A stretch of DNA of 64,000 bases from Antedon mediterranea (lineage: Eukaryota > Echinodermata > Crinoidea > Comatulida > Antedonidae): contig NC_092679.1 in assembly GCF_964355755.1 (NCBI RefSeq), positions 5,828,001-5,892,000 on the forward strand, read 5' to 3'. The stretch's first letter is position 1, and each line of letters begins with the position of its first letter. Under the pieces are notes generated by a model. The model did no database searches. It had not been told where the DNA came from and saw only the letters and a program-made list of their open reading frames with translations. A program made the position numbers and the translations under genes. Positions 1 to 64,000 of this stretch are shown in pieces.

Positions 1-1012
1 CATTGTGATGGTGACACTACTGGTAGTGGCTGTGATGGTGACACTACTGGTGGTGGATGTGATGGTGACACTACTGGTGGTGGCTGTGATGGTGACACTA
101 CTGGTGGTGGTTGTGATGGTGACACTACTGGTGGTGGTTGTGATGGTGACACTACTGGTGGTGGCTGTGATGGTGACACTACTGGTGGTAATTGTGATGG
201 TGACACTACTGGTGGTGGTTAAGATGGTGACACTACTGGTGGTGATTGTGATGGTGACACTACTGGTGGTGATTGTGATGGTGACACTACTAGTGGTGAT
301 TGTGATGGTGACACTACTGGTGGTGGCTGTGATGATGACACTACTGGTGGTGATTGTGATGGTGACACTACTGTTGGTGGTTGTGATGGTGACACTACTG
401 GTGGTGGTTGTGATGGTGACACTACTGGTGGTGATTGTGATGGTGACACTACTGGTGGTGATTGCGATGGTGACACTACTGGTGGTGATTGCGATGGTGA
501 CACTACTGGTGGTGGTTATGATGGTGACACTACTGTTGGTGGATGTGATGGTGACACTACTGTTGGTGGCTGTGATGGTGACACTACTGTTGGTGGCTGT
601 GATGGTGACACTACTGGTGGTGGTTGTGATGGTGACACTACTGGTAGTGGCTGTGATGGTGACACTACTGGTGGTGGCTGTGATGATGACACTACTGGTG
701 GTGGCTCAGCTGTGATGGTGACACTACTGGTGGTGATTGTGATGGTGACACTACTGGCGGTGGCTGTGATGGTGACACTACTGGCGGTGGTTGTGATGGT
801 GACACTACTGGTGGTGGTTGTGATGGTGACACTACTGGTGGTGGTTGTGATGGTGACACTACTGGTGGTGGTTGTGATGGTGACACTACTGGTGGTGGCT
901 GTGATGGTGACACTACTGGTGGTGGCTGTGATGGTGACACTACTGGTGGTGGCTGTGATGGTGACACTACTGGTGCTGGCTGTGATGATGAAACTATTGG
1001 TGGTGGATGTGA
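1..1012. repeat. 27-bp GT-rich minisatellite
   Basis: About 37 head-to-tail copies of a 27-bp unit built on gatggtgacactactggtgg run from the window edge to about 1012, with a few degenerate copies at the right end. All reading frames are largely open because the unit length is a multiple of three. One frame would give a 9-residue repeat CDGDTTGGG but contains a TAA near 220. The array sits in the intron upstream of the first visible MRPS5 exon. I treat it as non-coding. Confidence 0.9.
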
Positions 1013-1137
1013 TTAAAGTGGTGTTTGTTCTTGTTGTGACTTGTGATAGTGTTAAAGATAGTTATAAATTACCTCATTTCTCTTAGATTTAAATAGATAG
1101 ATAAATAAATGAGTTGCCTCCACTTGATTCTTTTTAG

Positions 1138-3290
1138 AAAACTTTGAAGGGTTTGAATCAAAAGTTTTGCATGTGCGAAGAGTGTTCAACATGACGGCAA
1201 AAGTAGGTAGAAAGAGAAGTATATCAGCATTGGTTGCTGTTGGTAACAAACAAGGAGCTATAGGTCAGTATTATTAATATGTACATTTAAGAATGTTAGC
1301 TGACTGGAGTTTTAGTAGTGAAACTGAGCTTAGTGGTTTACATGCTTGCCTTCTAATCCCAAGGTCCAGGGTTCAATCCTGACCTAATTCCAGGGTTCAA
1401 TCCTGACCTAATTCCAGGGTTCAATCCTGACCTAGTTCCAGGGTTCAATCCTGACCTTGTTCCAGGGTTATAATTCACAACTCTTTCAACTCCACTCCCC
1501 AAGACTCAAATGAGACTTAGTTTATAAGCACGATAAATTATAAAATAGTTTATCCATCCTGTAATTGTCGAGTTACTCGCTATTGGCCTGGATGCGTATG
1601 AAGTATTAAAAAAATAAGAAAAACTCTAAAAATTATCCAAAATCGTAAAACTAGTTAATTTTAATCACGGAAGAGTTAAATTGTAATTTAACTCTTCCCT
1701 GCTTTTAATGAAATCTAACAATATCCCTACAGTAGTATATATATATCAAAAGTCAATTACAGGTCAATTATTATATTTTATTATATAACACCTACATAGA
1801 TTCCTGTCATTTGATTTGCACCATTGTGGGTCACATGATAAAAAGTAAGTGGCCTATCAATCGCTCCACAATTTTCATTTTTACCGGATGAAGCCCAGAT
1901 AGCATAACAACAATCATTCAATAATATTTATATATTATAGGCTATGCTTACGGTAAAGCACCAGACATGATGGCCGCTCTGAGGAAAGCTAAGAACAAAG
2001 CAGCCAATCACCTCGTCTATATCGAAAAATATAAGGATGATACTCGTAAGTAAAGATAACAAATTTTGTGAAGGCAGATTGACACTGAAAATTATTTGCA
2101 AGACTAATAAAAGTATGCTAAATCTGTTGCTTTGTTATGAATATTTCTTCAATTGTTTCTCTGTTATCATTTTTGTTATTTCATATTTTTCTTTTAGTGT
2201 TTCATGACGTAGAGAGCACATTCAGGAGAACAAGAATCCGAATGAAAACGCAGAACAAGGGTACTTTTACAGTTGTGTACATTTACAGATTCGCGCTTTT
2301 ATATTTTGATGTCCATGTATAGACTTAATGATGTCATATCACTTTACCATATTTGGGCATATCATTACCATAGTTGGGCACATCACACTTTTGTTTGTTA
2401 AACTAGTTTGATAGATTAGACAGAGCTTTATCCTCCCTTTAAAATACATTCATTTAAGACTGTGAAACATCATCAACCCACCACGTTAGAATAGTGACCC
2501 CCAAGAACACTTGTGTACCTAGACTATTCCATTTCTTGTTGAGGGGAGGTAGCTTGGGTAGTTCAGTTGCTTACTTAAAGTGAGCTATAAATTTGATATA
2601 ACCTACAACCTAGTTATATCATTGCACATACAATGATGTAGCAACATGCTTCCCTGGCGGATTTTAGTCAACAGAATTTTACACTAAGCTCGGCTAAATT
2701 TGTTAAAACTCTTGCTTAAATTATTCATGAGCACCATCCTATGGCTTTCTGTCTTGTTTCGTTAGGCCCCTATTATGTGACCTAGGTCAACATAAATGAA
2801 AAGCTGCATTTTGTCTCTTAGGCTATGGTCTTCGATGCCATCGTGTTCTTATTGAAATCTGCAAGTTAGCTGGTATTAAAGATCTGTATGCTAGAATTTA
2901 TGGCTCTAAGAATCCAGTCAATGTTATTCCAGCATTCTTCAATGGTCTTCTTGAACAAGTAAGTAAAACACAGAGATATTAGGGAGCTTAAATTCATCCA
3001 GTCTTCTACCAAAGAATTCATAGCACAGCATAACGTTGAATTATAAAACTTTTGAATTAATATCTTTTAAGGAAACACACCAACAGATTGCCGACAGAAC
3101 TAAAATGCATGTGGTAGAGTTCCGTGATGAATGTGGGCCACTCCCCATTGTGGTGGCCTCACCGAAGGGTGGAGCAATTCAGGAAAGTCTAGGAACGGAC
3201 TGGGATAAAGAACTACCTTTGGAATGGAAAGAAGAACGTCCACGACCGAAACCGAGTCCATTTGCAAGAGAAGGCATTCTGACTTTTTAA
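1138..3290 (+). CDS. MRPS5: Mitochondrial ribosomal protein uS5m (MRPS5), C-terminal exons
   Basis: Five exons are visible: 1138-1263, 1941-2045, 2198-2260, 2822-2958 and 3072-3290, ending in TAA. All have GT/AG borders and phases that chain without a break. The translation begins within the S5 C-terminal fold ([13 protein letters not shown], then [19 protein letters not shown]) and continues with ETHQQIADR and [14 protein letters not shown]. This collinear order is typical of animal MRPS5, a structural protein of the mitochondrial small ribosomal subunit. The N-terminal exons lie upstream of the window, so the gene is partial here. The first visible exon is entered in phase 2. The stop is followed by a 3' region without another gene. 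The gene converges on ASB3. Identification is from recognised conserved protein segments; I am confident. Confidence 0.93.
1310..1560 (+). mobile_element. tRNA-derived SINE with amplified B-box segment
   Basis: A tRNA-like head is visible: an A-box-like agcttagtggttt near 1327 and a B-box-like gggttcaatcct near 1367. The segment holding the B box is then repeated four to five times in tandem with a period near 25 bp (1362-1470). A SINE-type tail follows (ctcaaatgagacttagttta) up to about 1560. It lies in an MRPS5 intron. Confidence 0.65.
1670..1697. mobile_element. Minimal palindromic element
   Basis: A near-perfect palindrome with arms gaagagttaaatt and aatttaactcttc. The same ends enclose a slightly longer core at 8037-8088, where they interrupt the element-borne gene remnant, so this looks like a very short inverted-repeat element family. 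Confidence 0.5.
2330..2440. mobile_element. MITE-like repeat, copy 1 (family also at 40104 and 58385)
   Basis: It contains gggcacatcac, aaactagtttgatag and agacagagctt. These recur at 40104-40255 and 58385-58495, where the ends form an inverted repeat (tctgtctac...gtagacaga type). It lies in an MRPS5 intron. Confidence 0.45.
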
Positions 3291-3529
3291 TTGTCATATA
3301 TTTGGTTGTTCATTATGTATCAAAAAAGTACAACAGCACTATGAAATAGTGTTGGGTGTGTTGGTAGGGAGTTTTTGGCAGAACGCCTAAACGTACTGTA
3401 CAACCCTATCTCTGCCCACTATGAAAATAAATTGGTCTGTGGAATGCGTACAAATTATGAAAGAGCCATATGTACAACCTTGTTGCTATAAAATAGCGGC
3501 GTGTCAAGAAATAAATAGGTCAAACAAAT

Positions 3530-4930
3530 TGAATGAAAATTTTACTATAGTACAGGGATTTTTCTGAAAATCGGCCAAATTATCAAGTTTTTAAAATTCA
3601 ATTATTACGCGTTTATATAGCTATGTATGATCATATATAGCTTTATGATCATCTTATAGTGCCATAGAACCCAGTTATGTCAAAAAATAAAAAGGTCGAA
3701 AATTGGCCATTTTTCGAAAAAAATCCCTGTACTATAGTACAGGGATTTTTTCGGAAATTGGCCAAAATATCAAGTATTTAAAATTCAATTAGTATGCGTT
3801 TATATTGCTGTATATGATCATATATTGCTTTATGATCATCTTATAGTGCCATAGAACCCAGTTATGTCAAAAAATAAAAGGTCGAAAATTGGCCATTTTT
3901 CAAAAAAAATCCCAGTACTATAGTACAGGGATTTTTTCGGAAATTGGCCAAAATATCAAGTTTTTAAAATTCAATTAGTATGCGTTTATATTGCTGTATA
4001 TGATCATATATTGCTTTATGATCATCTTATAGTATGTTTTTGTGCATGTTACTTCAACGTATTTTGAAAAGACGATATTATGGTCATTTTTTGGAAAAAT
4101 CCTGTGCTATATTAGACCTACAGAGATTTTTCGGCCAATTTTCGATCATAATATTTTGGTATGCGCAGAATCACACAATGTGTTCTGCGCATGTTACCTC
4201 AACTTATTTGTCGAAAAATAAAAAGGTTGAAAATTGGAAATTTTTCGAAAAAATTCCTGTACTATAGTAAGGGATTTTTTCGAAAAATTGCCAAAATATC
4301 ATGTTTTCAAAATTCAATTATTACGCGTTTATATTGCTATGTATGATCATATATAGCTTTAAGATCATCTTATAGTGCCATAGAACCCGCTTATGTCTTA
4401 ATTCTGGCCCCGAAACCTTGACTCAGAAATACCGGGATGGTGTCCGGCGGGGAATAGTTTTACCTTAGTTAAGCATAGTTAAGCTTAGTTACATTTTTTT
4501 TTCACATTATTGATTGTCTCCATCCCCGAAACCTCGACTAAGAAATACCGGAATGGTGTCCGGCGGGGGATAGTTTATTACCATTAGTTAAGGTCTAATG
4601 TAAAGCACCTAGAGGGGTCAGTAATCCATTAGGCTCTATATAAATACTGTTTATTATTATTATTATTATGTCGACAAATAAACAGGGATTTTTTCAAAAA
4701 ATGGCCAAAATATCAAGTTTTTAAAATTCAATTATTACGCGTTTATATTGCTGTATATGATCATATATTGCTTTATGATCATCTTATAGTGCCATAGAAC
4801 CCAGTTATGTCAAAAAATAAAAAGGTTGAAAATTGGCCATTTTTCAAAAAAATCCCTGTTTATTTGTCGACATAATAATAATAATAAACAGTATTTATAT
4901 CCCTGTACATATAGTAAGGGATTTTTCCGA
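3530..4930. repeat. Tandem inverted-repeat elements (about 195-bp unit)
   Basis: About five copies of a unit that starts cagggatttttt and ends aaaaaatccctg, so adjacent units share a palindromic junction around ccctgtactatagtacaggg. The core includes acgcgtttatat, tatgatcatata, tagtgccatagaaccc and tcgaaaattggccattttt. Copies begin near 3550, 3745, 3935, 4265 and 4685; the later ones are interrupted or degenerate. This looks like a small inverted-repeat transposon that tandemised. Confidence 0.75.
4398..4665 (+). mobile_element. LINE/SINE-type 3' tail, internally duplicated
   Basis: A segment of about 120 bp with ccccgaaacc, gaaataccgg and gtgtccggcgggg occurs twice (4408 and 4524). It is followed by taaagcacctagaggggt and a tail ctatataaatactgtttatt then (att)n. 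Such a tail is common to non-LTR elements and their SINEs. An inverted copy of the end of the tail lies at 4855-4905. Confidence 0.5.
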
Positions 4931-5375
4931 AAATCGGCCAATTTTCGACCATCATTTTTTTATATGTGCAAAATAACCTAAAATGTAATTATTATGCAAT
5001 AATACTGCATATATATTGCATTATTTTAAATTATGGTGTTCTAGTCATAGTCTAGTCAAAGTACCAATTATGTAAAACAACAAGTTTGTGTTGTTTGTGT
5101 TTTCAATTACTAGAGGCGATACTCATCTCATGCGTTTATATATGTCATGTTTATAGTTTTGTAGTTCAACAAAATCAAGTAAAACTTTCCTCATTGTTAT
5201 TTATTTAATACAACTCTAGTTACTGTAACGCCATTATGTTGCTGGAAAAAGTTAAATTCACTCTTTCTTTCTCTTCAAAACAAAAACATTGCTTAGTATA
5301 AAAACCAATAACTTTACAACCACCTGCAGAGTAACTTCTTGATAAATTCTCTTCCATAATACAAATATGTTTAGT

Positions 5376-8300
5376 TTATATCCTGTTTGTGATCACATTT
5401 GTTAAGTCATCTTCATACAAAAGGTAACGTTTCATAACATTTGTAATTTCCATTTTATCTACAAATTCTTTAATATGTTGGAGACCTTTGGGTCGTAGAA
5501 TTTCCCGGATTGCAAGGCGACACAGATGCTGCAGACGGCCAGGAACTTCTGCACAATAAAACAAATGTAAAACAAGTTTAGGAACACAACAAAAAATTAA
5601 AATAGGCCTAACAAGTATAGATTAACTATGGTGTGTGCTTGTAAAATTTATAAGTATATATATATCTGTAAGAGCACACTGTAATTCTTAACTGCTCAGT
5701 GATAGATTGAAAATTAATTCCTTGTGGTATGGTTCAAATTCGAGTGGATAGTTTATATGTAGGGGTATATATAAAACCGAAATCAAATTACTGAAAAAAT
5801 GGCAACGCTGTGGGAGTGGCTGCATCTCAATGGAGATACAAACTAAAATAAGCAAAAGCTAAATCAAAACAATAAAGTAAAGCAGCCTAAATAGACAAGT
5901 TCTATTTCCTCTGAAATATGATGTAAGAAGCATTTTTGGGTAGAAGCTGGGATCCACTTGATTTAGGATATTTCGACCTCGCTGATTACGAATATGGCGG
6001 ATCCCAAGCGAAATTCGGCCATCTAAGCCCTTAATTTGCATAATTAAAAATGGCGGCCATTTTTTATAATTACCCTATATCTCGAGAACCACTAGTCACA
6101 GATAATTAATTTTGGTGTCAAAATGTTTTAAATATATGTTTTTATATTCACTTTAATGACACATTTTCTCAAAAAATTGATGCAAGTCGTATTTCTGACA
6201 TTTTGACCTTTGACCTTGATTTATCGTATCTCAGTAACCAATAATCGGAGAGACACGAAATAGGGCTCAAATTGTTCAGAAACTATACATTCTTATTTAT
6301 TATAATGAAATGTTTTTACAAAAAATGGCCGATTCTACAACTATTGACCTTTGAACTATTAGTCAAATATAATAATATAATAATAATATAACTTTGAAAA
6401 TTGTGGTCTTATGAATTTTTTTTTCTTTTTAAATTGTTTAAAACATGTGTGTTTCTATACAGTCTAATGGCACATTTTGTACAAGAATGGCCGATAGTAT
6501 GGTTATTGACCTTTAAACTACAGCATAGGCCTACTGTATACTGAATATAATATAATATAATTGCATAACTATGAAATTATTTATACTCAATAATAATTAG
6601 TAAAATTATAAAATTCACTGCCATCAAATATGATGTGTTATGATTTATATAGATTTAAAAAAAAATTGAACACGCAAGTTACATTTGTTGAAATTTAAAA
6701 TTACCTGCCATCAATATGATGGAGTATGATTATAGATTTTTTAAAATGTGAACATGTCAGCTACATTTGGAAATTACCTGCCATCAATATGATGGATTAT
6801 GATTATAGATTTAAAAAAGAATTTGAACACATAAGCTACATTAGAAAATTACCTGCCATCAATATGATGGATTATGATTATAGATTTAAAAAAGGATTTG
6901 AACACGTCAGCTACATTTGGAAATTACCTGCCATCAATATGATGGATTATGATTGTATAGTACCAGCCATCAATATGATGGATTATGATTATAGAATTAA
7001 AAAAGAATTTGAACACGTCAGCCACATTTGGAAATTTGGAAATTACCTGCCATCAATATGATGGATTATAATTGTATAGGTTTGAAAGAATAGTGAACAC
7101 GTAAGCTACATTGGGAATGAACATGTTAAGGGCATCAGTTTTGATCATTCATGCAAAGGTTTCCGTCATCTTTAGCGTTGTTACAGTAGCATATTAAAGC
7201 TGTACATGGTAGTTTTGACTTTTTGCACCTACATCTATATGGTTATGCATCGTGTCTTGCATCCACAATAAATCATCTCTAACGAAGCAGTAGGAATAGC
7301 TTCATTTTTCAGAAGCACTGGTTGAAGTTTACCATTAGATAGCTCCCAACCAAAATATGTTGGTGATGGCAAATGCTGGATTGGCGATACAGCTTTTTTC
7401 AATACGAGTGCTTGGAAGTGTGCTCTTTTTATATGATGCTGGTGCACTGCATCGCTTGTTGGAGGTAATTTTTTTTTTTTTAAACATGGCATGCCTAACT
7501 TAAAACTGTCGATAAAGGACACCACCAGACAAAGATGAACCAAAACACAGAGACCAATTCGTCGAATTATAGAAAGTGGTGAAATACCGCTGCCAAATTG
7601 CTGGTCAAACTTGTTGGCATTACAAGATAATAATGCAGATCTGACACGATTTCTATCAGAGGAGTTGATTCGTCAAGCTCCTATAGACAAAGAAATTGTC
7701 ACAGCTGGTGGATTTATGAAAGAATCAGTTGTTAAATCATCAAAATTGTACACGAATACGTTGTCTCTGGTCAGACCATGAAGAATCGGACACGAGACTT
7801 GTCATGCTGCCAATGTCCGATACGACACAGTTGTAGTTGCTTCTAGGGATACAGACGTACTAGTGATTCTAGTGTCTCACTACCAAAGCATGGTATCCAA
7901 ATGGATGATGACAGGGACATCCAAAAAAAGAAAGTATCTATAAAAGACATTTTTCAAGCCTTGCCCGAGGGTTCTGCAAAAGCACTGATTCCATTCCACA
8001 CTATTAGTGGATGCGATACTACCTCATATCCAGGGAAGAGTTAAATTATATTAATACCTACATACAGTAATTTAACTCTTCGCTGCTCATATCTAAGTGG
8101 TCACTCAAAGGCATCGGCATGGGAAGTATTAAAAAAAGGTATGAACTAATTAAAGACCTGGGAGAAAACCTATCAGTGACCAAGTTATTATGAAATCGGA
8201 AAGATTCATTTGCTACGTTTACGGTGTTGGTCAAGTTAAAAGTACCAATAAAGTTAGGCTTTAAAAAAAAAAGGCATTACCTCCAACAAGCGATGCAGTG

Positions 8301-11300
8301 CACCAACATATAAAAAGAGCACACTTCCAAGCACTCGTATGGAAAAAAGCTGTATCGCCAATCCAGCATTTGCCATCACCAACATATTTTGGTTGGGAGC
8401 TATCTAATGGTAAACTTCAACCAGTGCTTCTGAAAAATGAAGCTATTCCTACTGCTTCGTTAGAGATGATTTATTGTGGATGCAAGACACGATACATAAC
8501 CTGCCAATAGATGTAGGTGCAAGAAGTCAAAACTACCATGTACAGCTTTATGCCGCTGTAACAACGCTAAAGATGACGGAAACCTTTGCATGAATGATCT
8601 TAACTGATGCCCTTAACATGTTCATTCCAAATGTAGCTTACGTACGTGTTCACATTTTCTTTTAAATCTATACAATCATAATCCATCATATTGATGGCAA
8701 GTAATTTTCAAATGTAGCTTACGTGTTCAAATTCTTTTTTAAATCTATAATCATAATCCATCATATTGATGGCAGGTACTATACAATCATAATCCATCAT
8801 ATTGATGGCAGGTAATTTCCAAATTTCCAAATGTAGCTTACGTGTTCAAATTCTTTTTAAAATCTATAATCATAATCCATCATATTGATGGCAGGTAATT
8901 TCCCAATTTCCAAATGTAGCTGACGTGTTCAAATTCTTTTTTAATTCTATAATCATAATCCATCATATTGATGGCAGGTACTATACAATCATAATCCATC
9001 ATATTGATGGCAGGTAATTTCCAAATTTCCAAATGTAGCTGACGTGTTCAAATTCTTTTTTAAATCTATAATCATAATCCATCATATTGATAGCAGGTAA
9101 TTTTCTAATGTAGGTTACGTGTTCAAATTTTTATTTAAATCTATAATCATAATCCATCATATTGATGGCAGGTAATTTCCAAATGTAGCTGACATGTTCA
9201 CATTTTAGAAAATCTATAAGCACACTCCATCATATTGATGGCAGGTAATTTCAAATTTCAAATTTCAAAAAATGTAACTTGCGTATTCAAATTCCTTTTT
9301 AAATCTATATAAATCATAACACATCATATTTGATGGCAGTGAATTTTATAATGTTACTAATTATTATTGTGTATAAATAATTTCATAGTTATGCAATTAT
9401 ATTATATTTAGTATACAGTAGGCCTATGCTGTAGTTAAAAGGTCAATAACCATACTATCGGCCATTCTTGTACAAAATATGCCATTAGACTGGATAGAAA
9501 CACACATGTTTTAAACAATTTAAAAAGAAAAAAAAATTCATAAGACCACAATTTTCAAAGTTATATTATTATTATATTATTATATTTGACTAATAGTTCA
9601 AAGGTCAATAGTTGTAGAATCGGCCATTTTTTGTAAAAACATTTCATTATAATAAATATGAATGTATAGTTTCTGAACAATTTGAGCCCTATTTCGTGTC
9701 TCTCCGATTATTGGTTACTGAGATACGATAAATCAAGGTCAAAGGTCAAAATGTCAGAAATACGACTTGCATCAATTTTTTGAGAAAATGTGTCATTAAA
9801 GTGAATATAAAACCATATATTTAAAACATTTTGACACCAAAATTAATTATCTGTGACTAGTGGTTCTCGAGATATAGGGTAATTATAAAAAATGGCCGCC
9901 ATTTTTAATTATGCAAATTAAGGGCTTAGATGGCCGAATTTCGCTTGGGATCCGCCATATTCGTAATCAGCGAGGTCGAAATATCCTAAACCAAGTGGAT
10001 CCCAGCTTCTACCCAAAAATGCTTCTTGATTCGTTTTCTAGGCCGTTTTTTGAGAAATGGAACCTGTCTAAAAGATAGGACTATATGTTAACAGGTTCAA
10101 TATTTATACCCGATATATTTCTTATCCTACAGGTATAAATATGTTATATGTATTATAAATAGATTAGGTAAAAAGATACTATAAATAAAATACCTAGGAA
10201 TTGTTTGATATGTGGCCAGTAGGGCAAGCAGTTTATGAGCTGCACTGAGCATGGGCACACTTGATTCACTTGATGAGCATAACAAACCGCTAGGCTGATA
10301 CTCCTCTGCAAGTAACTTGTATCGTATCCACGCAAATCAAACATACACACGCAAGATGAATAACAATTCAATTGCGGTTTCAATCCGCAGTCCAACAGAT
10401 ACTTGTACATGTGCAGGCTGGCAAAATCAGCAACTTTTTGGTAAAAACGAATTACTTTTGTGCATTTACACTCCATTTTTAAACCATAGCTGAATAATCT
10501 GTTCATCTCTGATATATCATCACGTCCTTTACGAGTCCCTGTGGCAAAAAATACATCTTTTAAATAGCACCCTCCAAACCCATCTTCTTCGCAATGAAGA
10601 CGCGCTCCTTTGGAGAGGAGAAAAGTAAACAGTTTTCTTGATTTCGAGTCGTACGAAAAGCGCAAAGGTGACTTGACGTCAAACTTTTTTGGTAATTTTT
10701 TATGTCGGTGGATAAAGCCTGTATTGACATCAACCCCGTAGCTTAGAATGAGTTCTGCTGCTTCTACGTTGTCATTAAGTGTGGTGCAATGTAAAGGAGT
10801 CCATCCATTCACTCCACGTTTATATTCCAGTTGAGTGACAGGCAGTAACAGCTTCAGTGATCTAAAAAAGGAAATAACCCCAGATTAATGTAAATACAGT
10901 AAAGCATCCTTAAGGGTCTTTTACACCTGTCTCAGCATGGTTCTGATCTGGCGAATAGAAAGTCCATGTTTTGTTTTCACAACGCTCCACGCAGCTGTGC
11001 GCCAATCAATATGCGCCAATCGATATGCACGTAGCCAAGTATAATAAGATGCTATACTGTATTGACTAGAGATTGATAAGCTTGGTTGCTGATTGCAGTG
11101 TGTCAGATTAGAGTAACATTTTATTTTCATACTCAAGTCGATTTTTTTCAGCAGCAAAATGAATTGCTTTATAGGCATCTTCAGTTAAAAGGTTGGGATC
11201 GGCACCGGAGTCAAGTAAGTATTTTATACAGTCTGTGTGTCCCTCTTGAGCTGCTATGTGTAAAGCTGTTGCACCATCAAATATCTGTGTATTGACCTTA

Positions 11301-14300
11301 CCACCTAGGACACAAAAGACACATGTCAACAACCAACATATGAAGCATCAATGACAAATAGAGCTATAATTTTATAGATTTTAAACTTTTCATATTTTTA
11401 TTAATATGATTTTTTTTAGATTGTACCTACTTTGAATTTTTAACTTTTTAACTTTTATACAATCAGAATTTTTAACTTTTATACAATCAGAATTTTTAAC
11501 TTTTATACAATCAGAATTTTTAACTTTTATACAATCAGAATTTTTAACTTTTATACAATCAGAATTTTTAACTTTTATACAATCAGAATGTTCTGATAGC
11601 AATTGCATTTTATAACACTTTTGTTAACATTTTATTACCTCCGCCAAGGAGGTTATGTTTTCACCCCTGTATGTTTGTGTGTGTGTTTGTGTGTTTGTGT
11701 GTTTGTGTGTGTGTCTGTGAACAGCCTGGAGGCCACAGTTTTTATCCGATTCTAACCAAATTTGGACACAATGATCTATGGCCAAAAAGCTCGGACGAGT
11801 TCGAATTTGAGGGGGAAAGGTCATAGGTCAAGGTCACAACTAACAAAAAACTATTTTACTGCCTAGAGACCACAGTTTTGATCCGATTCTCACCAAACTT
11901 AGCCACAATGATCAATGACACATCATATAATTGTGGTTAAATTTTGAAGGGTCAGGGTCAAAGATCAAGGTCCACAAAAAAAAAAAAAAAAAAATAATAA
12001 AAAAAAAAACCCTCAGTGGAACTTGAACCAGCGATCTCAACTGTGAGAGGCTGGACACATAACCATTACACCACACTGTCATCCACAACTTTGTAGTGTG
12101 CAGTTAACATATTTACACTTAGAACTAATAAAAAAAAATGTAAAAAAAATATATTCAGGGGGAATTTTATGTAGGGGAATTTTACAGTAGGCGGAGGTTT
12201 GTACTCTCGGAGTACCCTCTAGTTATTGCATATTTTTCTATGTATTTTTTTTAATTTGTTAATGTTGGTTTTATTGTATCGTCCTAGTTGACAGGGGCTG
12301 GTCAAGCACATCACAAGATCACAGTTTTATCGTCCTAGTTGACAGGGGCTGGTCAAGCACATCACAAGATCACAGTTTTATCGTCCTAGTTGACAGGGGC
12401 TGGTCAAGCACATCACAAGATCATAGTTTTATCGTCCTAGTTGACAGGGGCTGGTCAAGCACATCACAAGATCACAGTTTTATCGTCCTAGTTGACAGGG
12501 GCTGGTCAAGCACATCACAAGATCACAGTTTTATCGTCCTAGTTGACAGGGGCTGGTCAAGCATATCACAAGATCACAGTTTTATTACTTTTGCTTTTCC
12601 GCTACTCCCCTGTTATACTTTATATTTTTTGTTATGTAGAAAGATTGAAAATAAATAAATAATAATTATGGACATACTGCAGGTTAACTTGCACAGTGTT
12701 AGGGAGTCTTTCATGTCAGTTTCAGTTCCAGTTTTATTTCACACAACATATTACACTATATATACATTTGTACTTATAAATAATAATAAAATATTTAATT
12801 TCGTGTGGAGATTACAATAAGCCATAATAAGCGGAGGTCCAAGTGCCAAAATGATGCTTCGTTAACACGTCCCATTGCCATGTTTCTACACACTCAGCAC
12901 ACCAACTTTTTTTGTTAGCTAATACCCTGAGACAAAATAATCACGATTGGATTTCAAGGTGACCGCAGTAAATTTGCAACGGCACACCTCGTGATTATTT
13001 TGTCTCAGGGTATTAGCTAACAAAAAAAGTTGGTGTGCTGAGTGTGTAGAAACATGGCAATGGGACCTCTCTATACAAGCTATTGGACCTCCGCTTATAA
13101 TGGCTTTAAATCTGAACCTCAAGATTTGCAACGGCTATGCAATTTGCGTTATCGTTGGTTAAACATCAATCTAGAATCGACCCAAAACATTGAGTGAGGA
13201 AACTCAAAAATTGAAATCCTCGGAATATCTAGCTTAATAACTGCGTACACAAATCCCTGGAAGTGATGTTAACTAGTGCACTTGTTGGCACAAATAAGTA
13301 ATGTATTGATGCGTTATTCTCCTTAGTTGCTTTAAAAACTAAAAGAAAAAATCTGTTTATATAAGTTTTATATTCAAATAATTTCATACCAGCTTCAACA
13401 AGCATCTTCAGACACTGAGTATTACCATACTGGGCTGCGACAAAAGTAGGTGTCATGCCGTCAACATCTTCTGAATCAACTTCACCTCCAGCCTTCAAGA
13501 GTTTGACGAGAATAGCTTGATTGCCTCCCCATGCTGCAGCATGCAGTGGGGACTGTTCACTCATGTCCACAGCGTTAACATCAGTTGTCTTACACTCAAG
13601 CAGCAGGTCAACACACTTTTCATGATTTTGATCACAAGCTGAAAGAATCAAACACTACACATTCATTTGGCGTGTCATACATCAGTAAATAATGAGATGA
13701 ATTTCCTCTAGCATTAGGAATGCTAACATCTTACACAAAAGATGTCTTGAACTCAGATGAATACCTGTGGACATAATTTGAAATCATATAATCCTGCAAT
13801 GAATTAGAAAACATTTTTTTTTTTTTTGAGAATATATAATCAATTGGAACACATTGACATATGATTTAGAAAACGCAACATCTGTGGAAGTGTTTGAAGC
13901 AAAATTGGACAAGTATTTGTCAAATAAGGACTTTCAATACCATTCTGGGCTATGAGGCATTAACTGATTGTGGGTCATGTATATAGTAATTGAGGTAGTT
14001 ACATGCTATCATTGGAAAAAGGGTTTTGGAACTAGTATTCAGCACATTGGCCAACTAGTGTGTGAGTAAGGTGAATTGAACTGGGCAGTTTTTAGCAGGT
14101 AATCAGCAAACACCTCAGTGTCTGTATGCAAGTGATAAATCAAATTTGCCATGTGAGAAGGCATAGATCTGCAGCTCTTGTTATTTCTGTTCCTGTTTAC
14201 CATTAATAAATGGCTAACTATACTGACCTTCAAATAGGGGAGTAGCATGTTCATTATTTGGTAGGGTTGAATTAGCACCAGCCTTTAGTAGCACTTCTAA

Positions 14301-15270
14301 TGTCTCTGAATGCCCTGCATTGGCTGCTAAAAATACACTAGTTTCTCCTTCAAAAGTTCGGCCATCAATTTCTGTAAATAAAAATGTTTTATACAATCAT
14401 TTCATACCATACACAACACACAAAAAAACAGTAGGCCTATGGAGTATACATATTGCTGTACAATCAAGCCTGTAGTGAGAGGTTAAAAACAGACGAGGCA
14501 ATTAAGCACTTGTCAATTGTATGACCCACTATACGACCCCCGGAAGAGGTGCGTCATTTGTCCGATGTGTCATACCTTATGAATACCATGACGCATGCGT
14601 GTGCGTCAAAAATGTGAATTAAGTGTCCATGATGCACCCATTTTGATGCACTGTGACCATGTTGGTGGGTGGTAAAGTGACGGACATTGACCCACCATTG
14701 TTCATTGATGTGACGTACCATCTAGGTTTTTTGACGCACCCCTGCGTCAGTAATTAATTGTAAATGACGCACCCATGATGCATCTCTTCCGGGGGTCGTA
14801 TAGTGGGTTAAACAATTGACAAGTGCATTAAGATTCTTTAAATATACAGTAACTATTAATATAAAACATGACATAATGTGCTGGGGAATTGGAGGGGTGG
14901 GAGAGGTAAAAATTTAAAAAGCCTGTTGGCTACAGCCCTTACAAAGGATTTTTATATAGTCTGGTTGAGAATTCAACATTGTAAAATAAAGTTCTAAACT
15001 TAAGCTATATGCAAAACATTGCAAAACTTAAGGGGAGGCTGGTGAACACTACACATGATTATCACCTGTACTGTCATGATTTAGCAACAACTTCAAGCAG
15101 TTAACATTGCCAGCCGCAGCTGCTTCATGTACAGGAAACCAGCCTCGATTGTCCGATATGTTTACACGACAACCCTTATCTATTAGTTTACTCAGTGTGT
15201 CTGCATCACCTGCCTTGACTGCTGAGCCTACAGTGGAGCAGCGATCTGGATATGCCTCTTTGAAATCCAT
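5376..15270 (-). CDS. ASB3: Ankyrin repeat and SOCS box protein 3 (ASB3)
   Basis: Six coding exons on the minus strand: 15270-15066, 14371-14228, 13638-13390, 11304-11133, 10861-10194 and 5548-5376. They sum to 537 codons including stop, with every splice phase consistent. The first coding exon belongs to an exon starting near 15281, so a 5' UTR exon is expected upstream. The start MDFKEAYPDRCSTVG matches the characteristic ASB3 N-terminus. Ankyrin repeats follow (NRGWFPVHEAA, TPTFVAAQYG, TALHIAAQEGH). The last exon encodes a SOCS box (LQHLCRLAIREIL... YLLYED), which in this family binds Elongin B/C and Cullin-5 to make a ubiquitin ligase; the ankyrin repeats recruit substrate. Length fits the roughly 518-residue vertebrate protein. 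The 4.6-kb last intron contains a foldback element. Confidence 0.93.
5892..10075. mobile_element. Large foldback element with 1.6-1.8-kb inverted arms
   Basis: The left arm (about 5892-7490) and right arm (about 8262-10075) are reverse complements over nearly their whole lengths. Outer ends include gaagcatttttgggtagaag and its complement near 10030; inner ends meet at cctccaacaagcgatgcag. Each arm carries an array of about 70-bp units built on ccatcaatatgatggattat (about 6700-7080 left; longer, about 8680-9250, right). The unique centre (7490-8260) and inner arm parts hold gene remnants. Outermost 35 bp of the left arm are degenerate. A partial second copy lies at 23226-24264. Confidence 0.85.
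7545..8595 (+). pseudogene. Element-borne gene remnant (nuclease-like ADTR/GCDT region plus Cys-rich end)
   Basis: Plus-strand frames, broken by frameshifts and stops, give in order: HEESDTRLVM (about 7780), TVVVASRDTDVLVILVSHY (about 7830), a TGTSKKRKY segment, FHTISGCDTTSY (about 8000), then LPPTSDAVHQHIKRAHFQ (8281 on), LPSPTYFGWEL and a Cys-rich end CRCKKSKLPC. I recognise this as the pattern of multicopy uncharacterised invertebrate proteins with an acidic PIN/FEN-like core; the nuclease assignment is inference. A short palindromic insert (8037-8088) splits GCDTTSY from the following GHSKASAWE. An inverted partial copy of the C-terminal part sits at 7490-7210 in the left arm. Confidence 0.6.
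11410..11595. repeat. 24-bp tandem repeat
   Basis: Seven to eight copies of tttttaacttttatacaatcag-type units in an ASB3 intron. The reverse strand reads DCIKVKNS repeats, but there is no splice or family support for coding. Confidence 0.85.
11635..12232. mobile_element. Non-autonomous repeat with cctccgcc/ggcggagg ends
   Basis: The left end acctccgccaaggaggtta and right end taggcggaggtttgtactct plus taccctctagtta are recognisable as a repeat widespread in animal genomes. The interior has a (tgtgtttg)n tract, two copies of a cacagttt..gatccgattct..accaaa segment (about 11733 and 11872), a poly-A stretch and an embedded tRNA-like sequence. I cannot assign a superfamily. Confidence 0.6.
12010..12081 (-). 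other. tRNA-like pseudogene (SINE head)
   Basis: Read on the minus strand, it has an A-box-like tggtgtaatggttat and a B-box-like ggttcaagttcc, with acceptor ends gacagtg and cactgag that pair at five positions. The T-arm and anticodon stem do not fold well, so it is a tRNA-derived relic and not a working tRNA gene. Confidence 0.5.
12277..12585. repeat. 51-bp tandem repeat, six copies
   Basis: Six almost identical copies of a unit beginning tatcgtcctagttgacaggg. Only two or three bases differ across the array (for example cacag/catag), which points to recent expansion. It lies in an ASB3 intron. Confidence 0.95.
12820..13110. mobile_element. Foldback MITE
   Basis: Inverted arms of about 110 bp surround a 40-bp loop (about 12961-13000). 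The outer ends are gccataataagcggaggtcc and ggacctccgcttataatggc. The inner arm parts (ccaactttttttgttagcta and complement) are perfect. It lies in an ASB3 intron. Confidence 0.85.
13869..13955 (+). mobile_element. LINE reverse-transcriptase C-terminal scrap
   Basis: A short open stretch reads VEVFEAKLDKYLSNKDFQYH before a stop. It resembles the C-terminal end of CR1-like reverse transcriptases, where a 'F...LDKYL' segment is usual. Too short for clade assignment. Confidence 0.45.
14498..14832. mobile_element. MITE with about 60-bp terminal inverted repeats
   Basis: The ends gcacttgtcaattgt and acaattgacaagtgc are perfect inverted repeats, each flanked by attaa, a likely target-site duplication. 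Similarity continues inward (acgacccccggaagag and complement). The core has several tgacgcac words in both orientations. It lies in an ASB3 intron. Confidence 0.85.
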
Positions 15271-16097
15271 GGCACCAAACACTGGTTTAAAATAACACGA
15301 AAAAAAGGAAAAATGTTATTGTACTCACACTTTATACATGGATGAAGTGCAGGGAGTTCTAATTAGTAACTCGCTGGATGTAGGAAGGCCAATGAATTTT
15401 GTTGTAAAATATTCAGGGATGTACTAATCCTTAACTATAATATTATATTAGTTTAGGTACAAACTTGTACATTTAATATTTGCAATCCAATGAGTAGAGA
15501 AGGGATGTAAAAAAATATAGCTCATTTTTTTGTAAATCATACAGTTTTTTTTTACTTTTGTTTTCCCTCATAAAGGGCTATTATTAGTGCAACGTAAACA
15601 TTCAGGTTGGTCACATGAATCTTTTTGTCTTGATTGGTCGAATTGGACCTGATCATTGGACCAAAAGGGGGGAGATATACCTCCCTGGTTTCTAGCACAG
15701 TAGTAGAGCCTATATATGCCTAGTTAGTGGGCCTATTAATATATTGCTACAGCCCCCCCCCCCTTCCCCCTAACTAATACAGAAGAATAGTAAAAGTAGT
15801 AGCAGTAGGCCACATTGCATTATACGCGACCGACTTGAAACGTGACGACCGAAATGATCGATAACTAGAGAGTAACGTCACTCCAGACTCTATCTAGCCT
15901 AGGCCTAGGCCTAGCCTAGTTAGAAGAACAAGCAAATTATTGTAGTAGGCTAATTATTGATAACATTTATCATGACATAATTATGATTTGTACACAAATT
16001 ACCTAGGCCTAGGTTATGTTTCTTGTTCACTGCTGGACAGTTTGGTGTATTTTGACTTATTAATGTAGGCTAGGCATGTTGTGCGTGTGACACTTCA

Positions 16098-16708
16098 TGA
16101 TGTACAGCAAAGAACTTATAACACAAGAATCTCGATCTCCTGTTCTTCAATTTGCATTCAAAACACAGTATCGGAAGTACAGGGTTAAAAGGTCAAACTG
16201 GGCGACGCCATTTCACAGCATGGAGCAGCGCCCCCTCCAACTAGGAAGTCAATTACTCTAACCCCCCTCCCCCTCCCTTCCTTTCCCCCCCCCCCTTCCC
16301 CCTCCCTTCCTTCCCCCTCCCCTTCCCCCTTCCTTCCCCTAGAGTATTAGCAGATCCCCTCTCTATGATTTTGACTTTCTAATTTGATGCGGGCGCCCTA
16401 CTCCATGGCCCACAATGGCGCCACCCATAGCTCTATTCTATCCCACAATGCCTTTCAAAATTGTTACGCGCTTCGGACTAGTCTGGGCTGCTCCAGACGG
16501 AGTTTTGTCTTAATATTAGTAAAAATATAAATATTTTTGCACATATGGCGTTTCATACGTGTATTACTTGAGTTTGGATACTCCAACAGAAAAATCGCGG
16601 TCGAAATAAAAACAAATAAATATAAAAAAAGACAATAAATACAGACTTGGGGCAAGTCTAGCTTCGGACGAACAGGAGATTCTTGTGTAATAAGTTCTTT
16701 GATGTACA
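16098..16708. repeat. Inverted repeat pair 570 bp apart
   Basis: The left copy (16098-16142: tgatgtacagcaaagaactt, acacaagaatctc) and right copy (16668-16708) are imperfect reverse complements of about 42 bp. They enclose the GC-rich and pyrimidine-rich segment. This could be the ends of an element or an inverted duplication in the promoter region. Confidence 0.55.
16258..16345. repeat. C/T-rich tract
   Basis: An almost pure pyrimidine run on the plus strand (ccccctccccctcccttcc pattern) of about 85 bp, just inside the inverted repeat pair. Such tracts can adopt triplex-type structure; whether it matters here is unknown. Confidence 0.8.
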
Positions 16709-17985
16709 CTAACCACACTCTCTCAGCAGCTCTCTACACAGTGTAAACCTAATTCATGCATCGTGCGCACCATGTGATGACGTAATGATGCTGTTCTCTG
16801 TAACCTTATTATAACGTTTATGTAGATTTAAGTCGTATCTTTTTTTATTTTCAACATCATGTAGGCCTATAATTTTTTTTATTCGTTTTTATTACAAGCC
16901 CCAAACGGGTTTTTTCAAATAAAAAAGTATTTTTAATTGTGATCATGAAGAAATGACATTAGCAAAAAAAGAATAGAATAAGGAAATAATATTATTCCTC
17001 ATCGACATTATATTTATAAGTATTTTTAGGGCTGATATTATGATCGTGCTAGCAATAAATAATTATCAGAGGCGTGGCCAACAGTCACTGACACTCTGAT
17101 CAATCCGATTTTGATAATAATGTTTGACTCGGGCTAGCCCTATTATTTATATATTTATTCTGTCTTTATACTGAATGACACTTTCAGTGCTAAAAGCATT
17201 GATTTCCAAAGTGATTCAGTAGAGAACATTAGCAATTATTATAACAAAAATAATTCAAAGACTAACTAAAAGTAGTTTACATTAGTACATAAACACTCTA
17301 CAAAACATACAGTATATAGATGGAATCGTATACTATATTATATACTTAATTATATTCGTGTTGTCACTGATCATGATATTGTAATATTATATTTATCAGA
17401 AGCAGATATTTAAAGATACGACATACAACTGATAGCTATCTCCCCCTCTCCCAAAACAAAAACGACGAAAATCAAAAAAAGAACTTAGCAAAATATGAGT
17501 TGGGCCCTAAACGTAAAATTCAAATTACCGCAATAAAAACATATTTAGAATAGCTTCCTATAATGTATGATTATTTATATCTACTGAAGATACCATGGCA
17601 ACTTTTTTGCTTGAATACACTCCGATTCAATCATTCATTCAGTTTATGAAAGCGGTGACCATGGCTACATGATTATTGATGTCATGCTCCAATGATTATA
17701 CTACGCCATTAGTCGAAACAAACCCTAATTAAAACCTCTTACCCGCAGCCAAATACCTCACCTTTTCAATCGAATACGAACGGTAAGCTATTTTTAATAG
17801 AATAGGCACATAAAACGTTCCCAACCAGGAGACAGTGGTTTAAGAGAAATCGATTATAGTTTATCTATATATATAGGCCAGCTATATAATAAAACATTTG
17901 TATTTTTCAATTTGAATTGTGAATGTTAGACATACATTACTATTAGTATAATTATTCTTTTGATACTAGAAGCTTTGTCCCAGTG

Positions 17986-20879
17986 ATGGGTACATCTAGA
18001 TCTTGTATACGAAACAAAGCCCAAGATATCATAATTGCACCGGACCCGCATAATATGGCAACACTCAACATGTCACAAATTGATAGCAAAATAGACAGTG
18101 GCATTTCACAAAATGACACCATAAATCTGCAGAAAGAAATTGTAAGCAGAAAAGGTCCAGACGTTGAAATAAAGAATTCAGATGATAAAACACAAACTAA
18201 TGTAGTTACCGAACCTGTACATGTTCCACAACGGCAGAAATATGTCAACAACAGGACCTCCAAGTTGTGTGAGCTCACCCTACCAGTTCATAAAAATGAA
18301 GTGTTACCTGAAGACAAAAAAGTACTGAACGAGCAAAAATCGAAACTTGAAACAGCGCTAAGTTCTCTTAAAATAGTTGATAATTTAGTCAATGACGAAG
18401 TTTTAGAAAGTTTAAATACCTGCAGAAATGTTTATATGGAGCCAACTATTCATTTGTACCGTCATATGCTTGGAAAACAGTTATGTGAACAAGGATTTCC
18501 AGAACTTTTTTGCAGCTTTTTGGCTAAACTTCAGAAGATAGACCTCTTTGACCCAAAGAACAAACTTGCAGCAGATATATATCAGAAAACGAAAGCTGTT
18601 GCTTGGAATTTCACAAATGTTTCAAGAGATTTCTGTATTGAACTGGGCAAAGCTGGTGCGATTTCATTATTGTTGGACAATTTAACACGGAAGGAATTCC
18701 TTCCATCAGAGATTACTGAACAATATGAGAAGCATATGAAAGGATGTTTAGGAATATTGAGTAACATGGTGCGACTCTCACCGAACAATAGATTGATAGC
18801 ACGAGAGAGTAATGCAGTGAAGCTTCTTCTTGACTATTCAAAAGTGGAATTTATTATGCTACAGGCAAAATGCTTCATCATCTTGTCGTTTCTTATAACT
18901 GAAGCAGAGATAACCCTTCTGGAGAACACTGGTAGCGTCATTAGATTTATTATAAATCTTCTGTCTAACTCTCTTACGTCAGAAAAGGGTCTTGCACGGG
19001 GATTCAGTACGTCTGAAATTCTATTAGCTTTAAACAATCTAGCACTACACGACAAAAACAAACTGAAAATTGTGGAATATGGAGGCCTAGCTCAGATAGC
19101 AATAGCCCTAAAATTACAGCAGCAGACTAATAACAAATCGGCAATACAAACACTGGCGGCGGAATTGACGTGGAAATTATCTTTTATGGAAGAAAATCGA
19201 GAGAACATTAAAACAGAGAAGGGTCTCATTGAAGGTAAGTTGGAGTTGGTTGTTTCTCAGTTGTATGATGATATTCCAATTCATTTCACCTTCCATCATT
19301 CTCTGGGGGAGGCGTTGTAATTATTGGTAACGTTTTCTATATAAATTATTGTTTAGCAATTACTCTTCTGAAGTCTTCGGCGCATGGTAAACTTAAAACA
19401 GCATGTTCCGGAGCCTTATGGGAAACATTCGAAGGTATATTTGAAGAAGCAGACGATTCATCTGATGAGCAGCAACAGACGACACATTTGAAGAAAGTGC
19501 CCCACGTGATGATTAGCTACCAATGGGATGTCCAGCCAAGAATTATCCAATTGAAGCAGAAACTTCAAAATGCTGGTTATAATGTTTGGATGGATATCGA
19601 CCAAATGGGTGAGATGGAATAGCAGGATCCCTTTTGACAGCTAAAATAAAATAATTAACTACATTTTGCTATATTTTGACAAACTATTGATATTGTCCCC
19701 ATTAAATTCATGAACACGCTATTGAATAATAGCAACGAAAACATACGTGCGCATGCGTATAATCGCAGTGCTCTTCTCGAAATATTTTTTTTACTGCAAT
19801 ATTTAACATTTTTTAGGCCTATGTAAACCCACCATGTTTTCGAAACTAGGTGCTAACATTTGAACGTATTATTTTTGTTTACAGAAGGTGATTTGTTAGG
19901 GGCAATGGCGTCTGCTGTTGAGAATGCAGTGGTTATGATAGCATGCATATCCCAAAAGTACAAGGACAGTACAAGTTGTCGAACAGGTTCGTGCTGCATT
20001 ATAAAGAAAGATATGTATTTATTAGTATGCATATTTCAAAAGCGTTAAATTTAGTTTGAATACTGGTAAGCAGAATAAAAAATTGATCTATCTTTTATTT
20101 AAATATATTCTTCACCAATATTTCTCATTTCAGAAGCAACATATGCTTATAAACAAAATAAACCAATTCTTCCGCTGATTGTGCAACACAATTATACGGC
20201 AGACGGATGGTTAGGAGCATTCATAGGTACTTTAAAATATTACCCTCTTTACAAAGATTCAATGGTTGCAACAGAATTCCAGAATATAAAAAGTGAGATT
20301 GGAGAACGGGGAAAAGTTAATTCGCCATGTAAAGGTAAATGTATTTTCAATACTGTTTTACACTAAGCAAGTACATTGACCAATTACAAGCAACTGCTGT
20401 TGGGATGATTTGTCACTTGTGATTGGTCAAAACTTTTTGCTATTCGTCCAACAATAGTAATTATATATGTTACATTGACTTCTGAAATGCGTTTACGCAC
20501 AACTATCTACTTCAGTCCATGGAATAGACTGAGTAAAATAAAAGTACTAATGTCCGTTTTGTTTTCTACAGATGTTTGTGGAGTTTGTACAACAGATTCT
20601 TCAACAATTCAACTACATTCTACACACAATGGTCCAGCTGGTCCAAGTGACGTTTCAAAATGGACATCAAAGCACGTCACTGATTGGTTGAAACGAAATA
20701 AAATGCCTGAAATATGTAATTCAATGAAAAATGTAAATGGAAAAATCCTAATACAGATGTATAAGATGTCAAATAAAGCTCCGGATTTTTTCTACAGCAG
20801 ACTAGAAAGAGATTTTAAAATGAACAATTTGATGCAAATATTGAAATTTTCGAACCTCATGGATGATTTATTTGAATAA
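17986..20879 (+). CDS. ARM-TIR-SAM protein, paralogue 1 (predicted membrane-tethered TIR NADase-like)
   Basis: Five exons (17986-19234, 19357-19608, 19885-19986, 20134-20334, 20572-20879) give 703 aa, all joined in phase 1. The start MGTSRSC has Gly2 and Ser6, the pattern for N-myristoylation. A polar linker (about 1-125) precedes an armadillo-like helical region (about 130-440: LGKAGAISLLLDNL, LGILSNMVRL, ILLALNNLA, SGALWETFEG). The TIR domain (about 466-580) starts VMISYQWDVQPRI and has GYNVWMDIDQM. Glu535, split by intron 3, lies in CRTEATYAYKQNKPILPL, the position of the catalytic glutamate in SARM1-type TIR domains. A SAM-like domain (about 630-700: VTDWLKRNKMPEI) ends the protein. The order differs from SARM1. 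NAD cleavage is inferred from the family, not shown. The frame stays open past the first donor to 19320; I end exon 1 at the GTAAGT. Confidence 0.85.
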
Positions 20880-21328
20880 ATTATGTAAGATTTTAACCAA
20901 ATAACTGAGCGTCCACATCCACATTTTGTAGGTCTCCATGCCCAAGTGATTATATAAACCACTAGTGACATTGCAACAGACCAACTTAACTATTTTCAGC
21001 AAGGCAATTAATTTCCTTGGTTATGGCTACTTTTTAATCTATCTAAAAATAAAATATTCGGATTAGTTCACATTTTTTCAGACAATGTATTCCTTTCTCT
21101 AAACATACTCATTACATTTTTTATTTTTCTATAATGACATATTCATTCATCAGTCGATAAATGAAACATTGACACATTTGAAACTCAGATTGGTTCAGAA
21201 TTCTCCAAGATGAGGTTTATTGAAGTTTCTCCATCGTAGGTAGTTTATTGCGAGTTATTCATACCATGTCCAAGATAGACTGCATGTGCATATTTTGGAT
21301 ATTTTGTTCAAAAGTGTTACGTCACAAA
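20880..21328. other. Spacer between ARM-TIR-SAM 1 and the truncated receptor gene
   Basis: A 450-bp AT-rich spacer with the 3' UTR of the TIR gene and the 5' UTR of the receptor gene. Nothing else is recognised. Confidence 0.5.
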
Positions 21329-24300
21329 ATGGAAATGTTAAAGTGTACATTGTTCTTCTATTTTGCAATATATTATGCTTTTGGTAAGTTAGAAAAATAA
21401 TATTAATACCGACATCAACTAAGTAATATTTGGTTATGACAGATTCTAAAATAGAAATCAGAAATAACAAGGCCATATACATGGCTGCAGTCGCGTACTT
21501 AAGTTAGTGTTGATCGACCAACCGACCGACCGAACAACCGACCGATTGAACAACCGACCGACATAGTGAGCTGTAGAGTCGCGTTGTACGCGTCTAAAAA
21601 TGTCGTTCAACATTACGACAGTATGCTTTCCATGCGAGTTTAACTGAAAAGACGAATGTGTCGTCTTTCACACCTTCGCCGGTCCGGCTCCGGCGAATAA
21701 AATTACATCTCAATGTTTCGTTTTCATTACTATTTCCACGCAAACCTGAACTGGAGGTGGAGCCGGAACCGAAGAATGTGTGATAGACGCTTAAAGATGT
21801 ATTGTCCCTCAAAAACATGAAATATAAAGATTAATAAAATTAGACTTTGAATAGATTTTTTGTGTTTTTAATAAAGTTAATCACTTCCGTAGAAAAACCC
21901 GGAAAAATTATTGTTTTCACTTATAAAATGACAAAATAAATGGTTAAATTCAACCAAAAACCTTTTGGCTGGCAGCCAATTTGACTATTTTTTGCTTTAA
22001 ATTACCGTTTTTTAGGTAAATACATTTTTTTTCAATCCAATTTTTGATCAAAGTGGATAACAATTAGGTAACATTAAAATATCATATTCAAAAAAAAAAA
22101 TTAAAATTATTTTTTTCAGGAGGACAATACATCTTTAATAAGTGGGAAACATTATTATTAGATTCTGGTAAGATCTTGTAATCTCAATTATGCTAAACAG
22201 TGCAAATGCTCCTGTGTTTAAAATGACTAAAGATGATTATTTTTTTTTAATTATTTTATCATTCAACAGCCACAACTATTTCGACCAGAATTGATAAATA
22301 AAAACACAATATAACAAATATATAAATGCTCTTACGATAATCAGAAACACCAAATAAGAAGGTTACAAACAGAAGAAAACAAGACCTATAAGCCCGGTAA
22401 TAGTAACATAGTAACATCTACCCATAACGGAGCAAAATAAATGTCGAAACTGCATTAAAATATAAATCGGATAAATTGTATTTTGGATCTTGTATCATTA
22501 TCTGAACTATCTTTCAAAGAGGAAAGGAGACGATAACATTTTTCCAGATATTAAATTGTAAAATATTAGATCTAAATATTATATATATATATTATATATA
22601 TTTGCTTAATATAACATATCAGTTATTTTCTATATTCCAAATTTTCTTATTCAGATTTATATTTCTCATGTAATTTATTTTATTTATTGGCTTTTGTTTT
22701 TCTTAAACTTTTCTGTTTTTGTTGTATTTTGTGTATTGTATCTGTTCTGACGGTCCCAAATGATCAGCAATTGCTGGATGGATTACCCTCATTAAATATT
22801 ATGGTTCAAATAAAAAAATAAAAATGTGTTATTATTTCTTTGTTTAATAGGCACTCAGTGCAATCTAAACCAGTTTCAGTGTGGACTTGGGAATTGTATA
22901 TCTGAAGGATACGTATGTAATGATCTATTTGATTGTGGTGATCTTAGTGATGAACGTGAATGCTGTAAGTATCTGTAGGCCTACTGCTTGGTTCCCACTG
23001 AAACACAACGCAAGTGAGCGTAACGTAAATAATTTGACCAATCACAACTAGTGGATTGTTGGAACTATGGCTTGTGATTGGTCAAATCACTTCTACTGCG
23101 CTTACGTCCTTGCGTTGTGTCCTATTGGGAACCAAACATAACTTATAGTTACACTAGATTTTTGTTTTCCATCGTTTACGTCAAATAAAAGCGAGCTTCC
23201 TTTATTAAGCGTGGTTCCCAATATAGACAGGTTCCATTTCTCAAAAAACGGCCTAGAAAACGAATCAAGAAGCATTTTTGGGTAGAAGCTGGGATCCACT
23301 TGATTTAGGATATTTCGACCTCGCTGATTTACGAATATGGCGGATCCCAAGCGAAATTCGGCCATCTAAGCCCTTAATTTGCATAATTAAAAATGGCGGC
23401 CATTTTTTATAATTACCCTATATATCGAGAACCACTAGTCACAGATAATTAATTTTGGTGTCAAAATGTTTTAAATATATGTTTTTTATATTCACTTTAA
23501 TGACACATTTTCTCAAAAATGGATGCAAGTCTTATTTCTGACATTTTGACCTTTGACCTTGATTTATCGTATCTCAGTAACCAATAATCGGAGAGACACG
23601 AAATAGGGCTCAAATTGTTCATAAACTATACATTTATATTTATTATAATGAAATGTTTTTACAAAAAATGGCCGATTCTACAACTATTGACCTTTGAACT
23701 ATTAGTCAAATATAATAATATAATAATAATATAACTTTGAAAATTGTGGTCTTATGAATTTTTGTTTCTTTTTAAATTGTTTAAAACATGTGTGTTTCTA
23801 TCCAGTCTAATTGCATATGTTGTACAAGAATGGCCGATAGTATGGTTATTGACCTTTTAACTACAGCATAGGCCTACTGTATACTAAATATAATATAATT
23901 GCATAACTATGAAATTATTTATACACAATAATAATTAGTAAAATTATAAAATTCACTGCCATCAAATATGATGTGTTATGATTTATATAGATTTTTAAAA
24001 AAAATTTGAATACGCATTAAGTTACATTTGTTGAAATTTGAAATTACCTGCCATCAATATGATGGAGTATGATTATAGATTTTCTAAAATGTGAACATGT
24101 CGGCTACATTTGGAAATTACCTGCCATCAATATGATGGATTATGATTATAGATTTAAAAAAGAATTTGAACACGTAAGCTACATTTGAAAATTACCTGCC
24201 ATCAATATGATGGATTATGATTATAGATTTTAAAAAGAATTTGAACACGTCAGCTACATTTGAAAATAATAGCGACGCAACGTAACGCAACCTACGTAAC

Positions 24301-27300
24301 CCTAAAATACCCTTCCAATACTTGTGTTTTCCTCCGCCTTCTGCGTGAAATCAACCTGCAATGTTTGCAGCACTGTTGCGTCATCGGTGATTACGAAATA
24401 CAGCACTTTGCCTCAATACATTGTTTCGTTCTAGTGGGAACCAAGCCTAATAATATACTGTATGACTCAAGCGTATTAACGACTTTACAGTTGTTCATCT
24501 TCTACAAAATTTCTCGTAATATTTTTCTGAAACTCTGGAGTTGCTTGATTCAGTTTACTGAAATCCAATTTGACAGAACCCAGTTTTCCGAAAATCCAGC
24601 TTTCTTACTATTACTGTAGCCACAGGCCCCTAGCTTGGTTCCCACTAGGTACGGTATTAAACTAATACAGCATCTGCATTAAACATTCAAAGTATTATGT
24701 TACAATGTTTGGAAATATATTTACGATTTAAAATTTTGATAATTAAACTCAGCACACTTTGATACAGCAGTGCATTCCCATTCCAAAACCGGCAACAATG
24801 GACTCTAAAAGGGTTTTACAATGGACTTGATTTTGGCCGTGTTTCCGCAGCCAAACATGAACCGATGATTAACCGATAAAGTTCCGGTTCAAACGGCGTT
24901 TAACGGATTCCCACTCGAGAAAAATCAACCTAATTATCTCATTAAAGTCAGACAATTATAGAATAATGTTCAACCTTTGACCTGAAGGAAAAATTGTTGC
25001 GTTGTGATTTTGCACTTGGTTGTTCGGTGATGTTTGCACATGCGCACATTTTTTTTTTAAATACCGATAATTTTGTTATGGCTGCGGAAACTGGATTTGG
25101 CACACCGACACCAACCCGTTCGAACCGGGACACAAGAATAATATGATGTAGATATATCATATTTTCACAGCTCACCACGTGTGTAATGAGCAACAATTCA
25201 AATGTGCAGGTCATGACAAATGTGTTCACAAACAATCAATATGTGATCATCAATTTCTTCATTGCTCTGATGGATCAGACGAGTCAAATTGCAGTATGTA
25301 ATTTATTTTATTTATTTTCACAAGGAAATTATTTAAGTAATTCTAGTTGGTTGAAGACCCCGCTTACTCACTTCTCTTTCTGCTGATTATGGAATAGCAA
25401 CTAGCAATATTTAAATCCTCATAATGTATTTTCCTTTTTAAAAATGTGTTTACAAACGATTACTTTAAGCTAACTTCTTATGTAGATGAAAGGTGTAATG
25501 AATTCCAATTTCAATGTTTAAATGGGCTCTGTGTGAAAAAAAACTTTGAATGTGATAGCTTCAATGACTGCGTTGACGGATCAGATGAAAAGAATTGTTG
25601 TAAGTTGATATGCTATCCACCCGATTATACAGCTACTATTTACATTGATACCCACTAAAAGTGTTTAGGTCGCTAGCTAAGTTCGTTAGATTTCTTAATT
25701 TACTTTTAACAATTTCTAATTCATTAATACTATATGCATCAGCAAAGATGTATGCTTTTAATGATTTTTAAAAGAATTAATTCTATAGTAGTAGTTGAGC
25801 ATCAACCGATAAAGCTCGCTTCCAAACGAGTAATGAAATACAACTTATCATTCCATCGGAAATTACTCGTATCAATAGGAGAATTATACAGATTATAGGA
25901 GCTTTTCTATTGATATCATTTAACATACTGTATATACGTACTACCGTCGTATCAATAGGAGAATCATACAGATTATAGGAGCTTTTCTATTGATATCATT
26001 TAACATACTGTATATACGTACTACCGTCGTATCAATAGGAGAATCATACAGATTATAGAAGCTTTTCTATTGATATCCTTTAACATACTGTATATACGTA
26101 CTACCGTCGTATCAATAGGAGAATCATACAGATTATACGAGCTTTTCTATTGATATCATTTAATACTGTATATACATACTACCGTCGTATCAATAGGAGA
26201 ATCATACAGATTATAGAAGCTTTTCTATTGTATCCTTTAACATACTGTATATACGTACTACCGTCGTATCAATAGGAGAATCATACAGATTATAGAAGCT
26301 TTTCTACGAACTACCGCCGTTGTAGCGTAAACAGCTTACGATAGAAGCTTTTACAGCTCTAGTCTTGTTTGTGAGCCTAAAAATGTGATTTGATAATGAA
26401 AATAGGATTTGTTCTAATTTATGTTTAGATTTCAATGAGTGCGATATATTTCAATTTCGTCTTATATCACGAGTACGATTTCGTCTTGTATCATAAGCAC
26501 GATGTATTTCATTTTCTTCTTATTATCATAATAATAATTGAATGAGATATTTCAATTTTGTCTTATGTGTAGATTACCATGAGTGCGATATATTTAAATT
26601 TAAATGTTTAAACGGACAATGCTTTGAAAATGCTGATAAAGTTACATGCGATGGCAACTCTGACTGTGCTGATAAATCCGATGAAATTAATTGCTGTAAG
26701 TTACCTAACTGTACTATAATTTTCGTTATTAACGCATATTAATATGTAAAGGAACATAAAAGAGCCACGAAGTAATGGATTGTTCCACGAGGCACGTCTA
26801 TTCATCCAACACGAACAAAGCATGAACGACACAATTCATAATGCGTTTGGTAGAAACTGTTGTAGTTGATGAAAAAGTTGTAAAAACCGGCTTTACTTTC
26901 GACACTTAGATCAACTCATAAATTATTTATAATTTAAGGTGGAATGAACAGTGGACATGGCTGCAATGATTTACAACTTCGATGTTTAAATGGCCAATGT
27001 GTTGCTGAAACATCACACGATAACTACACTGATCAATCTGATAAGACCCATTGTTGTGAGTAGTTACACTATGGTTAAGTTAATCATTTATCATCACGCA
27101 GTGTAATATTGTGTAACTATTTTTTTAATTCATAATTTAAGGTAGACAAAAATGGTATGAGTGCAATGAATTCCAATATCAATGTTCGGATGGGTTATGT
27201 ATTTCTGAAACCTTTGTATGTGATTACTACGATGACTGCACCGACGGATCAGATGAGATGAATTGTTGTAAGTTGATATCTTATCATCTCCTGCTTGCAT

Positions 27301-30300
27301 TAAGGAGCCATAATCATCATACACAATGTGCAACTTAAAGGCGGATCTGGTCCTTAACCATTTAAACATCGACATCAAGACAGCCACCAACATACAGAAG
27401 AGAGAACTAATTGTCTTGATGATGTACCGTAAATGTGTATAAAGCGACCTACATAACTTAAAATTTCTTTATTACAGCCGACTAAAATGATATAATGACC
27501 GCTTCACCTCAAATCTATTCATTGCAGATTTCAAAGGCGCAGACAATTCACCAAAGCAAATAACATCATCCACGAGTTTGGAACCAACAAATTCCGAAAG
27601 CACAGGCCAAGGAAATACAACTGAACCAACTAGAAGAAACGTTGCAGGTTACACATATGGTATAACCACAGATCTAGAAGATACTACCGATGGTACACTA
27701 GACGATACTACCGATGGTACAACCACAAATCTAAAAGATACCATCAATAGTACAACCACAAATCTAGAAGACAATACCGATGGTACAACCACAAATCTAA
27801 AAGATACCATTAATTGTACAACCCCAAATCTAGAAGACACTACCGATGGTACAACCACAAATCTAAAAGACACCATCAATGGTACAACCCCAAATCTAAA
27901 AGACACTACCGATGGTACAACCACAAATTTAAAAGATACCATCAATGGTACAACCCAAAATCTAAAAGACACTACCGATGGTACAACCACAAATCCAGAA
28001 GATACTACCGATGGTACAATTACCGATAACATCGACAGAATAGGCCCAGTAGTAACGACTGAATCAGCTATAACAAATACAGGTAACGTTGATTATAACA
28101 ACAACCACCAAAAAAGTATAATATAATATCTATGGTGAAATTCATTAGTTTTGACGTAATATTTTGTACAACAATACAGTAGACCTTGTATCAAGGATAC
28201 ATTTTCCGGGAAACATGGCTGTGGTTGGTTGTAATAATATTAAAAATAAAAACATAATATTATACCTCGTTCGTTTCATTGGAAATTTGCCCCTTAAATA
28301 GGATCAGGTTTCCAACAAAAGGAGTCCTAATTAATAATACAATCCATTTCAAGAGAATCATCATTGTAAGCACTTTAATCGCTTCTTGTCCGCAAATAAT
28401 ACGAATGTAATCACGATATGTCTAAAATTCAGATCATTCTTATTATAAATCTTGGATAATGTTTATTAATAATTGAATTCTGCTTTTTAGTTGAATATGA
28501 AGCTAAAACACCGGATTTCAAGACTATTGTCGTTGCCTCTAAATCGACCAGTGTCACGTTTTCAGTCACTGCTGCAGACGACACACAAGGTGGGTAGGCA
28601 CTCCGTTGTTCGCATTTTTTGTCTCGTTCTTTTTCACTCCGTCCATTATTGCTCACTCCAAACTTTAAGGTCGCTTTAAAGATATGGGCCAAGTATACCA
28701 ACGTTTCATAAAGGTTGTATTATTTACTTTTGTAGAGGGACCATACAGACTTGTTGCAAAATTGATAGATGTAGAAGAAATTAAGGAATGGGAAACTGTG
28801 TAAGTTTCACCATAGAGATATTATAGTGTACTATAATAATTATCTCTATGGTTTCACAGGCGCTTATTTACGGTTTGTGAAAGGTGTATCCTCACGATAC
28901 ATGTCAAGGCCATACACCCACCAACTATGGCTGGGATATGACACTCACAACCCCTATTTGTGGCATGTTATCCCAGTAGATCCAGAGTAAAATTGTCATA
29001 TTATACAAATCAGTCTAAAATAATGTGTAAATACAGTAGGACCCCATGTTGACCTTAAAGTTTGTTGCTCCTATTGTTGAGAAAACTACCACTGTCAGAA
29101 GATCGTTACCTTGGTTTGATGACGAGGCTAATGTGTTGAAGAAGCAACTTCGTCGTGCTGAGAAGACCTTACGGAAGTCTGCCACCGACGAAAATAGGTC
29201 AGCTTACAATGATCTACGCAATTCATACAAACGTTATCTTCGTTTAGCCAAGTACGAATTCATTAATGGTGCTATCAAAGAAGCTGGCAACAACTCAAAA
29301 AAGCTTTACAAGATCGTGTTTGAGCTCATTGGTAGACGTAAAAATAACCCACTTCCACCACATGAAACTGATAAACAGTTAGCAGACGACTTCATATCTT
29401 TCTTTATGGGCAAAATAGAGAAAATACGAGAGGAATTGGAACACTTCCCTTTGTATGAACAAGAACGGCTAATGGCAAATGAATTTATTGCATTTCAGGA
29501 AGTTAGCGAAGATGATGTTAGGAAGTTGATCATATGCGCAAAACCAACAACCTGCTCCACTGACCCCCTACCGTCGACACTGGTGAAACAGCATCTGGAT
29601 ACACTTCTACCACTTATTACAAGGATGATCAACAACTCGTTGTGTAACGTCGTATTTGCTCATAGATGGAAAATATCAGTTATAAAACCGCTTATAAAAA
29701 AGAAGGGTGTTGAATATATCTTCAGGAATTATAGGCCAGTAAGCAATCTGTCCTTCGTATCCAAGCTGGTTGAACGCGCATGCTTGAACCAATTCATAGC
29801 TTATGTTGAGAACAATACCTTATTACCGGCGTACCAATCTGCCTATCGGAAAGGTTTTAGCACAGAGACGGCTTTGGTTAAGTTAACCAATGACGTACTC
29901 TGGAATATGGAGCTGCAAAGGGTGTCTGCGCTGGTATGTATAGACTTGTCAGCAGCCTCCGACACAGTGAACCACGAAGTACTCCTCGACGTTTTGCAGA
30001 ACAAATTCGGAGTGGCCAATGCGGCATTGAACTGGTTTGATACTTACCTTCGTCCTCGATTTGCCAACGTAACAATCGGCGAAACTAACTCGGAGACAGC
30101 CAATTTGTCCTTCTCTGTACCTCAGGGTAGTATATGCGGTCCAGTTCTATACACCATATATGCCAGCACTTTACAAGATCATATCAGTAAGTTTGATATT
30201 TCTGTGATGGGATATGCCGATGATCACTCAGTGTATGATTCATTTAATCCAAATTCTAGTTCTAGTATGGAAAATACAATCACCAAATTACAAGAGTGCC

Positions 30301-32144
30301 TCATATCCATCAACGACTGGATGAAGTCCAACAGACTAAAAATGAACAGTGAAAAAACAGAGTTCATACTATTGGGAAGCAGAGCTCACCTCCTGAAATG
30401 CGAGAAAGATCATATCATCGTATGTCAGGACAGAATACCACGGGGTTCATCTGTAAAATACCTTGGTGTTAATATCGACGACCAGCTATCTTTCAAGAAC
30501 CACATACGTGATAAATGCAGAACGATAGCTGTTAATTTATACTATATTCGTCAAATCCGCAAATTTCTCTCCAAGGACCTTTGCCAACAACTAGTTCAAT
30601 CGCTCGTGCTGTCACATATTGATTACGCCAATGCATTGTATTATGGTCTACCTGCTAATACCCTTGCTCCAATGAAGAGGTTACTGCACCAAGCTGCGAA
30701 AATAATTGTCAGGAAAGGTCGGTATGACAGTGCAACTAACGCCATGCGATCCTTGCACTGGCTTCCGATGTCTCATAGATGTCAATTCAAAATAGCGTGT
30801 CTTGTATGGCGTTCGCTTAAAGGTTCCGCTCCAAGTTACCTGAGAGATATTCTTACTGTGCGGAATGTTTCTCGCAGTACTCGTTCAAGGACCAGCAATT
30901 ATAACCTGACAATCCCACGAACTAAACGAAAGACATTTGCTGACCGTTCGTTCGCCGTAGCAGGACCCAAAATTTGGAACAGATTACAAAGTCACATTAA
31001 ACACTTAGACGACTATAATCAGTTTAAAAAACATTTAAAAGCACTATATTTCAAACAATGTTACGATACTAATTGATGTGAAGCGCCGCTGATTATAATT
31101 AAATGTTGTATAAATGTGCGCTATACAAGTAATAATAATAATGTTGTGTTCTAAAGGCGTCCCATAGGATTCTACTGTAATCTCGAGCATCGGTATAGCA
31201 GCTGAATATTCGATATATGTTCGACATTTATGTACGCTTAGTAACAACAGTACATTTTATTTCTAGAGAAGGAGAATTTCTACCAAGAGCCTCGGCTATT
31301 GTGGACATCAATATTTACGACAAAGAGAACAAGACAATAAGTACTGAATACGAGATTGTGTTTACTAATATTACGGTAAGTTTTAATATTCGATTATTAT
31401 TTCACTGTTGTGCTACGGTTACTGAATTATATTGTATCAACTTCTTTATAGCACATTTAACATTCGAGATGTTTAATTACATTAAACGAAGACACGACAT
31501 ATCATTGAGATTGTACGATAATCATCTGGTTATATACCATTATGCTCTGTCTATACTATCAATTTTCGCATTTTGAATCCAATTTATTTATGCGATCAAT
31601 ACTAGTGTCAGAACATATATAAAAACAAGTTTAATATTATCAATTACATTTCTTTTAATTGTTAAGAATATGAATCCAGAAAATAAAAGGGGTGTAAAAT
31701 ATTTGCCAGTATGCCATTTTACTAACGATTATGGTCCAAAGACGTAAGTAAAGTTTTTTTTAATTTGCATATTTCCGGACTGCCGTATGTCATCTATCTA
31801 CATTTTATTGACACCAATGAATTTTACATATACATTTACTATAGGCCTATTCACACTAGTATTAAAAGAATGAAACACGGCGTTATTCACAATTTATTAT
31901 CTAACAAAAACGGAACAAGATTGTGAATCCGCCATTAGATATAGTCTGGAAATAAGACAACGTCTTTCATAAGAAAGGTAACATCAACATTAAATTGTAC
32001 TAGTGTGGTATCAATGAAATTCAATTTAGGTTATGGTCCGCGGAAGGCTGTTTGACTTTATATCAGGACGACTACGTCTTCAGTGATGTGACGTGTAAAT
32101 GCAGCCATCTGACGTCATTTGAGAAACATGTGAGAATAAATTAA
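21329..32144 (+). CDS. LDLa-mucin-GPS adhesion receptor paralogue lacking the 7TM region
   Basis: Fourteen exons are inferred: 21329-21383 (signal peptide, [12 protein letters not shown]), 22120-22167 (uncertain), six LDL-receptor class A exons (22851-22964, 25171-25293, 25486-25599, 26573-26695, 26939-27055, 27142-27267), a Thr-rich stalk 27528-28082, then 28491-28589, 28736-28799, 31267-31375, 31667-31743 and 32030-32144. Sum 613 codons, all phases consistent. The last two exons form a GPS ([25 protein letters not shown]), where adhesion GPCRs self-cleave before the Thr. Instead of splicing to TM1, the frame ends four residues later (VRIN, stop). No 7TM exons follow; a relic of the receptor C-tail exon lies 150 bp downstream. 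The product would be a secreted or peripherally held ectodomain, or the gene is decaying. LDLa 5 has lost two cysteines. A LINE sits in the intron 28800-31266. Confidence 0.75.
21530..21560. repeat. Short (ccga)n tract
   Basis: Repeats of accgaccg and accgattg words in the first intron of the truncated receptor gene. Confidence 0.6.
21791..22138. mobile_element. TTAA-flanked MITE, intact
   Basis: It is flanked by TTAA on both sides, with 13-bp perfect inverted ends agatgtattgtcc and ggacaatacatct. TTAA duplication is typical of piggyBac- and Kolobok-type transposases. A rearranged inverted copy lies at 40857-41000. The right end carries the splice acceptor proposed for exon 2 of the truncated receptor gene. 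Confidence 0.85.
22986..23140. mobile_element. MITE with cttggttccca ends
   Basis: Inverted ends are ggttcccactgaaacacaac and gttgtgtcctattgggaacc. The core contains two complementary gaccaatcacaa words. Related ends occur at 23210, 24440 and 24630, so the family inserted repeatedly in this intron. Confidence 0.75.
23226..24264. mobile_element. Single-arm copy of the ASB3-intron foldback element
   Basis: Collinear with the left arm at 5892-6850. It starts caggttccatttctcaaaaa, runs through gaagcatttttgggtagaag and ends within the ccatcaatatgatgg unit array. There is no right arm and no gene remnant. The flanks (ggttcccaatataga left; tagtgggaaccaag at about 24430) suggest it sits inside a member of the cttggttccca MITE family. 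Confidence 0.85.
24838..25095. mobile_element. MITE with gtttccgcagcc ends
   Basis: Inverted ends gtgtttccgcagccaaa and ggctgcggaaac enclose about 230 bp. It lies just before the second LDLa exon of the truncated receptor gene. A related end (ttttctcagccaaaatcg) occurs at 41548. Confidence 0.6.
25866..26325. repeat. 80-bp tandem repeat with internal inverted repeat
   Basis: About six copies of a unit cgtatcaataggagaatcat ... cttttctattgatatcattt ... actgtatatacgtactac. Within each unit tatcaatag and ctattgata are complementary, so each can form a hairpin. It lies in the intron between LDLa exons 3 and 4 of the truncated receptor gene. Confidence 0.9.
26425..26572 (+). repeat. Degenerate duplicates of the LDLa-4 exon start
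   Basis: Partial copies of the acceptor and first bases of the next exon (tttagatttcaatgagtgcg, atatttcaatt, tcttat) occur two to three times directly upstream of the real acceptor at 26572. The parallel array at 40380-40619 in the paralogue is clearer. Confidence 0.6.
27660..28035 (+). repeat. Coding Thr-rich stalk repeat of the truncated receptor
   Basis: In-frame repeats of about 33 nt pair into 66-nt units encoding variants of [12 protein letters not shown] and [12 protein letters not shown]. They form most of the 27528-28082 exon. Thr/Asn density suggests an O- and N-glycosylated stalk. The paralogue's stalk (42914-43378) has a quite different, longer repeat, so the stalk evolves fast. 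Confidence 0.85.
28806..28858. repeat. Small hairpin
   Basis: accatagagatattatagt and its near complement ending atctctatggt form a hairpin with almost no loop, directly after an exon of the truncated receptor gene. Confidence 0.6.
29046..31076 (+). mobile_element. Non-LTR retrotransposon with long intact reverse-transcriptase ORF (5' truncated)
   Basis: An uninterrupted 676-codon frame encodes a LINE reverse transcriptase. Visible motifs are [48 protein letters not shown] (catalytic Asp region), [27 protein letters not shown] (YADD active site) and [14 protein letters not shown], followed by the C-terminal region ([15 protein letters not shown]). No endonuclease domain precedes it, so the copy is 5' truncated. 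A 3' tail, cgctatacaagtaataataa, ends near 31140. The style is CR1/L2-like. It lies in a receptor intron in the same orientation. The intact frame implies recent insertion. Confidence 0.9.
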
Positions 32145-32293
32145 TTTTGTACAAGTTTATTATGGATACACTTATTGATGTCATCATTATTAGGAATCAC
32201 CATAGGAATATCTCAATATGCTTTTGCAAATTTGGATATATTGTTTTCTTTGATAAAATGAAAATCATTGTTGCTGACAATGCTTACGTGTAG

Positions 32294-32393
32294 TAAGGAA
32301 GAGTTTCAATAACAGAATAAGAAATTTACATTGTTAAAGCAATTCTCTAACACTAGTGCTAGTATCGAAATACAAAATATTGACGGGTGATAA
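32294..32393 (+). pseudogene. Relic of the receptor C-terminal tail exon
   Basis: Sequence matches the final exon of the intact receptor (49044-49175): aagagtttcaataacagaat, ctctaacactagtgctag, atcgaaatac and tattgacggg. A TAA stands directly after the former acceptor (tgtag), and the exon is shorter by an internal deletion. It shows that the truncated receptor gene once had the 7TM-containing 3' end. Confidence 0.8.
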
Positions 32394-32399
32394 ATATGA

Positions 32400-33760
32400 T
32401 AATTGAATAATCAACATTGATAAATTGAAGATGGATTTACCAGCAGTACAGAAGCAACAAATGAAGTGAAGACATCATGTTCAAGAGAACAATAGACAAA
32501 GTCAGCCATGTTGTGTAATCATACTAAAATTATTTAAGATTCAAGAATCAAGAAATGTTATTGGTCCACTTTAAAATGGAAATCCATTTTGCTTGGTATA
32601 ATTAAGACAATAAAACAACACAGAAAAATATATTAAATTCCAAAAGGCAATGTTAAAATAGAATTGCTAGGCGTTTGTTGATTCGCTCTAGTAATTTGAA
32701 GATGAGGTGGTTCATACCAACACACATTTATGTCTATAGTTTAGTCAAGACAACCACATAAATTGGAGGTGCAGTTACCAGTCATACTGACCAAATAAGC
32801 AAATGGTCTAAAACTAGTAGCAAAGCCAGAAAGAACTGTAAGCAAACAGAAGAACTTTTAAAATATTTGCATTGTAGTTATTATAATAATAATTAAATTA
32901 ATGTTTCGCGTACCCCCGATTTGTAAATTTGTTTTGCATTAATAAAACGCACTGTACAGCAAGGCAAGACTCTGAGTCTGTATTTACGTTTCTTTTTAAA
33001 TCATAACATGTAGCTTGATTGGTACTGTACTACCGGTTTTTTAGAATAGCATGAGTTAGATAATTCTTATTTGAAATACGGATCAGAAATGCAACTCTTT
33101 AAAAAGTATTTGATTCATCGCTGACACGAACGAGGAGTCATTGAAATCATAGATATATTCAGATCAATTTTGGATTAGTCATTTCATTGGAACCAACAAT
33201 AACACGTATTGGCCGTATTCATGCTCGATCAAAAGACAGTAACGAGGTAAGTATTTCGGCGAATTAAACAAATACTTATCATAAGCCTAATTAGGCATAA
33301 AATAGTCAATAAATTAAAATATTTACTTTATCAGAATCTCCTGATGGAGGAATACCACATGGACCTTATATAGATTAATTAATTTTCATTTGTTAGTTAA
33401 GTCTATGCATAAATGCATGCACAAATTAACGTTTATAAAATTGATATTTAGGTAAAGTAAAATATAACTTGCCTGAAAGAGATAAAAAGAGTTATAAAAT
33501 TAAGAATTCTGTGGTAAATTATACGTACATTGTTAAGGATTGAAAAACGTGTAAAGAGTGTATAACATAGAGGAATTTTTTTGTACTGAAAGTTAGTTAA
33601 TGTCAATTATATTGTATTGTATCATTACATTACTCATGTGCTCAATGTACTCATTGTAAACGAACATTTTATTGATGAAGAAATAAAAGTGGGTCGATCC
33701 TACATAAGACAAAAAAAAAGTCTATGCATGAGCAAGGTATTTTGTCCATGGTCTGGTGTA
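32400..33760. other. Duplicated receptor 3' UTR and intergenic spacer
   Basis: This stretch is homologous to 49180-50400: atcatgttcaagag, the aataaa near 32940, cgcactgtacagca, and ttggaacc..cacgtattggcc..atgctcgatcaaaag followed by acgaggtaagt at 33240-33251. The last may be a 5' UTR exon with donor for the TIR genes. No coding sequence is seen. 33587-33712 is present inverted at 44985-45100. Confidence 0.65.
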
Positions 33761-33764
33761 AAAC

Positions 33765-34369
33765 TAAACTGTTGGTTACAATGTTTGGATGAACATTGAC
33801 CAAATAAATGAGAGGAAATAGCAGGATCCCTGACAGCTAAAATGAAATAATTTTGCTATGTACTGGTATTTCTTGACAAACCTTTGATATGTTCCTATTA
33901 AAATGGTTGCAACGGAATTCCAGAACATTAAAAGTGAGATTTGAGAACGAGGCAAAGTTAAGCTGCCATGTAAAGGTCTTGTTGAATTGTTTGTTTTACA
34001 CTAGGAGAGTACATTGACCAATATTGTAAGCGATAATGATTTGTCACTTGTGATTGGTCAAACATTTGTCCTATGTGTCCAATTGTAACTTTAAATGGCA
34101 CAATAGTTGGTTTAACTCCTGAAATGCATTTACGCGCAACTATCGATGTAACAGCCCATACGGATGTTTGTGGAGTTAGTAAAACAGATTTCTCAAACAA
34201 ATTATATATGCTAAATACAATGGCCCAGCTCCAGATGACGTATTTAAATGCACGTCAGTGATTGGTTGAAACGGAATAAAATGTCTGATATATGTAATTC
34301 AATGGAAATTTTAATTGGAAAATACTGACGCAAATGTTTAAGATGTCAAATAAAGCTCCGGATTTTTAG
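33765..34369 (+). pseudogene. Decayed ARM-TIR-SAM copy
   Basis: Three exon remnants and intervening intron sequence match paralogue 1. The end of the TIR exon (33765-33808: tggttacaatgtttggatg) has lost its donor. Part of exon 4 follows (33899-33977: atggttgcaacggaattcca) with an in-frame stop (gagatttgag). Part of the SAM exon (34162-34368: ggatgtttgtggagtt, ttggttgaaacggaataaaa) is frameshifted and ends at gctccggattttt. Exons 1 and 3 are missing. Intronic matches such as atagcaggatccc show descent by DNA duplication and not retroposition. Confidence 0.88.
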
Positions 34370-34389
34370 TCGCGTGCTTATTAGTCTTC

Positions 34390-35640
34390 TATCTTATTAG
34401 TTTCCATTATTTATAGAATGTTGACAGTGAATAAAGAGACACTAATTACAAAATGTTAAACGTTTACTTTTCATTTGTTCATAATGACATTCTACTTTCA
34501 GTTGGAAACAGTTTTTGTAAACTTAACAATATAATTGCTGTCCGTGGTTACAGACTTTGTAATCTATCAAAATGTATTCAGATTAGTTTACTATTTTCCA
34601 AAACTAATTATTACTTTCAAGTTTCCATTATTTATAGAATGTTGACAGTGAATAAAGAGACACTAATTACAAAATGTTAAACGTTTACTTTTCATTTGTT
34701 CATAATGACATTCTACTTTCAGTTGGAAACAGTTTTTGTAAACTTCAAAATATAATTGCCGTCCGTGGTTACAGACTTTGTAATCTATCAAAATGTATTC
34801 AGATTAGTTTACTATTTTCCAAAACTAATTATTACTTTCAAGTTTCCATTATTTATAGAATGTTGACAGTGAATAAAGAGACACTAATTACAAAATGTTA
34901 AACGTTTACTTTTCATTTGTTCATAATGACATTCTACTTTCAGTTGGAAACAGTTTTTGTAAACTTAAAAATATAATTGCCGTCCGTGGTTACAGACTTT
35001 GTAATCTATCAAAATGTATTCAGATTAGTTTACTATTTTCCAAAACTAATTATTACTTTCAAGTTTCCATTATTATAGAATGTTGACAGTGAATAAAGAG
35101 ACACTAATTACAAAATGTTAAACGTTTACTTTTCATTTGTTCATAATGGCATTCTACTTTCAGTTGGAAACAGTTTTTGTAAACTTAAAAATATAATTGC
35201 CGTCCGTGGTTACAGACTTTGTAATCTATCAAAATGTATTCAGATTAGTTTACTATTTTCCAAAACTAATTATTACTTTCAAGTTTCCATTATTTATAGA
35301 ATGTTGACAGTGAATAAAGAGACACTAATTACAAAATGTTAAACGTTTACTTTTCATTTGTTCATAATGACATTCTACTTCATTCAGTTGGAAACAGTTT
35401 TGTAAACTTAAAAATATAATTGCCGTCCGGGGTTACAGACTTTGTAATCTATCAAAATGTATTCAGATTAGTTTACTATTTTCCAAAACTAATTATTACT
35501 TTCAAGTTTCCATTATTTATAGAATGTTGACAGTGAATAAAGAGACACTAATTACAAAATGTTAAACGTTTACTTTTCATTTGTTCATAATGACATTCTA
35601 CTTTCAGTTGGAAACAGTTTTTGAAAACTTAAAAAATGTA
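34390..35640. repeat. 221-bp tandem repeat, about 5.6 copies
   Basis: Units begin tttccattatttatagaatg and repeat with a period of 220-221 bp up to about 35640. Copies differ by only a few bases. Each contains an apparent 75-codon frame whose start and stop overlap the next copy; this is a by-product of the period. The array lies immediately upstream of the intact receptor gene. Confidence 0.95.
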
Positions 35641-35761
35641 ATTGGTTTAGAAGTGTTCTAATAGTTTCATTACAGTTTTTTAATAAGTAGTTTAGTATCT
35701 TTTGCAAGTTACCATTTCCATGATAGACTGCAGTTGCCATATTTGGATATTTTGTCACAAG

Positions 35762-38700
35762 ATGGAGGTGTTAAAGTCTACATTAGTCTCTTATTTTACA
35801 ATATTATATGCTTTTGGTAAGTTTTTTTAAATAAAATTAATCAAGATGCAACATTTTACTTGTTATGTTTGTTGGTTTATAAGAATGCTTGTTGCCAAGA
35901 AACATTAGTTTGTAAAGATGAAGGCGATGGAGCTATTACAATTTCAGAGTCTAATGTTAATAATATCTCAACAGGTGATAAAGCTCCTTAATATTGATAA
36001 GACCATTATTTATTTTTTGTTTGTATTCAACATCATCTAAGAGCGACCATGGTGATCTAGGACAGGAATTAATAAAACAATACAAGTTTAAATAAAACTT
36101 CAAATCTACAACGAAAATATTTATCCAAAAAATTACCGATAAAAGGATTGTAAATAGAATTAAATTTGTATATAGAGACGACAGATAATCATAATTTTTA
36201 GTAATATAAACCCCTCCTGGCGGCGGATGAAATAAACTGAGAACAAAGAACTCTCAAAATTGCAATAAAATAAATCAATCAATAGGTTTTTGGATCTTGT
36301 ATCAATATCTCAATATGTATTACTTTTTGAAAATGAGAAGAAAAAGATTCAACATAATATGTTCTTTGTTTAATAGGCAATCAGTGCAATCTAAACCAGT
36401 TTCAGTGTGGACACGGCAAATGTATATCTGAAGGATACGTATGTGATAAGAAAAGTGATTGTCTTGATTATAGTGATGAAATCGGCTGCAGTAAGTATAG
36501 TATATTTAGTTGCACCACTTTAAATCCTGTTTGCCGAAATATAGTTTTCCGAAATAAAGTTTCCTAAAATCCAGTTTGCCGAAATATTGTTTCCCAAAAT
36601 TAAATCTAGTTTCTCAAAATCCAATTTTCAAAAATCCATTTTGACGAAATCTAATTTCCCAAAATCCAGTTTGCCGAAATCTAGTTTCCCCAAAGCAGTT
36701 TCTCAAAATCCAGTTTGCCGAATCCAGTTTTCCGAAATCCAGTTTTCCGAAATCCAGTTTCCCGATAATCCACGTTGCCGAATCCAGTTTTTCAAAATCC
36801 ATTTTCTCGAATCAAGTTTGCCCAATTCAGTTTTCCAAAATCCAGTTTGCCGAATGAATTTTCCCTAAAGCAGTTTCTCGAAATCCACGTTCCCGAAATC
36901 TAGTTTGCCGAATCCAGCTTGTCTACTACATTATATACCATTATTATGAACTGGTATTTTAGTCACTACGCGCTAAACTTAGTCTATTACTAATAACCAC
37001 CTTAAATTTCATTTCATTTTCATTTCATTTATTTATTTCACTTTACAAATATATAAATATAAAGTGGAGGAGCCTAAAAGAAAGCAAAGCTTGTGGTGAA
37101 TAGGCTCCTCAAAACAAAACAAATAAAATATAAATAATATAACACAATTAGAAACTCCAAAAAAACAACAATTAAACTAATATCTTTTCTCTAACACATA
37201 AGTTTAACATGTTTAAAACTTAAAAAAACAAGTAAAAAATAGATTATATAAATTATTTAAGAAATATCAAATATATCAATAATAAAAGAATTTACAAAGA
37301 ACCCTTCAACCAATAATAGTTTAAATTGACGTTTAAATAAAGCACAGTTATGAGATTTTTTAAGAGATAAAGGAAGAGAATTCCAGAGTTTAGGTCCAGT
37401 GTATACAAGGGTATAATTCATTTTAAGACTAGTTCGAGTAAATGGCAGGTGAGACTGATCTTTTTGTCTTGTTTGGTGAGTGTGGTATTGTTTATTTTGA
37501 GTGAATTTACTGGATATTATAGGTGGTAAGTGTCCGGCGGTTAATTGAAACATGATGACACCAACATTAAATCTATAAAGATCCTCAATTTTTAATATTT
37601 TATTTTTTTGAAAGAGATCTTGGGTGTGAGCACGAAAAGTTACCCCTGAGATAATTCTGACAGCTCGTTTCTGGATTAATAAAATTTTAGTAATAATTGA
37701 TTTTGAAGTACTATGATAACAATGAGAACTTTTATACTCATACATATTCATACTCATACATATTCGTACTCATACATATTCGTACTCATACATATTCGTA
37801 CTCATACATATTCGTACTCATACATATTCATACTCATACATATTCATACTCATACATATTCATACTCATACATATTCATACTCATACATATTCGTACTCA
37901 TACATATTCGTACTCATACATATTCGTACTCATACATATTCGTACTCATACATATTCGTACTCATACATATTCGTACTCATACATATTCATACTCATACA
38001 TATTCATACTCATACATATTCATACTCATACATATTCATACTCATACATATTCATACTCATACATATTCGTACTCATACATATTCGTACTCATACATATT
38101 CGTACTCATACATATTCGTACTCATACATATTCGTACTCATACATATTCGTACTCATACATATTCATACTCATACATATTCATACTCATACATATTCATA
38201 CTCATACATATTCATACTCATACATATTCATACTCATACATATTCATACTCATACATATTCGTACTCATACATATTCGTACTCATACATATTCGTACTCA
38301 TACATATTCATACTCATACATATTCATACTCATACATATTCGTACTCATACATATTCGTACTCATACATATTCGTACTCATACATATTCATACTCATACA
38401 TATTCGTACTCATACATATTCATACTCATACATATTCATACTCATACATATTCATACTCATACATATTCATACTCATACATATTCATACTCATACATATT
38501 CATACTCATACATATTCATACTCATACATATTCATACTCATACATATTCATACTCATACATATTCATACTCATACATATTCATACTCATACATATTCATA
38601 CTCATACATATTCATACTCATACATATTCATACTCATACATATTCATACTCATACATATTCATACTCATACATATTCATACTCATACATATTCATACTCA

Positions 38701-41700
38701 TACATATTCGTACTTTCAAAATATAAACTTCATACCATGCCCATAATATTTCACATTTTAAATTCGAATAATTATCATATTACATCCAGCAAACTTTGTT
38801 TTATTAGCGTACATTTCTAGAAATGTATTGCTATTCCAAACCTGGATTCGGGAAGTCAGGGTTTGACAAACTTGAGTTTGACCGGTTGGTACCGGGATTG
38901 AGGTAAACACGAATAATGAAATATAAAGGTAAAGGTGAGTCTCGTGTTCTCTGAACGTAGGGAAATGAGCTGTTAGGAGCTCATTGTACTAAGCCTCTGC
39001 ATTATGTGGGGTGGCCAGTTCCTTTCCACGCCGCCTTTTTCTCCCTATATAGTATTTTCAACCAGGTACTCATTTACAGCTGAGTGGACTGGGAGTTGTC
39101 GAGAATTGAACCCAGTCAAGTGTCCTAACCACTCGGCTATCCAACGAAATATGTATATTCCGTTTTTACAGCTCAACACGTGTGCAACGATGAACAATTC
39201 AATTGCTCATTTGGAGGAGAATCCCTTGGTTGTATTCATAAGAACGCAGTTTGTGATGGTGGATTATCCAATTGTGTTTTGAGTTTAGATGAATCAAATT
39301 GCGGTAAATACTCATATTTTATATTTATAAATGTTTTAAATTATTTGTAATGATTCTCAATCAATCATTATTATAATATCACGTGTATTACAGATGAATG
39401 CATACTGACGGAAATGCCATGGATTCTGAAGTACATTGATAGATAATCAATACTCTTTCTCAAACGTTGATTAACGCACAATGAGCGACACTATCAAAAC
39501 AAAAAAAGCTGCAAGTTTGTCACACCGTCATGTTTGCACTCTTTGAAAGTTCTAACTAATCACAGTTTAGCACAGACACGTTGAATGTCATCGACTAATC
39601 AATTACGGTTAAAAATGTACCAAACGTTTTTCTCACCAATTATGTAGAATACAGGCTGAAATTAAATTTCTTATATATTGCGGTTGTTATTTTAAGTTTT
39701 ATTCGGGCAGAGACTTCTCTTTTTGCTGCACATTATTCTAGACAACAACGTTCTAAAACTTTCTTTAAAACAACGATTTACTTTTAAACTAAACATTTTT
39801 CTTACGTAGATGGTTATGAGTGCAGTGAATTGCAATTTCGATGTTCAAGTGGGCAATGTATTCCTGAAATGTTTTTATGTAATAAAAGAACTGAATGCAG
39901 AGACGGATCGGATGAGCTTAACTGTTGTACGTTTACTAAGCTTATGTTATATATTATTTATTTCAATATAATGTGTAACAGAATTATAAAAAGAAAATAA
40001 CAGAATTTGGTAATACGAACTTTATCTAAGGTGGTCATTGTACACATCCAGATTAATACACAGGGGTGGAAACAAAAAGTCTTGGCGAACTTTGTAAAGC
40101 TCTGTCTACAATATCAAACTAGTTTGACGAAAAAAATATCCCCAAATATGGTAGTGATTTGCTCAAATATGGTAGTGATATGAAATAGTGTCCATATATG
40201 GGCACATGACATTTTTTTCACATAAAGTTTGATAGTGCAGACAGATATTATATGGCCTGAAAGGTTTGGGTATATATAAAACACTATTGTAGTTAAATTT
40301 TTTTTATACGCAAACACCAAATGTGGTTGTACTGCAATTAGAAATGCCAACCAATCTTTACAATTCTAATATGTATAGATTACCACGAGTGCGATATATT
40401 TCATTTCATATATAGATTACCACGAGTGCAATTCCATTTCATCAGTATATAGATTAAACAGTGTCCGATACATTTCATTTCATCAGTATATATAGATTAC
40501 CACGAGTGCGATATATTTCATTTCATCAGTATATATAGGTTACCATGAGTGCGATATATTTTATTTCATAAGTATATAGATTACCACGAGTGCGATATAT
40601 TTCATTTCATCTTATATAGGTTACCATGAGTGCGATATATTTCATTTCAAATGTTTAAATGGATCATGTGTTGAAAATCTTGAAACTGTTCTATGTGTTA
40701 ACGACTCTGAGTGTATTGATATATCAGATGACATAGATTGTTGTAAGTTGTATTTTATTACCTGATACATTTACGCTTATTTCGAAAGGAGAAAATGTCA
40801 AAAGGGGAGCAGTCCTCTGCTCATTATTCTCCGTTTCGCCTTTTCTATTAATACTTAAAAATGTATTGTCCCTTGAAAAATAATTTTTTACAATTTTTTC
40901 TGTTTAATATGCCATTTTAATGTCACATAATAATTATCCACTTTGACCCCAAAATTTGATTTTAAAAAAAAGTATTTACCTGAAAAAACTGTAATTTAAT
41001 GCAACAAATTTTTGGAATATACAAGTCTGTAGATATCCTCATCTGGTTGGTCAGCCTCTTTCTTTGCCCTGTCAAACCCTCTCTTGACCATCTGTCTCAA
41101 TATTTTATGTCAACACGATTCCAGCTCTTTATTTCATTCTCATTTGGAAACCATGCTTGTGTACCATATAAGAACCTGGATCTTACGCAGGCCTCTAAAA
41201 TTTTCTTTCTTGTCTTCATATAGACATCATGATCTTTTAAAACTTCTTTTAATTCATGGAACTTTCCTACAGCACTTGATGTTCTATGGTCAGTGAAGCA
41301 GCCATCCTCTCTATTTGCGATTGTATGCCCCAAATAAACAAAGTCTCTTACATTGTCAATATCCACTCCATTTATGTTCACTAAGGAACTTTTCTCTGCT
41401 AGATGTTGTTCACCAAACACATGAGTCTTCGTATTTTTCAGGGGAACATTAAACCCGTATCTTTTGCAAGTATCACAAATAATGGTCAAGATTTGCTGTG
41501 ATTCTTTAACACATCAGAAATAAATACATGAACCCTGGGCCACGTTTTCTCAGCCAAAATCGATAAGTAACCGAAAAATTAACCAATTAAGTTTATATTG
41601 AAACGGGGTTTAAGCGATGTTTGTTTAAATCGACATTTAATTCTGAAAGAACTGTTGAGTTTCTCGACGTTTTGATCAATATGCTTTGATCCTCCTCAGG

Positions 41701-44700
41701 AGTGAGGACGATCCTGAGGACGATCAAAGCATATTGATCGAAACGTCGAGAAACTCAACATTTCTTTTCAGAACTAATAATATACGTGGTGATTTCGTCA
41801 TGAAAACCTTCAAACAATATATTAAATCGACATTAATATTTAATTGAAGGTGGAATGATAGGTCACCAATGCAAAGAATTACAATTTCGATGTGTAAATG
41901 GGCAGTGTGTCTCTGAGTTTTTATGTGATAACAACCCTAACTGCACTGATCAAGAAGACAAGATCGATTGTTGTAAGTTGACATATCTTTTCCTCAAGTT
42001 ATATTACCGACAATAATTCAGACTTTTTTCTTCTATTTTTTAATCAAATTTATCTATACTTTATAATTAAAGGTAAGATGACATCTATTAAGTGCAATGA
42101 ATTCCAATTTCGATGTTCAGATGGCCAATGTGTTGCTGAAATTCATGTGTGTGATAACGATCCTGACTGCAGTGACGGATCAGATGAGATGAATTGCTGT
42201 AAGTTGACATGTTATGTGATTTGGTTTTAACCATTTAAACATCAAATCATGGCAGCCATATTATACTTATAGTCTAGAAGCAAATGGGGGTTTCCATGCG
42301 TCCCTGAGGTATACTTTTTAATGTGGTTTATAATCCCAATATGTCTATGAAATTATATTTGTATGACCTCTGGTTCGCTCTAGAAATGCGAAAATATGTA
42401 ATTTTTTTAAAGCAACATGGACGACTAAATGGGTCAAAAACAACCCCATGGGATACGATTTGAAAATGTTAACAACCTGATCTGGTTACTAGACATACTT
42501 ATAAAACTTATAAAAAAACACATTCAAAGAATATACCACAGGGGTGCATGGGAACCCCCATTTCCTCATTTATTTATTTTTTCATTTATTCATTCAGCAT
42601 CCATTCAACAATACATTTAAAATACATGTTGTGTTGCGTATTTATTGCTTAAGCATAACAAGATTGGAATATTAAAATTTATTAAAACCAAAGTGAATGG
42701 ATACAAGGACGACCCATAAAATCGACATGTCAATTTATTTCCAATGGGGTCCCTCTACTATTATAACTTTAGTGGTTGAAAATCTTACTAACACGCAGAA
42801 AAGACGATTACTTTTTTTTTTATGCGTCTTCATAGACGACCTATTCATCATACTTCATATTTATTTCTAAAATGATAGCATTACTGCATCACATACGAAT
42901 ATATTCATTACAGATATCAAAAGCACAGAAAATTATATTTCAACCCAGCAAATAACGTCACTCACTAGTTTGGAACCAACACATTATAATATCGAAAGCA
43001 TAGGAAAAACTACTAAGTCAATCAAAGAAAACACTACAGGTTTTGCCAATGGCACAGTCACACATTTAGAAGCAACTATCGATAATCTGGACAGAATAGG
43101 CCCAACAACGACTGGACATGGAGTATTCTTTACTCCATTGACTAAATCGCCTAACCAGCAAATAACGCCAATCACTAGTTTGGAACAAACAAATTATAAT
43201 CTCGAAAGTATAGGAAAAACAACTGCTGGTTATGCCAATGACACAGTCACACATTTAGAGGCAACTACCGATAACCTGGAGAGAATAGGCCCAACAACGA
43301 CTGGACCTGGAGTATTCTTTACTCCATTGACTGAATTGCCTAAAAGAAACACAGTCGACAGCATAACCACAAATGAAAGTAAGATGTTTGTCTGATTTAA
43401 TACGTATTCCACATGTTTCTTGTGAATCGAACCAACCAATATTTCAAGGGGGTGGGGGGAGGGGGTGGAAAGTGTTCGTATAACAAAAATGGTTGATGAA
43501 CGGTTATAATATTAATTGAACCAATATTTCAAATAATTAGGTAATCTGCAAATAAATTATACGTAAAAAATATATACAATTATAGTAAATCATCAAAACG
43601 TCATCCTTAACAAATCAAATGGCGTCACCAACTACTACCCAGCAAGTGTAATGTTCATCTTAAATGTTATCTAAGTGTAAATGCTTATTACGATTCATTC
43701 TTATGAATGTTAGATATTTTATCATTTTATAATTACTAAGTTCTTCTGTTTTTAGTTGAATATGAAGCTGAAACACCAGATTTCACTTCTATTGTTGTTG
43801 CCTCTAAAACGACCAGTGTCACGTTTTCGATCACTGCTCCACGTCATGGCACACAAGGTGGGTACGAACTCCGGTTTCTACTTTTTCTACCTCTACCTTT
43901 TTGTTTCACTTTCTTTTGCTTTTTTTCACTCCGTCAATTTGCTCTCTGAATTTTCCTTTAAGGTCTTTTCATTCATGATATGGAACAAGAGTATATAAAG
44001 TTTATTTTATGTTTACATTTTTGTTTGTTTTGGTTGTATTTACTATTACCTACTTTCGTAGAGGGACCATACAGACTTGTTGCAAAATTGATCGATGTAG
44101 AAGAAATTAAGGAATGGCAAACTATGTAAGTGTTCAAATAACTTGATAAAGCACCGGGACTGCACATAGGCATCTAGGCCTACATATACAAGCACCGGGA
44201 CTGCACATAGGCATCTAGGCCTACATATACAAGCACCGGGACTGCACATAGGCATCTAGGCCTACATATACGGGTTGTGAAAGAAAGTCTTATTCATGAG
44301 CCATAGCCTATGGTTGGGCTTAGCAAGATTACTTGGTGGCGCTGCACTGTAGCGACACGGCCTTTCCAATTGAATTGAATTGATTGAATTGAATGTATTT
44401 GAACCAGGCCCGAATATGGTACTTGATTTGATGCCGAATTCCAAATCATATTTCAAAGTAGTAGTAGTACCAAGTACAATTTCATCTTTCCTACAAATCA
44501 AACAATACAGTATTACTAAATATTACATATTCAAAAAAATGGTGATTGTGCCGAGAACCGGTATACAACTGGACATTTGATAACTGCATTTGCTTTAGTA
44601 GTAGGCCTATATATCGTTATTTTCAGAGAAGGAGAATTTCTACCAAGAGCCTCGGCTGCTGTGGACATCAATATTTACGACAAAGAGAACAAGACAATAA

Positions 44701-47700
44701 GTACTGAATGTGAGATTCTGTTTACCAATATTACGGTACGTTTTTAACCAGTTGGTTATTATACAAATGATTAATGTTTTGTATTCGTGTATGGTACAAA
44801 TAATGACATGAGGTGAATGATGAAATGTTATATATAAGGTTATCAACGAGGCTCAGTTGGTTATATATCAACTCGACTGTCGCCTCGTTGATATATAACC
44901 TTTCATCATTCACCAAATGCCATTATTTGTACCATTACACGAATATAAAACATTCATTATTTATTTTTTTTTTTTTTTGTCTTATGTAGGATCGACCCAC
45001 TTTTATTTCTTCATCAATAAAATGTTCGTTTACAATGCATTGCACATGAGTAATGTAATGATACAATACAATTGATATAAAATAACTTTCAGTACATCTG
45101 ATATCTCACTCCTACCATTGCATTTTATATATGATTATTATTTTATATAACATCTAAATAGATTCCTGTCATTTGAATCAAATAAAATGTAGGCCTAGCC
45201 AAGGCCTACATTTTGATTCACATTGATTAAACAGTAACATTTGATTTTTAATAATTATATTAAATATTATTATTTACATGGATTTTATAAATGCACCTAT
45301 TGTTAGTGTTAATTATGTCAACAAACAACCAAACAATCCTAGGCCTAGCAAGGCTAAAACCTTAAACCCCATCATTTCTGGTAAAATAGAAATTTTGACG
45401 GCAATCTTGAAAACACTTTCACATTAATCAAATAATTTTTTGTCTAATTATTAAGGAAGGAACTACAAATAATGTAACGGGTGTCCCAGTATGCCATTTT
45501 ACCGAGGATTATGGTCCAAATCAGAAGACGACGTAAGTTTCTATTATTTGCATATTTTAATGTCAGCAAATTGATTGTGTTTTACCACCAATATTTTCGG
45601 AAATAAAATAACATCAATAAATTAATTTTATTCATTTAGGTTATGGTCAACAAAAGGGTGTTTGACTTTATATCAGAACGATTACGTCATCAGTGATGTG
45701 ACGTGTAAATGCACTCATCTGACGTCATTTGTTGTTCTCGTGAAACCAAACCATGTAAGATTAAGTTATAATCCGTTACGAATTTTGTATAAATACACAA
45801 TTAATATTGTATTTTTTTTTATATTATTTTTATTTTTATTAAAGCACATCTATTCGTTTGTTTGGTTATTTAGACAAATGAGAAAAGAATGTTATCAGTG
45901 CTTACAAACATTGGAATTGGAATTTCCAGTTTGTTTCTTTTCCTAACACTTATTATAATAAGAATGGGGTAAGTTATTATGTAAGAAATGACACTAATTT
46001 AGAATACCGCGTAAACTACGGTAGTAATAATTAGCGCAACTAGCCAATTCTCAGTATATACTGTGTGTGTAGCTTAGCCCGGTTTTATAGACAAATTCTG
46101 CGACACGGCATCATGACTTCGATGATAAAGATAGCAGACAGAGGTAACAAGTATTAAACGTACATAATACTGTACACTTAAAACTGTATCTAAATGACTT
46201 GCGCTAGTCATTTAAGATGTATTTAGTTGAAGAATAAGGTGTCTTTTCTTTGTTATAGCCTATATCTGTAGTTCAATTTTTTATATTGCCTTGTGGTAAA
46301 ACTGTATGTGTAATTGGTACTGTGTGACTATCTTCCTCTATTATGGTTGTGAATCTTGGGTGTTATTGAGGCATGAAAGAAATCAACTCATTTGCTACAT
46401 CTTGCTACAGGATACTTGGCATTAAACCAAGTGACCGTGTCTCGAACACCATTGTATATTCCATGACAAACTTTGACCAACCCCTTCTCAACTGTGTAAG
46501 GAACGCCAGCTGAGATTCCTTGGGCACATTCTCAGTCTGAAGAGGAAGAGCCTGCAAGAACATACGCTCTCCACATACCAACTTATGGCAAAAGGCCTGG
46601 ACATCCTCGAACATCTTATTCAGCTTATGTTTAACGTGTTATAGGGTACGATGAAGGCATGATACAAGCTGAACAAATAGCCTCACTTGCCCAAGATTGA
46701 AGTGCTTGGAAAAGTGTAGTAATTGCCTGCTCCACAGCCAAAGGGTAGATAGATAGATAGATAGAATTGGTAATATAGCAAAACAACATTACATTTATAC
46801 TATCTTACAGGGAATTAAGGACATCTGACAGGTATAGAGTATTACAACATCTTGTGATCGCTTTACTTTTGGCAAATTTTTTTTTTTATTTCTTGAACCT
46901 AAAGGTAAGTTCTATTTATATATGTTTTTTTTATTTGTTTTCTAAGCAGTTTAATTTCATTATAAAAGTTCGTTGTGGGAGCTCATCATTGACTCTTTTT
47001 TTATTTTAAGAAAGTATAAAATCCATGTAGAACTCAAATGCGTAAATCTTCAAATAATGTGACAGTTTTTACGATATACGATAAAAGATGTTACCCTTTA
47101 TTATAGATTAAAAAGGTTGCGTGTGCTTTCCTTGCTGGAAGTCTTCACTACAGCTTGATGGTAGCGTTCTTTTGGATGTTGATTATGTCAACAGATATAT
47201 ACATAAAGATTAAACACTCATTTATGGATCATGAAAAACGATTTGTTTACTGTCGTTACATTGGTTGGATTGCACCCGGTATTGTTGTGTTGATTACTGC
47301 GTGCGCGACAAGAGAAAACTATGCGTCTGACGAGTAAGTATTTATTTTACACATTTAACGGGGATTGGGGAGGGAATAAGAACACTATATTTCAAAATTA
47401 AGTTAATTTTTTTTCTTTTTTTGTAGATGCTGGTTAAACACGGATTCTGGCGCAATATGGGTGTTCATTTCATGTGTCTGTATTACTATCTTGGTAAATA
47501 TTTTACAACATTGCTTGCAGCCAAAACTTAGAAAATGGTTAATCATTAGCACAAAAAACACGTAGCGCTGCGCAAAATGTTGCCATGTAATAAATGAAGG
47601 AGTGACTCAAACTCAAATTACTGATTTTTTTTGTAGATCGTTCTTATTCAGATGACTGTTGTCGGTTTTGTTATTTACAAAAAATCTCAACTACCAAATC

Positions 47701-49175
47701 AAAGTAGAAATGAATCAAACACACGCAAACGACTCGGGTAAATATTACACAGAATAGGAAGGGCAAGAGGGATGGGTTAGGCCTATATAGACGTGGAAGG
47801 ATCTAGACATGGGATTGGGTCTAGACGTGTATGTGTGACGGTCTTGACAAAGGGGCGAGTACAGATGAGGGATTTGGTCTAGACGTGAGATTAGGTCTAG
47901 ACGTGGGAATGGATCTAGACGTGGGATCGGATCTAGACGTGTGCGTGTGACAGTCTGGACAAATGGGCGAGTAAAGATAATGTATTTGGTATAGACGTGA
48001 GTTTGGGTCTAGACGAAGGATTGGATCTAGACGTGGCCGGGATTGGGTCTAGACATGTACGTGTGACGCCCTGGAAAAAGGGGCGAGTATACAGAGAAGG
48101 ATTGGGTTTAGACGAGGGATTGGATTTAGACGTGGGATTGGATCTAGACGTGGGATTTGGTATAGACGTGTACGTGTGACGGTATGGACAAAGGGGTGAG
48201 TACAGATGAAGTAGCCTATTTGGTCTAGACGTTCCTAGGCCCGTTATCCAGTACTAATCCAAAATGTCTCTATAAAAATATATTTTAAATACAGTACTGT
48301 AATATTATTTTTAAAATTGTCAGAACTATGTTACTCGGTTTACTATTGCTTACTCCAGTCGTTGGACTTACCTGGATTTTTGGGATTATTGTTATCTTTG
48401 ATGATTCAGAAATGATGCAATACATTTATGTTACAATGAATAGCATGCAGGGATTCTTCATATGGCTGTCACAGTGCTTCTTTAGCAATGAGGTGACCAA
48501 TTTTATTTGATTAATTTATCATTTAGAATGTAAACAAGAAAGTCAGATTGGCGGGAAAATGAATGTGTGTTATTTCGAACGTTTTCATTTCATTAAAAGT
48601 AGTTGCAACAATAAACCATGAATCTTACTATGAATAATTCTTGTAAAAATAATAAAATATCACGATATCAAAAAAAATCCGTCAATATTACATTACACTA
48701 ATTTAAAGGCCTATGTATATAATTTAATATACTTTTTTTATATATATTTTTTATTTAGGCCTATATGATTTAAACTTAGCTTTGGAATTTTGGTATATTA
48801 TATTTTAAGATGGTATAATCATTGCTTGTGAAACTGGGTGAGTGAGGAACACAGGCTTTAAGTCACACTGATTAGGTTCGCTTTTGTGTCCCATGCCAGC
48901 TCACTCAGTTGGTTCTATTGTTTTTTTTTTGTATGTCGTGTTCTTCATGTATTTTATATTTGGCAATAAAAGAATAAGAATAAAAAGGGGGACTACTTTC
49001 ACCCACGGCTAACCTTTCCAAACGTTGTTACTTTACACTGTAGGCAAGACGTGCAGTTAGAAAGAGTTTCAACAACAGAATAATAAATTCACATTTTTTA
49101 ACCAAGTTCTCCAACACCAGTACAAGTAAAAACTCGACGACCACTATCGAAATACAAGATATTGACGGGCGATAA
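35762..49175 (+). CDS. LDLa-mucin-GPS adhesion G-protein-coupled receptor (complete)
   Basis: Twenty-one exons sum to exactly 894 codons (893 aa), all phases consistent: 35762-35816, 35900-35974, 36377-36490, 39172-39303, 39810-39926, 40620-40742, 41850-41972, 42073-42198, 42914-43378, 43756-43857, 44062-44125, 44627-44735, 45456-45532, 45640-45754, 45874-45968, 46811-46904, 47107-47333, 47427-47493, 47637-47737, 48324-48492, 49044-49175. Order: signal peptide; six LDL-receptor class A modules, each on a symmetric phase 1-1 exon; Thr/Ser-rich stalk (about 290-443); short GAIN-like segment; GPS ([29 protein letters not shown]); seven TM helices of the secretin/adhesion type ([12 protein letters not shown] in TM3, [15 protein letters not shown] in TM6, [19 protein letters not shown] in TM7); tail [13 protein letters not shown]. 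It should be a surface receptor cleaved at HL/T. Exon 2 is the least certain. No orthologue is named. Confidence 0.85.
36530..36930. repeat. Short-period repeat of (ccgaaatccagttt)
   Basis: About 25 imperfect copies of a 13-16-bp word built on aaatccagtttgccg and aaatccagttttccg. A few copies of the same word occur at 24550-24600 in the paralogue's intron. Confidence 0.85.
37010..37757 (-). mobile_element. 5'-truncated LINE, reverse-transcriptase C-terminus
   Basis: The minus strand encodes about 150 codons ending at 37257: [32 protein letters not shown] and [16 protein letters not shown], typical of the C-terminal end of CR1/Jockey-like elements. The 3' tail is a run of atgaaatgaaat-type words near 37015-37040. 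The 5' truncation point abuts the 16-bp satellite. Confidence 0.8.
37735..38713. repeat. 16-bp satellite, about 61 copies
   Basis: Perfectly regular head-to-tail copies of tactcatacatattcR where almost the only variation is A or G at the last position. Because 16 is not a multiple of three and no frame has a stop, all three plus-strand frames are open for nearly 1 kb. I regard these frames as non-coding. It lies in an intron of the intact receptor gene. Confidence 0.97.
38935..39150 (-). mobile_element. tRNA-derived SINE
   Basis: On the minus strand the head at about 39150-39100 reads ggatagccgagtggttagga (A box) and gggttcaattctcgac (B box). It is followed by cagtccactcagctgtaaat and agtacctggtt, a body shared by SINEs in many marine animals. 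It ends a few bases before an LDLa exon of the intact receptor gene. Confidence 0.7.
40104..40255. mobile_element. MITE with tctgtctac ends, copy 2
   Basis: The ends gctctgtctacaatatcaaa and gtttgatagtgcagacaga are inverted repeats. The core has aaatatggtagtgat twice and tccatatatgggcacat. The family is shared with 2330-2440 and 58385-58495. Confidence 0.7.
40380..40619 (+). repeat. Array of duplicated splice acceptor plus exon start
   Basis: Five copies of atatagattaccacgagtg followed by cgatatatttcatttcatc precede the real LDLa exon at 40620, which begins with the same sequence. Each copy repeats the 3' splice site and the first 20 or so coding bases of the exon, then breaks off. Confidence 0.85.
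40857..41000. mobile_element. Rearranged copy of the TTAA MITE
   Basis: It shares ttaaaaatgtattgtccct and, in inverted order relative to 21791-22138, ttatccactttga and gtatttacctgaaaaaactg. The right end is missing. Confidence 0.6.
41017..41510 (-). mobile_element. RTE-like LINE fragment
   Basis: A minus-strand frame encodes the C-terminal part of a reverse transcriptase: [19 protein letters not shown], a KFHELKEVL segment and [17 protein letters not shown]. This 'FxYLGxxI ... LYGxxxW' spacing is typical of RTE-type elements. Both ends are truncated. Confidence 0.75.
41648..41772. repeat. Hairpin-forming inverted repeat
   Basis: Arms gttgagtttctcgacgtttt, atcaatatgctttgatc and their complements enclose a loop around cctcctcaggagtgaggac. 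It lies in an intron of the intact receptor gene, 80 bp before an LDLa exon. Confidence 0.75.
44148..44271. repeat. 41-bp tandem repeat, three copies
   Basis: Three identical copies of caccgggactgcacatagg plus catctaggcctacatata, shortly after an exon of the intact receptor gene. Confidence 0.9.
44766..44965. mobile_element. Foldback MITE next to an inverted 5'-flank fragment
   Basis: Arms of about 85 bp (ttttgtattcgtgtatggta, caaataatgacatgagg, atatataaggtta and complements) surround a short loop at gctcagttgg. Directly after it, 44985-45100 is the reverse complement of 33587-33712, the sequence just upstream of the decayed TIR copy. Confidence 0.8.
46325..46740 (+). mobile_element. Degenerate LINE C-terminal fragment
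   Basis: Plus-strand frames with several stops and shifts read [34 protein letters not shown] and, at the end, a Trp-Lys-Ser and CSTAKG segment. This matches the C-terminal end of RTE/CR1-like reverse transcriptases that precede a short tail, here (gata)n at 46748. Confidence 0.65.
47775..48240. repeat. Minisatellite of tctagacgtgggattgg
   Basis: About 20 imperfect copies of a 17-18-bp word, with two longer blocks (gtacgtgtgacggtctgg, acaaaggggcgagtacaga) repeated three to four times. It lies in the intron before the TM6-TM7 exon of the intact receptor. Confidence 0.85.
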
Positions 49176-51185
49176 ATATGATAATTGTATAATCAACATT
49201 GATAAGGTTTGACAAATAATGGATTTACCAGTAGTACACAAGGGCAACAAATGAAGTGAAGACATCATGTTCAAGAGGACAATAAACCCCGTCAGCCATG
49301 TTGTTTAATCATGCTAAAATTATTTAAGAACATATTGAACTTTTAGTATTTGAAATTTTGGTTCAGTAATTTGAAGATAAGGTTTATACACACATTATAC
49401 ACTTGTCTATATAGTTTAGTCAAGTTATGAACACCACATAAATTTGAGGTGCAGTTCATACTGAATAAGAATGGAAAATTAGAGTGCCTGGGACAACCTT
49501 CAGTAATCAAATACTGTATCTGCATCACTTTATAACATGTATGTCTTGCTATTTTCTCACATAGATGCTGTAATCAAATACCTAACTTTTTTATAATCTG
49601 TATGTTTTGCTAGCTTCCCACATAGATAATTAATCAAACCTGCATCACTCAATATTTGATCCGTGTTTTGCTATAGGAGAATTGATTGTTAATTGGTGTA
49701 TTAGTCTTTAATTATATTGTAATTTCTTGTAATGTATTATTGAAATGAAAGGAGATATGGGGCTTCAAAATAGCAAATGGCGGCCATTTTGAATTTATGC
49801 TAATTAGCCCACTTCCCAATGTCCGGTTTTGGTAAACTTGGATATGATGTTCATTTGGATCATATCAACCAGACAAAAAAAACTCTGTTGCAATTTGTTC
49901 TAGGTTACCCTATTTTTTACTTATCGATGGACTAAAAGAACTTTCAGCAAAAACAATTTGAAACTTATTATCGTAGTATAGTTATTATAATGATAATGAT
50001 ATATAAATTAATGTTTCGTACCCGCAGTTTGTAAATGTGTTTCGCATTAGCCTAATAAATCGCACTGTACAGCAACGCAAGAATCCGAGTCTGTCTTTAC
50101 GTTTCTTTTTAAATCATAACTTGTAGCTTGATTGGTACTGTACTACCGTTTTTTAGAATATAAATCTTATCTGAAATACTAATCGAAAATAAAAATCAGA
50201 AATGCAACTCTTTACAAATTATTTTATTCGTCGCTGATACGAAATCAGGAAATGACATAGGCCTATTGATCGATTTTGGATGAGTCATTCCATTGGAACC
50301 ACAACACGTATTGGCCATATTCATGCTCGATCAAAAGGCAGTAGGCCTAACGAGGTAAGTTCTAGTACAATAATATTGTAGTGATAATTACGGGGAACAA
50401 TACTTATGATAGGCTAGCTACATTAGCCAATAAATTAAAATATTATCATGGTCTCCTGATGGAGGTAGCTTTAGGTCTATAGTATACCACATTAATTTAT
50501 TTTTATTTAATCTATTTATTAGTCTATAGACAAGTTCTTTTGTCCATTCAAGTAATTCACAAAAATGTTAAATTCCCGTTTTTCATGTACTGCATATTAT
50601 TATAAGCACGAAGAAATTAACTAATAATTCATCCATATCATGATAAGCAAAGCATTGAAGCTCACTCATGCATATAAAGTACGTAGCGATAAGCATAGTA
50701 ACAGTAAACAACCAGTCTTACCTGGTGCTTAGCCGGCAGGCTGAATTGGTTTACGCCGATTAAACTCTCTTTCCTCCCGTGAAAGCTGTCAATTGCAATG
50801 ACAAACAATTTGATAATAGGCCTAGGATAGGTAAGCAATGTTATTATAAGAAATATTCTTAGTCTTCTCAGTACGTCTACGTCAACTGCAATCATTTACG
50901 TTGTTTTCTCGTTCTCTGTCTGGTATGTACTGAAACGCAATCAAGCAAGTGACACGTTGTTTTTATCAGGTGCCAAATTCCTTGCCAGACACCTTTTGTT
51001 AACATGTTGTGGGGTTTTTTTTGGGTGAAACAGCGTAGTTTTATTATTATGCACCTATTCAGGCCTTATAAAAAATGATATTAATGCTTTAAATAATCTT
51101 TATTTTGACATCAGAATAGACACTGATTTTGAAATGAAAAATACAAACTAAAAATTTAATTTACAGAAATTATTTCAATTATCAG
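49176..51185. other. Receptor 3' UTR, spacer and possible 5' UTR exon of TIR paralogue 2
   Basis: No coding exon is recognised. The 3' UTR is homologous to 32400-33000, with aataaa near 50054. At 50281-50355 a block ending acgaggtaagt is conserved with 33181-33251; its donor-like end and conservation suggest a non-coding first exon of the ARM-TIR-SAM genes. A segment gcaaatggcggccattttga lies at 49773. Confidence 0.55.
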
Positions 51186-51505
51186 TCGTGCATTCCTCCA
51201 CAACAAATGATTACCTGTTTTCTTTCATATTGATCAAGTCACTGTGATATGGGTTGCAGCTCAAGTCGTGCATTCCTCCACAACAAATGATTACCTGTTT
51301 TCTTTCATATTGATCAAGTCACTGTGATATGGGTTGCAGCTCAAGTCGTGCATTCCTCCACAACAAATGATTACCTGTTTTCTTTCATATTGATCAAGTC
51401 ACTGTGATATGGGTTGCAGCTCAAGTCGTGCATTCCTCCACAACAAATGATTACCTGTTTTCTTTCATATTGATCAAGTCACTGTGATATGGGTTGCGGC
51501 TCAAG
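51186..51505 (+). promoter_or_regulatory. 80-bp tandem repeat that copies the start codon (three upstream ORFs)
   Basis: Four copies of an exactly 80-bp unit starting tcgtgcattcctccacaaca. Each unit ends with a copy of the N-terminal coding start, atgggttgc(a/g)gctcaag. Copies 1-3 put ATGs at 51249, 51329 and 51409, each opening a 13-codon frame MGCSSSRAFLHNK followed by TGA. Copy 4 supplies the real start at 51489 (MGCGSS). If transcribed as one leader, three identical upstream ORFs precede the gene; if the repeats lie upstream of the transcription start they are silent. Confidence 0.85.
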
Positions 51506-54500
51506 TCTACAGAAGAATAGTGTAGTATTTACAGAAAACGAAATTGTAAAAGGCAAAAGCATGGAAAAAAACAACCAAACAACTGAGAAAAATCCAAAAA
51601 CAATAGAAAAAGAAAAGCAGCAAAATGGCGATTCAAAGAATGTTTATGATACTGAGGATGCGAAAGATGAGAAAGAAAATTCTCAACAAAAAAGCGAAAA
51701 AAAAGAAGAGGAACTCAAAGATCAGGATGACAATTCAGATGAGAATGATTTGGACATGGACGTTAAGTTGTACGAGTTGACGATACGACAACAGAATGTT
51801 GACGTGAAACCTGAATCACAAGAAGCGTTAGATAATTGCAAATCAGAAATAACTCGGGCAATGGAATTTCTTCAAAATGTGGTTGATTTTAAAAATGAAC
51901 AGATTTTAATAAGCATTGAAGTGATCAAAAAAAGTTATTCAAAGTGGACTAAATACCGACCACTTCTTGGCCAGCACTTGTGTAATGTTGGATTTCCAAG
52001 TTTATTTACAAAATATTGGATTGAATTAAACAAATTGGATTTATTTGATCAGGAAAATGTAGTAGAGCTGAAAGTGTTTAAAGCGATGAATTTAGTAGCA
52101 TGGAATTATTCTGATGCTTCAGTCGCTATCTGCGAAGAGCTTGGAAAAGCTGGTGCTGTACCGCTACTACTCTCAAGCTTCACACAGAACGAACTTTTAC
52201 CCGATGTCATAACGAACCCTGTTATTATTCATGTCAAAAGTAGTCTGGGTATTTTGAATAACATGGTGCGGCTTTTTCCTGACAATATTCAGATTTTGCG
52301 TGACAACGACGCTGTCAAAAAACTTCTTGATTACTCATCAGTCAAATTTTTAATTCTAAAAGCGAATTGTTTCATTATTTTGTCTTTTTTAATCACGGAC
52401 GATGAAGTCAGTTTATTGGAGAACATGGGAACGGCTGTTGGCTTTATTATCAACCTTCTTACAACCTCGTTGACATCCGGTAAAGCACGAGGTTACAGTA
52501 CTTCAGAAATTCTTCTAGCTTTGAACAATCTTGCGGGTAATGATGAAAACAAAGTTAAGATAGTGGTGAGTAATGGACTTGCTCAGTTAGACAGAGGACT
52601 TAAAAAAAATGCAAAGTCAATACTTATTTTGTCGTCCATGCTTTGTTGGAAACTGGCTTTCATTCAAGAAAACCGAGTAAAAATGCGAAAGGAACAGAGT
52701 CTTATAGACGGTAAGAATACTTGTGTAGTGTGCAGTTCTGTACTTTACTTAAATACCAAGCCATAGCCAGGATTTTTGTGTTTCTTTTTTTAACATAAGA
52801 AGCATAAATCTTCAGAATCTACACTCCCGCTGCTAGTTTGAAAAGTGCATTTCAGGAAAAACCTTTGGCTATGGGCTTGTATATTTAAAAAGACCAAGCA
52901 TGCCAAGTATTATATTTTAATTGTTGAAAACATTTATTGAAATTAAAAACAAATTCAATTTTTTTACAGGATTGAAAAGGCTAAAGAATTCTGAAAGCCA
53001 TAAACTGAAAGCAACATGTGCTGGTGCACTATGGGAAATATTCGAGGGCCAACCTGAAGAACAATTAAGTGAGGATTCTCCTGTTCTTACTTTGTCACAG
53101 AAGCATGTGATGCTCAGCTACCAATGGGATGTCCAGCCAAGAATTATCCAATTGAAGCAGAAACTTCAAAATGCTGGTTACAATGTTTGGATGGATATTG
53201 ACCAAATGGGTAACTATCTTACAGAATAGGTTCTGTTGTGATATTACAGAATAGGTATCTTATAGAATGGGTTCCGTATCTTATAGAATGGATTCTGTAT
53301 CTTACAGAATGGTTTTGTATCTTACAGAATGGTTTTGTATCTTATTGAATAGGTTCTGTATCTTACAGAATAGGTTCTGTATCTTACAGAATGGTTCTGT
53401 ATCTTACAGAATGATTTTGTATCTTACGGAATAGGTTCTATATCTTACAGAATAGGTTCTGTATCTTACAGAATGGTTCTGTATCTTACAGAATGATTTT
53501 GTATCTTACGGAATAGGTTATGTATCTTACAGAATGGTTTTGTATCTTACAGAATGGTTTTGTATTACATGGAATTGGTTCTGTATCTTACAGAATAGGT
53601 TTCATATCTTACAGTATAGGTTCTGTATCTTAAAGAATGGTTTTGTATCTTACAAAATGGTTTTGTATTATATGGAATTGGTTCTGTATCTTACAGAATA
53701 GGTTTCATATCTTACAGTATAGGTTCCGTATCTTAAAGAATGGTTTTGTATCTTACAGAATGGTTTTGTATCTTACAGAATGGTTTTGTATCTTACAGAA
53801 TGGTTTTGTATTATATGGAATTGGTTCTGTATCTTACAGAATAGGTTTCATATCTTACAGTATAGGTTCCGTATCTTAAAGAATGGTTTTGTATCTTACA
53901 GAATGGTTTTGTATTATATGGAATTGGTTCTGTATCTTACAGAATAGGTTTCATATCTTACAGAATAGGTTCCGTATCTTACAGAATGATTTTGTATCTT
54001 ACAGAATGGTTTTGTATTATATGGAATTGGTTCTGTATCTTACAGAATGGTTTTGTATCTTACAGTATAGGTTCCGTATCTTAAAGAATGGTTTTGTATC
54101 TTACAGAATGGTTTTGTATTATATGGAATTGGTTCTGTATCTTACAGAATAGGTTCTATGTATAGTACTGTACTGTATATATTTTTCTGTGAAGGTACAC
54201 TCGGTGACTAGTTATAATAATCATTTATGCAACACTATTTCATGTTTTTATCATTATAGAAGGTGACATACTAGGTGCTATGGCTGATGCCGTTGAAAAT
54301 GCTGCAGTCATTTTAACCTGCATTTCTAAGAAGTACAAAGACAGTACAAGTTGTAGAACAGGTACTGTTGTGTCTTTAAAGTACAATTTCTTTCATATCT
54401 GCATTAAGCCATTAAACTATTTCATTTGCATTTTTTTATATTTTCACAAATGTTAACTTTTAATTAATTTACAGAAGCCACATATGCTTACAAGCAAAAC

Positions 54501-55304
54501 AAGGCAATTATCCCTTTGATTGTTGAGCAGGGCTACGTGGCCGACGGGTGGCTTGGCGCCCTAATAGGTACCCTTATCTACTTCCCCATGTTTGATGACT
54601 CAAAATTAGAAACGGAGATCAATCGAATCGTAAGCGAGATTGGTGATAGAGGTAAAATGCAGAAAGGGCAGCAAACAGAACATACAGGTAGTCTTTAAAT
54701 TATTTAACATGTGCTTATGTTGTATAGTTTTTGGTCAGGATTAGGTGATAAATATAGCGGCATCTATGCTTTATTGTCTCCCACTATTTAATTTTTTCGT
54801 GTTGGGTCCTCTAAAAATCTAAGCTTGGATTATCAAAGTATGCTTCACAAATAATCCGAATCTGCTGAATGGCTTTTCTTTTCCTCAGAAATTATTCCTG
54901 TCGCAACTTCAATAGTGAAGTGTGGTAAAGACTCAACTGATAGTCCTTTCATCTCGGCTGCAAAGGTAGCAGTGGCTGAAATGGTATCAATGACTATAAC
55001 ACCACCAACAGCTGCAAAGACATCAATGACAGCACCGACAACAATTGCTGCAAATAATACGACAAATATAGCTGGCTGGACGACTTCTGATGTCGAGAAG
55101 TGGTTGAAAAAGGTTAAACTTGAAGAATGCCGCTCTGCAATGGAGAATGTTGATGGCGACATTCTGATTCAGATGTACAAGATGTCAAAGGATGCACCAG
55201 AGTTTTTCTACTCAAGGCTGGAAAGAGATTTTGATATGACACATTTGCTGCAGGTACTGAAGTTTAAAAGTGCATTGGAGAAACTTATATGTCCAGGAAG
55301 CTGA
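51489..55304 (+). CDS. ARM-TIR-SAM protein, paralogue 2 (predicted membrane-tethered TIR NADase-like)
   Basis: Five exons (51489-52710, 52970-53209, 54260-54361, 54475-54687, 54889-55304) give 730 aa with the same five-exon, phase-1 structure as paralogue 1. The start MGCGSSLQK has Gly2, Cys3 and Ser6, a classic dual acylation signal. A charged Glu/Lys-rich linker (about 10-95) precedes the armadillo-like region (about 110-435: LGKAGAVPLLLSSF, LGILNNMVRLF, ILLALNNLAG, AGALWEIFEG). The TIR domain (about 455-570) has VMLSYQWDVQPRI, GYNVWMDIDQM and Glu522 in CRTEATYAYKQNK, split by an intron, at the SARM1 catalytic position. A Thr/Ala-rich linker (about 600-652) leads to a SAM-like domain (about 654-725: WTTSDVEKWLKKVKLEE). 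Paralogue 1 has a shorter linker. NADase activity is inference. The N-terminal start is repeated three times upstream. Confidence 0.87.
53215..54170. repeat. Intronic 20-22-bp repeat of (gtatcttacagaatggtttt)
   Basis: About 45 copies in intron 2 of ARM-TIR-SAM 2, with a higher-order unit of about 120 bp in the second half (53630-54150). Most copies contain cttacag, so the intron carries dozens of splice-acceptor-like AGs between the TIR exons. The array starts within 10 bp of the exon 2 donor. Confidence 0.9.
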
Positions 55305-56658
55305 ATGTAGGCAAAATGGAACAAACCATTGCTTAATAGGGTATATATATATGTGCTCACATTACTTTTAAATATACATCAGATCAATAGAATGCCTTTG
55401 TACGTAATAGTTCAATCCTTACTTGATCTTGAAAGGCTTGTTTGTCTACAAGAGAAACTGGGATTTACTATGATGTGATCCACAGCACTACAAATCCTTC
55501 TTTTTTTTTAAGTTGACCTGCTCGGAAGAGGTGTGCTGTACGACTTTTTGTAGAATCCAACTTTGTGTTCAAATTCTTGCATGGTCTTCTTGCTGGTCAA
55601 TTCTGATCATATCCTGAAATGTTATGTATAAGAAAATGAGGCACCCGAGAGTAAATTAATGGAAGTGTGTCGCCAATATTGACCCTGCAAAACTTTTACA
55701 TACAATAAATGGCAAAACTTTTACATATACAGTGTATGGCAACATCTTTATATGGAAATAAACTTTGAGATGATGATTAAATACACATATACCAAAATAT
55801 GTTTCTATAACATTTATTTCACAAAACTTTTTTTTCCAACTAATTAAAAAAAATTTAAACTAATCAATGGTTTGTCTATTCTAAAATAAAGGTTATACTG
55901 GAGTAACAGAAAATATTGTCTTTATTATGAAATCTTTTAAAACATGATGAAAACAAAATGAAAATGTAATAGTCAGCCTCCAAATTGAATGAATGTGTAA
56001 TTAATTTTGACTAATTTTAACCATGATTGAGATTCTCCACTGTATCTAGGGAAAATCAACATCATGTACAGTACCCTATATAATCATTACACTGTCAATG
56101 TAATAATATACAAATAACGATTGTTTAAAAGTGCGTACTATTGCACGCCATGTGACCCACATTCGTCCAATCAAATGACAGGAATTTTTTTAGGTGTTAT
56201 ATGAAACTAATTATTGAGTACTGTATATAGAGTTAGAGTTTAGTCTTTATTGATCCAGTTCAGGAAATTACATACATATATATAGGCCTATTATTGTATT
56301 TAATGTTATAAAAAAAATATATGATTTCTAAACTAAATATCTATAATATATATACGAATTTATGTTTACAAATAAATATCTAATAATGTAAATATAGAAA
56401 AGAATATAAAGTAACATAATATCAAAATATCTAACTTTCACCACAAAAAGATGCATGATGCATAATTATGTTCTGCTTATGAATGTCAGCACTGTATCGC
56501 CACAGTATCAGAGGCAAATTCAGTAATCAATCATGGATAGATACTATGATACAGACATCACGTGTGATGCTGTATTACAAAAAAAATACAGGAAACTGAA
56601 ATTTTATGAATGCTGATTTATACAGCTTTTTCTCCTTAAAATGTGTTGATGTCATCAT

Positions 56659-56822
56659 AAAGCCGATTTTCCACTAGGCGAATTTGTTCGCGCGAATCGA
56701 AGGCGTCGGCTAATACGCATGCGTAGAGAAGGATTTGGAAGATGTAAACATAAATACACATGCGTACAAGCTGGCGCTTTCGATTCGCACGAAATTCGCC
56801 TAGTGGAAAATAGGCTTTAGAG
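56659..56822. mobile_element. Short MITE
   Basis: Inverted ends aaagccgattttccactagg and cctagtggaaaataggcttt. Inner parts gcgaatcgaaggcg and cgctttcgattcgc, and gcatgcgta and catgcgtac, also pair. About 160 bp in total. Confidence 0.85.
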
Positions 56823-57215
56823 AGGTTAAAATCATTAAAAATATGTTTATTCTAAATCTTTTGTATGGAAGATTAAAACTGCAACATGACAACTGCATAC
56901 CATAGTAAGTTACTGCTTTTTAAAATAATTCTAAAATAGAAAGCTGAAATGGGGGTGCCTGTGTCAACCACACACTTAATATTCAACTGTTCATCAGATA
57001 TTAAAATATTAATATTAACATATTTGTGTAAACATGCTGCTGCTGTCTGACTAAAACAAAACAAATTCTTCTGTTTTTTCCTTTGCTTTTCACTACTAAT
57101 ACAGTACATTTAGAGACAAACCAGCTTTTCATTTTCAACCCAAATGGCAAAGCTATATTTATGCTGTTATGGTACATGGTATCTGCTTTAATTTCCATCG
57201 AAAAATTTTTTTTAG

Positions 57216-57590
57216 GGTGTACTGGTACTGCTGGACAGTACATCTCATCCGCTCTTCATACCAATGGTGCCGTTTACAAGTTCGGAACCCACAATATACA
57301 AACCAAAAATAAAATATATATTTGTGTAGCTGGTACTCCTGTACAGTACATCTCTTCACTCTTGATACCAATGGTGCCGTTTACAAATTCAAAACCCACA
57401 ATATACAAACCAAAAATAAAATATCATATATTTGTGTAGCTGGTACTGCTGTACAGTACATCTCTTCACTCTTGATACCAATTGTGCCGTTTACAAATTC
57501 GGAACCCACAATATATAAACCAAAAATAAAATATCATATATTTGTGTACCTGGCACTGCTGAACAGTACAACTTGCCCACTCATGATAAA
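57216..57590. repeat. About 113-bp tandem repeat, 3.3 copies
   Basis: Units contain tgtagctggtactgctgtac, agtacatctcttcactc, gtgccgtttacaa and acccacaatatacaaacc. Copies diverge by about 10 percent. Confidence 0.85.
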
Positions 57591-57730
57591 AAAAGTGCAT
57601 TTTATGAGTAATAAAAATAGTAGTAATAATTACCCGTAATATACAAATGTAAAATACTATTTGGTTTTGGTATTCCTACCAAGAACCACCTACAGTACAA
57701 CATGAGATTTAAGACTCATTGAAAATAAAA

Positions 57731-57815
57731 CAGCTACTGAACACCCTGATTTTGTTTGCTTTCCTATGAGTTGATTATTTTCAGTAACCAGCATAGTAAT
57801 TATGCGAACATAAGT
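57731..57815 (-). pseudogene. Partial tandem duplicate of the terminal PLAC exon
   Basis: The block agctac(t)gaacaccctgatt, tttcctatgagttgatt and agtaaccagcatagtaatta at 57731-57815 repeats the end of the terminal exon and the sequence after it (57841-57945). It lacks the cysteine-coding middle (the segment around tcggtacatgtctgac), so it is a broken copy of the gene's 3' end. Confidence 0.75.
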
Positions 57816-57864
57816 CATACAGACCCAGTAAAAATAAAACAGCTACTAAACACCCTGATTTGGT

Positions 57865-60800
57865 TTACTTTCCTATGAGTTGATTGTTGTCGGTACATGT
57901 CTGACAACAGTAACCAGCATAGTAATTATGTGAACATAAATGAGCAAGCAGAATAAGATTACAGTTGGCGAACTCTGGTTGGTCTCTACATACAGGATTT
58001 ACAACACCACCTTTAAAAAAAATTGAAAAATCATTTTAACATTTCAAACTTATTACTGTAAAGCCTCTAAGCATTATCAACCTCGGCCATTGGATCAAAC
58101 ACTATTAATTTTATTTTATTTTATTCCATCGAAACCAACAGCAATAATTACCGCCACTAACAGGTTTGATACAGACAAAGCCAGGACTGAAAGCACCTTG
58201 ATTGGTCCTAACATTGATCAAGGGCATCTCTCGTCCAGTGCCCACCTTGACCAGAGGAAAGGCATGAGCCAATACGTCTGAGGCAGATACTAGATGCAGC
58301 TATGATCAGCGCTGTTGTTTTTTATCCTACCAGGTAGGCCTACCCACTTGTAAATCTGGATGGAGGGACGCAATTGCCTAAAGACTATCAAACAAGTGCC
58401 TAGCAAATATGATAGTGTATGACATCATCTGGTCCATATATGGGCACATCATATTTTTTTGTCACATAAAGTTTGATAGTGTAGACAGACCTTAAGCACA
58501 CATAATTTGACGAGAATTGATCTCGAACTCGTGATCCCGATACACACTTATCTGACACAAGAAATTTAACTGACCTGTTATCTTGACCTGGGCAGACCTC
58601 CTCTGAGAGCTCCTATTATTGGATGCTGTACAGGTATAAAGACCAGCATCAGTTTCTTTGGCATCTAAAATTTTGGTATAAAATTTGGAAAATTAAACAT
58701 TGTAAAAATTCACTCTTGTACTCCTCATGGACATGTCGTTGATGTGGAGAGGGGGGGGGAGGGGGCAGGAATGGATGCTGAAGAGTGGTTACTATTTATT
58801 AGTAATAATAAAGTATTATAACATCTTGATTTGCCTTCAATTTAGTGCTGAAAAAGATTTCCTCGGATGACGATAGAAAATTTCACTTGTAAGTCCGATT
58901 TTTGCTTGTGTAAAATTATATATTAACATTTTTTTTACAGTATATTAAAATTGATTAAAAATTCACCTGAAATAACTAGATTGCCATTTGGCCAGATTTT
59001 GTATCGTTCAAGTTGTGGAAGTTGAATGCTGTTCTTTGTCCAGCGAATCACTGGCTTTGGTGACCCTGTACTCGTACAACTAAGCGTGATCTTATCACCA
59101 ACGCTACGGGTCATATCACGTGGTGGGCTGATTATTTCAACATCGGCTATAAAATAACATGATTTCAGGTTGAATTATATATATATAGATATTTGTATTT
59201 TTTTCATTTTTGTAACTTTTTTCTATAATGCATTTGTTGGGTTCATCTATCAAAAGTGGAAGTCAATTTATTGTTATGTTTCTTATTTTAAACAGTGACC
59301 ATGCCTTAAAGTTTGTCTACATACTTTGGTACAATTTGTATATTGACTTACATTCATTATACAGTATTTTGTGACGGACTATTCTTGACTGTCTTTATAA
59401 AGGTCTGTTTATGCATTTTCATCTTTTTTTAACTACTCACATAAAATATGTTTTGTGCCTCAAAAGTTTTAACTCTTTTAACAAGCTCCTATCACAAATA
59501 GAATACATTTGTTTTGGATTTTGAAACTAGAAACATACCTTCAACAACCAGCGTATAGCGTGTTCGCTGTATAATACCAACGTACGTTCTACCAATGCAC
59601 TCATAACTACCGGAATCATCTAACTGGATGTTTCTAAGGACGAGAGTGTTATCCTGAAGTTGTAATATGTAGGGGTCATTAACCGGTAAAGGTTCCCTTC
59701 CACGTGTCCACTCAACCGTAGCATCATCAAAACCAGTTGTACACTCCAAACGAACGAGGGAGCCTTCTACAGCTGTCACTGTCTGATGGTTTGATTTCTC
59801 TCCTAAAAAATATTGTTTAATGTTAATTTTGATAAACACCAAAACCAAACACCTAAAATCTCATAAATAAACAGAAACCAGAATGTGCTGTGAAAAAACA
59901 AATTTTTAAGGAAAATCATCGATTATCAGTGTACTTACTGTTTACATGGATCAGTCTTTCTGTTTGTATGCAATAAGAGAACGTAGACAAAAAATTTAAC
60001 AAAAAAGAGTAGGCAAATTGTTAACGTTATGTAAATTTATTCTTATCGTCAGCCTGTGAACAAATGAGGTTGTTGCTAACTAGCAGGCATACTTTTTGCA
60101 CAAAGTTGAAATTTGTAAAAAGTCAAGCAATTAGATTAAGTATTATGCTAAATTAAAACAAAATAAAATTCTTAAAATCTTACTATGTACAACAACTTGC
60201 AGAGAGTGCGTGATTTGCCTGCCAATGCCATTATCAGCTACGCATGTGTAAGTCCCTATGTCATCTTCCTTTGTTGGGAAGATACTCAGAACACCACTAG
60301 CCTTTACTTCCAGACGTCTGTTATTTAAATTTTCTGCCAATCTACCATCCTTATACCATGTGATGGTTGGTGATGGCTGGCCAGTGACTGTACATGACAG
60401 TTTAAGTGCTGTACCTCTCAGAACCTTTTGATCATAAGGTACAGAGGTAAATTTAGGTGCTTCAGTATCTGCAAAAAAAAAGATTAAAACTGGATTCAGC
60501 CCTTTGTACATAAATAACATGTAATAAGTCGGGAGATCAAAGTTGCTACAAGTTGTAAAAATTTATGCAGATGTGAAAATGGTACAGTATTAGAGACAAT
60601 CTTGATCCTAGCCAGTTTGGACAACTTATGAGGTCATAATTGTGAACCCTTTTACATACCTGGGCAACCTATGTAGTCACTCCTTTCAGCCATATTCACG
60701 CCATCTGGGCAGCAGCCATAGTAGGATTGATCACAGCTTATAAATGTTGTTGTCTCATCCTCAATAGTTGTAGGTGATGGGGCTGGCCGTGTTGTTGACC

Positions 60801-63275
60801 TTTGAGTTGTTAACTTCTGAGTTGTTGACCTTTGAGTAGTTTGAGACGTTTCTGTTGTTGGAGAACTTTCTGTTGTTGTTTGTTGAGTTGTTCTCTGACT
60901 TGTCACCCATCGAGGGATAACAGTGGTTAAAATTTCACTTTCAGGTGAATTCATTAATTGTATTGGAGGTCTTGGAGTAAAGGTAACCTTTTGTTTAGAT
61001 GGTGATGTTGAAAAATATGATTGGTCCTCGCCACTTCCATCTCCAAACAATTCACCTGTAATATGATCGATGCAACAACAATTAAAATAAGCAAGCCATT
61101 AATTATTCTTACCTTACCCTCAGCTCTATCATCTCCTTTTAGATGTAGTCCTCCTCTACCCTTTTGCCATTCCTTTCTTTAAGTATTCACTCATGGGAAA
61201 ATTCTTTTCAATCTTACTGTACCATCATTATTTATTACGGGTGCAAGTCAAGTCGGCCCCAAACAGTCTCGGCCAAAGTCAAGACAGCCCCACGTCAAGA
61301 CGGCCCCACGTCAAGTCGGCCCCAAGTCAACTCGGCCCCAAGTCAACTCGGCCTCACGTCAACTCGGCCAAAAACTAATCGGTCAACGCGGCCACAATAA
61401 AGTATGGAACGCAAAAAGTGCTTAATATTATTTCGATTATTACTATCCACTCATTAAAAAAAATTAAGAAATAAGAAAATAAAACAATGATATCATTGCC
61501 GATATGAATAGAAGTACCCGCGTTTTACAAAAACACGTGCATTTAGTAAATCGAAGACCATCATGGAGCTATTATAGCTCCATGGTTCCACCATTTGGCC
61601 ATAGAAAAATGATCGTACTGTACATATCGTTTTTGTCCATGATTTGCGTTTTTAAAAAAGGGGAATCCCCCGGTCAGCGAAAACATGTAGCTGCCAAAGG
61701 CACAGGAAGGCGCAGCTACGAATTGGTTTCAGATGTTGTCGCCTAATCAAATGCATACACTGAAGAAATCTACGTGTGATTCAACCATAGAGTTAACATT
61801 AATTAATACCTCAATGATTCAACCAAACAATCCAACCAAACAATCTTATTACACCTATATGTCCTCGCATATCGGACATGTTTATTGAATTTTGACGCAC
61901 GAACGAACATACGCGCCCACGTACGTGCATCATCATATTGGGTGTGTATGCCTACAATGTGTTCCTATTTATTATCCAAATGTTCATATTGTAATCATTA
62001 ATAATAGTATGAATGCTAGCTTATTAATCAATTGTTTGTTATGCGTAATTTCAGAACAATTTGTGCAATTTGAAATTTTATTAAACGTAAATAAAGAAAA
62101 ATTGGTGAAATCCTTCTTTTTTTTTTGCTAAAAGTATTATTGTCTAAATATTAATATTCATTAAAAGTCAGAATTATTCATAGGTAATAAAAGGTTTATC
62201 AATCCCCTTCCTTTGCACCTTTTGCATTCCATACCTTAACGGGGCCGAGTTGACCGATTATTTTTTGGCCGAGTTGACGTGAGGCCGAGTTGACTTGAGG
62301 CCGAGTTGACTTGAGGCCGAGTTGACTTGGGGCCGACTTGACTTGGGGCCGACTTGACTTTGGCCGAGACGGTTTAGGGCCGACTTGGATCGAAATCATT
62401 TATTACCTATTACCATTATAGGTCTAACATTGTGGAACTTTTGTTAAATGTTTATTGTATTCATGGTTTTGTTTTATCTTTTTAAACCGGAGTCTGAATA
62501 TTAAAGGTGGGACGTTGACTTTTTGATTCTGTTCGCTGTGCATTAAATAGAATGTTTTATTATTAGTCTGTCAATGTCTTGACCTGTACCTATCCTTTCC
62601 ATACTTCCTCCTTTTATGTATTTATTTATTTTTATCTATTTATTTATTTATTTATTTTTATTTATTTATTTATGTAATTATTACTTTATTTTTATTTATT
62701 TACTTTTGTATTTATTTACTATTTTTCTTATTTATTTATTTATTTATTTATTAAGGCTCGCCTTGTTTTCATCTTTCTGGGCATCTGCTTTCATTCTCTG
62801 ACCTATTATTATTTTCTATGCATTTTATCTTTTCCTTACCTTTTTTGTCAGAGTTTGTAAATAAATGATGAGCATCTGCCTTCACTCTTTGAACTATTAT
62901 CACCATTTTATATACATTGTATCTTTTCCTTACCTTTTTTGTCAGAGTTTATAAATAAATGTCATGAAATGAAAAAAAAGACGAGATTAAAGCCATTATC
63001 TCTGTTCACCTTATCTACGGCAAAAGTTTTCAAGAAGTATGTCAAACAGAAAATGACATGATAAAACTTACATCTTGGTTGCCTTCCACGTCTCGTAGGT
63101 CTTGTTCCTCTGATCTCAACTCCGGTATTAATCTCAACACAAAAGCAATACCCTTTATGACATTGTACACGTTTATACAGCCCATCATCCGTACATTCAG
63201 GAATAAATGTCTCTGTGTCGGCACTTATTGCAAGTTGTCGCTCCTTCTCACACTTGTTCAGTAATGAATCAACCT
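57865..63275 (-). CDS. Papilin-like extracellular matrix protein, C-terminal part
   Basis: Seven minus-strand exons, all phases consistent: 63275-63072, 61055-60660, 60468-60184, 59802-59539, 59146-58967, 58664-58575 and 58010-57865 (stop). Order: a thyroglobulin type-1 module (CEKERQLA, QCHKGYCFCVEINTG, with CFCV for the usual CWCV); a Ser/Thr-rich linker (TTQQTTTESSPTTETSQTT); a cysteine motif YYGCCPDGV...GCPG of the papilin type; three Ig domains (LSCTVTG..ITWYKDG..GTYTCVADN; LECTTG..VEWTRG..GSYECIG; LSCTSTG..IRWTKN..GLYTCTASN, the third split by an intron); a six-cysteine PLAC domain (CRDQPEFANC...YCCQTC) at the C-terminus. Papilins are secreted basement-membrane glycoproteins. N-terminal exons lie beyond the right edge. 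The thyroglobulin module is not a standard part of vertebrate papilin, so the name is tentative. Confidence 0.8.
58385..58495. mobile_element. MITE with tctgtctac ends, copy 3
   Basis: gactatcaaacaagtgccta at the left and aaagtttgatagtgtagaca at the right, with ccatatatgggcacatcat inside. Same family as 40104-40255. It lies in the last intron of the papilin-like gene. Confidence 0.65.
61236..62400. mobile_element. Element with tandem-repeat inverted arms and 9-bp flanking repeat
   Basis: The left arm (about 61246-61400) is a run of (caagtcggcccca)-type units; the right arm (about 62235-62390) is its reverse complement (ggccgagttgacttg units). Both inner arm ends share catactttattg/ttccatacctta-type sequence with gcaaaa. 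The pair is flanked by atttattac on both sides (61228-61236 and 62398-62406), a likely 9-bp target-site duplication as made by Mutator-like and some other transposases. The 800-bp interior has a possible 80-codon frame at 61504-61746 without recognised similarity and a 20-bp palindrome at 61562-61583. Confidence 0.7.
62617..62755. repeat. (attt)n microsatellite
   Basis: Impure tttatttatttatt run on the plus strand in an intron of the papilin-like gene. Confidence 0.9.
62780..62965. repeat. Tandem duplication of about 90 bp
   Basis: Two copies of gcatctgc..ttcactct..gac(c)tattat and tcttttccttacctttttt, gtcagagttt(g/a)taaataaatg. This looks like the 3' tail of a LINE or SINE in tandem. Confidence 0.7.
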
Positions 63276-63339
63276 CTATAAATGACGTATCAACAAGCAA
63301 TTTTAGTTTACAGTACAACAGTAGAACCCTTCTCTAGGA

Positions 63340-64000
63340 CAACAATATTATGGGGACACCAATATTCAGGGGACATCAATATTCAGGGGACATCAATATT
63401 ATGGGAATACAATATTCAGGGGACACCAATATTCAGGGGACACCAATATTCAGGGGACACCAATATTCAGGGGACACCAATATTCAGGGGACACCAATAT
63501 TCAGGGGACATCAATATTATGGGAATACAATATTCAGGGGACGCCAATATTATGGAGACACCAATATTCAGGGGACAACAATATTATGGGGACAACAATA
63601 TTATGGGGACAACAATATTATGGGGACACCAATATTCAGGGGACACCAATATTATGGGGATGCCAATATTCAGAGGACAACAATATTCAGAGGACACCAA
63701 TATTATGGGGACACCAATATTCAGGGGACGCCAATATTCAGGGGACGCCAATATTCAGGGGACGCCAATATTCAGGGGACGCCAATATTATGGGGACACC
63801 AATATTCAGAGGACACCAATATTATGGGGACACCAATATTCAGAGGACAACAATATTATGGGGACACCAATATTCAGGGGACACCAATATTATGGGGACA
63901 CCAATATTCAGAGGACACCAATATTATGGGGACGCCAATATTCAGGGGACACCAATATTATGGGGACACCAATATTCAGAGGACACCAATATTATGGGGA
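63340..64000. repeat. 17-bp satellite (ggggacaccaatattca), runs off the edge
   Basis: About 39 copies in the window of a 17-bp unit with two main alleles, ending ..aatattcag or ..aatattatg. They alternate in short blocks, and there are secondary changes (gacgcc, gacaac). It continues past 64000. Confidence 0.95.

Follow-up and report, generated by a model that had tools for sequence, protein, structure and literature searches.

One unequal exchange probably accounts for an alternating array of ARM-TIR-SAM and LDLa/GPS receptor genes in Antedon mediterranea

A 64,000-nt stretch of the Antedon mediterranea genome (the window) carries ARM-TIR-SAM genes that alternate with genes for LDLa/GPS receptors. 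Does this arrangement reflect a receptor that works together with a TIR enzyme, or the manner in which the locus was copied? We assign a probability of about 0.75 to the reading that the array arose by one unequal crossing-over, that the two families are chance neighbours, that T1 and T2 are predicted tethered NADases and that R2 is an adhesion GPCR. The elements all lie on the + strand, in the following order.

T1, 17986-20879, + strand: ARM-TIR-SAM gene with five exons, 703 amino acids, N-terminus MGTSRS; spliced model with TIR_2.
R1, about 22836-32141, + strand: six LDLa-like exons, a Thr-rich exon, and GAIN and GPS exons; 7TM absent.
psi, 33761-34367, + strand: decayed TIR-SAM remnant, T1-like, ARM exon absent.
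R2, about 36362-48505 (limits approximate), + strand: adhesion GPCR with six LDLa, GAIN/GPS and 7TM; TM exons open.
T2, 51489-55304, + strand: ARM-TIR-SAM gene with five exons, 730 amino acids, N-terminus MGCGSS; spliced model.

The exon models and the self-matches of the window bear out the order and strand given in the initial annotation, together with its TIR pseudogene (psi), its truncated first receptor and its complete second one (a 7tm_2 match is present in R2 and in R1 there is none). In psi, exon 2 survives over about 49 bp, exon 4 over about 74 of its 201 bp and the SAM exon in part; the remnant has indels, and no exon 3 was found. A 221-bp tandem repeat of 5.6 copies (34399-35644, no strand assigned) adjoins it. 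Among the papers listed by our literature searches there was none on such a TIR/receptor cluster.

The exons of T1 (17986-19234, 19357-19608, 19885-19986, 20134-20334 and 20572-20879) and T2 (51489-52710, 52970-53209, 54260-54361, 54475-54687 and 54889-55304) were modelled from genomic sequence alone. All eight introns are GT-AG and there are no internal stops. Pfam TIR_2 is matched with E = 4.9e-19 (T1) and 9.2e-20 (T2), while the Pfam matches to SAM (both genes) and ARM (T1 only) are all under their cut-offs; no NCBIfam family matched T2. A profile of the five-member family compared with PDB sequences matched the ARM repeats of Vac8 (E = 5.2e-10) and C. elegans tir-1, with its best stretch in the tir-1 SAM (E = 8.1e-9). 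ARM repeats are placed N-terminal to the TIR domain by the TIR_2 match, the Vac8 match and a predicted structure that is closest to armadillo repeats, although of low confidence (mean pLDDT 54.4). Designed armadillo proteins make up most of the best 50 of 1019 fold-search matches to this low-confidence model of the ARM exon; importin alpha and an axonemal protein are also among these 50, and SARM1 is not. The order ARM-TIR-SAM with a single SAM is found in T1, T2 and two further members, C1a and C6. The term 'ARM-TIR-SAM' was absent from the papers listed by the literature search, and the architecture may already be catalogued in the bivalve TIR survey that is reportedly the source of the term 'ecTIR-DC'. 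A weak test for a canonical SARM1, in which a 95-aa query of two C. elegans TIR-1 pieces was compared with the genome, gave one match (E = 8.6e-4), to a TIR-SAM ORF on C6. Two short peptide patterns, used to look for prokaryotic relatives of the TIR, picked out one, from an Anaerolineae MAG, with 27% identity.

One TIR glutamate is invariant in all five family members. It aligns with Cat1, and with the glutamate of the KEIVTAL stretch of SARM1, which we take to be E642 of the human protein. The TIR profile matches SARM1 with E of about 0.003, and matches TRAF3IP2, which to our knowledge is not an NADase, equally well. E642 of human SARM1 is named as catalytic in PMC10675840. The start of four of the five modelled members (T1, T2, C6 and C1b), of the form MGxxxS, conforms to the N-myristoylation consensus MG-{EDRKHPFYW}-x-x-[STAGCN]-{P} quoted in PMC9440496; the C6 start used is not the first Met of its open frame. 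C1a falls outside the consensus, as does a broken second C1 copy that starts MATANR. T1 and T2 are thus probably membrane-tethered (N-myristoyl), ARM-restrained, SARM1-like NADases that cleave NAD+, with a C-terminal SAM that would promote assembly once the TIR is freed from restraint, a predicted mechanism that rests on their domains and catalytic glutamate. With dN = 0.445 and a saturated dS of 2.3, both genes being intact, they are to be regarded as old paralogues. A repeat spans the T2 start codon.

Minisatellite, 51184-51507, + strand: 4.1 copies of 80 bp.

The joined exon pieces of R2 give six stretches of Ldl_recept_a, GPS at 24.7 bits (cut-off 22.5) and 7tm_2 with E = 8e-33. With GPS plus 7tm_2, R2 is by domain content an adhesion GPCR; it would be self-cleaving, with a predicted LDLa ligand-binding ectodomain. 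R1 lacks this combination. Its joined pieces match only Ldl_recept_a (five stretches) in Pfam at E 0.1, with GPS and 7TM unmatched; on inspection its sixth LDLa exon is degenerate and its GPS exon can be aligned to that of R2. The GPS frame stops at 32141, and the limits of the gene are approximate. The last receptor match between R1 and R2 is 32121 = 45731, and matching restarts at 32286 = 49049. This jump fits a truncation of R1 by deletion of all the 7TM exons. An open frame, probably of non-LTR type, lies between the GAIN exons of R1.

Reverse-transcriptase ORF, 29040-31073, + strand: open, RVT_1 E = 3.7e-28.

Is R1 then a dead gene? It is possible, though on balance doubtful, that it lives on as a secreted LDLa-GAIN ectodomain resembling the fragment that GPS self-cleavage would free from R2, and acting as a decoy. 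Its ten exon pieces are open over 499 codons, and a GT donor follows each of the six LDLa exons (GTAAGT four times, GTGAGT and GTATGT). Under neutral drift of 0.2 per site a mean of 8.9 stops is expected, with none of 1000 runs stop-free; the corresponding values are 5.0 and 2 of 1000 at 0.1, and 2.7 and 57 of 1000 at 0.05. Moreover psi, which under the single-exchange model was made in the same copying event, has decayed. Yet the pieces were selected as open frames, LDLa5 of R1 has lost cysteines, R1-R2 dN/dS is 0.52, and the 7TM deletion may be recent. R1-R2 dS ranges from 0.09 (GAIN) to 1.05 (LDLa2) between exons, so no single clock fits the two genes and the neutral branch length is uncertain.

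The origin of the array is best seen in the sequences that flank the genes.

Flank copy A, 32286-33350, + strand: pairs with flank copy B, and includes a dispersed element of about 140 bp.
Flank copy B, 49049-50465, + strand: upstream of T2.
T1-R1 intergenic stretch, 21262-22506, + strand: pieces match the sequence before R2.

The two flank copies match in four pieces at 73-80% identity, so that the shared non-coding flanks noted initially are real. The dispersed element lies near 32530-32680. That the flank is nothing but a dispersed repeat is ruled out for 32830-33260, which occurs at two places genome-wide, both inside the window. With such locus-specific flanks, and with R1 and R2 grouped together in the tree (support 83/91, under the star threshold of the tool), the receptor-plus-TIR stretch was indeed copied as DNA. 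The sequence upstream of psi matches that upstream of T2, not that upstream of T1. On the other side, 33761-36498 matches 19560-22972, comprising the 3' part of T1, the stretch that follows it and the first receptor exon; within it the intergenic piece 21262-21407 corresponds to 35710-35841, and 22426-22506 to 36235-36313, both located before R2. Across the same 33761-36498, T2 has only two short exon matches, of 47 and 69 columns. Comparison of 15500-23300, 32120-36700 and 48500-58000 gave no match between the upstream sequences of T1 and psi, nor between the downstream sequences of T2 and psi. The crossover pattern is therefore T2-like before psi and T1-like from psi onward.

This pattern is what one exchange would leave. 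The ancestor would have been T1-receptor-T2, its two TIR genes being long-diverged paralogues by then. Mispairing of T2 with T1 would have given T1-R1-(junction gene with a T2 side and a T1 side)-R2-T2, after which the junction gene would have decayed to psi and R1 would have lost its 7TM exons. The 5' junction of psi (33350-33761) contains sequence without a match and a stretch whose inverted copy lies at 44970-45096; a subsequent deletion or non-homologous joining may have occurred there. One such exchange accounts for the match pattern, and the repeated co-duplication that was first suggested is not needed. It is distinctly unlikely that a TIR-receptor unit was instead duplicated in tandem on at least two occasions (T-R, T-R, T): the saturated dS does require at least one earlier TIR gene duplication, possibly with a receptor since lost, but in the window no receptor exon was found before T1 or after T2, and the compared stretches contain nothing that corresponds to the outer flanks of the array.

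If receptor and enzyme worked as a pair, with the GPCR sensing a ligand and signalling to a membrane-tethered TIR NADase, selection might keep and copy both. TIR gene and receptor are adjacent in both units, T1 and T2 are predicted to be membrane-anchored, and R2, T1 and T2 are all open. Moreover, the uniform expectation of adjacency within 20 kb is only 0.038, a value for families picked after their adjacency was noticed. At the loci found elsewhere in the A. mediterranea genome the families are unlinked. None of the three other ARM-TIR-SAM loci found has a receptor exon within 10 kb; the receptor match nearest to any of them is 388 kb off. Nor does any of the 84 other receptor loci found (a lower bound, 150 of 260 candidates having been scored) lie beside an ARM-TIR-SAM gene. 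Among 34 TIR loci of any type the closest is a TIR cluster without ARM on C3, 90 kb from a receptor cluster, which counts in favour of a pair; in the 50 of its 60 kb that were read, however, no receptor is clearly interleaved, and its sole receptor-like match is a weak one to TM6-7 (32% identity, E = 0.002). Linkage was observed at the T1-T2 locus alone, and since the copies of the two families found elsewhere are not neighbours, chance seems a better account of the pairing than joint function. The copying of the unit is explained by the single exchange, and the decay of psi beside a still open R1 means that the unit was not maintained as a whole. We therefore consider a functional pair very unlikely. 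Of the two alternatives first offered it is the small birth-and-death cluster, with its decayed psi and truncated R1, that is supported. An extended proposal makes the block a self-contained surface module, kept together: R2 would be a self-cleaving LDLa adhesion GPCR that triggers T1 and T2, these being SARM1-type NADases tethered to the membrane and altered in domain order; R1 would supply a copy of the cleaved R2 ectodomain in secreted form, and conversion would refresh the exons. Taken jointly these points are extremely improbable.

Conversion itself has left probable traces in single exons.

T2 TIR exon segment, 53104-53211, + strand: 95% identical to T1 19503-19610.
R2 TM3-TM4 exon, 47116-47356, + strand: dS contrast.

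The TIR segment has dS = 0.28 between T1 and T2, compared with 1.8 to saturated elsewhere in the genes, and is a probable conversion tract. Five receptors lie about 1 Mb from R2 on its chromosome; between them and R2, dS is 0.21-0.28 in TM3-4, whereas the remaining seven exon pieces give 0.43-1.73 or saturation. In a tree of TM2 plus TM6-7 those five form a clade that excludes R2 (100/99), so the TM3-TM4 exon was probably converted with them; in the TM3-4 tree R2, the five receptors and a C8 receptor lie in one open fork, which gives no resolution. Local recombination might on these grounds be what mainly shapes the locus, the array being a passive outcome. We think this unlikely, as conversion tracts are commonplace in multigene families and the psi junction lies near the TIR exon, not demonstrably within it.

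An apparent receptor-enzyme pair thus becomes a case that one unequal exchange would explain, with in-genome controls that go against a functional link. Two things keep their value. One is the small ARM-TIR-SAM family, which has the catalytic glutamate of SARM1 and a shared myristoylation-type start; with it one could test simply at the bench whether invertebrate SARM1-type NADases act at membranes. The other is the set of conversion signals, each restricted to an individual exon and in one case spanning about 1 Mb.

T1 and T2 have ARM, SAM and TIR domains in common with SARM1 and C. elegans TIR-1. The family profile recovers the SAM of both tir-1 and SARM1, and the distant alignment of the TIR profile to the SARM1 TIR includes the catalytic glutamate. 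SARM1 has the order ARM-SAM-SAM-TIR and carries a mitochondrial signal, whereas T1 and T2 are ARM-TIR-SAM with one C-terminal SAM and have a predicted N-myristoylation site instead. TRAM/TICAM2, unlike T1 and T2, has neither ARM nor SAM. It resembles them in their predicted targeting, as a TIR adaptor taken to the membrane via a putative N-myristoylation site (PMC9440496). By description, the mollusc ARM-TIR proteins, a class named in oyster (PMC4346834) and listed as 11 genes in Aplysia (PMC9334734), share an ARM-type region plus TIR; unlike T1 and T2, they appear in the relevant parts of those papers without a C-terminal SAM or N-myristoylation. A predicted, transcribed amphioxus gene joins TIR and SAM as T1 and T2 do, its description in the relevant part of PMC2575513 making no mention of an ARM region. 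Among the receptors R1 is without the 7TM part, and R2 shares with the adhesion GPCRs (family B2) both GPS and 7tm_2, each over its Pfam cut-off, beneath an ectodomain with six LDLa repeats.

The alternating array of TIR and receptor genes proposed in the initial annotation was confirmed by spliced models, domains and order. On the + strand it runs T1, R1, psi, R2, T2, where T1 and T2 are intact ARM-TIR-SAM genes, R1 and R2 are LDLa-GPS receptors and psi is a decayed TIR-SAM remnant. The window corresponds to bases 5,828,001-5,892,000 of contig C10 (25.0 Mb), and the genome searched was the 354-Mb assembly of 18 contigs; the gene families indicate an animal source. T1 and T2 share a layout of five exons with GT-AG introns and no internal stops, encoding 703 and 730 aa respectively. 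Features of the window are as follows.

3-1013, 27-bp tandem array at one window end
29040-31073, reverse-transcriptase ORF (RVT_1) between GAIN exons of R1
33761-34367, + strand, psi, without the ARM exon and exon 3 and with little left of exons 2 and 4
37734-38714, long tandem array of a 16-bp unit (61 copies at 98% matches), separating the first LDLa exon of R2 from the second
47116-47356, + strand, TM3-4 exon of R2
51184-51507, 80-bp minisatellite (4.1 copies, 99% matches) taking in the T2 start codon
53255-54155, minisatellite forming most of T2 intron 2, with several TTACAG acceptor-like motifs in its consensus unit
63337-63993, 17-bp tandem array at the other window end

The earlier proposal that a receptor plus TIR unit was copied as DNA proved right. 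The region upstream of psi (32286-33350) matches that upstream of T2 (49049-50465) and has no match to that upstream of T1. From 33761 to 36498 the match is to the TIR/SAM part of T1, the stretch past T1 and the first receptor exon, and T2 matches there are limited to two short exon pieces (47 and 69 columns). In the stretches compared, T1 upstream and T2 downstream have no counterpart. This switch of partner at psi, from the T2 side upstream to the T1 side downstream, points to a single unequal crossing-over. In an ancestral order T1-R-T2, one such exchange between T2 and T1 would leave the present pattern, with a junction placed within 33350-33761 and no finer. The repeated co-duplication suggested previously is thus not supported, since one event explains the duplication. 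Homology of the flanks merely as dispersed repeats was rejected for 32830-33260, which has two places genome-wide, both in the window, and is therefore locus-specific; an inner piece of about 140 bp is a dispersed element.

R1 and R2 group together on the GAIN and GPS exons (support 83/91, nine rows, below the star threshold of the tool). Their dS is 0.40 over 308 codons, ranging by exon from 0.09 (GAIN) to 1.05 (LDLa2). For T1 and T2 dS is saturated (2.3) with dN = 0.445, so that their split is much older than that of R1 and R2. Yet over the final 37 codons of the TIR exon, 36 of which were compared, T1 and T2 have dS = 0.28 and dN = 0.011, against dS of 1.8 to saturated elsewhere. This segment is a probable conversion tract; constraint alone is insufficient to account for the low divergence, because the same codons have diverged from C1a, a family member on contig C1 (dS = 1.2 and 0.9).

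The TM3-4 exon of R2 has dS of 0.21-0.28 to five receptors about 1 Mb away on C10 (4.83-4.87 Mb and 6.96-6.99 Mb), whereas a receptor on C5 gives 0.87 and one on C8 gives 0.75. Measured with the same five, the seven remaining exon pieces of R2 range from 0.43 to 1.73 or are saturated. In a tree of TM2 plus TM6-7 the five form a clade with R2 outside (100/99). The TM3-4 tree places R2, the five and the C8 receptor in one open fork, with end branches of 0.022 for R2 and 0.0045-0.025 for the five. The R2 exon looks to have been converted with these receptors, a reading that rests on the dS contrast since the TM3-4 tree resolves nothing.

The joined exon pieces of R2 contain six LDLa stretches, a GPS over the Pfam cut-off and a full-length 7tm_2, and R2 is probably an adhesion GPCR that cleaves itself and carries LDLa repeats in its ectodomain. 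Of the R1 exons, six are LDLa-like, with five stretches passing Pfam; one is rich in Thr, and the GAIN and GPS exons are also retained. Receptor matching runs out at 32121, paired with 45731, and starts again at 32286 = 49049, so R1 has lost all 7TM exons. No stop interrupts the ten R1 exon pieces, 499 codons in all, and GT donors are kept at its six LDLa exons. Simulated neutral decay at 0.2, 0.1 and 0.05 substitutions per site gave means of 8.9, 5.0 and 2.7 stops, and 0, 2 and 57 stop-free runs of 1000. Set against this expectation, the open pieces argue for probable coding constraint on R1 for much of its life, with the caveats that they had been picked as open frames, that LDLa5 lacks some cysteines and that R1-R2 dN/dS is 0.52. 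Read without splicing R1 ends just past the GPS, and its product could be a soluble ectodomain.

An ARM query of the genome gave six matches. T1, T2 and a C6 locus near 24.96 Mb account for one each, and a pair of copies on C1 near 21.76 Mb for three, two of them in the second copy, which is broken. The C1 copies form a tandem pair (C1:21763080-21769309) of which only one is intact; neither begins with a myristoylation-type sequence, and the 10 kb on either side contain no receptor. A diverged member, its model partial, lies on C1 near 20.34 Mb. A receptor 7TM query gave at least 146 matches (150 of 260 candidates scored) at at least 85 loci including R2. Among the matches listed, no receptor comes closer than 388 kb to an ARM-TIR-SAM locus other than those of the window, and the two C1 loci have none within 11 Mb. 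No receptor exon was found by tblastn of seven receptor pieces against the three outside loci with 10 kb each side (six flank pieces), and no ARM or TIR exon was found in the seven receptor pieces fetched. For four TIR loci and the 84 receptor loci besides R2, a uniform model puts the expectation within 20 kb at 0.038, which is small, but the families were picked after being seen together.

A wider check took in 65 TIR matches of any kind, which gave 34 loci beyond those in the window. The shortest distance to a receptor, 90 kb, separates a TIR cluster on C3 (7.807-7.859 Mb) from a large receptor cluster on that contig; the next shortest is 156 kb. In the 50 of 60 kb read of C3:7801001-7861000 there are four TIR places and one weak TM6-7 match (32% identity, E = 0.002), with no ARM and no clear receptor interleaving. 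Several mutually similar ORFs of about 190 aa also lie there. Given the 388-kb, 10-kb-flank and C3 cluster results, linkage of ARM-TIR-SAM genes and receptors is confined to this locus among the loci found, and the functional pair raised in the initial annotation finds no support in this genome. Elsewhere, C3:5548621-5658729 (110 kb) holds 16 of 38 Pfam TIR matches, possibly Toll-like receptors, and C6:22748500-22757500 has a TIR-then-SAM ORF followed by another TIR ORF, where a short TIR-1 query aimed at SARM1 found its sole match.

TIR_2 is strong in T1 and T2 by Pfam; SAM in both and ARM in T1 match below cut-off. A profile of the five modelled family members matched, among PDB sequences, the ARM repeats of Vac8 (E = 5.2e-10) and chains of tir-1/SARM1, with E = 8.1e-9 for tir-1, whose best stretch is in its SAM. 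The TIR profile gave 11 PDB matches at E = 0.01, including Cat1 (0.0013), TRAF3IP2 (0.0028) and SARM1/tir-1 (about 0.003). A TIR Glu invariant in all five members aligns with that of the SARM1 KEIVTAL stretch, which we take to be the NADase Glu. The combination of an ARM region, a TIR with this Glu and a C-terminal SAM suggests that T1 and T2 are probably ARM-restrained, SAM-assisted NAD+-cleaving enzymes, SARM1-like in action. By domain order they are not SARM1. In a protein tree of the five members, T1, T2 and C1a group together with support (98/99), with branching inside the group not resolved.

The N-myristoylation consensus of PMC9440496 fits the start of four of the five members (MGTSRS, MGCGSS, MGGKCS and MGSGTS), the C6 start being a chosen Met with earlier Mets in the open frame. 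Neither C1a (MATGKR) nor the broken C1 copy (MATANR) fits. As the start is common to members although little else in the N-terminal region can be aligned, it suggests selection for membrane tethering. Upstream of the T2 start are three extra copies of the 80-bp minisatellite, each with ATGGGTTGC; hand translation gives short upstream ORFs (MGCSSSRAFLHNK-stop), through which repeat number might tune T2 translation.

We found no use of the term ARM-TIR-SAM among the papers listed by a literature search, and the order may have been reported elsewhere. ARM-TIR proteins are reported in oyster (PMC4346834) and Aplysia (PMC9334734), and a TIR-SAM protein in amphioxus (PMC2575513). The ecTIR-DC proteins are described as conserved invertebrate TIR proteins with a hypothesised adaptor function (PMC6321704), and in Ciona LDLa repeats are reported on GPCRs of rhodopsin type (PMC2396169). 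In SARM1 the TIR is described as held in check by the ARM (PMC8635717).
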